DNA from: Alloprevotella sp.
GTDB lineage: Bacteria > Bacteroidota > Bacteroidia > Bacteroidales > Bacteroidaceae
Length of the DNA: 64,000 bases
Reading direction: 5' to 3'
Assembly: GCA_017471505.1 (NCBI GenBank)
Contig: JAFUTC010000006.1
Coordinates: forward strand, 1-64,000
A program made the position numbers and the translations under genes. This document shows, one piece after another, positions 1-64,000 of this stretch; within the stretch, counting starts at the first letter, position 1; each line of letters opens with the position of its first letter. The notes beneath the pieces were generated by a model. The model was not told where the DNA came from, did no database searches, and saw nothing but the letters and a program-made list of their open reading frames with translations.

Positions 1-5
1 ACTAC

Positions 6-385
6 CCGTTTTGATTAACATCGAACGGTGAGCTGACCACATAAATCTGCAAGCAGAGGTCAAGGAATCTGGCATAAAAGTGTGCTCACACATGGCTGGT
101 CATATATTTCAGAGTTAACACTCTGTGGTTGTTACCAAGTCTTTCCTATCGGCTTGCCGATGCCACTTTTTCAAAGTCTGGGGTAGCCTAATACCCCAAC
201 CATCTATCGATGCTTGGGAAACTGACCAGATAAAATAGCAAGCTATTAGGGTTACTATGTCTTTGATGGTTCTTCGAAACACAGTGTTCAAAATGACAGG
301 AATCTGGCAACACAAGACAAGACAGGTATGCAGAAGAGGCTTACCTCTGTCCACTCAAAAGTAGGGAGGGGCAGCCTAATACCCC
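6..385. repeat. Two tandem ~188-bp hairpin-rich units, candidate structured RNA
   Basis: Two diverged copies lie head to tail, left about 6-197 and right about 198-385. Matching blocks are CTGACCA-ATAAA (33 and 222), a hairpin with GCAAGC at its tip (46-57 and 234-247), AGGAATCTGGCA (63-74 and 298-309) and a GGGG...AGCCTAATACCCC hairpin (180-197 and 368-385, 17 of 18 bases equal). The left copy folds into perfect small stems at 6-28, 46-57, 80-91, 110-125, 148-161, 165-177 and 180-197; the right copy at 201-212, 234-247, 335-348 and 368-385. The right copy has about 46 extra bases between the second and third blocks. Stem conservation with sequence change suggests RNA structure. I do not recognise the family. 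Any partner gene could lie left of the window. Confidence 0.6.
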
Positions 386-386
386 A

Positions 387-494
387 TCATCGCTTTGCTT
401 GATTGGAGCCTGCCACCCTAAAGGCAAGCCCAGTTGTGACGTTAGAGGTTTTCGTCGCTCCGTAATTCTCCATATTCTTAACCGTCATTGTCAT
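387..494 (-). CDS. Possible 35-residue ORF just before the tandem hairpin units
   Basis: A short ATG-initiated frame ends two bases before the first GGGG/CCCC hairpin of the tandem units when read on the minus strand. The peptide starts MTMTVKNMENYGATK and has no transmembrane or cysteine motif. It lies after the terminator-like hairpin at 562-599, so it would need its own promoter; an imperfect TATTTTG element sits upstream near 510. Nothing in the sequence alone proves translation, and it could be chance or part of a structured leader. Unassigned intergenic bases are 495-561. Confidence 0.2.
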   Translation of the reverse strand: MTMTVKNMENYGATKTSNVTTGLAFRVAGSNQAKR

Positions 495-561
495 GTTGGT
501 TGGCAAAATACTCAATTGGTTTTAGTCATGTATGATTCATTATGGCGGTTCATTGGGAAAC

Positions 562-599
562 AATAAACCTACTGACTTTTGAAAGCCAGTAGGTTTATT
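562..599 (-). terminator. Terminator hairpin after the lipoprotein gene
   Basis: A perfect 13-bp stem (AATAAACCTACTG at 562-574 with its complement at 587-599) closes a 12-base loop. It lies 28 bp downstream of the minus-strand lipoprotein gene and probably ends the whole restriction-modification operon. Confidence 0.7.
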
Positions 600-627
600 T
601 ACTCAGTTGTCAATCTTGATAAGATGA

Positions 628-1563
628 TTATAAGAAGGAGGCAGCTTTTTTATAACCTGTTACATCAAGTTTAAAAAGATATGTGTCTGGAGTTGAATAT
701 GCGTATCTCTCTCTGACAGATACAGTTATAATACCGCCTTTATCGAGTATCTTCTTCATAATTTCTTTATTTTCAGAGGACCAAGAAGACATTTGACCTG
801 ATTCTTTACCATTATACAGAATCATCTCGTAAACTTCACCAGTAGAATCCTTAATTCTATAATCGTATAAATCGTCAGATTTTACCACACTTGAATTATA
901 CTCAATCAATTTAAATGAAAATTCTCCTGTTTTATCCATAAAGAGAACTGCAGTCATTTTAGAATTAGTTGTTGCAGAATTGCTAAACACACCGCTACCC
1001 ATCAAAACAAGATATTTTGCAGCACCTTCTTCACCGAACTCATCCTTATATGATTTCATTTTCCAAGAGCCAGTTCCAGTTGGAACAGGAATTGAGAAAC
1101 TATCTCCTTCACTATTTCCTGCCTCGCGCCCATTTCCATTGACGTAGATTGCAGCAAGGTAACGAATACCAGGGTCATAATCAAGAGTTTCATAAATTGT
1201 TCCCTTCTTCTCTTTATTGTACTTTTCTTGAGAAACAAAAACGCCATCCTCTTCTTTAGCTATCTCCTGATAAGATTCATAGTTCTTACCATTTGAAGAA
1301 ATAAAGATATACTCACAACGATGCTTAACCTCGTTACCCAACCTATTTTTAGCAGAAAAATCGACATGAATAATACACAATGAATCGTCAGAATAAACAG
1401 TTTCAGAATTGGTTAATTTCACACTCTCTGGATCCTTTGCCATTTCTTTGAATGTTTTTTCCATTTGATCCTTAGCCAGAGATTCTAATTTGGACTTCTG
1501 GCTACATGAGCAAAGTGCGAGTACAAAAAGTACAAGTGCACCTAATACATTTAAATTTCTCAT
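628..1563 (-). CDS. Uncharacterised lipoprotein at the end of the RM operon
   Basis: The 311-residue product has a hydrophobic leader and a lipobox ending LCSC, with the lipidated cysteine at residue 20, so it should be a periplasm-facing lipoprotein. The mature part is polar, without recognisable catalytic motifs; residues about 25-110 are charged and rich in K, E and S. The gene is AT-rich like the upstream methyltransferase genes and starts only 19 bp after the previous frame ends, so it is probably co-transcribed with them. I do not recognise a family. A surface-exclusion or unrelated cargo role are both open. Confidence 0.75.
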   Translation of the reverse strand: MRNLNVLGALVLFVLALCSCSQKSKLESLAKDQMEKTFKEMAKDPESVKLTNSETVYSDDSLCIIHVDFSAKNRLGNEVKHRCEYIFISSNGKNYESYQEIAKEEDGVFVSQEKYNKEKKGTIYETLDYDPGIRYLAAIYVNGNGREAGNSEGDSFSIPVPTGTGSWKMKSYKDEFGEEGAAKYLVLMGSGVFSNSATTNSKMTAVLFMDKTGEFSFKLIEYNSSVVKSDDLYDYRIKDSTGEVYEMILYNGKESGQMSSWSSENKEIMKKILDKGGIITVSVRERYAYSTPDTYLFKLDVTGYKKAASFL

Positions 1564-1582
1564 AATGCAAAAGTTTTAAAAG

Positions 1583-2302
1583 TTAATTTTGTATTGCTGT
1601 TAATTTATTTCCTTCAAAATACAAATAATTTCCACTCCCATAAACCCACTGCTCATGAGTCCCCCATGAACCAGTTGTTTTGTTGATAGAACTTGGCTCA
1701 CCCCATGCCTCAATACACATTTGTTTTGAGAATCCAGTTACAACGTAACCATTAATGATTTTTTTAGCATTTGCACTACCATATTTTTTAGTCAGAATAG
1801 ATAACCTTTTGGCTTTTTCCTGCGCTGCTATGGCAACGACTCTGTCATATGCAATTTTGTCTTGGAATTTGCCACAAATTAATGGAAGTCCGTTGTAACT
1901 ATCTTTGTAAACCGAGTTTGTTATGGAGAAATGCGAGCCAAATTTATCTTCCACAAAACAATAATGCTTACCGTATTTTGGATTATCCATTACCATTACA
2001 ACTCCACAACGATGATCATTAACTTCATACTGCCATCTTTTATTAGTCCTAAACTTTACAGAAATATCAATACATTTCCAAACAGAATTGTCTTCAATAC
2101 GTCTGGTAAGTGTATCTGTATCAAAGGAAAACAGACCGTCATTTTCTCTGCCACCTTGGTGAACCAAGATGTATTCCTTACCAACATACATGGATTTAAG
2201 TTTCTCGTAATATCCGAGAACGACCCAAAACTCGTTACAACTAAAGGCATAACTTGTAAATGAGGACTCTCGATGAGTTTTGGTATTTTCTATCGAAAAC
2301 AC
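1583..2302 (-). pseudogene. 3' part of a frameshifted gene, OmlA/SmpA-like C-terminus
   Basis: This 239-residue frame has only a GTG start, overlaps the end of the frame at 2290-2547, and looks like its continuation. Its last 60 residues (EAWGEPSSINKTTGSWG, then HEQWVYGSGNYLYFEGNKL) resemble the small OmlA/BamE-like folds common at the C-termini of Bacteroides hypothetical proteins. The two frames join if the A6 run (T2309-T2314 on the plus strand) had one more A, giving a continuous reading across GSSIKKYCVFSIENTK. Possible explanations are an indel mutation, a sequencing error, or -1 slippage on the heptamer A-AAA-AAT, which is in the correct phase. Function unknown. Confidence 0.55.
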
Positions 2303-2547
2303 ACAGTATTTTTTATAGAGCTACCTTTATAGACATCAACATTTTTGATGTAATAATAATCCCCAACAGGAAGATTCGGAGAATTATAGGAATACTTCCA
2401 GGGGTCACCACAGTACATGATGGTTTGCCCAATTAGATGACGATAACCATAGTTGTCATCATAACCCTTCATTTCCTTCGTAGTCAGATTACCATCCTTC
2501 AAGGCTACAAGGAAAGGGTATAGAAATTCTTCAAATTGTGGTATCAT
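2290..2547 (-). pseudogene. 5' part of the same frameshifted gene, weak Mrr-N-like start
   Basis: The 85-residue frame begins 11 bp after the methyltransferase stop, so it belongs to the same operon. Its first 27 residues (IPQFEEFLYPFLVALKDG and onward) resemble the N-terminal winged-helix segment of Mrr-type restriction proteins, but the match is short and the following region (LIGQTIMYCGDPWKY) does not continue it. The frame stops at TAG 2290-2292, directly after the A6 run where the downstream frame takes over. Joined, the two would give about 320 residues. I regard it as one broken gene rather than two; the Mrr link is weak. Confidence 0.5.
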
Positions 2548-2558
2548 ACTTTAATATA

Positions 2559-3983
2559 TTATTCTGTTAACAAAGCATCCATTGTTGTATCTGTAAACGT
2601 ATGCCATATTTCCAATGTGATTGGTTTGTAATCATCAAACAATTGACACACATACTCAATCTCGAATACAAGTCGAAAATCCTTGGGGTCTTCATCTGGC
2701 TGACCTTCTTTTCGTGTTCCGACTCTTGCAATCTTAATAAAATACAAGTCCCTTATCCCCTTGCCCTTGAAATAAGGCATAAAATAATACAACTTGTTAA
2801 GTGCAACCGTTGCAGGGAATCTCTTTCCTGTATAGTATATCTTTGCAGATCTATCAAGGTACTGCTCCATATTATCAGACTTGACCAAACTAATTAAAAC
2901 GTTTTTCGTCTTGTCATACTTGGCTTCTTCTACGGGTTCTGTCTTTGGCAGAACTTCATGTCGTACAATGTCGTCTGGGTACTGAGCCAAGACGGACGCA
3001 AAGTTTAACTGATGAATCACAAGAACCTTTTGTAAAGATTTAATAACATGCCACATCATTACAGGGGGAACTGCATTTCCAATGGCTTTATACTGCCTTA
3101 TCTGCGATACCGAATCTAATTTAAATGTGTCTGGAAACGATTGTATTCTTGCTGCTTCACGTGCTGAGAACCTTCGAAATCGTCCTTCATACAAGAAAAC
3201 GGGGTCTGTACTATTCAAACTTACTTTTGCCAGATGCGCACTAACAGTATTGCAAGGCTCGTCTAAACTCATTGCACGACCTTTATTCATTTTTTCACGT
3301 ACCGCCATCATCCCTGCAACAGCTCTTTCACTGAAGAAAAGTGATTCGTTGTGGTTCTCTGCTTCAATAATGACGTCACGTAAAACTTTTCTTTCATCCG
3401 TTCGCACTTTAGATGGATATTTGAATTCCTTATAGTCTTCAATATCCCTAAATCCCATGATGATAACGCGTTCTCTCTTTTGGGGAACGCCATAGTCAGA
3501 AGCATTCAACAACTTATACATAACATGATAGCCAGCCTCCTTAAATTCGCTAATTATCATGGGGAATGCTTTTCCCTTATTTGCGGAAAGAATACCCTTT
3601 ACATTTTCCGCTATAAAAAAACGTGGCTGTCTTTCTTTGAGAATCTTTACCATTTCAAAGAAAAGCATTCCGCGCTCATCCTTATAGCCCAATCTGGGTG
3701 GATTTTGTGCAGAGATAGAAAAGGATTGGCAGGGAAACCCTCCAATTAGCATGTCGAATTGCGGAAGCTGCTCTATTTTTATATCTCGAACATCTTTTAC
3801 TAAACATTTATGTTCGAAATTTTCATTGTACATCTTTGTACAATATTCATCGAAATCAACGGAATATACAATCTCAAAAGGATTTTCTTTATAGTCCTTT
3901 CCTAAAAATGTAAATCCGCCGATCACACCTAAATCCATACCGCCACATCCGCAAAATAGGGAAGCAACTTTTATCTTTTCCAT
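2559..3983 (-). CDS. DNA (cytosine-5) methyltransferase, RM system, copy 1
   Basis: The 474-residue enzyme transfers a methyl group from SAM to C5 of cytosine. Motif I FCGCGGMDLG is at 10-19, motif IV GGFPCQSFS with nucleophile Cys85, motif VI ENV at 126-128, motif VIII QKRERV near 168, and motif X GNAVPP at 302-307. About 165 further residues after motif X form an extra domain that is not part of the methyltransferase fold. It overlaps the nuclease gene by 13 bp. The frame is intact and all key residues are present. It is clearly different in sequence from the second methyltransferase at 5488-6543, which suggests a different target strand or site. Confidence 0.93.
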   Translation of the reverse strand: MEKIKVASLFCGCGGMDLGVIGGFTFLGKDYKENPFEIVYSVDFDEYCTKMYNENFEHKCLVKDVRDIKIEQLPQFDMLIGGFPCQSFSISAQNPPRLGYKDERGMLFFEMVKILKERQPRFFIAENVKGILSANKGKAFPMIISEFKEAGYHVMYKLLNASDYGVPQKRERVIIMGFRDIEDYKEFKYPSKVRTDERKVLRDVIIEAENHNESLFFSERAVAGMMAVREKMNKGRAMSLDEPCNTVSAHLAKVSLNSTDPVFLYEGRFRRFSAREAARIQSFPDTFKLDSVSQIRQYKAIGNAVPPVMMWHVIKSLQKVLVIHQLNFASVLAQYPDDIVRHEVLPKTEPVEEAKYDKTKNVLISLVKSDNMEQYLDRSAKIYYTGKRFPATVALNKLYYFMPYFKGKGIRDLYFIKIARVGTRKEGQPDEDPKDFRLVFEIEYVCQLFDDYKPITLEIWHTFTDTTMDALLTE

Positions 3984-5506
3984 GAAAGCAACGTTGTTGG
4001 TTCAAACGAATCTGTTGAAAATGAGATTTCCATACCATCGCGAGGTTCTGCATCGATTTGGTCTGTCTTGTACAATCTTACTGGATCTCGCAATATAATA
4101 AGCGTCTTATCTTTTTCACTAAGCATAAGCCGATAGACACAATAATGTTCTTTTATGGTTCCGGCAACCCTCCATTCATTTGGGGACATGTGGAAGCCAT
4201 ACATTTGTATCTTCTGTTTACTGATAGTAGTCTTAACTTCTATATATCTATGGTCTTCCGTGCCATCGGCTTCATAACTGTCAATGTCGAAACCTGGATG
4301 ATAGGAAGGGCTATCAACAATTTGTACTAGACGAACAAAATCCTCATATCCATGAAGCTTGAGCCGCATTTTCTCATGCCCACAAATTAAGGCTTCGCCA
4401 AGGTTGCCGATGTCTTTGGTTGTCTTGTCAGAAGAATTCACAACATGCTGAATTCTGTTCTCAAATGCTTCTTCTATTTCAGCACTATCACTTGGAGTAA
4501 GTGATTCATCAAATACCACATCAATGTCTTCATCTGGAGACAAAAGACTTCGTATGTCTGTTTTGAACAAGTCTGGCCTCATGGAACGATTTACATAGTC
4601 GAACCAAAGAGGCTCAACTTTTGACAACTCCGATGTGTCCAAATTACGCTTCTTATAGAACTTGTCGTAGCCAGTAAAAAAGGTTTTGTCATCTGCAAAC
4701 AGTTTTATTGCAGCCACTTCATTCCCTTTAAGTGTAAAATACCCATTGTGACTTTCTAGCAGATTAGCAAGTTCCATATAATCAAGGATGTCTCCTGCGT
4801 ATCTTGTCATATCCCCTTTGGAACGAGCTTTCCCAGTGAGGGATAAAGATTTGGGATCCTTAGGATTATAGTATTTTATTCCTTGTTTTCTATTTTTCAG
4901 AATTGTAGTGGCAACTTCGTCTGGGGTAAGCTTTCCACTTGTAAATCGAATGTCATTAAAAATACAGTATGTTGCTTCTTCTGCAGAAATAGACATTTCC
5001 TTCAAACTATCTTGGGCGGAAAGGATTTTGTTGCCTGCCATAAGAACCTGAATGATTGATTTTGCTGGTTTGAATCGAATATTGTTGTAAATAATATCCT
5101 TCAGATCTTGTGGCTTCAAATGACCACCAGGGAATTGAAAGGAAAACAAAAACAACTTCAAAAACTGGGTCAGGTCTTGGTTCTCGTGCAGGAACTTGGC
5201 CATGTTAGAGGTCTCTGTTATATCCAAATCCTTATCCTCTGTATAGAAAGAGAACAGGGCAGGAATTTCTGTTCTCCAATTATGCAGAGTCTTATCAGCC
5301 ATATCAATGTTACCAGGAAACATCTTTATAGCGTTGAAATATCTTTTGTTATATTCTTCACAAGAAGATTTAGGTATACGGCAACATTCATTTGCCATAT
5401 ACAATAGTACATTCTCGATATTGCTCTTGAATCGAGGTCTAACGAAATGTATTCTTTGCCAACAATTGTCTGGCACCTCGTAATATGTTACTTGCTTTCT
5501 TGGCAT
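3971..5506 (-). CDS. Probable restriction endonuclease, DUF3883 C-terminal domain
   Basis: The 511-residue protein sits between two C5 methyltransferases, overlapping them by 19 and 13 bp. The C-terminal 145 residues match the DUF3883 pattern, a PD-(D/E)XK-like fold: GNLGE at 367-371, GFDID near 405-409, RYIEVKTT with E423 and K425, then MSPNEW. These give the expected E, D, E-x-K metal-binding set. The N-terminal 350 residues, including a charged helical region, have no motif I recognise and would carry specificity or dimerisation. Nuclease activity is inferred from the motif and gene order; the recognition site cannot be read from the sequence. Confidence 0.8.
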   Translation of the reverse strand: MPRKQVTYYEVPDNCWQRIHFVRPRFKSNIENVLLYMANECCRIPKSSCEEYNKRYFNAIKMFPGNIDMADKTLHNWRTEIPALFSFYTEDKDLDITETSNMAKFLHENQDLTQFLKLFLFSFQFPGGHLKPQDLKDIIYNNIRFKPAKSIIQVLMAGNKILSAQDSLKEMSISAEEATYCIFNDIRFTSGKLTPDEVATTILKNRKQGIKYYNPKDPKSLSLTGKARSKGDMTRYAGDILDYMELANLLESHNGYFTLKGNEVAAIKLFADDKTFFTGYDKFYKKRNLDTSELSKVEPLWFDYVNRSMRPDLFKTDIRSLLSPDEDIDVVFDESLTPSDSAEIEEAFENRIQHVVNSSDKTTKDIGNLGEALICGHEKMRLKLHGYEDFVRLVQIVDSPSYHPGFDIDSYEADGTEDHRYIEVKTTISKQKIQMYGFHMSPNEWRVAGTIKEHYCVYRLMLSEKDKTLIILRDPVRLYKTDQIDAEPRDGMEISFSTDSFEPTTLLSWKR

Positions 5507-6543
5507 GACAAAATTATTTTTAGTTGTTCTGCAATTGCTTTAGCCATCAAAGGTGGTACGGCATTTCCTACTTGCTTATATTGGCTAGTTCTGCTACACA
5601 AGAACTCGAAATCATCAGGGAATGATTGTATTCTTGCACTCTCTCGAACTGTAGGAACTCTATTCCACTTATAATGAAAATGATGCCTATGCCCTGTATC
5701 AATTGTGATACTAGGCTTTTGGCTGTTCAATCGTGTCCAAGCTATATGAACCTTGCGCGTTTCTCTAAGATGTAAAGGCAAGTCCTTATAATTACCCCCG
5801 TCAGGAACCATTGCAATTATCTCTTTTGTTTGAGCATTATGGATGGTAACCTCATGATTCATGACACCTTTACTATTCCGTCTCATGATAATCTGGAATT
5901 CGCTTTGGGGGGCACATTCGTAACCGCTCTTGTAACTTTGAGAACCTTCAGGCAGGTCAGACAATGCTTCGGCAGTGGTCACTTTATGCTCTACTTTCGG
6001 TATATCAAAGTCGAATGCACCATCTTTAAGACCTACGAATATTGCCCTTCTTCTATTTTGGGGGACACCATAGTCAGAAGCCAGCAACACTTTTGTAACT
6101 ACGTTATACCCTAACTTTTGAAAATCATGAATGATTGACTCTCTGACCATTCCTCCACCAATTGACAATATGTTGGGAACATTTTCCAGTACAAATGCCT
6201 TGGGACTAAAATACTCCACCATCCTAACAAATGACTTATATAGAGAATTACGCTCGTCATCTACAAGTCTTTTTCCAGCGACAGAGAAACCTTGACAAGG
6301 AGGTCCACCAATAATGACATCAACTCTCTGAAACTTTATTTCGCGATCGACCTCTTCGCCAGATATTTTTGACAAATCGGCACATAAGGTTGCTCCATTC
6401 TTGTGGTTATGCTTATAGGTTTCCAAAGCATCTTGCCACATATCAATGCCAAGCAACACATTATATCCAGCCTGTTCAAAACCAAGAGACAAACCTCCGC
6501 AGCCACAAAAAAGGTCAATTACATTATATGTTTTCTTATTCAT
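5488..6543 (-). CDS. DNA (cytosine-5) methyltransferase, RM system, copy 2
   Basis: The 351-residue enzyme has the standard C5-methyltransferase length. Motif I DLFCGCGGLSLGFE is at 10-23, motif IV GGPPCQGFS with Cys83, motif VI ENV at 120-122, motif VIII QNRRRA, target recognition region about 185-300, and motif X GNAVPP near 328. It is translationally coupled to the controller gene (8-bp overlap) and to the nuclease gene (19-bp overlap), so it is made before the nuclease. Two C5 methyltransferases with one nuclease is typical of systems whose asymmetric site needs a separate enzyme for each strand. Confidence 0.94.
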   Translation of the reverse strand: MNKKTYNVIDLFCGCGGLSLGFEQAGYNVLLGIDMWQDALETYKHNHKNGATLCADLSKISGEEVDREIKFQRVDVIIGGPPCQGFSVAGKRLVDDERNSLYKSFVRMVEYFSPKAFVLENVPNILSIGGGMVRESIIHDFQKLGYNVVTKVLLASDYGVPQNRRRAIFVGLKDGAFDFDIPKVEHKVTTAEALSDLPEGSQSYKSGYECAPQSEFQIIMRRNSKGVMNHEVTIHNAQTKEIIAMVPDGGNYKDLPLHLRETRKVHIAWTRLNSQKPSITIDTGHRHHFHYKWNRVPTVRESARIQSFPDDFEFLCSRTSQYKQVGNAVPPLMAKAIAEQLKIILSCQESK

Positions 6544-6763
6544 CCTTTTTGCTTTCTTTGAGAGTAGCCCTTATTAGTTCAGTATAACTGATGTCTAACA
6601 CTTCTGCAATCTTTAATAATTGTTCCAAACTTGGTTGGGACGTATTTGTCACCCATTTAGAGACAGTCGCAGGCCCAATTCCTATATGTTCGGACAACCA
6701 TTTGTTTGAGAGGTTCTTTTCTGCCAAAACGACTCTTAGGCGATTTAGATTTTTACTTTCCAT
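6536..6763 (-). CDS. XRE-family controller (C) protein of the RM operon
   Basis: The 75-residue protein is a bare helix-turn-helix domain: residues about 18-50 (NKWLSEHIGIGPATVSKWV, then QPSLEQLLKIAEVLDI) fit the lambda-repressor-like fold. As the first gene of the operon, just before the methyltransferase, it has the position and size of restriction-modification C proteins, which delay nuclease expression after entry into a new host. It overlaps the methyltransferase start by 8 bp. No clear C-box was identified by eye in the 25 bp upstream, although the promoter is visible. Confidence 0.85.
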   Translation of the reverse strand: MESKNLNRLRVVLAEKNLSNKWLSEHIGIGPATVSKWVTNTSQPSLEQLLKIAEVLDISYTELIRATLKESKKDE

Positions 6764-6787
6764 TATTGTTCTTGCTTAATTTGAATG

Positions 6788-6815
6788 CAAAGATACCAAT
6801 TAAAATCGAAACAAA
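6788..6815 (-). promoter_or_regulatory. Promoter of the RM operon
   Basis: On the minus strand TTTG (6812-6815) is followed after 16 bp by TATCTTTG (6788-6795), a perfect Bacteroidetes -7 element with slightly short spacing. It lies 25 bp upstream of the controller gene start. The region 6816-7002 beyond it is AT-rich and shows no gene. Confidence 0.55.
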
Positions 6816-7002
6816 TGTCATTTTTAGGAAACTTTTTAATTGTTCATGTATAAATATATCGGTTTTGGAAATCATAATTAGCAACTTGATTGAGGAAAGC
6901 TTTTCATTCGAAGGAAACCGAGTCACATTAGAGATTTACCAATGTGGATCGGAAAGTGTTTTCGTTTTAGCAACACCTCTGTTGTATAAATACGGCATCA
7001 CT

Positions 7003-7178
7003 TTACATTCCCCAGCCAGTATTCTTCTTTGTTCCGTCCCAGTTGGTAAGCTCACCATTGGAACCTCCACCACCTGTACTGATACCGCCTCTACCGCCAG
7101 CGGCAAGGTCCACAAAAAATCCTCCGGTTGATGGTGTGTCAATCGGAGGATTAAATTGATATGTCGGAATGGGATTTA
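7003..7178 (-). pseudogene. C-terminal stub of a truncated Gly-rich protein
   Basis: On the minus strand an open frame enters from the end of the neighbouring lipoprotein gene and stops at TAA 7003-7005. Its last residues are low-complexity and protein-like: FNPPIDTPSTGGFF, DLAAGGRGGISTGGGG, then GELTNWDGTKKNTGWGM. There is no start codon or upstream part; the 5' side is replaced abruptly by GC-rich DNA at about 7178. The base composition matches the AT-rich island, so this looks like the 3' remnant of an island gene cut at the junction. I cannot name the family. Confidence 0.45.
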
Positions 7179-7676
7179 GTCCTGGTAGACGCCGGTGAAG
7201 GTGGCTTCGACGGGATAGGGCATGCGGCCCATCTGGAAACTCATGGCGAAGTTGAGGACGTTCAGGGTCCAGGTGCCCTCGAAGGTGCCGTTGAAGACGA
7301 ACTCGGTGCCGTTGTAGGTGCCGACGGCCTGCAGGGGGTCGTTGACGAGCCGGAACTGTCCGTTGCTAACCTCCTCGAGGCGCACGTTGCTGATGACGGT
7401 TTCTTCCATCATCGTGGGGGGTATGCCCATGGACGGGTTGCCCGGCGAGGCCTGGAAGTCGTCGATTTCGATGCGGAGGGTGTTGGGGCCGGTCTTCACG
7501 ACATTGACGCCGAGGGTGGCGCTGGCGTAGTCGGCACCGGCCACTTTCTCGACGAAGGTGCCGCTGTAGTGGCCTTCGACGTTATCGATGGTGAAGATGG
7601 TTTCGTCGTTGTCGTCGCCGCATGCGCTGAGGCTGAGGCCGAGCAGGGCGATGCTGAATAGTTTGAGTAGTTTCAT
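7176..7676 (-). CDS. Small lipoprotein, calycin-like beta-rich fold likely
   Basis: Starting at the methionine of MKLLKLFSIALLG, the product is 166 residues with a lipobox SLSAC. After the cysteine comes an acidic stretch (GDDNDE), then EGHYSGTFVEKV and alternating hydrophobic and polar beta-strand patterns that recall Bacteroidetes calycin-like lipoproteins. A longer frame with 13 extra residues exists, but those residues would precede the signal peptide. This is the first gene on the GC-rich side of the island junction. No ligand can be inferred. Confidence 0.7.
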   Translation of the reverse strand: MKLLKLFSIALLGLSLSACGDDNDETIFTIDNVEGHYSGTFVEKVAGADYASATLGVNVVKTGPNTLRIEIDDFQASPGNPSMGIPPTMMEETVISNVRLEEVSNGQFRLVNDPLQAVGTYNGTEFVFNGTFEGTWTLNVLNFAMSFQMGRMPYPVEATFTGVYQD

Positions 7677-7700
7677 GAATGATGGGTTTGGGATATGAAT

Positions 7701-7737
7701 AGATTGACGGTGCAAAGTTAGGCTGCGCCGTCAATCT
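7701..7737 (-). promoter_or_regulatory. Inverted repeat overlapping the lipoprotein promoter
   Basis: AGATTGACGG (7701-7710) and its perfect complement (7728-7737) enclose a minus-strand TAACTTTG -7 element (7713-7720), 37 bp upstream of the lipoprotein start and 10 bp after the cstA stop. The hairpin lacks a T-tract. It could be an operator or a weak cstA terminator. Confidence 0.45.
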
Positions 7738-7746
7738 GTGCAATCC

Positions 7747-9222
7747 TTATTTATAGGGAGAACTGCTCTTGCTCTTCTCGCGTCTGTACCATATTGTGAA
7801 CCAGGCGCAGGCTGTGGCAAGGCAGGCGGCTCCCAGGAGGTAGCCGACGGTCTCGGGCAGGTTGAGCATCTGCCTGGACACGAAGATATAAGTGGTGCAT
7901 ACGACGGTCATGAAGAGGGCGGGTATCAGCATTAGCCAGTAGTTTTTCTTCTGTCGCACCAGATAGACGGTAATCATCCAGAGCGTGAACACGGACAGAG
8001 CCTGGTTCAACCAGCCGAAGTACTGCCAGATGGTGTTGAATCCGTCGGGGTTGCCCATCTGCCAGATGAGCAGGACGATGCTGCACGCAAACAGCGGCAC
8101 GCAAATCATGAGGCGCTTTGAGACGGGCCGCTGGTCCACCTTCAGCCACTCGGCCACAATCAGGCGGGCCGAGCGCAGGGCGGTGTCGCCGCTGGTGATG
8201 GGTGCTGCCACTACGCCCAGCATGGCCAGGATGGCACCAAGCACTCCCAGCCAGTCGTTGCACACGAGGCTGACGACAACCGGCGCCGAGGTGTGGAAAC
8301 CGTCGTTGGCGGCGCCGATGAGTTCGTAGCCGGGTGTGGGCTCGCCATAAAAGAACCATGCCGACACCGTGGCCCATATCAGTGCGACGGCGCCCTCTGT
8401 GATCATTGCTCCGTAGAAGAGCGGACGTCCCATGCGCTCGCTCTTCATGCAGCGGGCCATCAGCGGGCTCTGCGTAGCGTGGAAGCCGGAGATGGCTCCA
8501 CAGGCAATGGTGATGAACAGCGCCGGGAAGATGCTGTCAGTCCACTTTCCGGGCTCCGTAGCGGCTCCCATGTTGTAGAAGTTCGTCCAGAGTTCCGGCA
8601 GCGTGGGCCAGTGCAGGAAGAGCCACACCATCAGCCCGACGGTCATGAACAGCAGCGAGAAGGCGAACAGCGGGTAAACCTTGCCGATAATCTTGTCGAT
8701 GGGCAGCATCGTGGCAATGAAGTAATAGACGAAGATGATAACCATCCACATGATGGTATGTCCGCCGATGGAGTGGAGAATCTCGGCGGGGGTATATACG
8801 AATACCGCGCCCACCATGATTAGCAGCACCAGGGTGAGCACCAGCATCACGTTCTTCGTGGTCTTGCCCAGATAGTGTCCCATCATCTCGGGCAGTCCGG
8901 CGCCGTCGTGGCGTATGGAGAGCATGCCGGACAGATAGTCGTGCGTGGCGCCGGCGAAGATACAGCCCAGCACTATCCACACGTAGGCAGCCGGACCGAA
9001 CTTCGCGCCCATGATGGCACCGAAGATGGGTCCTGTGCCTGCAATGTTCAGGAACTGGACCATGAATATCTTCCATCCAGGCAGCACGATATAGTCCAGT
9101 CCGTCGGCCTTGCTGACGGCGGGCGTCACGCGGTCGTCCGGTCCGAACATGCGTTCCACAAGACGGCCGTAGAATATGTATCCTAAAATGAGTGCAAAAA
9201 GACTTAATGTTAAAGTAATCAT
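7747..9222 (-). CDS. cstA: Carbon starvation protein A family transporter
   Basis: The 491-residue polytopic membrane protein carries CstA family signatures: residues 35-75 (SKADGLDYIVLPGWKIF then QFLNIAGTGPIFGAIMGA), GATHDYLSGMLSIRHDGAGLPE near 92-113, and ITEGAVALIW and GDTALRSARL further on. About 12-13 hydrophobic segments are visible. CstA proteins import peptides or pyruvate when carbon is short. The length matches the short form found in Bacteroidetes rather than the 700-residue E. coli protein. It lies 68 bp downstream of maeB in the same direction, which fits joint use of pyruvate and C4 carbon. Confidence 0.9.
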   Translation of the reverse strand: MITLTLSLFALILGYIFYGRLVERMFGPDDRVTPAVSKADGLDYIVLPGWKIFMVQFLNIAGTGPIFGAIMGAKFGPAAYVWIVLGCIFAGATHDYLSGMLSIRHDGAGLPEMMGHYLGKTTKNVMLVLTLVLLIMVGAVFVYTPAEILHSIGGHTIMWMVIIFVYYFIATMLPIDKIIGKVYPLFAFSLLFMTVGLMVWLFLHWPTLPELWTNFYNMGAATEPGKWTDSIFPALFITIACGAISGFHATQSPLMARCMKSERMGRPLFYGAMITEGAVALIWATVSAWFFYGEPTPGYELIGAANDGFHTSAPVVVSLVCNDWLGVLGAILAMLGVVAAPITSGDTALRSARLIVAEWLKVDQRPVSKRLMICVPLFACSIVLLIWQMGNPDGFNTIWQYFGWLNQALSVFTLWMITVYLVRQKKNYWLMLIPALFMTVVCTTYIFVSRQMLNLPETVGYLLGAACLATACAWFTIWYRREKSKSSSPYK

Positions 9223-9290
9223 AGGGTCTGCTTAGTTGTCAAATGGTGCATCGACGAGGCCTCTTTGCCTGCCTTACACAATTACTTTGT

Positions 9291-11606
9291 TTATAGGGAG
9301 GAGGTGGAATAGAGCGGGTCGCTCTGGTTGGTGACTTGCTCGAGCACGATGGCGTCGATGACGGCAATGGCGGTGATATTGACGATGTCGCGCACGGAAC
9401 TCTCGAAGTCGGTGAAGTGAATGGGCTTGTTCAGTCCCATCTGGATGGGGCCGATGACGAGGCTGTCGTCGCTCATGGCCTTTACCATCTTATAGGCGGA
9501 GTTGGCGGCAGAGAGCGTGGGGAACAGCAGGGTGTTCACGTCGAGTCCCTTGAGGCGGGTGAAGGGGTACTTCTCGTCGCGCAGGGCCTTGTCGAAGGCG
9601 AAGTTCACCTGCATCTCGCCGTCGATGGCCAGGTTGGGGAACTCGTTCTGCATACGCTCGACGACCTTGTGTACCACGGCCGGCTTGCCTTGCTGGTCGG
9701 TGCCGAAGTTCGAATAACTGAGCATGGCAATGGTGGGCTGGCGGTTGAACACGCGCACGGTGCGGGCGCAGAGTTTGGCCAGGTCGTAGAGGGTCTGCTC
9801 GTCGGGGTCGCGATTGATGAGGGTGTCGCCGATGAAATAGATGCCTTTCTTCGACGATATGAGGTGCAGGGTGCCGAAGTGGCTGAAGCCGGGCTGTATG
9901 CCGATAACCTCGTTGGCCACCTTGATGGTGTTGCTGTATTTCGTGTAGAGACCGGTGATGAACGCGTCGGCGTCGCCGGTCTCCACCATCATCATGCCGA
10001 AGTAGTTGCGCTCGTACATCTTGTCGTAGGCCTCTTGCAGGGTGTAGCCCTCGCGTTGCTTCTTGCGGGTGAGCAGTTCGGCGTAGCGGTGGCGCGTTTC
10101 AATCTGCGAGTCGTCGCGCATATTGATAATCTCGCAACCATCGAGACTGAGTTGATGCTCGGCGGCGATGGCTCGAATCTTGATTTCGTTGCCGAGCAAG
10201 ATGGGATGGCAGAAGCCTTCCTGCTTGGCATAGACGGCAGCCTGGAGCATGTTCGGATGATGTGCCTCGGCAAACACCACGCGCTTGGGTCGCTGGCGGG
10301 CCGTGTCGTAGAGGTTCTGCACAAACTTGTTCTCCTGTCCCATCAGTTCGCGCAGTTGCTGGCGATAGGCCTTCCAGTCGGCAATCTCCTTGCGTGCCAC
10401 GCCGCTGTCGATGGCAGCCTTGGCCACGGCCATCGACACGTCGGTGATGAGGCGCGGGTCAATGGGCTTGGGAATGAAATAGTCCGGTCCGAAGGTGAAC
10501 TGGCGCACCTGGTAGGCACGGTTCACGATGTCGGGCACGGGGCGCTTGGCAAGGTCGGCAATGGCCTGCACGGCGGCCATCTTCATCTGCTCGTTGATGG
10601 CCGTGGCGGCCGTGTCGAGGGCTCCGCGGAAGATATAGGGGAAGCCGATGACGTTGTTTATCTGGTTGGGATAGTCGGTGCGACCCGTAGCCATCAGCAC
10701 GTCGGGACGGGCCGCCTTGGCATCTTCGTAGGAGATTTCGGGCACGGGATTGGCCAGGGCGAAGATGATGGGGTTGTCGGCCATGGTGCGCACCATCTCC
10801 TTGCTCAGGATGTTACCCTTCGAGAGCCCCACAAACACGTCGGCGCCGGCAATGGCTTCCTCGAGCGTGTGCAGGTCGGTGCGCGTCGTGGCGAACTCCT
10901 GCTTCTGCGGGTTGAGGTTGGCGCGGTCGGCGGTGATGACGCCCTTCGAGTCGAGCATGACGACGTTCTCCTTGCGGGCACCGAAGGCGCAGTAGAGCCG
11001 CGTGCAACTGATGGCGGCGGCTCCGGCTCCGTTGACCACGATGCGCACGTCTTCAATCTTCTTGCCGGCCACCTCGAGTGCGTTCAGCAGTCCCGCACAC
11101 GAGATAATGGCGGTGCCGTGCTGGTCGTCGTGCATCACGGGAATGTCGAGTTCGGCTTTCAGCCGGCGCTCTATCTCGAAACACTCGGGAGCCTTGATGT
11201 CCTCGAGGTTGATGCCGCCGAAGGTTGGCGCAATGGCCTTCACCGCCTCAATGAAACGGTCGGGGTCTTTCTCGTTGACCTCGATGTCGAACGCATCGAC
11301 GCCAGCGTATATCTTGAAGAGCAGGCTCTTGCCCTCCATCACCGGCTTGCCGCTGAGCGCACCGATGTCGCCCAGTCCGAGCACGGCCGTACCGTTGGAG
11401 ATGACGGCTACGAGATTGCCTTTGTTCGTATAGCGATAGGCATCGTCGGGGTTGTTTTGGATTTCGAGGCAAGGTTCAGCCACGCCGGGCGAATAGGCCA
11501 GCGACAGGTCGCGCTGCGTGCGATAGGGCTTGGTGGGAACCACCTCTATCTTACCCGGACGGCCCTCGGAGTGGTATTTGAGGGCATCTTTCTTCGTTAT
11601 TTTCAT
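9291..11606 (-). CDS. maeB: NADP-dependent malic enzyme with phosphotransacetylase-like domain
   Basis: The chosen start ([19 protein letters not shown]) gives 771 residues, the usual MaeB size; a longer frame adds 27 non-conserved residues. Residues about 1-420 are malic enzyme: [33 protein letters not shown], the nucleotide-binding [12 protein letters not shown], and [14 protein letters not shown]. Residues about 430-771 form the phosphotransacetylase-like domain ([13 protein letters not shown] through [10 protein letters not shown]-like ending), which in this family is regulatory. It decarboxylates malate to pyruvate with NADPH. A promoter element lies 34 bp upstream. Confidence 0.95.
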
Positions 11607-11639
11607 AAAGGGTTGGTGTGTTTGGGAAATAAGTGAAGG

Positions 11640-11647
11640 CAAATTTA
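11640..11647 (-). promoter_or_regulatory. -7 element for maeB
   Basis: Minus-strand TAAATTTG is a perfect TAnnTTTG motif, placed 34 bp before the maeB start. No good -33 TTTG was seen. Confidence 0.45.
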
Positions 11648-11658
11648 GCAAAAAATCC

Positions 11659-12129
11659 TTATCGAACGGACCGCCATCCCACCGCAACGCACAGATTTCT
11701 CAGCCCTGCGCCACAAAAAAATGCGTGGCCGGCATCCCGACGGACGCTGCAGCCACGCTGTGGAAAAGAGGTTTGCCGGTATCGCCAGCCCATGAACATT
11801 TTGGTGGCCTCGGCATCGTGATGGTCAAAGAACAGGCTCTTGCGCAGGTCGAGGGTGGCAATCTGCTCCATCTCGGCCGCGGTCAGTTCGAAGTCGAACA
11901 GGTCGAGGTTCTGCGCCATGCGCTCCTTGTGGGTGGACTTCGGTATGATGATGACGCCGCGCCGCGCAATTATCATGCAGTCGCCGGCCTCGAAGCGGAA
12001 CGACTGCCCGTGGCGCACAAACGTGCAGAAACCCTCGTGGCAATAGGCATGGCAAATATAGTCGGCAAACAACGGGTCGCCAATACGCTGCAGGGTATGG
12101 TCGAGGATGACGTGCTGAACGGTGTCCAT
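11659..12129 (-). pseudogene. Deletion fusion: AraC-type N-terminus joined to aldo/keto reductase C-terminus
   Basis: The 156-residue frame is a chimera. Residues 1-58 (GDPLFADYICHAYCHEG, GDCMIIARRG) match the cupin-like sensor part of Bacteroidetes AraC regulators. Residues about 59-115 (VIIIPKSTHKERMAQN, LDLFDFELTAAEMEQIA, SLFFDHHDAEATKMFMG) match the C-terminal end of 2,5-diketogluconate-reductase-like aldo/keto reductases. The rest, after FMGWR, is Arg- and Cys-rich readthrough with no family look. The catalytic Asp, Tyr, Lys and His of the reductase and the helix-turn-helix of the regulator are all missing. An internal deletion between two neighbouring genes explains this best; it is unlikely to be functional. 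Confidence 0.75.
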
Positions 12130-12139
12130 GGCGCAAGGG

Positions 12140-13708
12140 TTATAGTCCGTGTTCGGCCCAGTCGCTGCGGTCGAGGTTGCGATAGCCTATAGCCTCGGCG
12201 ACATGGGCGGCCGACACGTGCTCGGAGTGGTCGAGGTCGGCAATCGTACGCGCCACCTTCAGCACGCGGTTGTAGGCACGGGCCGAGAGATGGAGCCGGT
12301 CGAAGGCCGCCCGCAGCAACTGCATGCCCTGCGTGTCGGGCTCAGCGAACTCGTGAATCATGGGCTCGGTCATCTGCGCGTTGCAATAGATGCCCCTGAC
12401 TTGGGCAAAACGGGCCGCCTGAATGCTCCGTGCCTTCAGCACGCGCTCGCGTATCTGGGCACTGCTCTCGCCCTGCGGCGTGCGCTGGATGACGTCGATA
12501 GGCACGGGGGCCATCTCCACTTGCAGGTCGATGCGGTCGAGTAGCGGACCACTGACCTTGCTCAGGTATTTCTGTATCTGGCCGGGGGTGCAGGTGCAGG
12601 GGTGGGTTGGGTCGTTGTAGAAACCGCAGGGACAGGGGTTCATGGCGGCTATGAGCATGAACGAGCAGGGCAGTGTGGCCGCGTACTTGCTGCGGGAAAT
12701 GCTGACGGTGCGTTCTTCGAGCGGCTGTCGGAGGGTTTCGAGTGCGTTGCGGGTGAATTCGGGAAACTCGTCGAGGAAGAGCACGCCGTTGTGTGCCAGC
12801 GAAATCTCGCCGGGTCGCAGGTTCTGCCCGCCGCCAATGAGCGACACGTCGCTGCTCTTATGGTGCGGCGCTCGGAAAGGGCGCTGCGTGAGCAGGGGCT
12901 GGCCGGGCGGAAGCATACCTGCCACGCTGTAGATTTGCGTGGTCTCGATGGCCTCGTCGAGGCTTAGCGGAGGCAGTATCGAGGGCATGCGCTTGGCCAT
13001 CATGCTCTTGCCGCAGCCCGGCGACCCGATGAGGATGAGATTGTGTCCGCCGGCCGCCGCCACCTCGAAGGCTCGCTTGGCCGCGTCTTGCCCTTTTACG
13101 TCGATGAAATCGAGGTTTTTTGTAGTTTCCGGGTCGTCGAACAGACTGGCCACATCCACCTGCGTGGGCTGGACTTGCCGCTGTCCGTTGAGCAGTTCGA
13201 CCACCTGGCGCAGCGAACCGACGCCCACCACCTCGAGCCCCTCGACCACGGCGGCCTCGTGGGCGTTCTCGCACGGCAGATAGATTTGTCGGCAGCCGTT
13301 GGCGCTGGCCTCGATGGCAATGGAAAGGGCACCGCGCACGGGTTTTATGGTGCCGTCGAGCCCGAGTTCGCCCACAAACATCTTCTGCTCGATGAGCGGG
13401 TCTTTGACGAGTCCTACGGTCTGCAGGATGGCTACGGCCAGCGGCAGGTCGAGTCCGCTGCCTTCCTTGCGCAGGTCGGCCGGCGCGAAGTTGGCGGTGA
13501 CATTGAGCGGAGGCATGACAAACTGCGAGTTGAGCAAGGCACTCTGCACGCGCTTACGGCTCTCCTTGACGGCATTGTCGGGCAATCCGACCATGAAGAA
13601 GAGCGGTTCGAGGCCTGCATCCTTCGACGAATAGGTAGCATTGATTTCGACGGTCACGGGCAAGGCCTTCAGCCCGTTGACTACGGCGGAATAGACTTTG
13701 GAAAACAC
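12140..13708 (-). CDS. comM: ComM/YifB family Mg-chelatase-like AAA+ ATPase
   Basis: Family alignment favours a GTG start (FSKVYSAVVNGLKALPVTVE), giving about 522 residues; an ATG 39 bp upstream is also possible. The N-terminal ~190 residues are the Lon-protease-like ChlI domain (VGLPDNAVKESRKRV, GSGLDLPLAVAIL, VGELGLDG). The AAA+ core has Walker A GSPGCGKSMMAKR and the ISRSKYAATLPCSF and AAMNPCPCG signatures, with a cysteine-rich segment typical of the family. The C-terminal Mg_chelatase_C part ends RTIADLDHSEHVSAAHVAEAI. ComM is a hexameric helicase that drives branch migration during natural transformation; whether this host is competent is unknown. Confidence 0.92.
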   Translation of the reverse strand: MFSKVYSAVVNGLKALPVTVEINATYSSKDAGLEPLFFMVGLPDNAVKESRKRVQSALLNSQFVMPPLNVTANFAPADLRKEGSGLDLPLAVAILQTVGLVKDPLIEQKMFVGELGLDGTIKPVRGALSIAIEASANGCRQIYLPCENAHEAAVVEGLEVVGVGSLRQVVELLNGQRQVQPTQVDVASLFDDPETTKNLDFIDVKGQDAAKRAFEVAAAGGHNLILIGSPGCGKSMMAKRMPSILPPLSLDEAIETTQIYSVAGMLPPGQPLLTQRPFRAPHHKSSDVSLIGGGQNLRPGEISLAHNGVLFLDEFPEFTRNALETLRQPLEERTVSISRSKYAATLPCSFMLIAAMNPCPCGFYNDPTHPCTCTPGQIQKYLSKVSGPLLDRIDLQVEMAPVPIDVIQRTPQGESSAQIRERVLKARSIQAARFAQVRGIYCNAQMTEPMIHEFAEPDTQGMQLLRAAFDRLHLSARAYNRVLKVARTIADLDHSEHVSAAHVAEAIGYRNLDRSDWAEHGL

Positions 13709-13750
13709 GGTTCGGCAGTTTAGGGTTATGACATCGGGCCGGCGCACCGA

Positions 13751-14767
13751 TTAGCGCACCAGTTTTTCTATGGCTTTTTCGAGGGCCTTGCGGTCCATGT
13801 CGCGCTCCACGATGCGGCCGTCCTTGTCGACCAAGATGACGGAGGGCAACTGGGTGACGCAGAGTTTCGAGGCGATGGGTGAGGCGAACATGCCCTCGTC
13901 GCAGACCACCTGGCCCGGGATGGTGTCGGTGCGGACAATCTGGCGGACTTTCTGCTTGTCGCCGTCAATCGACACGTGGAGCACGCGCAGGCTGCCCTGC
14001 TTGACAAACGGGTTGGTGCGTATGGTTCGCATCCAGTCGTGCACGGACTTGGTCCACGACGACCATACGACCACGAGGGTGGGCTTGTTGCGCAGGTCGG
14101 CCGAACGCACGGTCTTGCCGTCGAGGTCGGTGGCGGTGAACTCCGGCAGGGTGCAACCCTTCGACGCGCTTAGCAACGGCCGCAGACTGCTCTCGTAGCG
14201 GTCGAGGTAGCCCACGCTCAGGCCGCCCTTGCGCAAGGCGTTGAGCAGCGACAGCGAGGTCTTGGGGTCGGCATCGGCACTATAGGCAAAATAGTCGATG
14301 AACACGGCCAGACCGTCGAGGGTTCCAGCATGGTCGCGTATGTATTGCTCGGCAGCCAGACGGCGGTCGCCCAGGGGCTTGCCCACCAGCGAACGCCTGA
14401 AATCGCTCAGCCGCTCATTTGTCTTACTGCCCGACACGTCGACCTCGGCCAGGCGGTTGGCGTTGCCCTTGATGCGGACGTCCTCGCCGGGCTCCACCAC
14501 GAAGGTGGTAAGCAGGGAGTTCGGGTAGAGTATGGCATAGAGTTGCGGCTCGGCCACGCTGGTCTGATAGTCGAACTTGCCCTTGCGCAGGCTGAGGGTG
14601 TCGATGTCGCGGAATACGCCGCTCTCGCAGTAAATCATGAGTTGGGCATCGCGCAGGTTTTCGTATTTGCCGCTGATGCGCACGCGGTCGGCGTCGCCCA
14701 TGCAGGCGGTCAGGGCCGTTAGCGCAAGGGCGGCAATCAGCAAGAAGGGTCGGAACAGGTGGGTCAT
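13751..14767 (-). CDS. Thioredoxin-fold lipoprotein with DUF4369-like N-terminus, no CXXC
   Basis: The 338-residue lipoprotein has a leader and lipobox (LTALTAC). Residues about 25-120 resemble DUF4369 (ISGKYENLRDAQLMIY, VVEPGEDVRIKG), often fused to thioredoxin-like domains in Bacteroidetes. Residues about 205-338 form an AhpC/TSA-like fold (LPEFTATDLDGKTVRSADLRNKPTLVVVW, split by strands). Where the redox WCxxC motif is expected, the sequence reads WSSWTKS, so both catalytic cysteines are absent. It probably binds or scaffolds rather than catalysing disulfide exchange. It ends 42 bp upstream of the ComM start and follows the TPR lipoprotein gene by 7 bp. Confidence 0.8.
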   Translation of the reverse strand: MTHLFRPFLLIAALALTALTACMGDADRVRISGKYENLRDAQLMIYCESGVFRDIDTLSLRKGKFDYQTSVAEPQLYAILYPNSLLTTFVVEPGEDVRIKGNANRLAEVDVSGSKTNERLSDFRRSLVGKPLGDRRLAAEQYIRDHAGTLDGLAVFIDYFAYSADADPKTSLSLLNALRKGGLSVGYLDRYESSLRPLLSASKGCTLPEFTATDLDGKTVRSADLRNKPTLVVVWSSWTKSVHDWMRTIRTNPFVKQGSLRVLHVSIDGDKQKVRQIVRTDTIPGQVVCDEGMFASPIASKLCVTQLPSVILVDKDGRIVERDMDRKALEKAIEKLVR

Positions 14768-14774
14768 GGCGGAC

Positions 14775-16499
14775 TTATTGCGTGAGTTCTACAAAGCGCC
14801 GACTGCCGAACAACTGGGCAAACTCGAGGTCGCGGGCGGCATAGGCACGCAGCGAGCCGTCGGCCTTGAGGGCAGCGGCCAGCGCATCGAGTGCGAGGTC
14901 GGTCTGACGGGTGCGGGCGGCCCACACGGCAGTAAGGTAGTGAGTGATAGACGTGGGCTGGTCGATTTGGTCAATCGTGGTGCGGGCGCCGGCATAGTCC
15001 TTGCACAGCAACTGCACGAGTGCCAGGCTGTTCGACGGCTTTCCCTGCAGCAGCCGGAGTGCCTCGTCGTAGTGGCCCTGGGCAATGAGCAGGTTGCCCT
15101 TGGCCTCGGCAAAGTTGCGCGAGGCGGTGGCCACGTCGATGGCAGCGGCGGCCTCAGCGGTCTCGCCCTTCACCAGGTGTATCAGGGCACTGTTGGCGGC
15201 GGGCTCGGCACCCTGCGGATTGATGGCGGCCGACCGGCTGAAACTGGCCTCGGCGGCCTCGACATTGCCTTGCAGGAAATGGAGCAGACCGAGATTGTTC
15301 TGGGCACGATAATCGTCGGGATAGAGTTGTGCGGTGCGACCGTAGATGCGCTCCTTCTGCACGATGTCGTCGGTAAGCGTGGCGGCGTAGAGGAGTTCTT
15401 CGACGGACAACTGGGAGGGGTCGGTGCGGAACTGCTCCTCAATCTCGGCATTGCTGCGGCCGATGACCAGATAGTTGACACTGAAGCGGGCACGCCGCAT
15501 CTCGGACAGCACCTCGTCGGCCAAGTCGTGGTAGCCGGACGGAAGCAGTCGCAACTGGTGTTCGCGCTCGTCGACGGTCTCGTAGCGGTCGAACACGAGC
15601 AGCAGCGTATCGCGACCGGCAAAGCGGCTCTGACTGACCAGACTGCGAAAACTCTCCCAGTCCTCGTCGGTAGAGCGCAGCACGGTGGCAGCCGTGGCGT
15701 CGGCCATGCGCAGGCGGTCCTCCACAAACTGGCGCGAACTGGCCTCGCGGGCCTTCTCCAGATGCGACGACAGCATCTTCGTATAGTCGGGCGAGAGGTA
15801 GGCCGCCACATCCTTCACACTGAGTTCGAAGTCCTTGGCATCGCTCTTGATGCGCCGCACGGTGGCCACAAACTCGTCGAGCGAAGGCAGGACGAAGTCG
15901 CTGGTGCGGATGCGGATTTGCTGCACAAGATAGCGCACCTGAGCCTCCTGACGCTGGCGGATGGCGCTGCGAAACACGTCCTCGGCCAGCACGGGATGGG
16001 CCGTGGCCACGGTGCGCCGATAGAGCGTAGCGGTGGACAGCACACCCTCGCCCACCTTCAGGTCGGGCAGCCGCAGCAAGCGGTTCTTCTGTCGGCCCGA
16101 GAAGGCCAGGAACAACTCCGACCGCTGCATGGCCGGCACATACGCAAACGACTCATGGAGCGAGAACACGCTGCCCAAGTCGAACGACACCTCGACACCC
16201 TGCCCCGGAGCCTTCTCGCCCTGGAAATGCCGCGTCTCGCCGCGCACCTCGCCGCCGGCATAGCGCAGCACCGGCGTCACACTGAGTTGCATGGACTTGC
16301 CGAAATACTTCTCGGGAAAACGGCCGGCCAGCACAAACGGCACCTTGTCGCCCACCACCTCGAGCGGCTGCGGCGACAGCGACACCTGACTCGCATCGAG
16401 GGCCGCCTGACGCGAACAAGCCGTCGTGCCTATGGCCAGGACGACAGCCACCAGCCACCAGCAGCGGCGAAGTAGGGTATGTGAGCGTTTGTGGGACAT
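14775..16499 (-). CDS. Tetratricopeptide repeat lipoprotein
   Basis: Starting at MSHKRSHTLLRR, the product is 574 residues with a lipobox (AIGTTAC). The N-terminal half is beta-rich (LEVVGDKVPFVLAGRFPEKY, YAGGEVRGETRHFQG). The C-terminal half, from about residue 360, has TPR-like helix pairs (YPDDYRAQNNLGLLHFLQGN, EAEASFSRSAAINPQGA, GHYDEALRLLQGKPS). This layout is seen in Bacteroidales periplasmic or outer-membrane TPR lipoproteins of unknown partners. It is co-directional with, and 7 bp before, the thioredoxin-fold lipoprotein, suggesting an envelope operon. No specific function is assigned. Confidence 0.75.
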   Translation of the reverse strand: MSHKRSHTLLRRCWWLVAVVLAIGTTACSRQAALDASQVSLSPQPLEVVGDKVPFVLAGRFPEKYFGKSMQLSVTPVLRYAGGEVRGETRHFQGEKAPGQGVEVSFDLGSVFSLHESFAYVPAMQRSELFLAFSGRQKNRLLRLPDLKVGEGVLSTATLYRRTVATAHPVLAEDVFRSAIRQRQEAQVRYLVQQIRIRTSDFVLPSLDEFVATVRRIKSDAKDFELSVKDVAAYLSPDYTKMLSSHLEKAREASSRQFVEDRLRMADATAATVLRSTDEDWESFRSLVSQSRFAGRDTLLLVFDRYETVDEREHQLRLLPSGYHDLADEVLSEMRRARFSVNYLVIGRSNAEIEEQFRTDPSQLSVEELLYAATLTDDIVQKERIYGRTAQLYPDDYRAQNNLGLLHFLQGNVEAAEASFSRSAAINPQGAEPAANSALIHLVKGETAEAAAAIDVATASRNFAEAKGNLLIAQGHYDEALRLLQGKPSNSLALVQLLCKDYAGARTTIDQIDQPTSITHYLTAVWAARTRQTDLALDALAAALKADGSLRAYAARDLEFAQLFGSRRFVELTQ

Positions 16500-16695
16500 G
16501 TGTGTGGTTGTTTGAGCGAATTTATACTTATGTGCACGAACTACCAAGTCCACCCCTCATTTTGTGGCCCGGTTTAACATCGTTTTTTTCACCACATTAT
16601 GGAACAAAAAGCGTAGTTGCTCTACAAGCAACTACGCAGGCGAAAGACTTCCGAAAAGTTAACGATTCGCCGATGAAACCGCCGTTTTTTGTCGG

Positions 16696-16780
16696 CCAGT
16701 CGCATAATCGGACGCGCCAATTGCCTTATGCCGCACGCCGATGGCATAATCGCATTTCGCTACCCCATAATCGAAATTTC
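16696..16780. repeat. 21-bp phased palindrome array, copy 1 (4 cores)
   Basis: Cores CATAAT, CCTTAT, CATAAT and CATAAT start at 16703, 16724, 16745 and 16766, exactly 21 bp apart. The array lies in a 408-bp gap between two minus-strand genes (16500-16907); the rest of the gap holds the pyrimidine tract at 16814-16903. Confidence 0.8.
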
Positions 16781-16813
16781 AACTCTCACACGTGCGCGTC
16801 AGCGCGTTAACGA

Positions 16814-16903
16814 GGGTCTTTTTTCTTTCTTTGTTTATTTCTTTCTTCTGTGGGGGTGCGGGGGTAGCCTCTTCTTTCTTCTTTATTTCTATCTTTTTTC
16901 TGT
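16814..16903 (+). other. Polypyrimidine tract interrupted by G5-N3-G5
   Basis: The plus strand is almost pure C/T for long stretches (CTTTTTTCTTTCTTTG and TCTTCTTTCTTCTTTATTTC) around GGGGGTGCGGGGG at 16855-16867. It follows the stop of a minus-strand lipoprotein gene. It may be a transcription-end or non-B DNA region; no gene is seen in it. Confidence 0.4.
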
Positions 16904-16907
16904 TGGC

Positions 16908-17349
16908 TCAATGCGGTCCCATGCCACCGCCGGGACCAAAGCCGCCACCACCGCCACCCATGCTACCTTGCGTGGTGGTGGAGGTGGAAATGTCGGACTT
17001 CAGCACGGTCTGCGTGCCGCTGAGGGTCGGCGACAGGATGAGTCCATAGAAACTGGTGTCGCCCGTGGCTGCCGTCGAGGTGCCGAGACTGATGCGGCCG
17101 CCGGAGGCAAACTCCGGACTGCTGACCTGGAGGGTGGCGTTGGTATAGGTGCGCGGCAACTGGAAGGCCAGCACGTCGAGCGACATCAGGGTGGAAAGCA
17201 TGGCCGTGGGGTCGGACGGCGCAGAACCGCCATTGCCTGGGTCGGTGCCCGGAGTGACTATTTCGGATGATTCGATAAAATCGTCGGACGTGCACGACAA
17301 TAGCCCCGTCGCACACAGGAAAATCGTCAGTAAAAACGTTCTGTTTCAT
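16908..17349 (-). pseudogene. Small Gly-rich lipoprotein broken by a one-base homopolymer shift
   Basis: From TTG at about 17300 the frame encodes SCTSDDFIESSEIV and a 130-residue product ending in a Gly-rich tail (GGGGGGFGPGGGMGPH). No proper start exists in that frame: an in-frame TGA lies upstream. ATG 17349 in the next frame gives MKQNV; removing one A from the A5 run at 17332-17336 would join it as MKQNVLLTIFLCATGLLSC, an ideal lipoprotein signal. So the gene is probably intact in relatives and here carries a +1 insertion or sequence error. The middle (SLGTSTAATGDTSFYGLILS) is Ser/Thr-rich. Function unknown. Confidence 0.55.
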
Positions 17350-17520
17350 AACCTTATTCTTTATAAATACGACGGCAAGTTATGAATTTGCACCTTACTT
17401 CTCGCAAAAATCGCAAAGAAAAAAAACTAAAAAACCTCGATTTTTAACTTAATTTTCAAATTAAATTATCAATTCGAGGCGTAAATGGTCCCAACTGACT
17501 TATCGGTCAGGTTCGTACGC

Positions 17521-18432
17521 CTATTCGCCCAATCGGCGGCGCAGGCGACGGAAATAGTAATAGTAGGGATGGACAAGGCGCAACTGATAGAGCAGCGCGG
17601 CCCACGGCGAGGCGAAGCGCTTCTTGGCGTAGTGGCACACACCGAACGTCCACAGCCAGCGACTCTCGCGCTTCATCTGGTCGAGGAAGTAGGCGGCGGA
17701 GTTGCGGTTGGTAAGCCGGCGGAGCGGCCCCACCTTGTTGCGGTGCGAATGGTCTTTCGTGACCGACTGTGCGTGCTTGCGATAGGCCACGGTGATGGTG
17801 TCGAGGCAGTCCATCGCGGTGCCGGCGCTCGTGGCTTTTATCCAAAACGGCTTGTCCTCCATGAGCGGGATGGACTCGTCGAAGCCTCCGAGTTGCTCGA
17901 AGGTGCGGCGGCGAACGAAGGAAGCCGGAGCCGGATAGGGATTATAGGCCAGCAGGTAAAGCCAGCGCTCGCGGGCAGACAGGCGAGTGAAGAAGCGGTG
18001 GTAGCGTTCGGGCGACTGCTCGGACAGTCCGTCACCGAAGGCCGTCATGTCGGCAAACAGGATGTCGGCCTTGGGGTGCGCGGCGGCAAATTCGACGTAG
18101 TCGGCCACGCAATTGGGCAACAGTTTGTCGTCGCCCGCAATCACCTTGAGCCACTCGCCCTTGCCGGCGCGGAAGGCACGGTTGGCGTTGGCCGTGATGC
18201 CTGTGTTGGCCGGTACCGTAAGCAGGTCGGCGCTCTCGAAGCGGTCGGCATGGGCGGCAAGCCATCTCTGGCAGATGGCGACGGTCTCGTCGGTCGAGCC
18301 GTCGTCGCTGACCACCAGTTGCAGGTTTGCATAGGTCTGGGCCCATATACTGTCGAGCGTTTCCTCGACGTAGCGGGCCGACTGGTAGGTGATGACGCAG
18401 ACGGAGACAAGCGGACCCGACGCGGTGCTCAT
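17521..18432 (-). CDS. Glycosyltransferase family 2
   Basis: Starting at MSTASGPLVSVCVITYQSA, the product is 303 residues and its ATG overlaps the aminotransferase stop by 4 bp. A family 2 GT-A fold is shown by VSVCVITYQSARYVEETLDS, VVSDDGSTDET and KVIAGDDKLL (acidic metal-binding motif), followed by a C-terminal acceptor region with FVRRRTFEQLGGFDE. It should transfer a nucleotide-activated sugar during surface polysaccharide assembly on the cytoplasmic side of the membrane. Being coupled to the dideoxyaminosugar genes, it may use that sugar, which is inference. Confidence 0.88.
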   Translation of the reverse strand: MSTASGPLVSVCVITYQSARYVEETLDSIWAQTYANLQLVVSDDGSTDETVAICQRWLAAHADRFESADLLTVPANTGITANANRAFRAGKGEWLKVIAGDDKLLPNCVADYVEFAAAHPKADILFADMTAFGDGLSEQSPERYHRFFTRLSARERWLYLLAYNPYPAPASFVRRRTFEQLGGFDESIPLMEDKPFWIKATSAGTAMDCLDTITVAYRKHAQSVTKDHSHRNKVGPLRRLTNRNSAAYFLDQMKRESRWLWTFGVCHYAKKRFASPWAALLYQLRLVHPYYYYFRRLRRRLGE

Positions 18433-19532
18433 GGCTTCCAGTTGTTTATCAGTTCGGCCACGCGGGCGGCATCGTCCAGGGTGAGCACGCTGCTGATGGG
18501 CAGACTGAGTTCCTGGCTGTGGATTTGCTCGGTGACGGGCAGCGACAGATCGTTCCACTCCTTGTAGCACTCCTGCTTATGCGGCGGGATGGGATAGTGG
18601 ATGAGTGTCTGCACGTCGTGCTCGGCGAGGTAGGCTTGCAGTTCGTCGCGACGACTGCAGAGGACGGGGAAGATGTGATAGACATTCTGCGCGTCGGCCA
18701 GCCGCTCGGGCAGCCGCACCAGCGGATGGCGCAGATGGTCGTAATAGTAGTTGGCAACGGCCTGGCGATGGGCATTGTCGGCATCGAGGTGGCGCAACTT
18801 CACGTCGAGGACGGCCGCCTGGATTTCGTCGAGGCGGCTGTTGCGGCCCCGGTACTTGAATACGTATTTCTTGCGGCTGCCGTAGTTGGCCAGGGCACGT
18901 ATGCACTCGGCCAACGCCTCGTCGTCGGTGGTCACTGCGCCGCCGTCGCCCAGAGCACCGAGGTTCTTGCCCGGATAGAAGCTGTGGGCGGAGGCATGTC
19001 CCAGGCTGCCGGTGCGGAGTGCGCCGTAGCGGCATCCGTGGGCCTGTGCGTTGTCTTCGACCAACAACAGGTGGTGTTCCCGGCAAAGTTCGCCCAGTCG
19101 CTCGGTATAGGCACAGCGGCCGTAGAGGTGGACCAGCAGGACCGAGCGCGTACGCGGGGTGATGGCCGCCGCCACCTGTGCGTCGTCGAGTTCTAAGGTG
19201 TCGAGCCGAGGCTCTACGAGTACGGGCGTCAGGCCGTTCTCGGTGAGGGCCAGGATAGAGGCGATATAGGTATTGGCGGGCACGATGACTTCGTCGCCCG
19301 GATGCATGAGTCCGAGTTCGAGATAGGCTCGATAAATCCATATCAGCGCATCGAGGCCGTTGGCTACTCCGACGCAATGGCGCGTGCCTACGAAGCGGGC
19401 ATAGTGTTCTTCAAACTGGCGGTTGGCCTCTCCTTGCAGATACCAACCCGACTGCACCACGTCGGACACGGCCTGCTGGATTTCGGCGCCGTGAAGGGCC
19501 GTGGTGGCCTTAAGGTCGAGAAATTTTATCAT
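18429..19532 (-). CDS. DegT/DnrJ/EryC1 sugar aminotransferase, FdtB/QdtB-like
   Basis: Starting at MIKFLDLKATTAL, the product is 367 residues, typical for the family. It has VGVANGLDALIWIYRA, GDEVIVPANTYIAS, VEDNAQAHGC and the PLP-lysine region HSFYPGKNLGALGDGGAV, then YGSRKKYVFKYRGRNSRLDE. With FdtA-like isomerase and acetyltransferase genes directly upstream, it most likely converts a dTDP-3-keto-6-deoxyhexose to the 3-amino sugar. Whether the product has the galacto (Fuc3N) or gluco (Qui3N) configuration cannot be decided from the sequence. Four-base ATGA overlaps link it to the genes on both sides. Confidence 0.88.
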   Translation of the reverse strand: MIKFLDLKATTALHGAEIQQAVSDVVQSGWYLQGEANRQFEEHYARFVGTRHCVGVANGLDALIWIYRAYLELGLMHPGDEVIVPANTYIASILALTENGLTPVLVEPRLDTLELDDAQVAAAITPRTRSVLLVHLYGRCAYTERLGELCREHHLLLVEDNAQAHGCRYGALRTGSLGHASAHSFYPGKNLGALGDGGAVTTDDEALAECIRALANYGSRKKYVFKYRGRNSRLDEIQAAVLDVKLRHLDADNAHRQAVANYYYDHLRHPLVRLPERLADAQNVYHIFPVLCSRRDELQAYLAEHDVQTLIHYPIPPHKQECYKEWNDLSLPVTEQIHSQELSLPISSVLTLDDAARVAELINNWKP

Positions 19533-20059
19533 AGTTCGTGAACGACTCCGTTCTTGTCTTTGCGTTCCATGTTTAGCACGACGCCCTCGCGCGTTATGTA
19601 GCCTTGCTGGCGGGCCGGATTGCCGTACCACACGGTGAAGGGCGGCACGTCTTTCGTTACGACACTGCCGGCTCCGATTAGTGCGTACTGCCCGATGTGT
19701 ATGCCAGCCACGATGGTGCTGCCTGCTCCGATGGACGCGCCATCATCGACCACGGTGGGAACAGGCACGAAGTCGGGATTTTGCGAGCGCGGGATGCGGT
19801 CGTTCGTAAAGGTGACGTTGGGGCCCACAAGCACGTGATGGCCCAGGGTTATGCCGTCCCACAACTGCACGCCCGACTTGATGGTTGTGTGGTCGCCGAC
19901 CACCACTTTGTTCTCGATGAGCACGCTGGCGCATATATTGCAGCAACTGCCGATGCGTGCCTCGGGCAGGATGACGCAGAACTGCCACACTCGCGTACCC
20001 CCGCCGATGTGGGGGCTCTGGCAGTCGGACAGCGGATGTATGAAGGGCTTATTGTCCAT
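19529..20059 (-). CDS. Hexapeptide-repeat N-acyltransferase, FdtC/QdtC-like
   Basis: Starting at MDNKPFIHPLSDCQSP, the product is 176 residues of left-handed beta-helix repeats: GGGTRVWQFCVILPEARIG, ICASVLIENKVVVGDHTTI, GHHVLVGPNVTFTND, then SIGAGSTIVAGIHIGQYALIG and the typical YGNPARQQGYI end. Such enzymes acetylate the 3-amino group of dTDP-3-amino-3,6-dideoxyhexoses. It overlaps the isomerase gene by 11 bp and the aminotransferase by 4 bp, consistent with a three-step pathway in one transcript. Confidence 0.87.
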   Translation of the reverse strand: MDNKPFIHPLSDCQSPHIGGGTRVWQFCVILPEARIGSCCNICASVLIENKVVVGDHTTIKSGVQLWDGITLGHHVLVGPNVTFTNDRIPRSQNPDFVPVPTVVDDGASIGAGSTIVAGIHIGQYALIGAGSVVTKDVPPFTVWYGNPARQQGYITREGVVLNMERKDKNGVVHEL

Positions 20060-20468
20060 GCTTGTATTGTATGAATTCGTCGTAGTCGCGGATATAGTCT
20101 TCCTTGTCGTAGGTCTCGGAAGCCAGGCACAGGCAGATGGCACCGCTCGAGAAGTCGTCGAGCACACGCCATATGCCAGGCACGATAAGCAACCCTTCGT
20201 AGGGGTGGTTGAGCAGGAACGTGCGGCGCACGCTTCCGTCGTCGAGCGTCACGGTAAAACTGCCGCTGGCGGCTATCAGCAACTGATAGAGTTGCTTGTG
20301 GGCGTGGGCTCCGCGTGCCTGTCCACCCGGAATGTCGTAGGAGTAGTAGACCCGACGGATGTCGAAAGGCACTTCGCGGCCGTTGCTGACCACCGACAGG
20401 TTGCCCTTGCGCGAATGGTGCGTGTCGAGCGCAATCATCGTACAGTCGTAGACCTTACTTTCTTTCAT
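20049..20468 (-). CDS. dTDP-6-deoxyhexose 3,4-ketoisomerase, FdtA/QdtA-like (WxcM-like cupin)
   Basis: The 139-residue single-domain cupin has RKGNLSVVSNGREVPFDIRR, YYSYDIPGGQARGAHAHK and ASGSFTVTLDDG, the WxcM/FdtA pattern. The RGAHAH segment near residue 52 keeps both histidines that act in FdtA-type isomerisation of dTDP-4-keto-6-deoxyglucose to a 3-keto sugar. It is the canonical-looking one of two neighbouring paralogs and overlaps the other by 14 bp. Confidence 0.85.
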   Translation of the reverse strand: MKESKVYDCTMIALDTHHSRKGNLSVVSNGREVPFDIRRVYYSYDIPGGQARGAHAHKQLYQLLIAASGSFTVTLDDGSVRRTFLLNHPYEGLLIVPGIWRVLDDFSSGAICLCLASETYDKEDYIRDYDEFIQYKHGQ

Positions 20469-20877
20469 GTTGTGAAAAGGCTAAGAATTCGTCGTAGTCG
20501 TATAGGTAGTCGGCCTCGTCGTAGGCGGTCGACGATAGGATGAGCGCCAGCGAGTTGGTGGAGAAATTGGCCATTTCGCGCCACAGTCCCGACGGCACGT
20601 ACAGACCAAAGTACGACCGGTTCATCGGAAACACCTGCCGCTCGACGCCGTTGTCGATGATGATGTCAAAACTGCCCGACAGGGCCACTATCAGTTCCTG
20701 GTTGTTGCGATAGGCATGGCCGCCGCGATGTTCTCCGCCCGGCACGTCGTAGACCCAATAGGCCCGACGGATGGTAAACGGAATCTCGCGGGCATTCTCG
20801 ATGACGGTCAGATTGCCACGCTCGTCGAAGAACTTGGGCAAATCGATTATTTTGGCCTGTTTTGGTTCCATACACAT
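20455..20877 (-). CDS. Second FdtA/WxcM-like cupin with altered active-site histidine
   Basis: Starting at MCMEPKQAKIIDLPK (a start two codons later is also possible), the product is 140 residues. It aligns throughout with the downstream paralog (FFDERGNLTVIENAREIPFTI, YWVYDVPGGEHRGGHAY, LSGSFDIIIDNG). In place of RGAHAH it has RGGHAY, so the second catalytic histidine position is tyrosine. It could be an isomerase of different stereochemistry, a partner of the other copy, or degenerate. It is the first gene of the sugar module, directly behind a promoter. Confidence 0.8.
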   Translation of the reverse strand: MCMEPKQAKIIDLPKFFDERGNLTVIENAREIPFTIRRAYWVYDVPGGEHRGGHAYRNNQELIVALSGSFDIIIDNGVERQVFPMNRSYFGLYVPSGLWREMANFSTNSLALILSSTAYDEADYLYDYDEFLAFSQHERK

Positions 20878-20890
20878 ACTGATTATGCGA

Positions 20891-20898
20891 CAAATATA
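20891..20898 (-). promoter_or_regulatory. -7 element of the dideoxyaminosugar operon
   Basis: Minus-strand TATATTTG fits TAnnTTTG and lies 13 bp before the first isomerase start, implying a very short leader. Confidence 0.5.
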
Positions 20899-20952
20899 AT
20901 CATTTATTCCAATGCGCCGCGCCCAAAGGCCGAAAGAACCGACCAAAATGAT

Positions 20953-21324
20953 TTACTTCAGAAAGGCGAAATAGACGGCCAGCACCAGGCAGCCAAAAGC
21001 GGCCAGGTGGTTCCAGTGGAGACTCTCGCCGCGGAAAAAGAGCGTCACGAACAGCGTGAACACGGACAGCGAGATGACTTCCTGCACAATCTTTAACTGC
21101 ATGATGGTATAGACTCCGCCGTTGCCCGCGAACCCAAGGCGGTTGGCCGGCACCTGGCACATGTATTCGGGCAGGGCCAGCAACCACGAGCACAGGATGA
21201 CAAGCACGAGCGGCGTGTGGTCGGTAAACACATTTATCTGCTGCAACTTGAGGTGGCCGTACCACGCAAACGTCATGAAGATGTTCGAGACCACGAGCAG
21301 CAATAGGGGCATCAGATAGTTCAT
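20953..21324 (-). CDS. DUF486 family membrane protein (DMT-like)
   Basis: The 123-residue protein has four hydrophobic segments and the DUF486 signatures FMTFAWYGHLK, LCSWLLALPEYMCQVPANR and FAGNGGVYTIMQLKI. The family resembles half of a drug/metabolite transporter. It lies 75 bp upstream of the sugar operon, in the same direction, but the promoter between them suggests separate expression. Substrate unknown. Confidence 0.85.
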   Translation of the reverse strand: MNYLMPLLLLVVSNIFMTFAWYGHLKLQQINVFTDHTPLVLVILCSWLLALPEYMCQVPANRLGFAGNGGVYTIMQLKIVQEVISLSVFTLFVTLFFRGESLHWNHLAAFGCLVLAVYFAFLK

Positions 21325-21496
21325 AGGGAAACCAGTTTAGTCAACGGACTGAGACAGATGAAAACGGCAGCAAAATTACGAAAACATTTCCACAACCGGC
21401 AAATAGCCTGCTCGAACGGGGTGCGGCATAAAAATTCGCGGTTTCATCGGTATTTTCTGGAGTTTTTGTAACTTTCCGTCGCCAACCGCAACGCCT

Positions 21497-22141
21497 ATGA
21501 TTGCCACGCTCGACTATGTAGCCCAGACCTTCGACCGCTTCAATGCGCTCTGCTTCGAGGGCAGCCTCGTCCGGCCGCCTATGAGGCTGAGCCGTGCACA
21601 CGGATTTCTGGGCAAACTGACCTTCACGCGGCGCCGCAACCTGCTCGGCAGCGTGCGCTATGCCGACTTCGTGCTGGTGGTGAGCGTGGCCTTCGACCTC
21701 GCGGCCGACGTGCTCGACGACACGATTCTGCACGAGATGATTCACTACTACATCTTGTCGCACCAACTGCGCGACACCTCGACGCACGGCCGTCTGTTCC
21801 GCCAGATGATGGACAACATCAACACGCGCCACGGTCGGCACGTCCGCATCTCGCATCGCACGACGGAGTCGGAGCGCATTGCCGGACCGACGCCGCGCCG
21901 CCACCTGATTGCCGTGAGCCACCTGCGCAGCGGCACAACGGGCATCACCGCCGTCAACCCTGCCTACCACGACCGCCTGCGCAGGCTCCTGCCGCGAATG
22001 AGCGAGGTGGAACGCTGCGAATGGTACGCCTCGGCCGACACGTTCTTCGACCGCTTCCCGCGAAGCCGCACGGTGAAAATCTACCGTATCGACCCGGCCG
22101 ACTTGGACACCCACCTGCACAACGCAACGCGCCTGGAATAA
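21497..22141 (+). CDS. SprT-like zinc metalloprotease domain protein
   Basis: The 214-residue protein has the SprT/Spartan motif HEMIHYYI near residue 84, a following HGRLF, and an N-terminal FDRFNALCFEGSL typical of the family. Spartan-type enzymes cut proteins crosslinked to DNA; the role of bacterial SprT-like proteins is less clear. The zinc-ribbon with paired cysteines seen in many SprT proteins is absent here; the C-terminal 80 residues are Arg-rich. It stands alone between minus-strand genes and ends in a strong terminator that includes its last codons. Confidence 0.8.
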   Translation: MIATLDYVAQTFDRFNALCFEGSLVRPPMRLSRAHGFLGKLTFTRRRNLLGSVRYADFVLVVSVAFDLAADVLDDTILHEMIHYYILSHQLRDTSTHGRLFRQMMDNINTRHGRHVRISHRTTESERIAGPTPRRHLIAVSHLRSGTTGITAVNPAYHDRLRRLLPRMSEVERCEWYASADTFFDRFPRSRTVKIYRIDPADLDTHLHNATRLE

Positions 22142-22166
22142 GCATGCCTATTCCAAGCGCGTTTTT
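22127..22166 (+). terminator. Rho-independent terminator of the SprT-like gene
   Basis: ACGCGCCTGGAATA (22127-22140) pairs with 22149-22162 with one mismatch, followed by T5. The stem includes the last codons of the gene. Confidence 0.8.
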
Positions 22167-22189
22167 CCGGTATCGACGGCAAGGGCGCG

Positions 22190-22486
22190 TCAGTTTTTTT
22201 TGCCGAAAAGTCCCACAATCATCGAGATGACAAAGAGGGCCGCTACGATATAGAGGGCCTTCCAAAGCGTGGGACCGAGCTGCACCTCGTAAAGGGGCTG
22301 AAACAGCACGGCAAGCACGGCATAGACCACGCCGGCCACATTGCTGTCGGCCTTGAAGGCGTCGTAGGCCAGATAGGCAAAGGCTACTACCACTGCCCAA
22401 CGGAGCAACTGGCCGAAACTGGGGTCAAAGTCGACTACGCACAACAGCAGCAGTACGACTGCGATAAGTTTGATGATGGCTTTCAT
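22190..22486 (-). CDS. Small membrane protein, DUF6804-like
   Basis: The 98-residue protein has three to four hydrophobic segments (IIKLIAVVLLLLCVVDF, LLRWAVVVAFAYLAYDA, VVYAVLAVLFQPLYEV, LYIVAALFVISMIVGLF). The FQPLYEVQL segment between helices is typical of short Bacteroidetes membrane proteins. It follows the flippase gene by 24 bp in the same direction. No function is known. Confidence 0.7.
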   Translation of the reverse strand: MKAIIKLIAVVLLLLCVVDFDPSFGQLLRWAVVVAFAYLAYDAFKADSNVAGVVYAVLAVLFQPLYEVQLGPTLWKALYIVAALFVISMIVGLFGKKN

Positions 22487-22510
22487 TGGCTTATATGCTG
22501 ATTGATGAGT

Positions 22511-23869
22511 TTACCGAGTCCAAATGCCGGTGGCCGTCTGGTTGATAATCTTGCGAATCTGCAGGCTCATGAAGAACACCAGCGGCAGGTTGAGCGCCAC
22601 GACGGAAATCAATACGCCCTCGGCTCCCCACAACCTGCCCAGCCACAGCGCCAGCGGGATGTTGGCCACCAGACCGATGACATAGCAGTAGAGTTGCAGG
22701 CGAATGCGGCCGGTGCCGTTGATAAGCACCGTGTGCATGTTGTTCCACATGACGATAGCCACCTGCAGCGTGACGATAAGTACCATCGTCACGTGGATTT
22801 CCACCTTTCCGTGGAGCCAGATGTCAAAGGCCAGCGGCGAGGCGACGAGCAACAGCAGCAACACGCCTATGAGCAGCCAGTAGGCCTTGAGCATGTTCTT
22901 GTAGGCACGCCCCATCCAGCCGAAGTCGCGCAAGGTATAGGCGTCGGTAAACGCTGACCAGAGCGGCCCGGCCAACGTGGCCGACACCATCAGCGGGATG
23001 CTGATGTACTTGTATATGACGTTGTACTCCGTGACGGCGTTGGGGCCTGCCACGTTCGAGAGAATCACGTTGATGGTTTGGTAAAGCACGATGACGGCTA
23101 CCTGGATGATGAAAAAGCCGATGCCCAGGTTCAGCACGTCGGAAATCATGCGCCGGCGAATACGCCTCGGCGAGGGGCAGAGCCTCCGGTAGCGGAAGCC
23201 GTAGAGCCAGATACTCACCATGATGTTCAGCACCAGCGGCGTGGCGCAGACCGCGTAGGCCAAGTAGATGAGCGAGGAGCGCGTCGTAAGCGTGAGCACA
23301 TAGACCACGATGAGCACCGCCACCTGACCGATGGCCACGAACAGCGAGTTAAGCGCCGTGCGCTGCAGCGCGTTGAGCACGGCCCCCTGCATGTTGACGA
23401 TGGCAGAGAGACCGAAGAAAATAATCACTATGCGCATGACGCGCACCAGCAGGTCCTGATGGGCCGAATCGACATGCAGCACGTGCACCCAGTCCACCAT
23501 CGGACAAGTCAGATAGACCATCGCCGCCACTGGCACAAACACCAGGAAGAAGAAAAAATAGCCCGTGCTGACATACGAGCGAGCCTTTTCCCAGTCGCCC
23601 ACCGCCACCGACTCGGCCACCTTGTTGCGAAGCCCGTGGCCGAAGCCCAGGTCGAACAGGTTGGCCCACGACACAATCGTGGCGATAGTCAGCCAAATGC
23701 CATACAGTTCGCTGCTGACATACCCAATAGTGATGGGCACCAGCATCAGCGAGGCGGCCAACGAAATCACCTTCACGGCAAACGACCCAGCAATGTTGCG
23801 CCTGACGATGGCCGAGCGCTGGTCGCCGCGGAAGAACCCAATGATGTCTCGTAATAGCGTCAAAGACAA
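22511..23869 (-). CDS. Polysaccharide biosynthesis (Wzx-like) flippase
   Basis: The 452-residue protein has about 12 hydrophobic segments and begins with the typical IVRRNIAGSFAVKVISLAAS, then PITIGYVSSELYGIWLTIA, which matches O-antigen/teichoic acid flippases of the MATE/MVF superfamily. It would move lipid-linked oligosaccharide units across the inner membrane. A -7 element (TATATTTG, 23890-23897) lies 20 bp upstream. Genes further upstream (23979-26896) have a lower GC content, so this gene sits at a composition border. Confidence 0.87.
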   Translation of the reverse strand: MSLTLLRDIIGFFRGDQRSAIVRRNIAGSFAVKVISLAASLMLVPITIGYVSSELYGIWLTIATIVSWANLFDLGFGHGLRNKVAESVAVGDWEKARSYVSTGYFFFFLVFVPVAAMVYLTCPMVDWVHVLHVDSAHQDLLVRVMRIVIIFFGLSAIVNMQGAVLNALQRTALNSLFVAIGQVAVLIVVYVLTLTTRSSLIYLAYAVCATPLVLNIMVSIWLYGFRYRRLCPSPRRIRRRMISDVLNLGIGFFIIQVAVIVLYQTINVILSNVAGPNAVTEYNVIYKYISIPLMVSATLAGPLWSAFTDAYTLRDFGWMGRAYKNMLKAYWLLIGVLLLLLVASPLAFDIWLHGKVEIHVTMVLIVTLQVAIVMWNNMHTVLINGTGRIRLQLYCYVIGLVANIPLALWLGRLWGAEGVLISVVALNLPLVFFMSLQIRKIINQTATGIWTR

Positions 23870-23889
23870 TCTCCTAATGGTTGTGTTCG

Positions 23890-23897
23890 CAAATATA
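23890..23897 (-). promoter_or_regulatory. -7 element of the flippase gene
   Basis: Minus-strand TATATTTG fits TAnnTTTG, 20 bp before the start codon. No -33 at proper spacing was seen. Confidence 0.4.
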
Positions 23898-23978
23898 AAG
23901 GGTTTCTTTCAAACCGACCGCCTTCGCCCACCGCTTTTTAGCACTGGCTATAACTCGCCCAGCCCATAGCCATGTTCG

Positions 23979-24536
23979 CTATTTCACGTCAATCAGTTCG
24001 CGACGCTTAATAAACTTTGCCGGGTTTCCGCCCACAATTGCATAGGACTCCACGTCTTTATAAACAGATGCCGTAGCACCCACTACGGCATAGGTTCCGA
24101 TGTGTACGCCCGGTCCCACAAATGCCTTGGCTGCCACCCAAACATGATCGTCGATCTGAATATCCTTCCATATAAGCGGCCGCAAAATTGACGTATAATC
24201 ATGCGAAGCGGTACAAATAAAAGCATATTGGCTTATGCACGCCTTGCTTCCCAGTGTGATATTACCGGGATTGTAAAGCAACACATGTGGTCCCACGCTG
24301 GTACGGATGCCCGTGGTAAGATTCCATGGCGCCCACACTTTCACAGATGCATGGATGATTGTCCCTTTACCGATCTTTGCGCCAAACAAGCGCAAGACCA
24401 TATTGCGCCACCCGTCAAAACAACGAAGTCCAAAAGGACGGAACAACAAAAGGTAACATACATTCCAGCCCAATCGCTTTAGTTTGTCCACATACGAATA
24501 GTGGTCTTTATATTTTGGGAAATTCTCAGTGGTCAT
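23979..24536 (-). CDS. WcaF-like hexapeptide acetyltransferase
   Basis: The 185-residue acyltransferase has an N-terminal helical piece (RLGWNVCYLLLFRPFGLR) and beta-helix repeats: FGAKIGKGTIIHASVKVWAPWNL, GPHVLLYNPGNITLGS, ISQYAFICTASHDY (with the conserved His), VGPGVHIGTYAVVGA and VGGNPAKFIKRR. This matches WcaF/WcaB colanic-acid-type O-acetyltransferases. It lies 7 bp after the F420-type gene and is more AT-rich than the core genome, suggesting acquisition with its two neighbours. Confidence 0.85.
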   Translation of the reverse strand: MTTENFPKYKDHYSYVDKLKRLGWNVCYLLLFRPFGLRCFDGWRNMVLRLFGAKIGKGTIIHASVKVWAPWNLTTGIRTSVGPHVLLYNPGNITLGSKACISQYAFICTASHDYTSILRPLIWKDIQIDDHVWVAAKAFVGPGVHIGTYAVVGATASVYKDVESYAIVGGNPAKFIKRRELIDVK

Positions 24537-24543
24537 TGTTCGC

Positions 24544-25749
24544 TTATTTTTGTTTGTTAAGTCTAATCCCTTTTATTAGCCAAAAGGGAAAATATTCCCT
24601 AAACAATTTTATCAGACGCTCACGCCCTGTAGGCCGTATCGTTTTTTCAAACAATTCGCTCGCCGATTGCTCATCCACTTTCCGATAAAATTCGGAGCGC
24701 GATGCTGGCCGATAGTGGGATTGCACGCCAGACAAATTTCCTCGTATAGCCTCGGCAATCGTTCGCTCTTCTATACAAAGATTTGAATTGGCGGCTTCAA
24801 TCAACGACATACAGTCGGGGTTATTTACGACAATCAACGAAATGCCTTTTTCTATTTCATCTTTATGTCCAAACGGCACACTATGACCTATTCTCCAAAA
24901 ATCGGCCAACGTAATGTCACTACAACGTGGAAAACCCTGAAATTTGCACTTGTAGCAAGACTCCATTAGACATTCGTCGTGACTGTAAGCAACCCAATAA
25001 GCATCATTTTTTCCTCGCATGACATGACTTTCTCCGTTCGCCGTATATACTACACGAAGGTTGTCGTACCATCCTTTTTGCTTATCACGGAAATTTATCG
25101 TCTTCACTTCGCCAAATTTACCCGAAATCCATGTTCTGTATTTTGCCAACAACTTCGGACTTGGCACTCCATGACAGATCAAGTCTGCACAAATAAGGTT
25201 TTTAAATCGCTTCCCAAAAAGATTGCGAATCCCGGCCACTTGGCAAGGAGTTCCGGTAAACAGCACCGTTCGTCCCTCTTCCAACCGGCGACGCATTTCA
25301 GGAAGCACCTCGCCCATATAACTTTGAGCATATTTGCTCAGCCGCAATCTTGGAAGATCGCTTACACTATCAATGAGTTTGTGCGAAACAACCATATCTT
25401 CGTTGTAGGCAGCACCCACCACACAGCCTCCCTGGGATAAAATCTCACTGGCAAGAGCCGAAAAAACGCCCCCCGAACTACTATCTTTGCGGACTGCTTC
25501 ATCGCGATTCCACGCCGCAAAGGTTCTCATATCCGCTTCGTTAAAACGCACAGGCGGGTTAAGCACCGGACAGCGTTTTTCGCACAATAGGCAAGCGACA
25601 CAACGATCTGCATCAACGACTTGACGATAGTAGCCTTCACTATTTGACTGCAATGACAGCGCACCATGGGCACATGAACCAACACAGGCCCCACAACCTG
25701 TGCAAGTACTATCGTCGCAAAGTGTGGGAAGCAATTTAATCTTTTCCAT
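24544..25749 (-). CDS. Fe-S protein of the F420 hydrogenase/dehydrogenase beta family
   Basis: The 401-residue protein starts with two [4Fe-4S] ferredoxin motifs (CTGCGACVGSCAHGA and CVACLLCEKRCPV), then the FrhB N- and C-terminal domains (KDSSSGGVFSALAS, VLFTGTPCQVAGIRN, LICADLICHGVPSP, and CYKCKFQGFPRCSDITLADFW). In polysaccharide loci such proteins occur beside pyruvyltransferase-like proteins and probably carry out a flavin-dependent redox step on a sugar or lipid carrier; F420 itself need not be involved. It overlaps the pyruvyltransferase-like gene by 14 bp. Confidence 0.85.
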   Translation of the reverse strand: MEKIKLLPTLCDDSTCTGCGACVGSCAHGALSLQSNSEGYYRQVVDADRCVACLLCEKRCPVLNPPVRFNEADMRTFAAWNRDEAVRKDSSSGGVFSALASEILSQGGCVVGAAYNEDMVVSHKLIDSVSDLPRLRLSKYAQSYMGEVLPEMRRRLEEGRTVLFTGTPCQVAGIRNLFGKRFKNLICADLICHGVPSPKLLAKYRTWISGKFGEVKTINFRDKQKGWYDNLRVVYTANGESHVMRGKNDAYWVAYSHDECLMESCYKCKFQGFPRCSDITLADFWRIGHSVPFGHKDEIEKGISLIVVNNPDCMSLIEAANSNLCIEERTIAEAIRGNLSGVQSHYRPASRSEFYRKVDEQSASELFEKTIRPTGRERLIKLFREYFPFWLIKGIRLNKQK

Positions 25750-26896
25750 CTACAGCTGTTCGTATAAATTTCACGGAAATTCGCCGCAAGTCCTCTATAG
25801 CCTCATCAGCCTTGTCGTATAACACTGGCAAAGCGGACAGAGACGGCAAATCATCGCCTACATAAAGCACGCGACTTACTAAATTACAATGGTTTAGAAT
25901 GCTAAGTTGTCGTGAATTATTGTTTTGTGTGGGCGACAATACGCAGTAAAAGTTCTTGCGGAAATTGAGACTGAAGCATGTTCCGTGGAAACTGTTCGTC
26001 ACAACAAAAGTAGCGTGCCGGAATAGATAAACAAACTCAGCCGGTCCTATATTAAACAAATTCACACAACCGGGATGAGTTGCCATCGACTCACTACAAA
26101 TCCGCACCACCGGTATTCCCAACAGTTTGCTGACATGTGCGGCAACCATATTTAGATAAGGTATCGGATGCAGTTCATATACCAGCACGAAGCGTTCAGG
26201 TATTTCAGCGACGCCTCGCTCCACCTGCTCCCAGTCATTTTTATCGAGCAGAAGCGTTGGATCACATACAACAGTTGCTCTCTTTTGGCTTAGTTCCTCA
26301 ACCATCCTTGCTCCCGACTCTTCCCTTACACTTATAGCATCAAAGCCATTCAGACACGCTCCAAACACCGACTGAGCAGCACTTGGAATAGTCGAAACAC
26401 CAAAACTGCTTGCATAAGACATTTTGCGAGAACCCTCGGACGCAAACGTAAGGAAATAGGGGTAGAGCGATACAAAGTTGTAGGGATTCCACACCTGATC
26501 GCTTCCCACACAATAAACATCGTACGATGGTGGGTTCTTATACAACGATGAAATCCTATTGTATTTTTCTTTGGAAAAACGGGTGTTCTCCTGATGAAAC
26601 CGTTTAAACTTATGTGCTCGTTCATCCAGCTTCTTATGAGAAGTCAGTTGTCGGACCCAACGTAAACAGCCTGACAACATTTCCTTCAAACGCAACTTAA
26701 GCGGATATGGGTAAAAGGGGTTTGCAACGGCCTCACGCTTGAATGAAGGGCTTTTGTAATAAGGAAAGTCTATTATCTCGGCATCATATCCCATATTTTG
26801 CATAGCCTTCTGAGTTGCGTATGTCTGCAACTCTGCACCGAAATTGCTCACATCGAAGATGGTAACAATACCTATCGATTTTTTTTCTTCCACCAT
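25736..26896 (-). CDS. Polysaccharide pyruvyl transferase family protein
   Basis: The 386-residue protein has the family features: N-terminal GIVTIFDVSNFGAELQTYAT, VYCVGSDQVWNPYN, KMSYASSFGVSTIP, ISVREESGARMVEEL, VVCDPTLLLDKNDW, and the C-terminal VTNSFHGTCFSLNF. Such enzymes add a pyruvate ketal to sugars, though many members are uncharacterised and may do otherwise. It is the first gene of a three-gene AT-richer operon with a -7 element upstream. Confidence 0.87.
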   Translation of the reverse strand: MVEEKKSIGIVTIFDVSNFGAELQTYATQKAMQNMGYDAEIIDFPYYKSPSFKREAVANPFYPYPLKLRLKEMLSGCLRWVRQLTSHKKLDERAHKFKRFHQENTRFSKEKYNRISSLYKNPPSYDVYCVGSDQVWNPYNFVSLYPYFLTFASEGSRKMSYASSFGVSTIPSAAQSVFGACLNGFDAISVREESGARMVEELSQKRATVVCDPTLLLDKNDWEQVERGVAEIPERFVLVYELHPIPYLNMVAAHVSKLLGIPVVRICSESMATHPGCVNLFNIGPAEFVYLFRHATFVVTNSFHGTCFSLNFRKNFYCVLSPTQNNNSRQLSILNHCNLVSRVLYVGDDLPSLSALPVLYDKADEAIEDLRRISVKFIRTAVDGKD

Positions 26897-26956
26897 AATC
26901 TAAATATCTGGTATCGACCTTTTACCGATGCCGCAACACCAGCATAGTCATTTTTG

Positions 26957-26983
26957 CAAATATAGTCAGACTTTTGACACAAA
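26957..26983 (-). promoter_or_regulatory. Promoter of the pyruvyltransferase operon
   Basis: Minus-strand TTTG (26980-26983), 15 bp, then TATATTTG (26957-26964), 61 bp before the start. Spacing is shorter than usual. Confidence 0.4.
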
Positions 26984-26999
26984 CACCACAGCCTGGCGG

Positions 27000-27467
27000 C
27001 TATTTTTTCCAGAAGCGGGGCGTGATGTCCTCGAAGGTGCCGTCGTCGAGGCGGCGGTAGAGACGCTGGTTGGTGGTGGGTTGGGAAAGCGGGCCGAGGT
27101 GCTTGATAAAGGGCCCAATCTTGATGTAGTCGAATTCGGTGCGCCGGATGGTGGAGGGTAGCCGGAGGCGTCCGCTGTACCACGCCACCTTGAAGCCGGG
27201 GTGGGACGCGTGTATGTACTGGGCCAGCTGCACTACGCTCTGGGGCTCGGCGTCGCCTCCCATGATGGCTATGCAGGTGATGTCGCTGCCGAACTGGCGG
27301 ACAAAGCCGTCGACGGCAGCGGCATCAAGGGGTTCGCCTATGTCCTCCCACAGATACTGGCTGTGGCAGCCCGGGCAGTGGCACGGACAATTGGACACAT
27401 TGATGGCGAGCGTGACTTCGTCGGGAATCTCCTGGAAGACGACGCCCGTATTGACGTACTTGAGCAT
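27000..27467 (-). CDS. nrdG: Anaerobic ribonucleotide reductase activating protein
   Basis: The 155-residue radical SAM enzyme carries CPCHCPGCH near residues 27-35, where the CxxxCxxC cysteines bind a [4Fe-4S] cluster, preceded by VTLAINVSNCP and followed by YLWEDIGEPLD and IAIMGGDAEP. It generates the glycyl radical on NrdD using SAM. It follows nrdD by 17 bp in the same direction. Confidence 0.94.
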   Translation of the reverse strand: MLKYVNTGVVFQEIPDEVTLAINVSNCPCHCPGCHSQYLWEDIGEPLDAAAVDGFVRQFGSDITCIAIMGGDAEPQSVVQLAQYIHASHPGFKVAWYSGRLRLPSTIRRTEFDYIKIGPFIKHLGPLSQPTTNQRLYRRLDDGTFEDITPRFWKK

Positions 27468-27484
27468 AGGTTCCTGCCGGCGGA

Positions 27485-29581
27485 TTATTTGGCCGAGGCG
27501 TAGTAGCGGCGGGCAGCCTCTTCCTGACGGGCCTGCGAGAAGTTGCTCACGCGCTTCAGATAGCCTATGATACGGGTCATGTAGTCAACGTTGTGCGAAT
27601 GGCAGTGGGGGCACTCCTTCAGGTAGCGCTTGTCGATGTGTCCGCAGTCGTTGCAAATGGTGTTGGGGATGTTGAAGGTGAAGTAGTTGCACCCCTCCTT
27701 GGCGGCCACGTGGAGCAACTGCAGGTATTGCTGCTTGCTCAGGTGTTCCTCGAGGTTCATGTGCAGGGCCGAGCCGCCGGTAAGGTGCTCGATGTAGGGG
27801 GCGCCGTGAAGCTTGAACTTGTCGATGATGTTGAGCGAATCGTCCTCGACGACGTAGAAATAGGAGTTGTAGCAGTCGCGCGGCACGAAGTAGCCGTCTT
27901 CGCGGTCCCACTTGGCGTGCTTGACGCCTACGTTCTCGGCCGGAATCATCTCGCAGTTGAACATGACCTCCTTGGTGCGGTACTGCTTGTTGTATTTCTC
28001 AATCAGTCCGAGGATGCCCTGCACGAACTGTTTGTATTCGTCGTTGGGCGTAATCTTCAGACCCATGAATTCGGCGGCCTCGACGAGTCCGTTGATACCG
28101 ATGGTCAGGTATTGGCGGGCGATGTTGATGTAGCCGGCGTCGAAGAGCGGCAGCATGCCGTGGGCTTGCAGTTCCTTGAGGTTTTCGTTGTAGGCGAGTT
28201 GCACCTTGTGGCAGAGGTCGATGATGCCGCCGAGGTATTCCAGGTAGTCAATCTTATGGTTGACGGCATACTGGATGCAGCGGTTGAGGTTGATGGTCAG
28301 CACGCTCTTCGAACCGGTCGACACGCCGCCGGCTCCGAGGGTGTAGCTGAATCCGTTGTCGGTGATTTCGTTGCGCAGGCGGCAGCACGAACTGAGCGAG
28401 TCGGCGTTGTCGCTCATGTAGGTGAAGAACGAGTGGCCTTCCGAATACATTTCTGCGGTGAAGTCGCCCCATTCCTTGTCCATGGGCTCGCCGTCCTTGT
28501 CGACCAGTAGCGCCATCGTCTCTACGGGGAACGTCAGAAGGGTCTTCGTGCGCTCTTTATTGAACCATTTCATGAAGCGTTTCTGCAGCCACGACAGGCC
28601 TTCCCAGTCGGGTTTCGTGCCGTCGGGGAAATAGAATTCGCCGAATATGCTCTCGAAATAGTAGCGGTCGTAGTAGGCCACGTTCCAGAACACGGCCTGA
28701 TAGTTGCGGGCGCCGGTGGGCTGGTTGAGCGTATATACAATCTGCTCGAAGCAGTCGGTGATAACTTTGTCGAGGGTGCGTTTCTTCAGGCTGAGGTCGA
28801 CCACCTCGTCGGCACGCTTGTAGTAGTCCCACCCATAGTCCTTTCCGATGAAATAGTTGAGATACATCAGGAATTCCGGCGTGGCGCAGGCTCCGGAGAG
28901 CATGCTCGACACCATGAACACCATGTTGGCAAATCCGCCGCAGAAGCTCTTCAGGTTCGTCGGGGCTGTCGAGTTGCCGCCGATGGACATGGTGCCGCCG
29001 ATGAGCCACGGATACATCGTGATGGAGGCGCAATAGTTGGCCAGGCTTGTCTCGTCGTTCTTGTAGATGAAGTGGTGGGTCAGCTTGTCTATATACTCGT
29101 TGGCCAGCTGCTTGCCGTACATCTTCTTGATGCGGTCGGTGAGCAGGCGGCGGTTCAGGCGGATGAAGTTCTGCTTAGGCAGCTCGCTGATGAGCGTGGC
29201 AATGTTCTTGTGCTCTACGTTGGCGTTGGCGTCGAACTTCGAGCCGCTCGCGGCGTTCACCGACTCTACGTAGTCGGAAAGGAACTGCAGCTTGGCCAGC
29301 GTGTCGCGGTCCTCGCTGTGCTGCTGTCGATAGAGGATGAACGACTTGGCCACCGAATAGTGTCCTTCGCGCATCAGCGCTTCTTCGACCTGGTTCTGGA
29401 TATCCTCGACGGTGATATTGTCGTGGATGTCGAGGTGGCTGATTACTTTGGAGATGGTGTCGAGACCATAGGGTTCGCCGACACTTTCGAAGGCCTTGAC
29501 GATGGCGTTCATGATTTTGTCGAGCGAAAAGCGGTCGGACGAACCGTCGCGTTTGCTGATGACGAAGTTTTTGATTTCCAT
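27485..29581 (-). CDS. nrdD: Anaerobic ribonucleoside-triphosphate reductase
   Basis: Starting at MEIKNFVISKRDGSSDRF, the product is 698 residues. Residues about 3-95 are an ATP-cone allosteric domain. The catalytic barrel includes GGNSTAPTNLKSFCGGFANM and NQPTGARNYQAVFWNV. The C-terminus has the structural zinc site CNDCG and CPHCHS and the glycyl-radical segment RIIGYLKRVSNFS with Gly673 as the likely radical site. It reduces NTPs to dNTPs without oxygen, usually with formate as reductant. An oxygen-sensitive enzyme of this kind fits an obligate or facultative anaerobe. Confidence 0.95.
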   Translation of the reverse strand: MEIKNFVISKRDGSSDRFSLDKIMNAIVKAFESVGEPYGLDTISKVISHLDIHDNITVEDIQNQVEEALMREGHYSVAKSFILYRQQHSEDRDTLAKLQFLSDYVESVNAASGSKFDANANVEHKNIATLISELPKQNFIRLNRRLLTDRIKKMYGKQLANEYIDKLTHHFIYKNDETSLANYCASITMYPWLIGGTMSIGGNSTAPTNLKSFCGGFANMVFMVSSMLSGACATPEFLMYLNYFIGKDYGWDYYKRADEVVDLSLKKRTLDKVITDCFEQIVYTLNQPTGARNYQAVFWNVAYYDRYYFESIFGEFYFPDGTKPDWEGLSWLQKRFMKWFNKERTKTLLTFPVETMALLVDKDGEPMDKEWGDFTAEMYSEGHSFFTYMSDNADSLSSCCRLRNEITDNGFSYTLGAGGVSTGSKSVLTINLNRCIQYAVNHKIDYLEYLGGIIDLCHKVQLAYNENLKELQAHGMLPLFDAGYINIARQYLTIGINGLVEAAEFMGLKITPNDEYKQFVQGILGLIEKYNKQYRTKEVMFNCEMIPAENVGVKHAKWDREDGYFVPRDCYNSYFYVVEDDSLNIIDKFKLHGAPYIEHLTGGSALHMNLEEHLSKQQYLQLLHVAAKEGCNYFTFNIPNTICNDCGHIDKRYLKECPHCHSHNVDYMTRIIGYLKRVSNFSQARQEEAARRYYASAK

Positions 29582-29685
29582 GCGATGACGAGAATTTATG
29601 GGTTGAACGGGGTTGATAATGCTTGATTGATATAACAAAATGGAAGGCCTTTACCTGATAATAAAAGCCTGCCATCTCTATATAC

Positions 29686-29717
29686 CCAAAAAGTTTTTGG
29701 AGGTTTTGGCAAAACTA
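29686..29717 (-). promoter_or_regulatory. Palindromes overlapping a -7 element upstream of nrdD
   Basis: The 303-bp gap 29582-29884 contains no gene. Two perfect palindromes lie side by side: CCAAAAAGTTTTTGG (29686-29700) and GTTTTGGCAAAAC (29703-29715). The second overlaps minus-strand TAGTTTTG (29710-29717), a -7 match. They look like operator sites for nrdDG control. The leader also holds an AGGC...GCCT hairpin near 29645-29670. Confidence 0.4.
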
Positions 29718-29831
29718 ATAAAAAACGCTGGCTTATATACCATAATGCGACAAACTTTTTTTCGGAATTTTTGCATCTTTTTTCTTAGCCGTTATATATG
29801 AAACACTTACGTGTCAAAATACGGCATAAAG

Positions 29832-29867
29832 AAACCGACGGAGCATCCGCAGGACGTCCGTCGGTTT
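29832..29867 (-). terminator. Terminator of the fucose permease gene
   Basis: AAACCGACGGA (29832-29842) pairs perfectly with 29857-29867 over a 14-base loop, 18 bp after the permease stop. Confidence 0.7.
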
Positions 29868-29884
29868 GTCTGTCGGCCTGTTGG

Positions 29885-31282
29885 CTACTGCTGTGTGCGC
29901 GAGGTGCGTAGTGCCGACCATCCGTAGGCCGCAACCACCAGGAAGCAGATTAGCGGCAGCACGAACGAGGCGTTCTCGGCCGGCCAGTCGATAACCTGCT
30001 TGAGGTCGATGATCTGAGCCTGCAACATCGGAAGAACGGCCCCGCCGAGAATGGCCATGATAAGGCCGGCGGCTCCGAACTTGGCATCTTCGCCCATGCC
30101 TTCGAGGGCTATTCCGTAGATAGTGGGGAACATCAGCGACATGCAGCCGCTCACCAGCACCAGGCAATAGAGTCCTTCGATGCCTGTCAGTTCAATCACG
30201 CCGACGGTCAGCAGTGCGCCCAGCAAGGCAAAGGCCACGAGCAGGCGCGACGGACGTATGTATTTCATCAGCCATGTAGCCAGGAAGCGGGAACTTATGA
30301 ACAGCACCATGGCTATGATGTTGCAGAACTGCGACAGCACCTCGGCGTCGCGCTCAGCCAGCAATCCGCCCGCAAGCGTGTGGTCGGACAGCTGAAGCGC
30401 GTTGTTGAGGGCGTTGAACATGTCGCACAGGAAGACGGGAGCCCCTTGTGTGGTGAAGATGCGCGTGCCATACTGTATGATGTAGGTCCAGCACATGATT
30501 TGCACGCCCACGTAGAAGAACTGCGCTATCACACCGGTCCAATAGCGCTTTCGGCGGAGCAGGCGCTTGATGGTGGGCACGAAGTCGATGCTTCCCGACG
30601 TGTCGCTCATACGCGGCATTTTCGCAAAGAAGATAATCAGGAACAGTATGGTTATGACGACGCCCACGGCCATGTAGGGCGAAATCAGAATCTGAAGGTC
30701 GTGCTCCTTGACGGCGTTGAAAGTGGCTTCGTCCATAAGGGCGCGCTGGGCCGTGTCGCTCGGGTCGAGCCGCGCCTGTATGAAAGCCATGGCGCAAAAC
30801 ATGCCCATGATGCTTCCCAACGGGTTGAAGCACTGCGCAAAGTTCAGACGGCGCGTCGCACTGCTGGCTTCGCCCATCGACAGTATGTAGGGATTGCAGC
30901 TGGTCTCCAGAAACGACAGGCCGCAGGTCATTACCAGATAGGCCACCAGGAAAAAGCCGAACTCGCCCAGTGCCTTGGCCGGAAAGAACAGGAAGGCGCC
31001 CACGGCATACAGGGCCAGGCCCACCAGCACGCCGGCTTTGAAACTGAACTTTCTGATGAACATGGCGGCGGGCAAGGCCATCAGGAAATAGCCTCCGTAG
31101 AAGGCCACCTGAACCCAGGTGCCTCCCGACACGTCCATACGGAAGATTTTCGAAAAGGCCTTTACCATGGGGTTCGTAATGTCGTTGGCAAATCCCCAGA
31201 GGGCAAAACAGGTGGTGACGAGCAGGAAGGAAAGCAGATAGCTTGTCCCGTTCTTCACAAAAATAGAGTTGCGTGTGCGCAT
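29885..31282 (-). CDS. fucP: L-fucose:H+ symporter family permease
   Basis: Starting at MRTRNSIFVKNGTSY, the product is 465 residues with 12 predicted membrane segments. FucP signatures include LVTTCFALWGFANDITNPMV, GTWVQVAFYGGYFLMALPA, SFLETSCNPYILSMG, RLNFAQCFNPLGSIMG, and MFPTIYGIALEGMGEDAKFGAAGLI in pieces. Family members take up L-fucose, glucose/galactose or N-acetylglucosamine with protons, so the exact sugar is unsure. No fucose catabolic genes lie nearby. A strong promoter is visible upstream. Confidence 0.87.
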   Translation of the reverse strand: MRTRNSIFVKNGTSYLLSFLLVTTCFALWGFANDITNPMVKAFSKIFRMDVSGGTWVQVAFYGGYFLMALPAAMFIRKFSFKAGVLVGLALYAVGAFLFFPAKALGEFGFFLVAYLVMTCGLSFLETSCNPYILSMGEASSATRRLNFAQCFNPLGSIMGMFCAMAFIQARLDPSDTAQRALMDEATFNAVKEHDLQILISPYMAVGVVITILFLIIFFAKMPRMSDTSGSIDFVPTIKRLLRRKRYWTGVIAQFFYVGVQIMCWTYIIQYGTRIFTTQGAPVFLCDMFNALNNALQLSDHTLAGGLLAERDAEVLSQFCNIIAMVLFISSRFLATWLMKYIRPSRLLVAFALLGALLTVGVIELTGIEGLYCLVLVSGCMSLMFPTIYGIALEGMGEDAKFGAAGLIMAILGGAVLPMLQAQIIDLKQVIDWPAENASFVLPLICFLVVAAYGWSALRTSRTQQ

Positions 31283-31343
31283 AGCAAGATGGATGTTGAG
31301 GTTCGTGTTTTTCACAAGTGCAGAGCCCGAAGGTTCCACCGTG

Positions 31344-31375
31344 CAAATATATACCTAATTTCTTCGGTGTCCAAA
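31344..31375 (-). promoter_or_regulatory. Promoter of fucP
   Basis: Minus-strand TTTG (31372-31375), 20 bp, then TATATTTG (31344-31351): an ideal Bacteroidetes promoter, about 62 bp before the start codon. Confidence 0.65.
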
Positions 31376-31403
31376 CGATGCCCTCCCAAATGCCCTGCGG
31401 CCC

Positions 31404-31490
31404 CACCTTGCATAATGCGGCCGCAAAACGCCATTATGCCGCACGGAAATTGCATTATGCAATCGCCCAATTGCATAATGCGGCAGACGC
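31404..31490. repeat. 21-bp phased palindrome array, copy 2 (4 cores)
   Basis: Cores CATAAT, CATTAT, CATTAT and CATAAT start at 31411, 31432, 31453 and 31474. The first two can pair as GCATAATG with CATTATGC. It lies in the divergent gap between fucP and rpoN, between the two promoters. Confidence 0.85.
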
Positions 31491-31537
31491 AGCGTACATA
31501 TTGTGCGGCTGTGCGGCTGCGTGTGAAAAATTATTGC

Positions 31538-31545
31538 TATCTTTG
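31538..31545 (+). promoter_or_regulatory. -7 element of rpoN
   Basis: TATCTTTG fits TAnnTTTG and lies 12 bp before the rpoN start, implying a nearly leaderless mRNA. No -33 was recognised. Confidence 0.45.
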
Positions 31546-31556
31546 GCGGTAGAACC

Positions 31557-33044
31557 ATGGCACAGGAATTCAAACAGGACATAAGGCAAGAGCAGAAACT
31601 CGAGCAGGTGCAGCAACTTTCCATCACGCAGGTGGCGCTGGCCCATATCGTCGAGTTGCCGCTGATGGACTTCGAGGATCGCGTGCGTACGGAACTGGAG
31701 GCCAACGAGGCACTCGAGGAACGCATCAGCGACGAGTTTCCCGACGACCCTATGGACGGCATCGGCGCCGACGGCGAGGCGACCGACACCTACGAGTCTG
31801 CATCGCCCGAACAGGATGCCGTGGCCGACTATGCCTCGCCCGACGACATCCCCGACTATCTGCTCCGCCGGCAAGGCGAGCGCGAGGCCCGCGAGGTGCA
31901 GATATCGGCACGCGGAAATGCCCTCGACAGCCTCTACAACCAGATGGGCGAATTGTCGCTCACCGACACCGAGCAACAAGTGCTGGCCTACCTGATTGGC
32001 AGCCTCGATGCCGACGGCTACCTGCGCAAGGACCTCTACGTGCTGCAGGATGAGATGGAACTCTACCACGGCATCGTGGCCTCGCACGACGAAATTGCCC
32101 GCATGCTCGAGGTGCTCCAGTCGTTCGACCCCCGCGGCATCGGCGCACACGACCTGCAAGAGTGCCTGCACCTGCAACTGGCCGACCCCGAACTCCATTC
32201 GCCGTGGAAGCAGAAGGCACTCGAACTGGTCGACCACTGTTTCCGCGACTACACGCTCCGCCACCGCGACGTGGTGCAGCGCCGGCTGCGGCTCTCCGAC
32301 GACGACTTCGAACAGGTGGAGCACCTGCTGCGCAGGCTCAATCCCCGCCCCGGCGGAAGCCTCAACGCCAACGCCTCCGACGACGCGCCCACCATCGTGC
32401 CCGACTTCTACGTCAGCATCGACGACGACGGAAACATCGGCGTCAGCCTGAACCAGGGCGAGGTGCCGCTACTCAACGTGAGCCGCTCCTACCGTAACCT
32501 GCTCAGCGAATACGGCGGCAAGGGGAAAAAACTGTCGCCCAGCCAGCAGGACGCCTACCTCTACGCCCGCAAGAAGGTCAACGACGCCCAGTTCTTCATC
32601 GAACTCGTGCGCCGCCGCCACCAGACGCTGCTCAGCGTAATGCACGCCATCGCCCACATACAGCAGGCGTTCTTCCTCAACGACGACGACGAGAATATGC
32701 TCGTGCCGATGGTGCTCAAAGACGTGGCCGAGCGCGCCGGCGTAGCCGTATCGACCGTCAGCCGCGTCACGTCGAACAAATACTGCGAGACGCCCTACGG
32801 CATCTACCCGCTCAAGCATTTCTTCTCGAAACTCTTCACCGCCGACAACGGCGAAGAACTCTCGGCCCGCCGTGCCAAGGCCGCCCTGCGCACGCTCATC
32901 GAGGCCGAGAACAAGCGCCGGCCGCTCTCCGACGAGGCGCTGGCCGCACAACTGGCTCAGCAGGGACTGCCCATCAGCCGCCGAACCGTGGCCAAGTATC
33001 GCGAACAAATGGGACTGCCGAAGAGCACGCTCCGAAAACAATAG
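31557..33044 (+). CDS. rpoN: RNA polymerase sigma-54 factor
   Basis: The 495-residue protein shows sigma-54 architecture: a Gln/Leu-rich activator-interacting region I (QEQKLEQVQQLSITQVALAHIVELP), an acidic region II (about 55-110), the core-binding domain (LTDTEQQVLAYLIGSLDADGYL, SFDPRGIGAHDLQECL), the DNA-binding HTH (AERAGVAVSTVSRVTSNKYCETPYG, in two parts), and the C-terminal RpoN box SRRTVAKYRE. It directs activator-dependent transcription from -24/-12 promoters. No sigma-54 activator gene lies in the window. Confidence 0.96.
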   Translation: MAQEFKQDIRQEQKLEQVQQLSITQVALAHIVELPLMDFEDRVRTELEANEALEERISDEFPDDPMDGIGADGEATDTYESASPEQDAVADYASPDDIPDYLLRRQGEREAREVQISARGNALDSLYNQMGELSLTDTEQQVLAYLIGSLDADGYLRKDLYVLQDEMELYHGIVASHDEIARMLEVLQSFDPRGIGAHDLQECLHLQLADPELHSPWKQKALELVDHCFRDYTLRHRDVVQRRLRLSDDDFEQVEHLLRRLNPRPGGSLNANASDDAPTIVPDFYVSIDDDGNIGVSLNQGEVPLLNVSRSYRNLLSEYGGKGKKLSPSQQDAYLYARKKVNDAQFFIELVRRRHQTLLSVMHAIAHIQQAFFLNDDDENMLVPMVLKDVAERAGVAVSTVSRVTSNKYCETPYGIYPLKHFFSKLFTADNGEELSARRAKAALRTLIEAENKRRPLSDEALAAQLAQQGLPISRRTVAKYREQMGLPKSTLRKQ

Positions 33045-33055
33045 CACCGCCTCCC

Positions 33056-33673
33056 ATGAGAAACCACATCATCGTTCTCGCAGCGCAAACCGTCTCGCTC
33101 GTATTCCAGCCGTTCTACATGCCCGTGGTGGCATTCGCCTCGCTGCTCACGCTGACCTACCTGAACAGCATGCGTCTGGCCGACAAACTGTTTCTGCTCC
33201 TCGTCATCTACGGTTTCACGGTGCTCATACCCCGGCTCTGCATCCTCGTCTATCGCCACGGCCGCAACCTCACGCGCACCGACATGAACCGCCGCGAAAA
33301 CCGCACGGTGCCCTATATGGTCACCCTCGCGGCCTATGTGCTGCTCGCGGCTCTGCTCTCCTACATCCACATGCCCCGCTTCGCCATGGTCATACTCATC
33401 GTGGCCATCGCGCTCAACATAGTATGCCTCGCCCTTAACACCCGCTTCAAGATCAGCACCCACGCCGTGGGAGCCGGAGCGCTTACGGGCCTGGTCGTCG
33501 TCTATTCGCTCCTGTTCCAGTTCAGCCTCACGCCGTGGCTCTGCCTGAGCCTGCTCATCTGCGGCATGGTGGGGTCGGCCCGGCTCCTGCTGCGGCAGCA
33601 CACGCTCGCCGAGGTGGCCGCGGGCACCCTGCTCGGCTTCGTCGGTGGCATGGCAGCCCTGTTCATCGTATAA
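33056..33673 (+). CDS. PAP2-like membrane phosphatase family protein
   Basis: The 205-residue protein has five to six hydrophobic segments and degenerate PAP2 motifs: [24 protein letters not shown] and [18 protein letters not shown], the last resembling the SRxxxxxHxxxD motif but with Glu at the final acidic position. It may dephosphorylate lipid phosphates in the membrane. It follows rpoN by 11 bp and precedes purE by 22 bp, so these may form one transcript. Confidence 0.75.
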
Positions 33674-33695
33674 CCATCATCACACACATAGATTT

Positions 33696-34202
33696 ATGCA
33701 ACCACTCGTCAGCATCATCATGGGCAGCACCAGCGACATGCCCGTGGCCGACAAGGCCGCCCAAACACTCGACCAACTACACGTCCCGTTTGAAATCATC
33801 GCCCTCAGCGCCCACCGCACACCGAGCGAGGTCGAAGAGTTTGCCACCCGCGCCGCCGAGCGAGGCATCGGCGTAGTCATCGCTATCGCCGGCATGGCTG
33901 CCGCACTGCCCGGCGTCATCGCCGCCAACACCCCGGTGCCCGTCATAGGCGTGCCCGTCAAGGGAATGCTCGACGGACTCGATGCCCTGCTGTCCATCGT
34001 CCAGATGCCGCCGGGCGTGCCCGTGGCCACCGTAGGCATCAATGCCGGAAACAATGCCGCACTGCTCGCCGCCCAGATTCTGGCACCGCAGCACAGCGAC
34101 ATCGCCCTGCGACTGGCTGAATATCGCAGCCAACTCAACCTGAAAATCGTGAAGGCCAACGAAGCGCTCCGCGAAGAACGCTATGCCTTCAAGACCAACT
34201 AA
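33696..34202 (+). CDS. purE: N5-carboxyaminoimidazole ribonucleotide mutase
   Basis: Starting at [20 protein letters not shown], the product is 168 residues, the usual PurE size. The signatures [57 protein letters not shown] and [16 protein letters not shown] are all present. It converts N5-CAIR to CAIR in purine synthesis; being single-domain, it is probably class I, working with a PurK elsewhere. It is followed by ispG after 58 bp. Confidence 0.95.
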
Positions 34203-34260
34203 CCCCGCACCCCGCCACACCATAGGCTTCGCGCAACAATCCCCACCTATCCGTCAGCAG

Positions 34261-36126
34261 ATGATTGACATCTTCAACTATCACCCACGCACCTCCACAG
34301 AGGTCAGCATCGGCCAGACCCCGCTGGGCGGCAGCCAGCCCATACGACTGCAGAGCATGACCACCGCAGCCACCACCGACACAACGGCCTGCGTGCAGCA
34401 GGCCAAGGCCATAGCCGATGCTGGCGGCAACTACATACGCCTGACCACGCAAGGCAGTCGCGAGGCCGAAAACCTCCGCCACATCCAGGAACAACTGCGT
34501 GCCGACGGCTACGAACATCCCTTGGTGGCCGACGTACACTTCAATCCGAACGTGGCCGACATTGCCGCACAGATTGTCGACAAAGTACGCATCAATCCGG
34601 GCAATTACGTCGACCCGGCCCGTACGTTCAAGCACCTCGAATATACGGATGCCGAGTATGCCGACGAACTGGCCCGCCTCGACCAGCGCTTCTGCCAGCT
34701 CCTCCAACTGTGCCGCGACCACCATACTGCCCTCCGCATCGGCGTGAACCACGGCTCACTGTCCGACCGCATCATGTCGCGCTACGGTGACACGCCGGAA
34801 GGCATCGTCGAGAGCTGCATGGAATTTCTGCGGGTCTGTCGCCGCGAGCAGTTCCATAACGTCGTCGTCTCCATCAAGGCGAGCAACACCGCGGTGATGG
34901 TAGAGAGCGTGCGCCTACTCTGTCGCGTCATGGAAGAGGAAGGCATGGCGTTTCCGCTGCACCTTGGCGTGACCGAGGCCGGCGAAGGCGAGGACGGACG
35001 ACTCAAGAGCGCCGCAGGCATCGGAGCCTTGCTGGCCGACGGAATAGGCGATACCGTGCGCGTAAGCCTGAGCGAACCACCCGAAAACGAGATTCCCGTG
35101 GCCTGGAAAATAGCCTCCTATGCCACCCAAAGGGCCGGCCACCCCATGATACCGGGACGCCGCGCCGAAGCTTTCTGCTATGAACATCCGCAACGCCGCC
35201 CCACGCAGCCCGTGGCCGACATCGGCGGCCGCAATGTGCCCGTGGTCATCGCCGCCGCCATGGACGGAAGCAACGACTTTGGGGCGCAGGCACCCGACTA
35301 CCTCTATGTCGGCACGAACCTGCCGCCTGTCGAGCGACGCCATAAGGACATAGGCTACATTGTCGATGCCACCCACTGGCGCGACGAGGAAAACGTGTTC
35401 CCTGCCTATACCCCGCAGACAGAGATGCTCATGGGTGGACAGAAGGCTAAGCGGAAATTCCTGTTCCTCAGCTATCTGCAACTCGACGAGCAGACACGAG
35501 CCTGCCTGCATAAGCATCCCGAGGTGGTGGTCATTGCCCAGTCGAACCATCCCAACCGGCTGGGCGAGCAGCGGGCGCTGGCCCACGAACTGTGGTGCGA
35601 AAACCTGCCGAACCCCATTGTCTTCTTCCAGCACTACGCCCACCGCGCAGCGGAAAAAGAAGCCTTCCAACTGGAAAGTGCGGTAGACATGGGTGCGCTC
35701 CTATACGACCGGCTGGCCGACGGCGTGTTCCTGTTCAACCAGCCTGCGCCCGACGACGAAGGCATCAGTCTGGCCGACATCTGCACTACGGCATTCGGCA
35801 TCTTGCAGGCCACGCGCCAGCGCACCACAAAGACCGAGTACATCTCGTGCCCCGGATGCGGCCGCACCCTCTACGACCTGCCCAAGACCATTGCCCGCAT
35901 CAAGGCGGCGACAGTCCATCTGAAAGGCACCAAAATCGGCATAATGGGCTGCATAGTCAACGGACCGGGCGAGATGGCCGACGCCGACTACGGCTACGTA
36001 GGTGCGGCCCGAGGCAAGGTCAGCCTGTACCGCGGCAAGGAATGTATCGAGAAAAACATCCCCGAGGACGAGGCCGTTGAACGCCTGCTCGCACTCATCG
36101 AAGCCGACCGTCAGGCCGCCCGATAA
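34261..36126 (+). CDS. ispG: 4-hydroxy-3-methylbut-2-en-1-yl diphosphate synthase, Bacteroidetes long form
   Basis: Starting at MIDIFNYHPRTSTEVSIG, the product is 621 residues, longer than E. coli IspG because of a central insert between the TIM barrel and the Fe-S domain, as in Bacteroidetes and plants. The barrel shows GGSQPIRLQSMTTAATTDT, VADVHFNPNVAD, INPGNY and IGVNHGSLSDRI. The C-terminal [4Fe-4S] domain has ISCPGCGRTLYDL and MGCIVNGPGEMADADYGYVG. It forms HMBPP in the non-mevalonate isoprenoid pathway. Confidence 0.95.
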   Translation: MIDIFNYHPRTSTEVSIGQTPLGGSQPIRLQSMTTAATTDTTACVQQAKAIADAGGNYIRLTTQGSREAENLRHIQEQLRADGYEHPLVADVHFNPNVADIAAQIVDKVRINPGNYVDPARTFKHLEYTDAEYADELARLDQRFCQLLQLCRDHHTALRIGVNHGSLSDRIMSRYGDTPEGIVESCMEFLRVCRREQFHNVVVSIKASNTAVMVESVRLLCRVMEEEGMAFPLHLGVTEAGEGEDGRLKSAAGIGALLADGIGDTVRVSLSEPPENEIPVAWKIASYATQRAGHPMIPGRRAEAFCYEHPQRRPTQPVADIGGRNVPVVIAAAMDGSNDFGAQAPDYLYVGTNLPPVERRHKDIGYIVDATHWRDEENVFPAYTPQTEMLMGGQKAKRKFLFLSYLQLDEQTRACLHKHPEVVVIAQSNHPNRLGEQRALAHELWCENLPNPIVFFQHYAHRAAEKEAFQLESAVDMGALLYDRLADGVFLFNQPAPDDEGISLADICTTAFGILQATRQRTTKTEYISCPGCGRTLYDLPKTIARIKAATVHLKGTKIGIMGCIVNGPGEMADADYGYVGAARGKVSLYRGKECIEKNIPEDEAVERLLALIEADRQAAR

Positions 36127-36164
36127 TCCACAACCATCCCGACACCCTCAAAACATCCCACACC

Positions 36165-38240
36165 ATGCGTTTCATCCATCGAAACCTCACCGCCCTCTGC
36201 CTGCTGCTTACGGCAGTATGCGCCCTGGGCCAGACAAAAACGAAAGTGGCCTGCGTAGGCAACAGCGTCACCTATGGCATGAACCTGCCCGACCGCGAAA
36301 ACGAGTGCTACCCCCATCAACTCCAACTGTTGCTCGGCGATGCCTACGATGTGCGTAATTTCGGACACAACGGCGCCACGCTCTTGCGCCATGGCCACAA
36401 TCCCTACATCAAACTGCCCGAATATGCCGACGCCGTGGCCTTTGCCGCCGACATCGTGGTCATTCACCTGGGCCTGAACGATACCGACCCGCGCAACTGG
36501 CCCAACTACGGCGACGAATTCAACCGCGACTATGCCGCGCTCATCGACACTTTCCGCGTGGCCAACCCACAGGCGCAGATTTACGTCTGCCTGCTCACGC
36601 CCATCCACCATCGGCATCCGCGCTTCCAGTCGGGCACACGCGACTGGCACTATGCCATCCGCCAGCACATTGCTCAGATAGCCGCAGCCAAGGGGGCAAC
36701 GCTCATCGACCTCTATAGCCCGCTCCACCCGCGCACCGACCTTTTCCCCGACGCCCTGCACCCCAACGCCGAAGGTGCGCAGTTGCTGGCCCGCACCGTG
36801 TATGGCGCCATCACCGGCAACTATGGCGGACTGAAACTGCCGCTTCTCTTCGACGACGGCATGGTGCTTCAGCGCCGGCAACCCGTCGTCTTCAGCGGAA
36901 CCGCCAATGCCGGACAGAAAGTGAAGGTATCGCTCAACCGCAAGAGCGCCACCGCTACCGCCGACCGACAAGGCCGCTGGCAGGTAAGCCTGCCAGCCAT
37001 GGAGGCAGGAGGCCCCTACGAGGCCGTCGTCAAGACCACCGACTCGACGCGAACCATCCGCAACGTGTGGGTAGGCGAGGTGTGGCTCGCTTCGGGGCAG
37101 TCGAACATGGAACTGCCCGTGCAATCGACCGCCACGGCCCGTGAAGACATCGCACAGGCCAAAGAGGCCACGTGTGTCCACCTTTTCAACATGACGCCGC
37201 GATATGCCACCTACGACTTCGAATGGACTCCCGAGCAGCTCTACCGTGTCAACCGCCTCGACTATATGGACTGCAGCGGCTGGCAAGTGGCTTCGGAGCA
37301 ATCGGTAGCCCACTTCTCGTCGATTGCCTACCACTTCGCCCGACAACTGTCCGACAGCCTGCAGATTCCCATAGGCATCGTGTGCAACGCCGTAGGCGGA
37401 GCCACCACCGAGTCGTATGTCGACCGCGAGACCCTCGAATGGGATTTTCCGGCCATCCTATACAACTGGACGGAAAGCGACTACGGCCAGCCATGGGCCC
37501 GCGAGCGCATGAAGAAAAACATAGCGCAGTCCACTCACAAACTACAGCGCCACCCCTTCGAACCGGCCTATCTGTTCGAAGCCGCCATGCTCCCGCTGAA
37601 AAACTACGCATTCAACGGCATATTGTGGTATCAGGGCGAGTCGAACGCCCATAACATCGAACTGCACGAACGTCTCTTCGAACTCCTCGAACAGTCGTGG
37701 CGCCGATTCTTCCACCGCCCCGACCTGCCTTTCTACTTCGTGCAGCTCTCCAGCCTCAACCGCCCGTCGTGGCCCGCATTCCGCGAGAGCCAGCGCCTTA
37801 TGGCCGACCAACTGCGCCATACGTGGATGGCCGTGAGCAGCGATGTGGGCGACTCGCTCGACGTGCACTACACGAACAAGCGACCCGTCGGCGAACGGCT
37901 GGCACGCCTAGCTTTGCGCCACACCTACCGCTACGCCATCGAGGCCCACGGACCTACGCCTCTGCAAGCCACTGTACGCGGCAAGCGCATCGAGGTGACG
38001 TTCAGCCATGCCGCCGGACTGAAAGCATCCGAGGGCACCCTACGCGGATTCGAGGTAGCCGGAGCCGACGGCATCTATCAGCCCGCACAGTGCCGCATAA
38101 CCGACAACCGCATCATCGTATGGAGCGAGGCGGTGGCCAAGCCGCGGGCCGTGCGATATGGCTGGGAGCCGTTCACACGTGCCAACCTCGTCAACGATGC
38201 CGGACTGCCGGCATCCACCTTCTGCCTCTGGGCCGAATAA
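36165..38240 (+). CDS. Sialate O-acetylesterase with N-terminal SGNH esterase domain
   Basis: The 691-residue secreted protein has a signal peptide ending CALGQ. Residues about 25-220 form an SGNH/GDSL domain (VACVGNSVTYGMN, FGHNGATLL, HLGLNDTDPRNW, DALHPNAEG). Residues about 225-690 form the sialate O-acetylesterase domain (LFDDGMVLQR, VWLASGQSNMELPV with the Ser nucleophile, ILWYQGESNA, VHYTNKRPVGERLA). It probably removes O-acetyl groups from host or plant glycans in the periplasm. The double-esterase layout is typical of Bacteroidetes glycan degraders; the substrate is not evident. Confidence 0.9.
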   Translation: MRFIHRNLTALCLLLTAVCALGQTKTKVACVGNSVTYGMNLPDRENECYPHQLQLLLGDAYDVRNFGHNGATLLRHGHNPYIKLPEYADAVAFAADIVVIHLGLNDTDPRNWPNYGDEFNRDYAALIDTFRVANPQAQIYVCLLTPIHHRHPRFQSGTRDWHYAIRQHIAQIAAAKGATLIDLYSPLHPRTDLFPDALHPNAEGAQLLARTVYGAITGNYGGLKLPLLFDDGMVLQRRQPVVFSGTANAGQKVKVSLNRKSATATADRQGRWQVSLPAMEAGGPYEAVVKTTDSTRTIRNVWVGEVWLASGQSNMELPVQSTATAREDIAQAKEATCVHLFNMTPRYATYDFEWTPEQLYRVNRLDYMDCSGWQVASEQSVAHFSSIAYHFARQLSDSLQIPIGIVCNAVGGATTESYVDRETLEWDFPAILYNWTESDYGQPWARERMKKNIAQSTHKLQRHPFEPAYLFEAAMLPLKNYAFNGILWYQGESNAHNIELHERLFELLEQSWRRFFHRPDLPFYFVQLSSLNRPSWPAFRESQRLMADQLRHTWMAVSSDVGDSLDVHYTNKRPVGERLARLALRHTYRYAIEAHGPTPLQATVRGKRIEVTFSHAAGLKASEGTLRGFEVAGADGIYQPAQCRITDNRIIVWSEAVAKPRAVRYGWEPFTRANLVNDAGLPASTFCLWAE

Positions 38241-38312
38241 GGGCCGAAATCCCCGATGAAACCGCCCATTTTGTTTCCACAATCCATCATTCCGCAACCC
38301 AAACTGAACCCC

Positions 38313-39038
38313 ATGAAAAAACTGTTTCTTATGGCATCGATTGCCATCCTGATGGCGTCGTGCGAAGGGGGTATGCTCACCCCGAAAGGACCGCTCGGCG
38401 AACTGCCGGCGCTAGTGAAACAAACCGACCAGAAATTCATCGAACTGCGCGAACAAATGCTCAATGAGACCGACGAGGTGAAAGTGGGCGAAATCTTTGC
38501 CGAAGGCGCCCAGCTGGACAAGGAGTTCGAGCAGACCATCGACGAGTTGGCCGGCAAACTAGTCGGCGTGGAAATCCCGGTCGAGGTGGCCGACGGTGCC
38601 GGCATGGCTCTGAACGGACCGCTTACGGTGGCCGAGGTGAGCCACAAGGTTAACGGCGTCAAAATAGTGCTGACGGCCGAGGGTGTACTCACCGCCGAAG
38701 GCTCCTACGACCCCAAGGCCGAGGGCAGGCTCCAACTGGCCAACGTGACGGCCTACCTGAGCGACAGCGACGGCAATCCGTTCTACCAGTCGGGCAACAT
38801 CGAGTTCGATCCAGGCACGAAGGCCTATCCCGTAGGCCAGGCATTCACGCTCACCATACCCCTGGCCATGGAGGCCTACAACGCCGACGCGTTCGAGGCA
38901 CTCGATAAGGTGGTGGTCACGCTCCGCACGGACGACAACTGCCGCGTAGCCAGAGAAGCCGACCAAAAGGCCAAGAAAGCCTATAAGAACAGCCTGAAAG
39001 TTAAGGCCGACCACATCGAGAAGCCCGCCGCCGAATAG
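38313..39038 (+). CDS. Uncharacterised lipoprotein
   Basis: Starting at MKKLFLMASIAILMASC, the product is 241 residues with a clear lipobox. The mature part begins with a helical region (ALVKQTDQKFIELREQML, DEVKVGEIFAEGAQLDKEFEQ) followed by a beta-rich part (VSHKVNGVKIVLTAEGVL, NVTAYLSDSDGNPFY), ending with a basic tail. The pattern resembles Prevotella lipoproteins of unknown role. A repeat array that includes a terminator follows directly. Confidence 0.75.
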   Translation: MKKLFLMASIAILMASCEGGMLTPKGPLGELPALVKQTDQKFIELREQMLNETDEVKVGEIFAEGAQLDKEFEQTIDELAGKLVGVEIPVEVADGAGMALNGPLTVAEVSHKVNGVKIVLTAEGVLTAEGSYDPKAEGRLQLANVTAYLSDSDGNPFYQSGNIEFDPGTKAYPVGQAFTLTIPLAMEAYNADAFEALDKVVVTLRTDDNCRVAREADQKAKKAYKNSLKVKADHIEKPAAE

Positions 39039-39055
39039 ACCGGCGCACACACGGC

Positions 39056-39160
39056 CACATTGCATTATGGCGCGGCAAAATGCCATAATGCCGCCGCGAA
39101 ATTGGACTATGCCATTCACGAAAGGCATAGTCCAATTTTTCTGTCCCATTATGCCGCACG
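39056..39160. repeat. 21-bp phased palindrome array, copy 3 (5 cores)
   Basis: Cores CATTAT, CATAAT, GACTAT, CATAGT and CATTAT start at 39063, 39084, 39105, 39126 and 39147. Cores 1 and 2 pair over 10 bp (GCATTATGGC with GCCATAATGC); cores 3 and 4 form the terminator listed separately. Confidence 0.85.
39099..39138 (+). terminator. Terminator built from array units 3 and 4
   Basis: AAATTGGACTATGCC (39099-39113) pairs perfectly with 39124-39138 over a 10-base loop, and the 3' arm runs into T5. It lies 60 bp after the lipoprotein stop. Confidence 0.75.
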
Positions 39161-39245
39161 GCCAGCAGGTCGGCCAACCCGCACAAATTTGGCCTGAAAC
39201 ACAATCTTTGCATAAAACTTTCGCGCGCGTAAAGGTTTTTGTATG

Positions 39246-39253
39246 TATCTTTG
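39246..39253 (+). promoter_or_regulatory. -7 element of the tetR-family gene
   Basis: TATCTTTG is a perfect -7 match, 25 bp before the start; a CTTTCG element 22 bp further up may serve as -33. Confidence 0.45.
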
Positions 39254-39277
39254 TCCGCGTAATAGAAACCTATCGCA

Positions 39278-39871
39278 ATGGAAACTCGCGACAAAATCAT
39301 CGCCACGGCGCAGCGGCTCTTCTTCCGCCATGGCATCAAGGCCGTTCGCATGGACGACATAGCCCAGTCGATTCACATCTCCAAGCGCACGCTCTACCAG
39401 CTCTTCCCCGACAAGAAGACCTTGCTGCTCACCTGCATAGCCACGGCCGACGAAGAGCACCGCAAGGCGGCGCAGGCCATCCTCAGCAGCACCGACAACA
39501 TTCTGGAGATAGCGCTGCGAATCTTCCGCATCCAGGCCGAGGAGATGAAGGCCGCCTCGCACATATTCATACTCGAAGCCTCGCAGAACCCTGACGTCAT
39601 CAACTTCATAGAGTCGCTCCACCGGCACAACTCCGACGAGATGCGCCACTTCATACAGCGCGGCGTCGAACAGGGCTACTTCCGCTCCGACGTCAACTAC
39701 GAAATCATCCAGCGAATGTTCTACGCGGGCCTCAACACCACGAAGGCCACCGAACTGCTATCGCTCTACAAACCCATCGAAATCTTCCAGAGCACCCACC
39801 TGGTGATGCTTCGCGGATGCCTTACCGAAAAAGGCATGAAACTGCTCCAGCAGTTCGAGAGCCAAGCCTGA
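39278..39871 (+). CDS. TetR family transcriptional regulator
   Basis: The 197-residue regulator has an N-terminal HTH (KIIATAQRLFFRHGIKAVRM, DDIAQSIHISKRTLYQLF) at residues 6-52 and an all-helical ligand-binding C-terminal part. It is similar in style to TetR regulators that control envelope or efflux genes in Bacteroidetes, but the target cannot be inferred. dgt starts 36 bp downstream in the same direction, so it might be co-transcribed with it. Confidence 0.88.
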   Translation: METRDKIIATAQRLFFRHGIKAVRMDDIAQSIHISKRTLYQLFPDKKTLLLTCIATADEEHRKAAQAILSSTDNILEIALRIFRIQAEEMKAASHIFILEASQNPDVINFIESLHRHNSDEMRHFIQRGVEQGYFRSDVNYEIIQRMFYAGLNTTKATELLSLYKPIEIFQSTHLVMLRGCLTEKGMKLLQQFESQA

Positions 39872-39907
39872 CCTCGCTGCATCCTCCACCCGCAAACTCT
39901 CCTCCCT

Positions 39908-41248
39908 ATGCCACAAATGAATTGGAAGCAACTACTGAGCAACAAGCGGCTCGGCAAAGAAGGCACCCACAAGGAAGCCTCCGAAAAACGCACCGACTTT
40001 CAGCGCGACTACGACCGACTGATATTCTCGGCCGCCTTTCGCCGCATGCAGAACAAGACGCAGGTATTTCCGCTACCCGGAAGCGTATTTGTGCACAACC
40101 GGCTGACGCACAGCCTCGAGGTGGCAAGCGTGGGCCGCAGTCTGGGCTACGACGTGGCCGACATCCTGCTGCGCAAGCATCCCGAACTGGCCCAGACCAC
40201 CATTGCCGAAATCGGCGCCATCGTCAGCGCCGCCTGTTTGGCCCACGACATGGGAAACCCGCCGTTCGGACACAGCGGCGAACGCGCCATACAGAGCTTC
40301 TTCTCCGACGGCGAGGGCCACAAGCTAAAGCAAGAACTGCCCGACGCCGTGTGGCAAGACATCACCAAGTTCGACGGCAACGCCAACACCTTCCGCCTGC
40401 TCACCCACCAGTTCCAGGGCCACCGCGCAGGAGGCCTGACGATGACCTACTCCACGCTGGCGGCATTCGTCAAGTACCCCTACGCCTCGCGCTTTGCCGA
40501 GCGCAAGCCTAAGTTCGGCTACTTCGACGCCGAGAAAGACCTGTTCAGCCGCATAGCCGACGAACTGGGCCTCATCTGCCTCGAGGAGCGCGACGGACTC
40601 AGACGCTACGCCCGCCACCCGCTGGCATTTCTCGTGGAAGCCGCCGACGACATCTGCTACGAGATCATGGACATCGAAGACGCCAGCAAACTCCACATCA
40701 TCTCCGTCGAGAAGGCCCACAACATGCTCCTGTCGTTCTTCAGCCCCGAGGACAGCCAGCGCCTGCGCACCTCCTACGCCATGGTCACCGACCAAAACGA
40801 CCGCACCGTCTACTACCGCTCCTGCGCCATCAACGCCCTCGAGCAAGCCTGCGTACGCGTATTCACCGACCACGAGCAAGAAATCCTCGAAGGCCGTTTC
40901 AGCGGCTCGCTCATCGGACACCTGCCCGAACCCATGCGCACCGCCTACGAGAAATGCGCCGAGTTTTCGAAAGCCAACATATACAACGCAAAGGTAGTCA
41001 CCGACATCGACCTGGCCGGATACCACATCATCTACACCCTCATGGGCCTCATGACCGAAGCCATATTGAACCCGTCGAAAGCCTACTCGAAACTGCTGCT
41101 GCAACAAGCTTCACAGCAATACGAACTGCAGGCGACCGACCTCGCCACACGCGTCATGGCCGTGCTCGACTACCTGTCGGGCATGACCGACGTATATGCG
41201 CTCGACCTCTATAGGAAAATCTCCGGACAGAGCCTTCCCAACGTATGA
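39908..41248 (+). CDS. dgt: Deoxyguanosinetriphosphate triphosphohydrolase
   Basis: The 446-residue HD-domain enzyme has RTDFQRDYDRLIFSAAFRRMQNKTQVF, HNRLTHSLEVASVGRSLG and AACLAHDMGNPPFGHSGE, giving the His and His-Asp metal ligands, then ITKFDGNANTFRLL. This matches Dgt-type dNTPases, which cut dGTP to deoxyguanosine and triphosphate. Its stop overlaps the start of a polysaccharide translocase by the sequence ATGA, so transcription may continue into that operon. Confidence 0.92.
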   Translation: MPQMNWKQLLSNKRLGKEGTHKEASEKRTDFQRDYDRLIFSAAFRRMQNKTQVFPLPGSVFVHNRLTHSLEVASVGRSLGYDVADILLRKHPELAQTTIAEIGAIVSAACLAHDMGNPPFGHSGERAIQSFFSDGEGHKLKQELPDAVWQDITKFDGNANTFRLLTHQFQGHRAGGLTMTYSTLAAFVKYPYASRFAERKPKFGYFDAEKDLFSRIADELGLICLEERDGLRRYARHPLAFLVEAADDICYEIMDIEDASKLHIISVEKAHNMLLSFFSPEDSQRLRTSYAMVTDQNDRTVYYRSCAINALEQACVRVFTDHEQEILEGRFSGSLIGHLPEPMRTAYEKCAEFSKANIYNAKVVTDIDLAGYHIIYTLMGLMTEAILNPSKAYSKLLLQQASQQYELQATDLATRVMAVLDYLSGMTDVYALDLYRKISGQSLPNV

Positions 41249-42735
41249 CCCAATCCTCGAGCACCTACGGACAGATATTGAAGAACACCGGACTGCTGGG
41301 CGGCGTGCAGGTCGTGCAGGTGTTCCTGTCGATTGTACGCAACAAAGTGGCAGCCCTGCTTATCGGCACGTTCGGCATGGGACTTGCCGACCTCTATTCG
41401 CGTATGGCCGAGTTCGTGGGCAGTGCGACCAACCTAGGCATCTCGTTCAGTTCCATCCGCCGCCTGAGCGCACTCCACGACAGCGCCGACCGCCAGGCCA
41501 TCGCTGCCCACATACGCGTGGTCAGGAGCTGGACGCTGCTCACCGCCATAGCCGGCATGCTCGCATGCATACTGCTGTCGCCCCTGCTCAGCCTTTGGAC
41601 GCTCGGCGACACCCACACGCAGAAGGGCTTCATACTGCTGTCGCCCATGGTGGCACTGCTGACGCTCACCGGGGGCGAGATGGCCATCCTCAAGGCACTC
41701 CGACAACTCAAGACCATAGCCGCCGTCAACCTCATCGGAGCGCTGCTGGCCGTGCTCATAGCCGTTCCGCTCTACTACGCCATGGGCGTGCACGGCATCC
41801 TGCCCGTGTTGCTCTGCAGCACCGGCGTCATGTTCCTGCTCAACCTGCACGCCACCCACAAGCTCTTCCCCTACCGCGTCAGCCTGTTCTCGCTGAAGAC
41901 CTTCCGCCTCGGAGGCGACCTCGTCCGCCTCGGAAGTGCCTACATCATAGCCGGACTGGCCGGCAGCGGCGCCGAACTGATTGTGCGCTCCTACATCTCG
42001 CAGACGGCCACCCTCCAGCGCGAAGGCCTCTTCGTGGCAGGCGTAGCGTTGATAGTGTCCTACTCGCGCCTCATCTTCGCCGCCCTCGACGCCGACTACT
42101 TCCCGCGACTCTCGTCGGTGGTGGACGACCGCACCATACGCAACCAGACCGTCAACAAGCAAATCGACGTGCTCGTCCTGCTGATGGCGCCCATGCTCAT
42201 AGTGCTGGCGCTCACGGCACCTCTCGTCGTGCGCATCCTCTATAGCGAAGCGTTCCTCGAGAGCGTCCCGATGATTCTCTGCGCCATGAGCTACGTCTAT
42301 TTCAAGGCCGTCTATTCGCCCATCGCCTACCTGCCGCTGGCCAAGGGGCACTCGCTGACCTACCTGACCATGGAACTCATCTACGACATGGTGTTCGTGG
42401 TGCTCGTCACCGTCGGCCATGCCCGCTACGGACTCGTCGGAGCCGGCATCGGGCTCAGCCTGGCCAACCTCTGCGACCTGCTGCTCATCAGCCTTGTCTA
42501 CGGCATCCGCTACCAGTTTCGCTACGACCGCCGCACCGTCGTGCGCCAAACCATACAATACGCCCTGCTGCTCACCACTATCGCGTTGGCCCTGATGCCC
42601 GTGGGATGGTGGCGGTGGCCACTGGGAGGCAGCTGCCTCATCGTCAGCCTGACCTACTCGTGGTTCCTGCTGAAACGCAAGACGGGCGTCATCCAACGCC
42701 TCAACAACCTGCGCCAGCATTTCCGTAAACAATGA
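41245..42735 (+). CDS. Lipopolysaccharide O-antigen translocase (Wzx-like)
   Basis: The 496-residue protein has about 12 membrane segments and starts SSTYGQILKNTGLLGGVQVVQV, typical of WzxE-like flippases in Bacteroidetes; it continues with GTFGMGLADLYSRMAEFVG and SYISQTATLQREGLFVAG. It should flip lipid-linked repeat units across the inner membrane. It overlaps dgt and the next glycosyltransferase by 4 bp each. Confidence 0.9.
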   Translation: MTQSSSTYGQILKNTGLLGGVQVVQVFLSIVRNKVAALLIGTFGMGLADLYSRMAEFVGSATNLGISFSSIRRLSALHDSADRQAIAAHIRVVRSWTLLTAIAGMLACILLSPLLSLWTLGDTHTQKGFILLSPMVALLTLTGGEMAILKALRQLKTIAAVNLIGALLAVLIAVPLYYAMGVHGILPVLLCSTGVMFLLNLHATHKLFPYRVSLFSLKTFRLGGDLVRLGSAYIIAGLAGSGAELIVRSYISQTATLQREGLFVAGVALIVSYSRLIFAALDADYFPRLSSVVDDRTIRNQTVNKQIDVLVLLMAPMLIVLALTAPLVVRILYSEAFLESVPMILCAMSYVYFKAVYSPIAYLPLAKGHSLTYLTMELIYDMVFVVLVTVGHARYGLVGAGIGLSLANLCDLLLISLVYGIRYQFRYDRRTVVRQTIQYALLLTTIALALMPVGWWRWPLGGSCLIVSLTYSWFLLKRKTGVIQRLNNLRQHFRKQ

Positions 42736-43721
42736 ACACCGACGTCTCCATCATCGTGGCCGCTTACAATGCCGCCGACACGCTCGACCGCTGCCTCGAC
42801 TCGCTGCTCGGTCAGACGGCCGGACAGGTGCAGGTGGTCTGTGTCGACGACTGCTCGACCGACGCGACGCCCGCACTCCTAGCCCGCCGCGCCAAGGAAG
42901 ACAACCGCCTGCTCATACTTCGCACCACGGCCAACAGCGGTCTGAGCGCAGCCCGCAACCTGGCGCTCCCGCACCTCACCGGGCGCTGGACATTCACCTG
43001 CGATGCAGACGACTGGATTAGCAGCGACAGCGTGGCGCACCTGCTGGCCGCCGAGCACGACCATCCCACGGCCGACGCCCTGCTTTTCCGCATGCGAAAG
43101 GTCTATGACGACGGACGCGAAGAACCCTTTGCCGACTGGCCCCACTATCAGACCTTCACGGGCCGCGAAGCCATCCGCCTGGCCGTCGATTGGCGCATCC
43201 ACGGCGACTATGCCCTGCCCACGAAGCGCCTGCAAGCCATGCCCTACGATGCCCGCACACGCATCTACAGCGACGATGTCACCGTGCGCGAGCATCTGCT
43301 GACCTCGCAACTGCTGGTGCAGACCGAGGCCACCTACTACTTCTACCAGCGAAGTGGCTCGCTCACGCACACCGACGGTCTGTCGCGGCTCGACTTCATA
43401 GTGGCCAACACGCATCTGCGCGACCTGCTGGAGCACTACTCCGTGGACGACGCCACGCTGCGCAAGGCCGAGGCCTACATTTGGCGCGTATATGTTGGCA
43501 TCCAGCGCCGCCTGACCGCCAACCGCGCACATCTCAGCGCCGCCGAGTGGGCAGCCGCCCGCCAGGTGCTTCGCGAAGCGCTGCAGGCCATGCGCCCCGA
43601 CCGGCTGCCCCATGCACTGCGCTTCAATCCGCATTCGCTCTGCCTGCGCCCTTATGCGCTGCTCGAAGCCTATACGAAACTGCTCCTGTGCGGCCGACGC
43701 CTGCTCCACCGCAACTATTGA
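42732..43721 (+). CDS. Glycosyltransferase family 2
   Basis: The 329-residue enzyme has a GT-A fold: VSIIVAAYNAADTLDRCLDS, VVCVDDCSTDATPALL, NSGLSAARNLAL and the DxD-like TCDADDWIS, with a C-terminal helical part containing YFYQRSGSLTHTDGL. It should add a sugar to the growing repeat unit in the cytoplasm. It is coupled to the translocase by a 4-bp overlap. Donor and acceptor cannot be read from sequence. Confidence 0.9.
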   Translation: MNTDVSIIVAAYNAADTLDRCLDSLLGQTAGQVQVVCVDDCSTDATPALLARRAKEDNRLLILRTTANSGLSAARNLALPHLTGRWTFTCDADDWISSDSVAHLLAAEHDHPTADALLFRMRKVYDDGREEPFADWPHYQTFTGREAIRLAVDWRIHGDYALPTKRLQAMPYDARTRIYSDDVTVREHLLTSQLLVQTEATYYFYQRSGSLTHTDGLSRLDFIVANTHLRDLLEHYSVDDATLRKAEAYIWRVYVGIQRRLTANRAHLSAAEWAAARQVLREALQAMRPDRLPHALRFNPHSLCLRPYALLEAYTKLLLCGRRLLHRNY

Positions 43722-43755
43722 CACCCACCACAACCCTATAACGCCACCCGATACC

Positions 43756-45018
43756 TTGCGCATCCTACACATAAACACATCCGAACTGGTCGGCGGAGCA
43801 GCCATTGCCGCCAAGCGCCTTATGCAGGCCCAGCACGCCATAGGACTGCAGGCCGACATGCTGGTGCGCGACCGCCAGACCACCGACCCGCACGTCCACG
43901 CCACCCCCGGACAGCGGCGTATGCGCCTCAAGTTCATGGCCGAGAGGCTGCAGATTGCCTGCGCCAACCGCTCGCGCGAAAACATCTGGCAGATTGACAC
44001 CGGCGCCTACGGCTTCGACGCCTGCCGCACCTACCTTTTCCGCCAGGCCGACCTCGTCCACCTGCATTGGATAAACCAGGGCATGCTCTCGCTTACGGCG
44101 ATTGACCGCATCCTTAGGAGCGGCAAGCCTGTTATATGGACGATGCACGACATGTGGCCCGCCACGGCCATCTGCCACCATGCCGACACGTGCACCCGCT
44201 TCGAGTCGGACTGCCACACTTGCCCCTTGCTCCACCGTAGCGGTCCGCACGATCTCGCGGCCAAGGTGTTCGCACTGAAGCGCCGCATCTACGCCGACAG
44301 CCACCTCTGCCTGGTGGCCTGCAGCGACTGGCTGGCCGACAAAGCAAAGGCCTCGGCGCTGACCCGCGACCTGCGCATCGAAAGCATCACCAACCCCATC
44401 GACACCGCCTTCTTCTCGCCGGGCAGCAAGGCAGAGGCGCGCCGACAACTCGGACTGCCGGCCGACATGCCGCTGTTGCTTTTCGTGGCGCAAAAGGCGA
44501 CGAACCCCGCCAAAGGGTTCCGCTATCTGGCCGAAGCCGTCAACCGGCTGAACGCACGCACCGACAATCCGTGCGGACCTGTCGGCGTGGTGCCCGTGGG
44601 ACTCGAATCGGAGCAGGCCGCCGCGATGCTGAACGGTCCGGCGTTCCCGCAGTCCTACGACGCCGACCCCGAGCGGGCCCGCAACCTCTATCGCGCCGCC
44701 GACCTGCTGCTGATGCCCACGCTCATGGACAACCTGCCCAACACCATAGCCGAGGCGTCGGCCTGCGCATTGCCCACCATCGGCTTCCGTATCGGCGGAC
44801 TGCCCCAGATGATTGACGACGGTCGCACCGGCTACCTGTGTCGCTACTGCGACGCCCTCCACTTGGAAACGCTTATCGCCCAGGCGCTCACCTCACATCG
44901 CCTCGACGCAATGGGCCAGGCAGCACACGAGAAAGCACTGCAACTCTATGCGCAGGAAACGGTGGCCCGCCGCTATCTGGCTCTCTACGAGTCGCTGCTC
45001 CATCCTATTCAATCCTAA
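43756..45018 (+). CDS. Glycosyltransferase family 4 (group 1)
   Basis: A TTG start at 43756 is chosen because homology begins at RILHINTSELVGGAAIAAKR; the open frame extends upstream but that part is out-of-family. The product is about 420 residues with a GT-B fold: N-terminal glycine-rich GGAAIAAKRL, WTMHDMWPATAICHHADTC (a cysteine-bearing insert with CHTCPL, common in a Bacteroidetes subfamily), VACSDWLADKAK, KGFRYLAEAV and the UDP-binding PTLMDNLPNTIAEASACALP. Likely a mannosyl- or galactosyl-type transferase; donor unknown. Confidence 0.85.
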   Translation: MRILHINTSELVGGAAIAAKRLMQAQHAIGLQADMLVRDRQTTDPHVHATPGQRRMRLKFMAERLQIACANRSRENIWQIDTGAYGFDACRTYLFRQADLVHLHWINQGMLSLTAIDRILRSGKPVIWTMHDMWPATAICHHADTCTRFESDCHTCPLLHRSGPHDLAAKVFALKRRIYADSHLCLVACSDWLADKAKASALTRDLRIESITNPIDTAFFSPGSKAEARRQLGLPADMPLLLFVAQKATNPAKGFRYLAEAVNRLNARTDNPCGPVGVVPVGLESEQAAAMLNGPAFPQSYDADPERARNLYRAADLLLMPTLMDNLPNTIAEASACALPTIGFRIGGLPQMIDDGRTGYLCRYCDALHLETLIAQALTSHRLDAMGQAAHEKALQLYAQETVARRYLALYESLLHPIQS

Positions 45019-45048
45019 CCCTATACGCCCAACCTACAACCCACCACC

Positions 45049-45837
45049 ATGGCCCGACCACCCCTCAAGTTTTCCGTCATCACCGTATGCCGCAACGCCG
45101 CCGACCTATTGCAGCGCACCTTCGACAGCGTGGCAGCGCAAGACTACCCCTATGTGGAACATCTCATCATCGACGGAAACTCCGAAGACCTCACGCTGGA
45201 AATGCTGCACCACTATATGGAGCGCAACTCGCAGCGCGAGATACCCCACGAAATCAATTGCCTCAGCGAAAACGACGAAGGTCTCTACGACGCCATGAAT
45301 AAAGGCATCGGATTGCTCACGGGACGCTACGTGATTTTCCTGAACGCCGGCGACACCTTTGCCTCCGACCACACGCTGTCCCACGTGGCCGAATGCGCCG
45401 AAGGCAGCTACAAGCAGGCCGGCGTAGTCTATGGCGACACGAATATCGTCGACGCCGACGGCAAGTTCGTGCGACGCCGCCGCCTGAGTCCGCCCGAAAC
45501 GCTGAAGTGGGAGGATTTCCGCAGCGGCATGCTCGTGTGCCACCAGTCGTTCTTCGTGCGCACCGACCTGGCCCGCGAAACGCGCTACAACCTTGCCTAC
45601 CGCTACTCGGCCGACTTCGACTGGTGCATCCGCATCATGCAACTGGCCCGCCGCCGCGACGCACCGCTCGTCAACGCCTTCGAACCGCTGGCCAACTACC
45701 TGCAAGGTGGCATGTCGATAAAGAACCACCGCAAGAGCCTTATCGAACGCTTCCGCATCATGGCCCACTACTACGGCTGGACTACGACCGTGGCCGAGCA
45801 CCTGTGGTTCGTGGTGCGTGCCCTTATCCGCCGCTAA
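45049..45837 (+). CDS. Glycosyltransferase family 2 (WcaA-like)
   Basis: The 262-residue enzyme has VITVCRNAADLLQRTFDSVA, YPYVEHLIIDGNSEDLT, NDEGLYDAMNKGIGLLTG and FLNAGDTFAS, the pattern of colanic-acid-type GT2 enzymes that carry SENDxGxYDAMNKG. It includes HQSFFVRTDLA and a C-terminal membrane-near stretch. It is the last gene of the dgt-linked polysaccharide operon; recX follows after 14 bp. Confidence 0.9.
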   Translation: MARPPLKFSVITVCRNAADLLQRTFDSVAAQDYPYVEHLIIDGNSEDLTLEMLHHYMERNSQREIPHEINCLSENDEGLYDAMNKGIGLLTGRYVIFLNAGDTFASDHTLSHVAECAEGSYKQAGVVYGDTNIVDADGKFVRRRRLSPPETLKWEDFRSGMLVCHQSFFVRTDLARETRYNLAYRYSADFDWCIRIMQLARRRDAPLVNAFEPLANYLQGGMSIKNHRKSLIERFRIMAHYYGWTTTVAEHLWFVVRALIRR

Positions 45838-45851
45838 CCCGACCCCGTGAC

Positions 45852-46313
45852 ATGAAACAGCCTCCCACTCCCGACCAACTCTTCGACCGTGCCGCCACGC
45901 TGTGCGCCCATCGCGAGGTGTGCCGCGACGATGTCCGCCAGAAGCTCTACGCCTGGGGCGCACGGAGCGAATGGGTCGACGACCTGCTCGACCGCCTGGT
46001 CGACGAACAATATATCGACGAACAGCGCTACGCCGAAGCCTTCGTCCACGACAAGGCACTCTTCAACCAGTGGGGCCGTGTGAAGATCCGCCACATGCTC
46101 GAAATGAAGCAGTTGCCCGCCAGCCTGATTGAGCAGGCCCTGCAAACCATCGACGAAGACCAATATACCGGCCAACTGCGCGAACTGCTGCTGCAGAAAC
46201 TGCCCACCATCCGGGCCAAAAACGAATACGAGCGCGCACAAAAACTGTTGCGCTTTGCCGCCGGACGCGGCTACGAGGCTGAACTCATATTTCAGACAAT
46301 CAGCAACTTATAG
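45852..46313 (+). CDS. recX: Regulatory protein RecX
   Basis: The 153-residue protein has three RecX-like helical repeats: CAHREVCRDDVRQKLYAWG, LVDEQYIDEQRYAEAFVHDK with NQWGRVKIRHMLEMKQLP, and a C-terminal NEYERAQKLLRFAAGRGYE. RecX binds RecA filaments and limits recombination. The chosen ATG follows the glycosyltransferase stop by 14 bp. A repeat array begins directly after the stop, between this gene and the convergent pepP. Confidence 0.9.
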   Translation: MKQPPTPDQLFDRAATLCAHREVCRDDVRQKLYAWGARSEWVDDLLDRLVDEQYIDEQRYAEAFVHDKALFNQWGRVKIRHMLEMKQLPASLIEQALQTIDEDQYTGQLRELLLQKLPTIRAKNEYERAQKLLRFAAGRGYEAELIFQTISNL

Positions 46314-46320
46314 GCACCCG

Positions 46321-46424
46321 AAAACTCCATAATGCGATTGAAAAAAGGCATTATGGCGTACGAAAATTCCATAATGCAATCGAGCCGTTGCATTATGGAA
46401 TTATTTTAGGCTATAATCCGATTT
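46321..46424. repeat. 21-bp phased palindrome array, copy 4 (5 cores)
   Basis: Cores CATAAT, CATTAT, CATAAT, CATTAT and TATAAT start at 46328, 46349, 46370, 46391 and 46412. Orientation alternates and the first two pair as CCATAATGC with GCATTATGG (perfect 9-bp stem, 12-base loop). It fills the convergent recX/pepP gap. Confidence 0.88.
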
Positions 46425-48257
46425 TCAGGCTTCCCTATGTGCCTCGACCACAGGTCTTTGCTCAGCCACAGGCGCCGTATGCTCCACCAGCCAGCTGCAG
46501 TCGGCCTCGTCGGCGAGCAAGGGCAACAGCCGCGCACGCACCTCGGCGTGGTAGGCATCAAGCCACTGCTGCTCGGCCGGAGTGAGCCAGTCGAACACAA
46601 CCGGGCTGAGGTCGATGGGGCAAAGGGTGAGCGTCTCGAAACGGCAGAAGTCGCCGAAATCGGTATGCATGGCCGGCACTCCGAGCAACACGTTTTCGAT
46701 GCGCACGCCAAACTTGCCGGCCACATAGACGCCCGGCTCGTTGGTGATGACGTTGCCGGCGCTCAGTCCGGACAGGGTGTCGAGCCGCACGTTCTTTCTT
46801 ATCTGCACAGGCCCCTCGTGCACGCACAGGAAGGAGCCCACTCCGTGGCCGGTGCCGTGTCCGAAATCGTAGCCGCACTGCCACAGCGGACGTCGGGCCG
46901 CATAGTCGAGTTCCAGTCCCGAGGTTCCATCGGGGAAGCAAGCCTCGGCCAGCCCGATGTGTGCCTTCAGCACGAGCGTATATGCCTCGCGCTCTTCGGC
47001 CGTGGTAGGTCCGAGCGCGACGGTGCGGGTTATGTCGGTGGTGCCATCCTCGTATTGGGCTCCACTGTCGAGCAGTAGCAGCCCGCGTGCCTCGAGGCGG
47101 ACGTCGGTAGCAGGGGTCGCCTCGTAGTGAACGATGGCGGCATGCGGCCCGTAGGCGGCAATGGTGTCGAAACTACGGCTGCGGAAGTGTTCCATCTCGG
47201 CGCGGAACGCCGTGAGCCTCTTGTCGACCTCTATCTCGGTCACGCCGTCGGCAAGGTGCTCTCCGAGCCAGCGGAGGAAGCGCACCATGGCCACGCCGTC
47301 GCGCTCCATGGCCCGGCGGAAGCCTTCCTGTTCGCTCTTGGTCTTAATCATGCGGATGAAAGGCACGGGCGACGGCAGTTCCACCCGTTCCGTCTGCCCG
47401 GACAACGCCATGTAGTGGGCGGCGACACTGGCATTCGGCGACATGCCAAGGCGGCCCGGGCCGAGGTGAGAGATTTCGTGGCGCCACGTATCGTAGGGCA
47501 GCACGTCCAACTTATAGTGGGCGAGGAAAGCCGCCACCTGCATGCTGATTTTATTGAGGTCGACGTAGAGCACTCCCGTGTGGTCGGCCCGCAGCAGCAG
47601 GTAGGCGATGAACAGCGGCGTGTTTTCGACGTCGTTGCCTCGCAGGTTGAGCGTCCAGGCTATCTCGCTGAGGTCGGTGAGCAGGTAGTAGTCGAGTTGC
47701 TGGCTCTCGAGTGCGCCCCATATATTGGCCATCTTCTGGGCCACGGTGCGGCCGGCCCGCTCCTCGGGCCATAGCGTCACGGGCTCGCAGGGAGCGGCGG
47801 GGCGGTCGGTCCAAATCTCGTCGAAGGGGTCGTCCTCGACCGCCGTGAGCGTGCAGTCGGCCTGGTTCTCAATCTGTCGGAACTGCGCCATGGTGAACGT
47901 GTCGGGCAGAAAGCCCACGTGCTCCGAGGCGTCGAGGTTCTGGCTGAGCCACACGGGCCAGTCGACCACGCCTTCGGTGCCCTCGCGCATCAGCACGATG
48001 CCCGTGCCCTCCAACTGGGTCGCGGCCTGCAGGAAATAGCGCGAGTCGGTCCAAAGCAAGGCTTCGTCGACCGTCACCACAATCGTGCCGGCCGACCCCG
48101 TAAAGCCGCTGAGCCATTCGCGGCACCGCCAGCGCGGCGCCACGTACTCCGAGTCGTGCTCATCGGCAGAAGTGACCACGTAGGCCTCTACTTCTGCCAC
48201 GTTCCTCATCCATTCGCGCAGACGGTCCACGCGCAACCGAATCATATCTTTATCCAT
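46425..48257 (-). CDS. pepP: Xaa-Pro aminopeptidase (M24B family)
   Basis: The 610-residue protein is the long, three-domain aminopeptidase P form. Two creatinase-like N-terminal domains (WLSGFTGSAGTIVVT, LWTDSRYFLQAATQLEG) precede the pita-bread fold: LLLLDSGAQYEDGTTDITRT with two metal Asp, FGHGTGHGVGSFLCVHEGP with His, and NEPGVYVAGKFGVRIENV with two Glu. A C-terminal M24_C region follows. It removes N-terminal residues preceding proline from peptides in the cytoplasm. Confidence 0.93.
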   Translation of the reverse strand: MDKDMIRLRVDRLREWMRNVAEVEAYVVTSADEHDSEYVAPRWRCREWLSGFTGSAGTIVVTVDEALLWTDSRYFLQAATQLEGTGIVLMREGTEGVVDWPVWLSQNLDASEHVGFLPDTFTMAQFRQIENQADCTLTAVEDDPFDEIWTDRPAAPCEPVTLWPEERAGRTVAQKMANIWGALESQQLDYYLLTDLSEIAWTLNLRGNDVENTPLFIAYLLLRADHTGVLYVDLNKISMQVAAFLAHYKLDVLPYDTWRHEISHLGPGRLGMSPNASVAAHYMALSGQTERVELPSPVPFIRMIKTKSEQEGFRRAMERDGVAMVRFLRWLGEHLADGVTEIEVDKRLTAFRAEMEHFRSRSFDTIAAYGPHAAIVHYEATPATDVRLEARGLLLLDSGAQYEDGTTDITRTVALGPTTAEEREAYTLVLKAHIGLAEACFPDGTSGLELDYAARRPLWQCGYDFGHGTGHGVGSFLCVHEGPVQIRKNVRLDTLSGLSAGNVITNEPGVYVAGKFGVRIENVLLGVPAMHTDFGDFCRFETLTLCPIDLSPVVFDWLTPAEQQWLDAYHAEVRARLLPLLADEADCSWLVEHTAPVAEQRPVVEAHREA

Positions 48258-48298
48258 TTTCTGAATTATTGCTTATGCAAATGAAAGAAGAATTATTT

Positions 48299-48306
48299 AA
48301 TTTTGC
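48299..48306 (+). promoter_or_regulatory. -7 element of mdh
   Basis: TAATTTTG fits TAnnTTTG, 31 bp before the mdh start; no convincing -33. Confidence 0.4.
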
Positions 48307-48336
48307 GAGCGGAACATCTAACTTAATCGCAATATT

Positions 48337-49338
48337 ATGGCATTTTTAACAAACGAGAAGCTAACTATCGTTGGCGCAGCCGGAATGATCGGCTCGAATA
48401 TGGCACAGACCGCTGCCATGCTTCACCTAACTCCAAACATATGCCTCTACGACGTTTACGCCCCCGGACTGGAAGGCGTCACTGAGGAAATGCGTCACTG
48501 CGGCTTCGAAGGCGTGAACTTCACTTGGACCACCGACGTGAAGGAAGCACTCACAGGCGCAAAGTACATCATCTCTTCGGGCGGTGCACCGAGAAAAGCC
48601 GGCATGACTCGCGAAGACCTGCTGAAAGGCAACTCCGAGGTGGCCGAGCAACTGGGTAAGGACATCAAGACCTACTGCCCCGACGTGAAGCATGTAGTCA
48701 TCATCTTCAATCCGGCCGACATTACGGGTCTGGTAACCCTGATTTGGTCGGGCTTAAAGCCCTCACAGGTCAGCACCCTTGCCGCCCTCGACAGCATCCG
48801 CCTGCAAAGCGAACTGGCCAAGCACTTCGGCGTTGAGCAGAGCCTCGTGACGAACTGCCGCACCTACGGCGGCCACGGTGAGGCTATGGCCGTGTTTGCC
48901 TCGACGGCGAAAGTATGCGGCACCCCGCTGCTCGACCTCATCGGCACGGACAAACTGACCAACGACCAGTGGGAAGAAATCAAGCACCGTACGGTTCAGG
49001 GCGGCGCCAATATCATCAACCTTCGCGGCCGCTCTTCTTTCCAGAGCCCGGCCTATGTATCGGTGAAGATGATTGAGGCAGCCATGGGCGGAGAACCCTT
49101 CAGCTGGCCCGCCGGACGCTACATCAGCTTCAAAGGCCTTGACCACGTAGTAATGGCCGTAGAGGTTACCATCACCAAGAACGGCTCTGCCTACGAAGAA
49201 GTAGTGGGCACGCCCGAAGAACAGGCCGCCCTGAAGGCAAGCTACGAGCATCTGGTTAAGATGCGCGACGAAGTCATCAGCCTGGGCGTGGTTCCTCCCG
49301 TTGAGAAGTGGGCAGAAATCAACCCGAACCTTCTGTAA
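48337..49338 (+). CDS. mdh: Malate dehydrogenase
   Basis: The 333-residue enzyme has the NAD-binding IVGAAGMIGSN at 11-21, an Asp-containing ICLYDVYAPG, the substrate-loop GGAPRKAGMTREDLL with paired Arg, and the catalytic His in NCRTYGGHGEAMAVF. It interconverts malate and oxaloacetate, in anaerobic Bacteroidales mostly in the reductive direction to succinate. A strong terminator follows. Confidence 0.93.
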   Translation: MAFLTNEKLTIVGAAGMIGSNMAQTAAMLHLTPNICLYDVYAPGLEGVTEEMRHCGFEGVNFTWTTDVKEALTGAKYIISSGGAPRKAGMTREDLLKGNSEVAEQLGKDIKTYCPDVKHVVIIFNPADITGLVTLIWSGLKPSQVSTLAALDSIRLQSELAKHFGVEQSLVTNCRTYGGHGEAMAVFASTAKVCGTPLLDLIGTDKLTNDQWEEIKHRTVQGGANIINLRGRSSFQSPAYVSVKMIEAAMGGEPFSWPAGRYISFKGLDHVVMAVEVTITKNGSAYEEVVGTPEEQAALKASYEHLVKMRDEVISLGVVPPVEKWAEINPNLL

Positions 49339-49401
49339 ACGGACGGCATAGGCCACGCTGACCAGCCGCCTATGCAACCCGCCGACCGCATGGTCGCACA
49401 C

Positions 49402-49440
49402 AAAAACAGCCGAATTCATCGAGAGAATTCGGCTGTTTTT
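49402..49440 (+). terminator. Bidirectional terminator between mdh and rnr
   Basis: AAAAACAGCCGAATTC (49402-49417) pairs perfectly with 49425-49440 over a 7-base loop and ends in T5; A5 on the other side serves the convergent rnr. Confidence 0.88.
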
Positions 49441-49464
49441 CTTGTCGGCTGACTTATGGCCTGC

Positions 49465-51741
49465 TCAGCGGCGACGGCCTTTTTTCTTGCCGCTGGGTTT
49501 CGGCGGCGCTGCAGTCGGTTTGTGCTTCTCCACGCCAATAAGTTCGAAGTCGAGTTGCCGCTTGTCGATGTCGGCCCGCTCCACCTTTATGGTCACCTTA
49601 TCGCCCAACGAATAGCGGCGATGGTTGCGCCGGCCAACCAGACAGTAGTTGCGCTCGTCGTACTCATAGTAGTCGTCGTCGAGGTTACGCATGGGCACCA
49701 GTCCCTCGCAGCCGTTGTCGGTCAGTTCTACGTAGATGCCGAAATCGCTTACGCCGCTGACCGAGCCCTCAAACTCCTGGCCCAGCCGGTCGGCCATAAA
49801 TTCCACCTGTTTATACTTGATGCTGGCTCGCTCGGCCTGCTCGGCCAGTTGCTCCATGGCGCTGGCGTGCTCGCACAGGTCTTCGTATTTTTCCTGGCTC
49901 GCACTGCGTCCTCCCTCGGCGTAGCGCGTCAGTAGGCGGTGTACCATCAGGTCGGGGTAGCGTCGGATGGGCGAGGTGAAGTGGGTATAGTAGTCGAACA
50001 TCAGTCCGTAGTGGCCGATGTTATGGGTACTGTAGCGGGCCTTCTGCATAGCGCGTAGCGTGACCAGTTCTACCATTCCGGACTCGCGTTTTCCCTGCAC
50101 GTCGGACAGGAGTTTGTTCAGGCTGCGGCTTACTTCGCTCTTGCTGCCGTCGGTTTTGAGCCGATAGCCGAAGTGTCCGACGAAAGCCGACAGTTTTTCC
50201 AATTTTTCGCTGTCGGGCACGTCGTGGATGCGATAAGGCAGCACCTTGGCCTTATTGCCTTTCTTGACGCGACCTATGCTCTCTGCCACGGTGCGATTGG
50301 CCAGCAGCATAAATTCCTCGACCAGTTTGTTGGCATCTTTGGCAATCTTGATGTAAGTAGAGACCGGATGGCCGGTTTCATCGATTTCGAAGCGGATTTC
50401 CGGGCGGTCGAAGGCGATAGAGCCGTGCTTGAAGCGGGCGGCACGCAGTTCCTTGGCCAGCCGATTGAGCACCACGATTTCCTCGGCATACTCTCCCTCG
50501 AGCGGACTGCCTTTCGGGAGCGCTTCGGGGTGGTGCGTGCCGGTCTGCAAGTCCTCGGGAGAGGCTTCGCCGTTGCGTTCGAGGATTTCCTGCACTTCTT
50601 CGTAGGCAAAACGCCGGTTGCTGCGGATGACTGTATGCGCCAGGTGCCAGGCCTTGACCTCGCCCTTTTCCGTCAGTTGGAACACGACACTGTAAGCCAG
50701 TTTGTCCTCGTCGGGACGGAGCGAGCAGAGGAAGTTGCAGAGTTTCTCGGGCAGCATAGGGATGGTGCGGTCCACCAGATAGATGCTGGTGGCGCGGTCG
50801 CGGGCCTCGCGGTCGATAAGGTCGTTCTCCTGCACATAGTAAGAGACGTCGGCAATGTGAACACCCACTTCCCAGAGCCCGTTGCCGAGTTTCCGCAGCG
50901 AGAGTGCGTCGTCGAAGTCCTTGGCATCGTGCGGGTCGATGGTGAAAGTAGTCACTGCGCGCATATCTTCGCGGCGGGCTATTTCCTCCTTGCTTATCTC
51001 GGTCGGAATCTTATCGGCCGCGTCGATGACCCGTTGCGGATAGCGGTAGGGAAGTTCGAACTCGGCCAGAATTGCGTTCATCTCGGCATTGTTCTCGCCC
51101 TTCTGCCCGAAAATGTCCTTCACGCGGCCCACGGGGCTTTTGGCATCCTGCGGCCACGAGGTGATTTCCACCAGCACCTTGTCGCCGTTCTTGGCCCCCT
51201 TAAGGTTGCCCTTCGGTATGAATATGTCGGCGGCCAGCGAGCGGCTCTCCGTAATCAGGAAGCCGTAGCCGTGCTCCACGTGGATGGTGCCCACGAACGA
51301 GTTCTTCGTGTGCTCAATCACTTCGACGATGACCGCCTCGCGGGTGTGGCCCCTGCGGCGTGCCAGCATAGTGGCCCGCACGCGGTCGCCGTCGAGTGCG
51401 TGCAGCGAGTTGCGTTCGGCCACCAGAATGGACTGGCCGCCGTCGTCGGGCAAGAAACTGTTGCGGCCGTTGCGCTTTCGGACGAACGTGCCCTCCATGA
51501 GGTGCGTGGGCGCCGCACTGCGATAGTTGCCCGAAGCCGTACGCTTCAGATAGTCGTCGCGCACCAAGTCGTCGGCGGCATCGAGCACCAGCATCTTGGC
51601 AGGGTGCGTCTTGGCCCCAAGTTCGCGGAACAGGCTCTTGGCACTATACTCGGCCAGCGGATTCTGCTCGAACAACTCGAGAATGCGCTCGGCCTGGTCG
51701 CGGCGCTTAAGCCGCACGGTGGTTGTATTCTTATTTTTCAT
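49465..51741 (-). CDS. rnr: Ribonuclease R
   Basis: The 758-residue exoribonuclease has an N-terminal winged-helix-like region, two cold-shock domains (EGTFVRKRNGRNSFLPDDGG, GTIHVEHGYGFLITESRS), the RNB catalytic domain with DPHDAKDFDDALSL and the downstream DRATSIYLVDRTIPMLPEKL, an S1 domain (EFEGSVSGVSDFGIYVEL), and a basic tail ending KPSGKKKGRRR. It degrades structured RNA 3' to 5'. Confidence 0.95.
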   Translation of the reverse strand: MKNKNTTTVRLKRRDQAERILELFEQNPLAEYSAKSLFRELGAKTHPAKMLVLDAADDLVRDDYLKRTASGNYRSAAPTHLMEGTFVRKRNGRNSFLPDDGGQSILVAERNSLHALDGDRVRATMLARRRGHTREAVIVEVIEHTKNSFVGTIHVEHGYGFLITESRSLAADIFIPKGNLKGAKNGDKVLVEITSWPQDAKSPVGRVKDIFGQKGENNAEMNAILAEFELPYRYPQRVIDAADKIPTEISKEEIARREDMRAVTTFTIDPHDAKDFDDALSLRKLGNGLWEVGVHIADVSYYVQENDLIDREARDRATSIYLVDRTIPMLPEKLCNFLCSLRPDEDKLAYSVVFQLTEKGEVKAWHLAHTVIRSNRRFAYEEVQEILERNGEASPEDLQTGTHHPEALPKGSPLEGEYAEEIVVLNRLAKELRAARFKHGSIAFDRPEIRFEIDETGHPVSTYIKIAKDANKLVEEFMLLANRTVAESIGRVKKGNKAKVLPYRIHDVPDSEKLEKLSAFVGHFGYRLKTDGSKSEVSRSLNKLLSDVQGKRESGMVELVTLRAMQKARYSTHNIGHYGLMFDYYTHFTSPIRRYPDLMVHRLLTRYAEGGRSASQEKYEDLCEHASAMEQLAEQAERASIKYKQVEFMADRLGQEFEGSVSGVSDFGIYVELTDNGCEGLVPMRNLDDDYYEYDERNYCLVGRRNHRRYSLGDKVTIKVERADIDKRQLDFELIGVEKHKPTAAPPKPSGKKKGRRR

Positions 51742-51809
51742 AGTCGGATAATTTCATCGGTAAATTTGCACAAATTTTCGCTTTGCAGCACGCATTTAAT
51801 ACGCTTTAA

Positions 51810-51840
51810 CTTGATACTAATGTCAAATTAAATAAATTTG
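51810..51840 (+). promoter_or_regulatory. Promoter of the DUF4294 gene, implying a leaderless mRNA
   Basis: CTTG (51810-51813), 19 bp, then TAAATTTG (51833-51840). The start codon is only 7 bp after the -7 element, so the transcript should begin at or next to the ATG. Confidence 0.6.
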
Positions 51841-51847
51841 CGCCGAA

Positions 51848-52477
51848 ATGCCTCGCATCCTACGCATACTTTTCCTGTTGCTCCTGCTTTGTCCCACCTT
51901 CGTATGGGCGCAGGACATAGACGAAGCCGACGACACCACACCGCCGCCGGCCATGCCCCACTATGTGCGCGTAGAAAAGGCCTACTACAAAGGCGACAGC
52001 ATCCCATCCATCCGGCTCGTAGACCCCGTCTACAAATATGCTCCATTAGAGTTCAAGACCGAAAAAGAGCGCCAACAGTACAATCGCCTTGTGACCAACG
52101 TCAAAAAGCTGCTGCCGATGGCCAAACTCGTGCGCCAGACCATCATCGAGACCTATGAGGTGCTCCAGTCCCTGCCCGACAAGCAGAGCCGCGACCGACA
52201 CATCAAGCGGATGGAAGCCGACCTGAAGAAGCAGTACGGCCCCATGGTGCGAAAGATGTCGCGCTCGCAGGGAAAACTCCTGCTCAAGCTCGTCGACCGC
52301 GAATGCAACCAGACCGGCTATCATATAGCCAAGGCGTTCATCGGCGTGGCACGCGCCAATGTCTATCAAGGCATCGCCGTGCTCTTTGGCAACAGCCTGG
52401 CGCGCCATTACGATCCCGAAGGCGACGACCAAATGACCGAGCGCGTCGTGAGGCTCGTCGAGAGCGGACAGTTGTAG
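51848..52477 (+). CDS. DUF4294 family secreted protein
   Basis: The 209-residue protein has a signal peptide ending TFVWAQ and the DUF4294 core: YYKGDSIPSIRLVDPVYKY, EKERQQYNRLVTNVKKLLPMAK, YGPMVRKMSRSQGKLLLKLVDRECNQTGYHI in pieces, and IAVLFGNSLARHYDPEGDD. DUF4294 is widespread and restricted to Bacteroidetes, of unknown function, probably periplasmic. Confidence 0.88.
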   Translation: MPRILRILFLLLLLCPTFVWAQDIDEADDTTPPPAMPHYVRVEKAYYKGDSIPSIRLVDPVYKYAPLEFKTEKERQQYNRLVTNVKKLLPMAKLVRQTIIETYEVLQSLPDKQSRDRHIKRMEADLKKQYGPMVRKMSRSQGKLLLKLVDRECNQTGYHIAKAFIGVARANVYQGIAVLFGNSLARHYDPEGDDQMTERVVRLVESGQL

Positions 52478-52501
52478 GAACGCCCTGCGCACTCACCCGC
52501 G

Positions 52502-52605
52502 CAAATTGCATAATGCCGCGGCGAAATTGCATTATGCGACGGACGAATTGCATAATCGGATTTTGAAATTCGACTATGCAATTTTTTCATTCCATAATCC
52601 GACGG
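52502..52605. repeat. 21-bp phased palindrome array, copy 5 (5 cores)
   Basis: Cores CATAAT, CATTAT, CATAAT, GACTAT and CATAAT start at 52509, 52530, 52551, 52572 and 52593. Cores 1 and 2 pair as GCATAATGC with GCATTATGC (9 bp). It lies in the convergent gap between the DUF4294 and OmpA-like genes. Confidence 0.88.
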
Positions 52606-52621
52606 CAGGGCCGCACACAAG

Positions 52622-52655
52622 AAGGCGGGCGCACCGATAAGGGTGTGCCCGCCTT
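52622..52655. terminator. Terminator hairpin between the DUF4294 and OmpA-like genes
   Basis: GGCGGGCGCACC (52624-52635) pairs with 52642-52653 with one G-T pair; flanking AA and TT extend it. It can serve both convergent genes. Confidence 0.75.
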
Positions 52656-52678
52656 TCGTAGTTTGCTACGCCGGAAGC

Positions 52679-53539
52679 CTACTTGTCGGAGGCCGGAGCC
52701 TCGTCAATCAGGTCGAGGAACTGGTCGAGTTTCGGCGTGATGATGATTTGCGTGCGGCGATTGCGCTGGCGTCCGAGCTCGCTATCGTTGTCGGTGAGCG
52801 GGTTATACTCGCCTCGACCGCCAGCAGTAAGACGGCTGGGATTTACGCCATACTTGTTCTGCAATTCCTGCACAACGCTCGACGCGCGCAAGCAGCTGAG
52901 GTCCCAGTTGTTGCGTATGTTCTGGCGCGAGATAGGCACCGTGTCGGTGTTTCCCTCTACAAGCACGTCATAGTCCTTATAGTCGGTGATGATTTTGGCA
53001 ATCTTTGCCAACGTCTCACCAGCGCGTGCGTTGATTTCGTAACTGCCGCTCTTGTAGAGCATATTGTCGGCCAGCGAAATATAGACAACGCCCTTGAGCA
53101 CCTTGACATCGACGTCCTGAAGTTCGTCGCGCGTGAGCGAACGGGTGAGCTTGTTGGTCAGGGCAATGTTGAGCGAGTCGCTTTTCGACTTGGCCTCCAC
53201 CAGATGCTGGATGTACTTGTTCGAGGCATTGATTTCGTCGACCAGCTTCGAGATGTTCACACTGCCGGCCGTATTCTGCTGAAGACTCTGGTCCAGGCTG
53301 CGCTGCAGGGCAGCATAGTCGGCGCGAAGCTGCTCGTTGGTCTTCTGGGCATCGAGTATGCGGTCCTGCAAGTTGCGGCGGTCCACATAGCACTGCGCCA
53401 GTTTGACGCGGAAGTCTTCCTTAATCTTTTCCGACTCGTCATACTTGACTTTCAATTCCGCAAGTTCTTTCTTTGCGGCACAACTTGACAGCAGCACCAC
53501 GGCAGCCATCAAGGCGAGCATGAGATAGTTCTTTTTCAT
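52679..53539 (-). CDS. OmpA-family peptidoglycan-binding lipoprotein
   Basis: Starting at MKKNYLMLALMAAVVLLSSC, the product is 286 residues with a lipobox. Residues about 22-145 form a coiled coil (AAKKELAELKVKYDESEKIK, LRADYAALQRSLDQSLQQ). The C-terminal OmpA domain has VYISLADNMLYKSGSYEINA, VLVEGNTDTVPI, WDLSCLRASSVVQEL and GRGEYNPLTDNDSELGRQRNRR, with the Asp and Arg that bind diaminopimelate. It links the envelope to the cell wall. A well-spaced promoter lies 50 bp upstream. Confidence 0.9.
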   Translation of the reverse strand: MKKNYLMLALMAAVVLLSSCAAKKELAELKVKYDESEKIKEDFRVKLAQCYVDRRNLQDRILDAQKTNEQLRADYAALQRSLDQSLQQNTAGSVNISKLVDEINASNKYIQHLVEAKSKSDSLNIALTNKLTRSLTRDELQDVDVKVLKGVVYISLADNMLYKSGSYEINARAGETLAKIAKIITDYKDYDVLVEGNTDTVPISRQNIRNNWDLSCLRASSVVQELQNKYGVNPSRLTAGGRGEYNPLTDNDSELGRQRNRRTQIIITPKLDQFLDLIDEAPASDK

Positions 53540-53588
53540 ATCAAAGCAATTTAAAGTATTCGTATTATTATAGCATTGCATTCGGGTG

Positions 53589-53618
53589 CAAATGTACTGA
53601 CTTTGACGAATAACCAAA
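53589..53618 (-). promoter_or_regulatory. Promoter of the OmpA-family lipoprotein gene
   Basis: Minus-strand TTTG (53615-53618), 18 bp, then TACATTTG (53589-53596), 50 bp before the start. Confidence 0.6.
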
Positions 53619-53767
53619 GCGAAAACGCGATAATTGCGCCGATTTTTTGAATTATTAAGTTTAGAAATGTTAAGGCCCCGACGGCTCCCGCGACCTTTTT
53701 CCAAAGGAAAATCAGCAAAAAGGTTGGCAGTTTGACTATGCTGTCGTACTTTTGCACCCACTAACCG

Positions 53768-53826
53768 ACCGACAGAGGACAGATTTGGCTGCTTGCAACC
53801 TCTCAAAAACAATGCTAAAACGACGT
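53768..53826 (+). promoter_or_regulatory. SAM-II-like riboswitch in the metK leader
   Basis: A short stem GAGG (53775-53778) with CCTC (53799-53802) encloses AGATTTGGCTGCTTGCAA; an A-rich linker and AATGCTAAAACG (53811-53822) follow. The order (AUUU, UUGCA, closing stem, A-rich linker, GCUAAA) matches the SAM-II aptamer pseudoknot known from alphaproteobacteria and Bacteroidetes. It stands directly before metK, which makes SAM, and is followed by a terminator. The match is by eye. Confidence 0.55.
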
Positions 53827-53870
53827 CTGTGCGCTCCGAAACTGCGCGTAGGCGGACCCCATAAGGAACG

Positions 53871-53894
53871 AAGCGCCCGCAAGGCGCTTTTTTT
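53871..53894 (+). terminator. Intrinsic terminator before metK, probable riboswitch output
   Basis: AAGCGCC (53871-53877) pairs with GGCGCTT (53883-53889), 5-base loop, then a T-run to 53894. It is 59 bp before the metK start, so it is likely an attenuator. A GCGC...GCGC element at 53831-53847 could be a competing stem. Confidence 0.75.
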
Positions 53895-53952
53895 CATATA
53901 GCATCATATAGGCCAGCCGCCGGTCGTGCTAACCAACTAACACCAAAGACCT

Positions 53953-55242
53953 ATGTATCTATTCACCTCAGAATCCGTTTCGGAAGGCCATCCCGACAAA
54001 GTGGCCGACCAGATTTCCGACGCCATCCTCGACCAGCTTCTCGCCTACGACCCCAAGAGCAAAGTGGCATGCGAGACCCTCGTGACCACCGGACAGGTGG
54101 TGGTGGCCGGAGAAATACGCAGCAACGCCTGGTGCGACTTGCAAGACACCATCCGACAGACCATCGACCACATCGGATATAACCGCAGCGAACTGGAATT
54201 CGATGCCAAGAGTTGCGGCATATTCTCGTCCATCCACGACCAAAGCGGCGACATCAACCGCGGCGTGGAGCGCGAAAATCCCGAAGACCAGGGCGCCGGC
54301 GACCAAGGCATGATGTTCGGCTACGCCACCAACGAGACCGACAACTATATGCCGCTGCCGCTCAGCCTGGCTCAGGACATCATGATTACCCTTGCACGCA
54401 TCCGCCGCGAGGGCAAACTGATGACCTACCTGCGCCCCGACGCCAAAAGCCAAGTCACCGTGGCCTACGACGACCACCACCGCGCCGTCGGCATAGACAC
54501 CATCGTCGTCTCCACGCAGCACGACGAGTTTATCACAGCCGAACAGGCCGGCAGCCAAGAGGCCGCCGAGAAACAAATGCTCGAACAGATTGAGAACGAC
54601 GTCATCCACATCCTCATCCCGCGTACCGTGGAAGAACGCGTCAAGACAAGCGCCATACGCGACCTGTTCGAGAAGAGCCAAATCAAGTTCTTCGTCAACC
54701 CCACAGGCAAGTTCGTCATCGGAGGTCCGGCCGGCGACACCGGACTAACGGGCCGCAAAATCATTGCCGACACCTACGGAGGCCGAGGTGCCCACGGAGG
54801 CGGCGCCTTCTCGGGCAAAGACCCGTCGAAGGTAGACCGCTCGGCCGCCTACGCAGCCCGATACATCGCCAAGAATATGGTGGCCGCCGGCGTCAGCGAC
54901 GAAATGCTCGTGCAACTCAGCTATGCCATCGGAAAAGCCAAGCCCGTCAGCATCTACGTCAACACCTACGGCACCGCACACGTGGCCTGCAGCGACAGCG
55001 AAATAGCCAACCGAATCGCCGAACTGTTCGACCTGCGCCCCTACGCCATCGAGCAGAAACTGAAACTACGCTTCCCCATCTATAAAGAGACCGCAACCTA
55101 CGGCCACATGGGCCACCAGCCGCGCACGAAAGTGAAACACTTCCGCTGCAACGGCCTGCCCGACAAGACCCTTGAGGTAGAACTCTTCACTTGGGAGAAA
55201 CTCGACATGGTTGACAAGATACGCGAAACTTTCTCTATATGA
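53953..55242 (+). CDS. metK: S-adenosylmethionine synthetase
   Basis: The 429-residue enzyme has SVSEGHPDKVADQISDAILD at the N-terminus, GAGDQGMMFGYATNET, GGPAGDTGLTGRKIIADTYGG and GGGAFSGKDPSKVDRSAAYAARYIAKNMV, which carry the metal and phosphate ligands. It makes SAM from methionine and ATP, the donor used by the two methyltransferases in the left island. The next gene starts in its ATGA stop overlap. Confidence 0.96.
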   Translation: MYLFTSESVSEGHPDKVADQISDAILDQLLAYDPKSKVACETLVTTGQVVVAGEIRSNAWCDLQDTIRQTIDHIGYNRSELEFDAKSCGIFSSIHDQSGDINRGVERENPEDQGAGDQGMMFGYATNETDNYMPLPLSLAQDIMITLARIRREGKLMTYLRPDAKSQVTVAYDDHHRAVGIDTIVVSTQHDEFITAEQAGSQEAAEKQMLEQIENDVIHILIPRTVEERVKTSAIRDLFEKSQIKFFVNPTGKFVIGGPAGDTGLTGRKIIADTYGGRGAHGGGAFSGKDPSKVDRSAAYAARYIAKNMVAAGVSDEMLVQLSYAIGKAKPVSIYVNTYGTAHVACSDSEIANRIAELFDLRPYAIEQKLKLRFPIYKETATYGHMGHQPRTKVKHFRCNGLPDKTLEVELFTWEKLDMVDKIRETFSI

Positions 55243-55814
55243 ACATCACCGTCTACGCAGCCTCAAGCGGACAAGTGCCTGCCGCCTACACGGAAGTGGC
55301 GAGCCAGCTCGGCACGGAAATAGCCCTTGCCGGACACACCTTGGTCAACGGAGCCGGCCGACTGGGACTGATGGCCGCAACCACCGACGCCTGCCTGAAA
55401 GCAGGCGGACGCACCGTCGGAGTCATACCCGAATTCATGGTAGAACAGGGCTGGCAGCACGACGGAATGTCGGAACTGATCGTAACCCAGTCGATGCACG
55501 AGCGCAAAGAGACCATGATAAAAATCGCAGGAGCCTGCGTGGCGCTGCCAGGCGGATGCGGAACGATGGAAGAGTTGCTCGAAGCCATCACATGGAAGCA
55601 GCTCGGACTTTTCCTAAAGCCCATCGTCATCCTCAACGTAGGAGGCTACTACGACTCTATGCTCGCGCAACTGAACAAAGCCGTCGACGAGCGCTTCATG
55701 CGACCCATGCACACACAGCTCTGGGCCACGGCCGCCACGGCCAAAGAAGCCGTCCGGCTATGTGAGGAGACCCCCGAGTGGGACCGTTCGCTCCGCAAGT
55801 ACGCCGCACTCTGA
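55239..55814 (+). CDS. LOG family (TIGR00730) Rossmann-fold protein
   Basis: The 191-residue protein has the LOG motifs: N-terminal YAASSGQVPAAYTEVASQLG, LVNGAGRLGLMAATTDACL, MHERKETMIKIAGACVALPGGCGTMEELLEAI with the conserved PGGxGTxxE, and a final GYYDSMLAQL. LOG proteins hydrolyse nucleoside 5'-monophosphates to free base, and some activate cytokinins; the role in gut-type bacteria is open. It overlaps metK by 4 bp. Confidence 0.9.
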   Translation: MNITVYAASSGQVPAAYTEVASQLGTEIALAGHTLVNGAGRLGLMAATTDACLKAGGRTVGVIPEFMVEQGWQHDGMSELIVTQSMHERKETMIKIAGACVALPGGCGTMEELLEAITWKQLGLFLKPIVILNVGGYYDSMLAQLNKAVDERFMRPMHTQLWATAATAKEAVRLCEETPEWDRSLRKYAAL

Positions 55815-55840
55815 CCGCCCCAACCCATTGGTCCCAACCC

Positions 55841-56869
55841 ATGCTACAAGACAGTCTGCACATAGCCCAGTTGAACGATTCGATTGCATTGCCCGACAGC
55901 GCAGTCAGTGCGCCGCCGTCGTACGTCTACCTACCTCCTCTGAAGCCAGACACCTCGGCCACCGGCTATCTCGACCCACTTGTGGCCCTGTCGCCCGTCA
56001 TTCCGCAACCGGACTATAGCGACCTGCACGCCTACGAACTTTCTACCACCAAGACGGCCATCGATTTCTACCGGCAAGTCAACAGCCCGCTCGCCGACAG
56101 CCTGCGCGTGGCGCTCAACGACAGCGCCTTCCAGGCACGCCAGCATCAGACCGCCTGCGAGAACTACACCTCCGACCGGCAAGCCTACAGCGTGAGCAGC
56201 GACGACTATATCACCGCCATACTGCTCGTGTGCACCTTCCTGGCCGCATACGTCATCATCCACGGAAAGAAGTTCCTCCACAACCACGACCTTATCCCGT
56301 CGTTCCACAAGAAAGTGGTCGACAAGCACAACGTGCGCACCTCGCTCGAAATCCACGGCATCCTGTTCCTCATCCTTGAGACATGCTTCACGATGGGCAT
56401 CATCTCCACCAGCCTCATAGTGCGGATGCAGACCGACTATAGCCTGACGGGCACTCCCTACGAGCTGCTCATCGGCACGAGCCTGTTCTTCCTCGTCTTC
56501 TACTTGGCCAAACTGGCTTTCTACGGCTTCGTCAACAGCATCTTCTTCGACCGCGTCACCGTCATAAGGTGGAACGACACCTACCTATTCAGCATCTTCA
56601 TCCAGGGCGTGTTGCTGCTCCCGGTCACCTTGCTCGTCATCTATTCCGCCATCTCGGTCGACGTGCTGCTTATAGCATGGCTCACTATGCTCTTTGTGTC
56701 GAAAGCCTTCCTTATCAGCCAGTCGTTTAGCGTATTTCCCAAGAAAAATGCCACCTATTTGCACATTTTGTTGTACCTTTGCAGCGTTGAAATACTACCG
56801 CCAATCCTTGTGTGGCACGCCCTAACCAACCTGTTGGACAGCCTTTTCGTCCCGCAAACCCTTTTCTAA
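55841..56869 (+). CDS. DUF4271 family membrane protein
   Basis: Starting at MLQDSLHIAQLNDS, the product is 342 residues: a soluble N-terminal ~125 residues rich in Ser and Asp, then about seven to eight hydrophobic segments (ITAILLVCTFLAAYVII, LFLILETCFTMGIISTSLIV, IFIQGVLLLPVTLLVIYSA). It matches the Bacteroidetes DUF4271 family, which regularly precedes hemD. Function unknown. A possible internal promoter (TACCTTTG, 56774-56781) lies near its end. Confidence 0.87.
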   Translation: MLQDSLHIAQLNDSIALPDSAVSAPPSYVYLPPLKPDTSATGYLDPLVALSPVIPQPDYSDLHAYELSTTKTAIDFYRQVNSPLADSLRVALNDSAFQARQHQTACENYTSDRQAYSVSSDDYITAILLVCTFLAAYVIIHGKKFLHNHDLIPSFHKKVVDKHNVRTSLEIHGILFLILETCFTMGIISTSLIVRMQTDYSLTGTPYELLIGTSLFFLVFYLAKLAFYGFVNSIFFDRVTVIRWNDTYLFSIFIQGVLLLPVTLLVIYSAISVDVLLIAWLTMLFVSKAFLISQSFSVFPKKNATYLHILLYLCSVEILPPILVWHALTNLLDSLFVPQTLF

Positions 56870-56875
56870 CATAGA

Positions 56876-57616
56876 ATGATTAAGAAAATCCTCATATCGC
56901 AGCCTCAACCGACCTCGGAAAAGTCGCCGTATTTTGAGATTGCCAAGAAGCACAACGTAGAACTAACCTTCCACTCATTCGTCAAAGTAGAGGGCGTCAC
57001 GACAAAAGAATTCCGTGCGCAGAAAGTTCACATCCCCGACTTCACGGCCATAGTGTTCAACTCGCGCCACGCTATCGACCAGTTCTTCAGCCTATGCAAA
57101 GAACTGCGCATCACCATGCCCGACGACACCAAGTACTTCGGACTGTCGGAGAAGATTATGCTCTACATCCAGAAGTATGTGCAATACCGCAAGCGCAAGG
57201 TCTTCTTCAGCGAAAAGGGCAACTGGGACGAACTGCTCACTATCATGCAGAAGCACAGTTCCGAGAAATACCTCATTCCCCAAAGCGAAAGCACCACTCA
57301 CAATATCACCGAGAAGCTCGACGCTATGGGACTGACCTACAAGACCTGCGTCATCTACCGCACCATAAGCAACAAGATGCTCGAAAGTATCAAGGACTTC
57401 GACCTGACCATACTTTTCACGCCGGTGGGCGTAGATACGCTGCTGAAGTTCTATCCCGACTTCCAGCAGGACCATGTGCTGCTCGGCTGCTTCGGACACA
57501 ACACCGCCGACCATATTAAGACCCTCGGACTGCCCTTGGCTTTCGAGGCGCCCACCGCAGAAACGCCGTCGCTCACCAGTGCGCTCGACAAATTTCTGAC
57601 GGAAAACAACAAATAA
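56876..57616 (+). CDS. hemD: Uroporphyrinogen-III synthase
   Basis: The 246-residue protein matches the Bacteroidetes HemD type: IKKILISQPQPTSEKSPYF, IVFNSRHAIDQFF, GLSEKIMLYIQKYVQYRKRKVF, LIPQSESTTHNITEKL, and LLGCFGHNTADHIKTLGLPL. It closes hydroxymethylbilane to uroporphyrinogen III. It starts 6 bp after the DUF4271 stop. A terminator follows and separates it from rnpA. Confidence 0.87.
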   Translation: MIKKILISQPQPTSEKSPYFEIAKKHNVELTFHSFVKVEGVTTKEFRAQKVHIPDFTAIVFNSRHAIDQFFSLCKELRITMPDDTKYFGLSEKIMLYIQKYVQYRKRKVFFSEKGNWDELLTIMQKHSSEKYLIPQSESTTHNITEKLDAMGLTYKTCVIYRTISNKMLESIKDFDLTILFTPVGVDTLLKFYPDFQQDHVLLGCFGHNTADHIKTLGLPLAFEAPTAETPSLTSALDKFLTENNK

Positions 57617-57644
57617 GCCCCTCGCGCAGGGACGCAAACCTATA

Positions 57645-57683
57645 AAAACCATCGGAAACACATTGGCGTTTTCCGATGGTTTT
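57645..57683 (+). terminator. Terminator after hemD
   Basis: AAAACCATCGGAAA (57645-57658) pairs with TTTCCGATGGTTTT (57670-57683) over an 11-base loop; both ends are A/T tracts. Confidence 0.85.
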
Positions 57684-57724
57684 ATAATTTCGCCCCGACA
57701 ACCCTTACTTCCGACCCAACCGCT

Positions 57725-58138
57725 ATGCCTACACGCACCTTCCCCAAGTCCGAGCATCTGTGCCTCCGTGCAGAGATTGACAAACTCTTCACCTCCGGAA
57801 GTGTTTCTGCTTCGGTTTTTCCCATTAGAGGTGTCTTCCGGCTCACGCCCCTGTCCGACGAACCGCGGGTAAAGGTGCTCATCAGCGTTTCGAAGCGCCA
57901 TTTCCACCACGCCACCGACCGAAACACCATCAAGCGTAGGATGCGCGAAGCCTACCGCCTGCACAAGGCCGACTTCATAGGCAACCTGCCCGACGGCATA
58001 GGCCTGCACGTCGGGTTCCTATGGCTGTCGGACACGATGACCGACTTTCCGAAAATTGAGGAAAGCCTCCGCACGCTCCTCAATATCATCGCCGACAAGG
58101 CCACCCTTGCCCAGCGCACCAACCCTATCGAACTATGA
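57725..58138 (+). CDS. rnpA: Ribonuclease P protein component
   Basis: The 137-residue basic protein has the RnpA signature [16 protein letters not shown] near residue 63 and the preceding [15 protein letters not shown]. The N-terminal [17 protein letters not shown] matches the family. It binds the RNase P RNA and helps mature tRNA 5' ends. Its last bases overlap yidD by 4 bp. Confidence 0.93.
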
Positions 58139-58353
58139 CACTACTGGCTCGCCTGCTCATCTGCCCCATTCGCTTCTATCAGCGCTACATATCGCCGCTG
58201 ACGCCGCCATCGTGCCGCTTCACGCCAACCTGCTCGCAATATGCCGTAGAAGCATTGCAGAAACACGGAGCCTTAAAGGGCATGTATTTGGCCATACGCC
58301 GCCTGCTCAGATGTCACCCGTGGGGAGGCAGCGGATACGACCCCGTGCCCTAA
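58135..58353 (+). CDS. yidD: Membrane protein insertion efficiency factor YidD
   Basis: The 72-residue protein has the full YidD pattern: [35 protein letters not shown] (in parts), then [24 protein letters not shown]. It sits at the membrane and aids YidC-dependent insertion. The rnpA-yidD order with overlap is classical. Confidence 0.95.
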
Positions 58354-58379
58354 TCCTCCCACCTTTTTTCTGCTCGCTT

Positions 58380-58985
58380 ATGGACGCCGCCCAGAAGCCT
58401 TTTGCATTCGTGCCTACTGACTTGCACACGCACCGCACGACCGACCTGCAGCCGAACGACATTGTCTGCCTGTCGCGCGAACAGATGCGGTCGGCCGTCG
58501 CCATGCCGCCTGCGGACGCGCACCACTATTCGGTGGCCGTGCATCCCTGGTGGACCAACTCCGACGAGGCGGCCGCGCTCTGGGAGCACGTGGAGCGCCT
58601 GGCAAGGCAACCGGCCTGCGTGGCCATCGGAGAATGCGGCCTCGACCGACTCCGCGGTGCCGCGATAGAAACCCAGCAGCAATGGTTCGAACGCCACGTG
58701 GCACTGAGCGAGCGCATAGGCAAACCGCTCGTCATCCACTGCGTGCGGGCCTACGACCTGCTGCTGCGGCTGCACAAGACGCTCCGCCCCAGCCAGACAT
58801 GGATTGTGCACGGATTTCGCGGTAAGGCATCGCTGGCCGCCCAACTGCTCGCAGCCGGCTTCTCACTCAGCTACGGCAAGAACCACCAGCCCGAGGCCTA
58901 TGCCATCACGCCGCCGGAGCGCCGCTTTGTGGAGTCGGACGACGAGCCCGTGCGGCCGCAGGACGACTGGTTCGAACCGATATGA
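58380..58985 (+). CDS. TatD family metal-dependent hydrolase, short form
   Basis: The 201-residue protein starts at MDAAQKPFAFVPTDLHTHR, which gives the metal-binding HTH. IGECGLDRLRG and FERHVALSERIGKPLVIHCVRAYD follow with the Glu and His ligands, then WIVHGFRGKASLAAQLL. It is shorter than E. coli TatD (260) but typical for Bacteroidetes. TatD proteins are 3'-5' DNA exonucleases. A frame extending 108 codons upstream runs through yidD and is not real. Confidence 0.87.
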   Translation: MDAAQKPFAFVPTDLHTHRTTDLQPNDIVCLSREQMRSAVAMPPADAHHYSVAVHPWWTNSDEAAALWEHVERLARQPACVAIGECGLDRLRGAAIETQQQWFERHVALSERIGKPLVIHCVRAYDLLLRLHKTLRPSQTWIVHGFRGKASLAAQLLAAGFSLSYGKNHQPEAYAITPPERRFVESDDEPVRPQDDWFEPI

Positions 58986-59019
58986 AAAAGGCCCCGACCG
59001 ATTGGTCAGAGCCTTTTTT
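58985..59019. terminator. Bidirectional terminator between tatD and rnc
   Basis: AAAAAGGC (58985-58992) pairs with GCCTTTTT (59011-59018), with an inner GACC/GGTC stem (58996-58999, 59004-59007). It serves both convergent genes. Confidence 0.75.
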
Positions 59020-59037
59020 CGTAGCATGGCACGGCAC

Positions 59038-59883
59038 CTATTCCTTTCCGCCCTTGTCGGTGCCGGCCGGCGCACTGGCTTCGGCGGCGACGGCCTGGGC
59101 GGGCGGATTGAGGCGTGCCTCCTTGCGCTCGTTCACCTTATTGCGGAAGGCTTCGTCACGGCGCCAGCGACCCATAGCTGCCTTGGCTGCCCGCTGCTGA
59201 CTCTCGCGCTTGGAGAAACCTTCGCCCTGTCCGGCCTTTAGTCCCTCTATCAGCACGAACGAACGGAACAATATCTCGGAACCGGCTTGTTTCTCTTCGC
59301 TTTTCAGGCGGAAGGCCACCGATATGCGGTTCTTCTGCGACCATTCCAGCAGGCGCGACTTGAAATTGTCGTCGCTACGGCTCAACTGCTCAAGGTTGAG
59401 GTAGGAATGGAGTATGCGCTGCTCGAAAAAGCGTGCGCAGTATTTGTATCCGCGGTCGAGATAGATGGCTCCGACAAGCGCCTCGAAGGCATTGCCAGGG
59501 ATGTTGCAGCGCTGGCCGTGGCTGTGGCTGTCCTGCCTTATGAGCCCCTCAAGCCCCACTTGTTGGGCGAGTTGGTTGAGCGTGGTGCGCTGCACGATGC
59601 GAGAGCGCAGGTTGGTCAGAAATCCCTCGCTCTTGTTCGGAAAATGCTCGTAGAGAATGGCCGAAACCACCGATTCGAGCACGGCATCGCCCAGGTATTC
59701 GAGACGCTCGTTGTCGGTGGGCTTGCCACTATTGCGGCGGTGGACACTGCTGCGATGCACGAGCGCCGTACGGTAGAAATCGATGCGATGCGGGTAGAAG
59801 CCTATGATTTTCCTAAGGCTAAAATAAAGCTCCTTATCCTTTCGGAAAAGGAGCCTTATGCGGTCTATCAGGTTGCTTGACAT
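59038..59883 (-). CDS. rnc: Ribonuclease III
   Basis: The 281-residue enzyme has the RNase III signature NERLEYLGDAVLESVVSAIL near residues 58-77 and the second catalytic part FEALVGAIYLDRGY, then a dsRNA-binding domain (residues about 178-245: FKSRLLEWSQKNRISVAFR, EGFSKRESQQRAAKAAMG). A Bacteroidetes-type 30-residue tail rich in A, E and K follows. It cuts double-stranded RNA in rRNA maturation. It is 12 bp after fabF in the acpP-fabF-rnc order. Confidence 0.95.
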   Translation of the reverse strand: MSSNLIDRIRLLFRKDKELYFSLRKIIGFYPHRIDFYRTALVHRSSVHRRNSGKPTDNERLEYLGDAVLESVVSAILYEHFPNKSEGFLTNLRSRIVQRTTLNQLAQQVGLEGLIRQDSHSHGQRCNIPGNAFEALVGAIYLDRGYKYCARFFEQRILHSYLNLEQLSRSDDNFKSRLLEWSQKNRISVAFRLKSEEKQAGSEILFRSFVLIEGLKAGQGEGFSKRESQQRAAKAAMGRWRRDEAFRNKVNERKEARLNPPAQAVAAEASAPAGTDKGGKE

Positions 59884-59895
59884 TGTGTGCGGAAC

Positions 59896-61158
59896 CTATG
59901 CTTCAAATTTCTTCAGTATAACGCAGGCGTTGTGTCCGCCAAAGCCGAACGTGTTGCTGAGTGCGGTCTTGATGGAACGGACTTGTGCCTTGTTGAACGT
60001 GAAGTTCAAGTCGTAGTCAATCTCCGGGTCGCGGTCGTCCTCGGCATGGTTGATGGTCGGGGGGATAATGCCGTCGACGATGGCCATAACACAGGCGAGA
60101 GCCTCCACGCCTCCGGCAGCGCCGAGAAGGTGGCCCGTCATCGATTTGGTAGAACTGATGTTGAGTTTGTAGGCATGTTCGCCGAATACCTGCTTGATGG
60201 CCTTCACTTCGCTTATGTCGCCGACCGGGGTACTGGTGCCGTGGACGTTGATGTAGTCGATTTCCTCGGGCTGCATACCGGCATCTTTCAGTGCGCGCTC
60301 CATGACGAGCCGTGCGCCAAGACCTTCGGGATGCGAGGCCGTGATGTGGTGTGCATCGGCACTCATTCCGACGCCTACCACTTCGCAGTAGATGTGTGCG
60401 CCGCGGGCCTGAGCGTGTTCGAGCGTCTCGAGCACGAGCATGCCGGCACCTTCGCCCATGACGAACCCGTCTCTCGATGCAGAGAACGGACGGCTGGCCG
60501 TCTCGCATTCATCGTTGCGCGTAGAGAGGGCATGCATGGCGTTGAAGCCGCCCACTCCGCACTCAATGATGCCTGCCTCGGCACCGCCGGTTACTATGGC
60601 GTTGGCTTTTCCCAGGCGCAGCAGGTTGAAGGCATCGGCAATGGCGTTCGTGCTGCTGGCGCAGGCGCTGGTCGTCGTATAGTTCGGACCGTGAAAACCG
60701 TAGTTGATGGCCACTTGTCCCGCTGCAATGTCGGAAATCATTTTCGGAATGAAGAAGGGCGAGAACTTGGGGCCGTCCTCCTTGTGAGTTGCATAGTAGT
60801 CGACTTCGGCTTCGAACGTGTGCATACCGCCGATGCCTATGCCCAATATGACTCCTACTTCGTTCTTGTCGATGCCCTCGCCGTCAAGCCCGCTGTCCTT
60901 GATGGCTTCTACGGCGGCCACGATGGCATATTGCTCGTAGAGGTCCATCTTGCGGAGCTGCTTGCGGTCGATAATGTCCGACGGGTCGAAATTCTTGACC
61001 TCGCAGGCAAAATGCGTCTTAAACTTCTCAGGGTCAAAGTGGGTTATCGGTGCAGAACCGCTCTTGCCGTTCTTCATGCTCTCCCACGTTTCAGCAGCCG
61101 TATTACCTATGGGCGTCAGGGCGCCCAATCCGGTCACAACAACTCGTTTTAGTTCCAT
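59896..61158 (-). CDS. fabF: 3-oxoacyl-[acyl-carrier-protein] synthase II
   Basis: Starting at MELKRVVVTGLGALTPIGN, the product is 420 residues. The catalytic Cys is in TTTSACASSTNAIADA, the two His in NVHGTSTPVGD and KSMTGHLLGAAGG, and GFGGHNACVILKKF ends the protein. It elongates acyl-ACP with malonyl-ACP. An ATG 24 bp upstream is also in frame but less conserved. Confidence 0.96.
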   Translation of the reverse strand: MELKRVVVTGLGALTPIGNTAAETWESMKNGKSGSAPITHFDPEKFKTHFACEVKNFDPSDIIDRKQLRKMDLYEQYAIVAAVEAIKDSGLDGEGIDKNEVGVILGIGIGGMHTFEAEVDYYATHKEDGPKFSPFFIPKMISDIAAGQVAINYGFHGPNYTTTSACASSTNAIADAFNLLRLGKANAIVTGGAEAGIIECGVGGFNAMHALSTRNDECETASRPFSASRDGFVMGEGAGMLVLETLEHAQARGAHIYCEVVGVGMSADAHHITASHPEGLGARLVMERALKDAGMQPEEIDYINVHGTSTPVGDISEVKAIKQVFGEHAYKLNISSTKSMTGHLLGAAGGVEALACVMAIVDGIIPPTINHAEDDRDPEIDYDLNFTFNKAQVRSIKTALSNTFGFGGHNACVILKKFEA

Positions 61159-61287
61159 TGATACGATTTTTCTAATGGTCATATATGCACATAACGTTTA
61201 ACGTTTGAACAACTCTCTCACGGCCTTATGCAGACTGTGATGGGCTGCGTCGCGCTAAACGTTATGTGGTTTGGTAAAGCTGATATT

Positions 61288-61524
61288 TTACTTTTTTGCT
61301 TCTTCTATATAAGCGATAGCGTCGCCAACCGTGCTGATTTTCTCGGCCTGGTCGTCGGGAATTGAAATGCCGAATTCTTTTTCGAACTCCATAATCAATT
61401 CTACGGTGTCAAGAGAGTCTGCACCCAGGTCGTTAGCGAAACTTGCTTCGGGTTTAACCTCGGCTTCGTCTACATTAAGCTTCTCAACGATAAGAGCTTT
61501 TACTTTTTCGGAAATTTCTGACAT
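61288..61524 (-). CDS. acpP: Acyl carrier protein
   Basis: The 78-residue acidic protein has the phosphopantetheine site [15 protein letters not shown] with Ser37-region DSL and the typical start [16 protein letters not shown]. It carries acyl chains in fatty-acid synthesis. It precedes fabF by 129 bp with no gene between them, and has a clear promoter. Confidence 0.97.
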
Positions 61525-61579
61525 AATGGTATCGTTATAAGTTTAACTTGTTGATTGATATCTAATCGATTTCGACTTG

Positions 61580-61611
61580 CAAACTTATACAATCCTATGC
61601 GACTACACAAA
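61580..61611 (-). promoter_or_regulatory. Promoter of acpP
   Basis: Minus-strand TTTG (61608-61611), 20 bp, then TAAGTTTG (61580-61587), 56 bp before the acpP start. Ideal spacing. Confidence 0.65.
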
Positions 61612-61702
61612 TATTTTACCGAAAAAACACGAAAATGCCCCCCTGCGCCTATGCGCCACGCACGTACTGCCGTGCCGTCGCCAGACGCCGTACAGACACG
61701 CT

Positions 61703-61806
61703 CCAATTGCTTTATGCGGCCGGAAAATTGCATTATGCGGCAGCGAAATCCAATTATGCAATTTGCGCGTCCCATAATGCAGTTTTCGGATTGCACTATG
61801 CAATTT
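61703..61806. repeat. 21-bp phased palindrome array, copy 6 (5 cores)
   Basis: Cores CTTTAT, CATTAT, AATTAT, CATAAT and CACTAT start at 61710, 61731, 61752, 61773 and 61794. The last unit, TTGCACTATGCAA followed by T5, is itself a small terminator-like hairpin. The array lies in the 404-bp divergent gap between acpP and the ATPase gene, outside both promoters. Confidence 0.85.
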
Positions 61807-61842
61807 TTAGGCAGAATGGTCGGGTGTTACGAAAACTTCGTT

Positions 61843-61850
61843 TATCTTTG
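61843..61850 (+). promoter_or_regulatory. -7 element of the ATPase gene
   Basis: TATCTTTG is a perfect -7 match, about 79 bp before the start. No -33 was recognised. Confidence 0.4.
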
Positions 61851-61928
61851 CATAGACATCATTCCTATTTGCACACATACGGCTCGCGCCCACTCGCCGG
61901 ACTCTAGAGCCCACAACTTTTCTTACGA

Positions 61929-63239
61929 ATGAAATTCTTAGAACGCTCGCAGCCGCTCAAAGCCCTGAAGTCGTTGCAGGAACAAGCCTCCCAACGCCTG
62001 CAGACCGCTATTGTGGCCGGCCGCAAAGGCACGGGAAAAACCACGCTGGTGCTTCAAGCCACCAAGGACGTGCCTACTGTCTATTTCTATGTCTCGCGCC
62101 GCGCCGAGTCGCTCTTGTGCCGCGACCTGATTGAAGAGGTGAAGCGCGCGCTGGGCAAAAGCCTCAACGAGGAAATCATCGAGCTGCGCCACATCTTCAA
62201 GCAGTTGGTCACCGAGTCGCACGACCGGCGCTTCAACCTCATCATCGACGAGGCTCACGAACTGCTCACCGTCAACCCCACCATACTGCCCGACCTGCAG
62301 GCCATCATCGAACGCAACCGCGAGCGCAGCAAACTGATGCTCGTGCTGGTGGGAAGTTCGCAGGGGGGCATGGAAAAAGTGTTCCAGACCCCACATTCGC
62401 CCTTCCACGACAAGGCCGACCTTGAACTGGAACTGCGCACCTACTCGCTCAATACGCTGAAGAGCCTGCTCGACAAGCACCTGCCTGGATACACCGCCGA
62501 CGACCTGATAACGCTCTACGGCTGCACCGGCGGAGTGCCGCAGTACGTAGGCGAGCTCATAGAGGCCGGCGCCCTGAAGCACAGGGACATCGTGCGCCAC
62601 CTTATACAGAAAGACTCCACGTTCTTCGGACGCGGCAAGGAACTGCTCATCGACGAGGTGGGCAAGGAGTATACGTTCTATTTCTCCATCCTCTCGTGCA
62701 TCGCCAGCGGCATCACCTCGCGCAGCACCATCGAGGAAATGCTCAACAAGGAAATAGGCGGCTACCTGACAAGGATGGAGAACGACTTCCACCTCATACA
62801 GAAGCGCACGCCGCTCTACTCGAAGACCGGCAGCAAGAACGTGCGCTACACCATCGAGGACCGCTTCCTCAGGTGCTGGTTCCGCTACATCTATCCCAAT
62901 GCCCATCTCATAGAGACCAGCAACTGGAAAGCGCTGGAGCGGATTGTGGCCAACGACCACGACGCCTTCTGCGCCGAAGTCCTGCACTCCTACTTCCACC
63001 AAAAGGTGCAGGAGTCCGGACAATACGACATCGTAGGCGGATGGTGGGAGAACACCACCGAAAACCACCTCGACCTGATTGCACTCAACACCTCCAAGCG
63101 CAAAGGCATAGTGGCCGTGTTCACGCCTAAGGCTAACGACGAGGCACAACACATGCTCGACGACAACAAGCCCGTCCTCGCCGACGACCTCAAGGACTTC
63201 GACATAGACTACCGCCTGCTCACGCTCAACGACCTATAA
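61929..63239 (+). CDS. AAA+ ATPase with DUF234 C-terminal domain
   Basis: The 436-residue protein has Walker A GRKGTGKTT at 31-39 and Walker B NLIIDEAHELL near 115, followed by sensor LVLVGSSQGGMEKVF. It continues with a winged helix-like region (residues about 255-300) and DUF234 (YTIEDRFLRCWFRYIYPN, DIVGGWWENTTENHLDLIALN), a nuclease-like fold. Such ATPases are abundant in Bacteroidetes and archaea with no settled function. Confidence 0.88.
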   Translation: MKFLERSQPLKALKSLQEQASQRLQTAIVAGRKGTGKTTLVLQATKDVPTVYFYVSRRAESLLCRDLIEEVKRALGKSLNEEIIELRHIFKQLVTESHDRRFNLIIDEAHELLTVNPTILPDLQAIIERNRERSKLMLVLVGSSQGGMEKVFQTPHSPFHDKADLELELRTYSLNTLKSLLDKHLPGYTADDLITLYGCTGGVPQYVGELIEAGALKHRDIVRHLIQKDSTFFGRGKELLIDEVGKEYTFYFSILSCIASGITSRSTIEEMLNKEIGGYLTRMENDFHLIQKRTPLYSKTGSKNVRYTIEDRFLRCWFRYIYPNAHLIETSNWKALERIVANDHDAFCAEVLHSYFHQKVQESGQYDIVGGWWENTTENHLDLIALNTSKRKGIVAVFTPKANDEAQHMLDDNKPVLADDLKDFDIDYRLLTLNDL

Positions 63240-63253
63240 CACCCGGCACGCAC

Positions 63254-63916
63254 ATGAGTTCCGCAGTCCTGATACAATGGATTCTGGCCCACCTCAACTA
63301 TTGGGTCGTCATGCTCTTCATGGCCATCGAGAGTTCGTTCATACCCTTTCCGTCGGAAGTAGTAGTGCCGCCGGCCGCCTGGAAGTCGATGTCCGACCCG
63401 GCCATGGCACTTCCGCTCGTCGTAGTCTTTGCCACGCTCGGAGCCGACATAGGTGCGCTCGTCAACTACTATCTGTCGCGCTGGCTGGGCCGTCCCATCG
63501 TCTACCGCTTCGCCAACTCTCGCCTCGGACACCTGTGCCTCATCGACGAAGCCGCCGTCCAAAAAGCCGAAACCTACTTCCTCCGCCACGGAAACACCGC
63601 CACCCTCGTCGGACGCTTTGTGCCCGCCGTCAGACAACTGATCAGCATCCCGGCAGGACTGTCGGGCATGCCCATAGGCCGCTTCCTGCTCTACACAACT
63701 ATCGGCGCGGCGGGATGGAACACGGTGCTGGCGGCCATCGGATGGGCCATCTATCGGTTTACGCCCGTCAAGACGGTCGACAACGTAGTCGAACTGGCCA
63801 CGAAATACAGTCACGAAATCGGCTATGCCATTCTGGCCGTCGTGACAGTGGCTGGCATCGGCCTCTATCTTAAGAGCCGCAAGAAGAAACCCACGGCTGC
63901 CGACTCCGGCCAGTAG
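63254..63916 (+). CDS. DedA family membrane protein
   Basis: The 220-residue protein shows the DedA pattern: AIESSFIPFPSEVVVPPAAW, LGADIGALVNYYLSRWLGRP, FLRHGNTATLVGRFVPAVRQLISIPAGLSGMPIGRFL in pieces, and a basic tail (SRKKKPT). Family members act in undecaprenyl phosphate or phospholipid recycling and pH tolerance. It starts 14 bp after the ATPase stop. Confidence 0.9.
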   Translation: MSSAVLIQWILAHLNYWVVMLFMAIESSFIPFPSEVVVPPAAWKSMSDPAMALPLVVVFATLGADIGALVNYYLSRWLGRPIVYRFANSRLGHLCLIDEAAVQKAETYFLRHGNTATLVGRFVPAVRQLISIPAGLSGMPIGRFLLYTTIGAAGWNTVLAAIGWAIYRFTPVKTVDNVVELATKYSHEIGYAILAVVTVAGIGLYLKSRKKKPTAADSGQ

Positions 63917-63935
63917 TCCGCCCGCCCCCTTGCCT

Positions 63936-64000
63936 ATGGTGTACTTCCACTACATACGCCTGCGCCTCGCCGCGCTGATGATTGTCGCCACGGCCATGGT
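63936..64000 (+). CDS. Start of a gene cut by the window edge
   Basis: An ATG 19 bp after the DedA stop opens MVYFHYIRLRLAALMIVATAM, a likely signal or membrane start. Only 21 codons are visible, so no family can be given. Confidence 0.4.
   Translation, partial: MVYFHYIRLRLAALMIVATAM

Follow-up and report, generated by a model that had tools for sequence, protein, structure and literature searches.

What could short palindromes that recur between genes in strict helical phase be for, and what kind of protein would read them? The question is raised by a window of 64,000 nucleotides from Alloprevotella sp., the whole stretch of DNA analysed here, in which an original prediction made from the letters alone had placed 28 cores in six intergenic arrays. 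When up to two mismatches to CATWATG are allowed, exactly this number of cores is recovered, in six arrays whose internal steps are all exactly 21 bp (Table 1). By our own crude ORF caller, on which the gene context depends, every array lies between genes, with tandem, divergent and convergent gaps represented twice each. In consensus, the unit is a 21-mer with double symmetry, approximately GCATWATGC joined to AATTTnnAAATT; perfect copies of the GCATWATGC 9-mer number only six in the window. In array 1 each core departs from CATWATG by one mismatch.

Table 1. Positions and gene context of the arrays in the window
Array	Position	Strand	Cores	Gap
1	16703..16772	.	4 (16703, 16724, 16745, 16766)	tandem
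2	31411..31480	.	4, perfect CATWATG	divergent
3	39063..39153	.	5	tandem
4	46328..46418	.	5	convergent, recX / M24 peptidase
5	52509..52599	.	5	convergent, DUF4294 gene / OmpA-family gene
6	61710..61800	.	5	divergent

Array 2 is followed downstream by rpoN (31557-33044 +) and array 3 by a TetR gene (39278-39871 +), whose ortholog in a second genome, G002, likewise adjoins an array. The gap between recX and the M24 peptidase gene is occupied in G002 by a row of TTTCACAsTGTGAAA in place of the CATWATG cores.

The same anatomy extends through the genome of the window (G000; assembly of 1.44 Mb in 15 contigs, 77% complete). The pattern CATWAT-N15-CATWAT gives 403 matches, both strands being included and some pairs therefore entering the count two times, and the reversed pattern gives 3; three-core matches number 204 against 0, and a single mononucleotide shuffle of 352 kb contained zero arrays. 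On contig C1, CATWAT distances up to 150 bp fall at 21, 42, 63 and 84 bp in 90, 65, 47 and 22 pairs respectively, with at most 2 pairs at any other distance. This contig carries 33 arrays, 32 of them intergenic by the same ORF caller, lying ∼10 kb apart with a spacing more even than chance. Arrays beyond the window, a distance peak at 21 bp and a scarcity within genes are therefore all found, and the original prediction stands on each of these points. An apparent gene between two array matches, on C7 and C14, proved to be thymidine kinase, the two contigs overlapping, and was discarded. Array 2 had no match among plasmids, and a scan of viral contigs for the CATWATG row turned up a single contig, in which a 21-bp repeat is present in two copies.

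Palindromic cores invite a reading as nucleic acid hairpins, and pairing of neighbouring units, as had been suggested, is possible on paper. It shows no sign of selection: mirror complementarity is not higher within arrays than between them (0.642 versus 0.664, permutation P 0.99), nor is complementarity of adjacent cores raised (0.630 versus 0.638). Position ±7 has a small excess of complementarity (0.738 versus 0.690, P 0.017), and positions ±4 are anti-correlated, a weak half-site accompanying a strong one. No Rfam match was found at the arrays. The suggested REP-like RNA fares poorly, since there is no covariation of stems and no match to a RAYT (Y1 transposase) in G000; RAYT was also rejected as a candidate binder. 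The search gave 0 matches in each of G000, G002, G061, G065 and G019, five of 15 genomes, the first two being incomplete assemblies (77% and 58% complete); RAYT matches are present in G004 and G081, which have no arrays. Nor do the arrays resemble a MITE derivative, the other alternative once raised: when 24 five-core arrays are aligned, information drops almost to nothing outside the outermost cores, and terminal inverted repeats or a conserved leader or tail outside the repeats were not found.

Comparison with other genomes carries this class of arrays beyond what had been predicted. Arrays with a 21- or 22-bp period, built on other cores, occur in 15 of 22 stretches from other members of the genus and, elsewhere in the Bacteroidales, in 27 of 60 loci, a set that may include one possible genus member (L112). 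In Bacteroidota outside the Bacteroidales they occur in 0 of 17 loci. The class thus extends across the Bacteroidales with a diversity of cores. Several core families can coexist in one genome, as in G080, and some rows in G002 and G000 combine a TTTCA-type core with CATWATG-like cores in one 21-bp register.

Identification of a likely binder came by way of G080, in which a module drew attention to the HU-HIG proteins (PF18291; HU domain fused to a wHTH, Ig or Gly-rich motif); copy number alone had not singled them out. Within the genus, 10 of 16 long HU-HIG genes have an array no more than 300 bp upstream, compared with 1 of 16 short ones and 25 of 686 other genes. One of the 16 long genes (L322) has a wrongly set start and really encodes a short protein, which leaves 5 of 15 true long proteins lacking an above-threshold array. 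The period follows the subfamily of these long proteins, here called HU-wHTH, being 21 bp in 5/5 and 22 bp in 5/5. All ten long proteins scanned exceed the curated PF18291 cut-off (E 4.6e-16 to 1.3e-28), and the HU plus wHTH architecture is named in the title of that family. Profile matches to the PDB give the HU fold and, weakly, a C-terminal winged helix (Z-alpha, 0.012); HTH-type Pfam matches at the C-terminus are likewise weak, occur in part of the ten and are missing from L373 and L374, and the C-terminus shows a conserved alignment pattern.

The tie between gene and upstream array holds in new data, analysed last: 13 HU-wHTH loci from Bacteroides, Phocaeicola, Parabacteroides and phage records, all matched with coverage of at least 80%, carry a 22-bp upstream repeat. 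The sample comprises 10 of 12 plasmid records (all but H11 and H12) and 3 of 3 phage records; a single B. finegoldii strain contributes five of the loci and a single P. massiliensis strain three. HU-wHTH proteins include WP_008779936.1 of Parabacteroides distasonis and WP_004309558.1 of Bacteroides finegoldii. The best upstream lag, taken as the best of nine over 44 bp, is 22 in 13/13 compared with 88/771 control genes. A score threshold of 0.57 is reached by 11/13 and 28/771 respectively; L389 and L393, at 25/44 = 0.568, fall below it, leaving the lag comparison unaffected. This lag setting and the detection thresholds used elsewhere (0.555 to 0.62 over 63 bp) were both chosen during exploration.

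In two genomes the core upstream of an HU-wHTH gene is also dispersed over the same genome, TTTCACAsTGTGAAA in G002 and TTACAAAsTTTGTAA in G036. Recognition helices and upstream cores both vary among HU-wHTH paralogs, and a common helix, TQATAYRTLRKL, goes with a common half-site, TTATCA, in G008 and G020, which are close relatives. PF18291 matches also occur in genomes that have no arrays. G081 and G004 have 8 and 3 matches (the four listed for G081 are short), and G007 holds an array although the six listed of its ten matches are all short. G000 has 6, which may include plain HU, since the controls match in E. coli.

These observations favour the earlier suggestion that a dimeric protein, of nucleoid or regulatory type, binds the arrays cooperatively, to which the palindromes on one face of the helix, the lack of selected hairpins and the arrays upstream of HU-wHTH genes all point. 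The best reading, and in our judgement probably the right one, is that the arrays are self-regulating, cooperative HU-wHTH sites that help to organise the chromosome. In each array a homodimeric HU-wHTH protein would find a series of palindromic operators, the two winged helices reading the two half-sites of one core and the HU part serving for dimerisation and DNA bending. Along one DNA face, neighbouring dimers would follow each other at a distance of two helical turns, 21 or 22 bp according to subfamily, and would assemble cooperatively into a filament-like row, mostly of five in G000. The protein may control its own gene through the array upstream of the start, and would bind the same core in many intergenic arrays, at intervals that range from a few kb to tens of kb. 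The role of these dispersed arrays, the CATWATG arrays of the window presumably among them, would most likely lie in chromosome organisation, as bends or as anchors of loops or domains, rather than in control of each neighbour. Core and winged helix would change together, giving rise to site dialects that differ between lineages.

The most serious alternative is an ordinary regulon, in which the arrays are only operators of neighbouring genes, bound by HU-wHTH or another dimeric regulator and without a structural role. Such a regulon would account for the arrays upstream of HU-wHTH genes and for the single strong cores located near promoters on C1. Dispersed arrays, however, also occupy convergent gaps (on C1, 8 of 27 convergent junctions and 6 of 27 divergent ones), their spacing is more even than that of random intergenic gaps, and no gene preference is seen. 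Moreover, 8 of the 10 G000 arrays in gaps shared with G002 are absent from the latter. We consider this explanation unlikely, though it deserves to be kept in mind. That an unrelated dimeric protein binds the dispersed arrays, with the HU-wHTH arrays a parallel case of the same geometry, seems improbable. Most array families in G080 have no assigned protein, and HU-HIG genes of G000 were not found in the ∼490 kb searched, but upstream and dispersed cores coincide in G002 and G036. Three conserved regulators were considered as other candidates. A single-copy XRE gene beside a C1 array (present in 54/58 genomes; 12/30 helices extracted), the main Lrp/AsnC ortholog (8 loci and G002) and the TetR beside array 3 (12/30 loci aligned) all have, where extracted, strongly conserved recognition helices while the cores differ, and were rejected.

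Mobile or selfish modules, in which arrays spread within an element driven by an HU-HIG gene, are suggested by G080, where a short HU-HIG gene recurs in several near-identical copies and each of the three examined has an array 150-300 bp downstream, by the phage records with their HU-wHTH genes and upstream repeats, and by the greater length of array-bearing gaps. Against this, nothing is conserved past the outer cores, spacers differ as much within arrays as between them, the five genomes named above (two of them incomplete) have no RAYT match and the arrays are evenly spaced; we regard this reading, too, as improbable. Rows of hairpins acting in RNA as terminators or processing sites are scarcely credible, even though some cores are followed by T runs and several convergent gaps are almost wholly taken up by an array, given the complementarity values, the anti-correlation at ±4 and the Rfam result.

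Among known systems, MatP/matS, Noc/NBS and SlmA/SBS likewise use dispersed palindromic chromosomal sites with a proposed structural role. Those sites are single, whereas the arrays described here are rows of about five in fixed phase, and we know of no species-specific dialects or mixed rows for them. HU and IHF share the dimeric DNA-bending fold of the proposed binder, but HU binds DNA largely without specificity, and the sites of IHF do not form palindromic rows; in the proposed protein a winged helix would bring in recognition of sequence, together with rows set in helical phase. The HU/IHF superfamily is reportedly the subject of a 2017 paper by Burroughs and colleagues. Our literature searches found no report of DNA targets or of upstream or dispersed arrays for HU-HIG, and no description of phased arrays like those in G000. 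REP/BIME elements are also numerous, intergenic, palindromic and lineage-specific, in contrast to which the present arrays lack stem covariation and, in five of 15 genomes including G000, a RAYT match. Intergenic tandem repeats are known in Bacteroidales from BrickBuilt, a minisatellite MITE of Porphyromonas gingivalis with a 23-nt unit in 1 to 22.8 copies, a leader, a tail and terminal inverted repeats; 22-nt repeats are mentioned for strain W83 without exact locations (PMC4596501). BrickBuilt differs from our arrays, which have no conserved flank past the cores.

If this reading is true, it would reveal a sequence-specific nucleoid system in the Bacteroidales, major gut bacteria, for which we found no earlier description. 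The usual teaching on HU is that it bends DNA largely without specificity, and here a widespread HU branch would carry a reading head together with phased sites that belong to it and control of itself. In its widest form, which we offer tentatively as a real possibility, Bacteroidales would fold their chromosomes with sequence-specific HU proteins that each have a palindromic dialect in helically phased rows (∼10 kb apart in G000). These dialects would be replaced genome-wide while row geometry and spacing are kept, several could coexist in one genome or row, and phages would carry both genes and rows. Candidate targets and a function are thereby offered for HU-HIG, a family of unknown role. 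Chromosome organisation in Bacteroidales would become directly testable, and the protein-site pairs would form a natural series for studying the genome-wide turnover of DNA-binding specificity.

The original prediction that the window carries six intergenic arrays of palindromic cores is borne out, with 28 cores and a step of 21 bp in every case. The phasing also recurs genome-wide; in the whole assembly (G000; 1.44 Mb, 77% complete), CATWAT-N15-CATWAT has 403 matches compared with 3 for the reversed pattern, both strands being counted. Contig C1 (352 kb) has 33 such arrays; tandem gaps hold 18 of them, convergent gaps 8 and divergent gaps 6, and one lies within a called ORF. Median gap lengths on C1 with and without an array are, respectively, 249 and 31 bp (tandem), 207 and 80 bp (convergent) and 383 and 198 bp (divergent). 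A span of five units is seen in 24 of the 38 arrays from C1 and the window that passed the detector.

The array unit has two symmetries, approximately GCATWATGC and AATTTnnAAATT, and the consensus of the first spacer mirrors that of the last, which gives the whole array a dyad. Complementarity between the two halves of one array does not exceed that between halves taken from separate arrays (0.642 vs 0.664, permutation P = 0.99, 24 arrays). The ±4 pair is anti-correlated across 191 cores (0.387 vs 0.478): where one half-site is weak, the other is strong. This pattern would be expected of a dimer that depends on total affinity, but not of a stem; the small excess at the ±7 pair (0.738 vs 0.690, P = 0.017) speaks against this reading.

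The arrays are evenly spread. On C1 their mean spacing is 10.7 kb (CV 0.43, minimum 4.3 kb), whereas randomly picked intergenic gaps give a CV of ∼0.88 and a median minimum of ∼1 kb; this evenness is matched by none of 20,000 uniform draws (length-weighted P = 5e-5). On C3, of which the window is positions 1-64000, the 14 arrays from 31 kb onward have a CV of 0.50 (P = 0.02), and the left part of the window is possibly acquired DNA that has yet to gain arrays. In G002, a related genome, spacing gives P = 0.04 for CATWATG arrays alone (n = 11), P = 0.08 for the TTTCACA rows described below (n = 6) and P = 0.004 for both pooled (n = 17, CV 0.49).

Features located in the window and in related sequences (C numbers, contigs of G000 unless stated; G080, another array-bearing genome)
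Feature	Location	Observation
Left part of window	window 1-30000	Few cores; differs from remaining C3 in GC skew (around zero or positive)
C5 cytosine methylase gene	window 5488-6543	Inside the core-poor left part
Array gap common to G000 and G002	window, 46.3 kb	CATWATG in G000, TTTCACA row in G002
SAM-II riboswitch	window 53769-53828 (+)	Score 59.2, gathering score 44; upstream of ORF 53953-55242
Strong single CATWATG cores	C1 64812, 166210, 172095, 202714, 239126, 307590	Intergenic, close to housekeeping gene starts; genes nearby include pheT, proS, trpS and an HU-CCDC81-SPOR gene; core at 172095 is the end of a TTTCAAG row
XRE gene	C1 311266-311799	Middle of the protein variable, tail conserved (G000: IKEIRVFFDDGTYESF); matches in 54/58 genus genomes
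Assembly overlap	C7:1-4000 and C14:81500-86500	Same genes (thymidine kinase, ArgR-like, sulfatase)
Short HU-HIG genes	G080 C6 214142, 648141, 927032	Near-identical; downstream 22-bp CCTATAAGAC-type array
TCRYGAG spacers	G080 C5 242-397 kb	GTACG-rich; regional in appearance among matches listed
TCRYGAG spacers	G080 C5 472-1020 kb	AAACCTTTTTT-like; regional in appearance among matches listed

Two core types can share one row. Three minor rows on C1 each have three TTTCAAGsCTTGAAA cores (s, the central base), and seven rows on contig C15 of G002 each have two or three TTTCACAsTGTGAAA cores. Some of these TTTCA-type rows carry a CATWATG-like core exactly 21 bp further out; it is at least partial in all three minor rows of G000, and variable or, at some positions, absent in G002. 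Array positions turn over between the two genomes. Among 79 gene gaps common to both, ten have an array in G000 and none has one in G002 alone; since two of the ten also have an array in G002, location is only partly kept.

Across 58 genus genomes, three-core CATWAT matches are confined to G000 (204), G002 (23) and, with one or two each, G036 and G021. A wider, core-blind scan for intergenic self-similarity was positive at 15 of 22 loci from other genus members (34 hits, 18 at lag 21 and 9 at lag 22) and at 27 of 60 from other Bacteroidales (81 hits, 39 at lag 22 and 5 at lag 21). None of the seven hits at 17 loci of other Bacteroidota was at lag 21 or 22, and no 21/22-bp arrays were found in 50 kb of E. 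coli or in 100 kb each of the genus genomes G004 and G081. Intergenic repeats of 14-bp period were also raised in number (14 of the 81 hits in other Bacteroidales, 6 of the 7 in non-Bacteroidales Bacteroidota). Dyad symmetry exceeds column-shuffled controls (z >1.65) in 57% of 82 arrays; a large minority is therefore not clearly palindromic. Cores recur at independent loci of one species, as in G074 and G080; in G080, TCRYGAG-N15-TCRYGAG has 236 matches compared with none for the reversed pattern, and 400 kb held at least eight distinct repeat families.

The search for a binder centres on HU-HIG proteins (PF18291), with 30 matches in G080 and 6 in G000, counts that may include plain HU, which the family also matches. 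In G080 three near-identical short HU-HIG genes each have a 22-bp array downstream, a combination that looks like a dispersed gene-plus-array module. A further 20 HU-HIG loci were then sampled, all from array-bearing species. In long HU-HIG genes, which encode a probable C-terminal winged helix (HU-wHTH), an array often ends ∼70–120 bp before the start. With one threshold for 32 HU-HIG loci, an upstream array is present in 10 of 16 long genes (the short protein L322 being counted as long) and 1 of 16 short ones (P = 0.002), compared with 25 of 686 other genes in genus stretches outside G000, G002, G004 and G081 (P = 1.6e-10 against long HU-HIG). Weaker rows are visible by eye upstream of the sub-threshold loci L320, L321, L364 and L371.

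The cores upstream of HU-wHTH genes in G002 (TTTCACAsTGTGAAA) and G036 (TTACAAAsTTTGTAA) are also dispersed in the respective genomes, and a second G036 paralog has a different upstream core, TTCCAAAGTTTwGAA. The upstream period is 21 bp in 5/5 of the subfamily we label ‘LREMP’ and 22 bp in 5/5 of a set comprising L324 and the proteins we label ‘MAINY’. Helix TQATAYRTLRKL and half-site TTATCA are common to G008 and G020, which are close relatives. The HU-HIG domain was matched in 10/10 long proteins, and the winged helix is suggested by weak matches together with the alignment pattern.

A tblastn search with one HU-wHTH protein found 12 plasmid-collection records (Bacteroides, Phocaeicola, Parabacteroides and Prevotella), at least one of which looks chromosomal as it adjoins rpsL, and three phage records from human faeces (MT836431, MT837929 and MT836473; loci L391, L392 and L393), whose HU-wHTH genes have an upstream 22-bp repeat. 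At all 13 HU-wHTH loci with ≥80% coverage the best lag is 22 (lags 18–26, 400 bp upstream), compared with 88 of 771 control genes; a score of at least 0.57 at this lag is seen at 11 of the 13 and in 28 of the 771. The 13 repeats start 78–190 bp before the start codon and differ in sequence, some not being clearly palindromic. HU-wHTH is the likely binder of arrays of this kind, a protein being assigned to a minority of the array families.

No sign of a gene preference was seen. At loci centred on rpoN, 19 of 97 species have an array beside this gene, close to expectation from array density, and 21/22-bp repeats, coding and simple repeats included, occur inside loci around XRE (5/30), Lrp (7/30), TetR (6/30) and RpoN (7/30) genes.

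The HU fold is a dimer that bends DNA. With a winged helix on each subunit, such a dimer would recognise a palindromic site, and dimers separated by two helical turns would sit on the same face of the DNA, where they could contact each other. The array upstream of its own gene suggests that HU-wHTH may autoregulate. The HU-HIG architecture is already named in Pfam. Literature searches returned no description of a system in which an HU protein that reads sequence is combined with helically phased rows, evenly dispersed arrays and dialects that differ between lineages. Because the dispersed arrays are evenly spaced, show no gene preference and occupy convergent gaps too, a role in organising the chromosome would fit them best.
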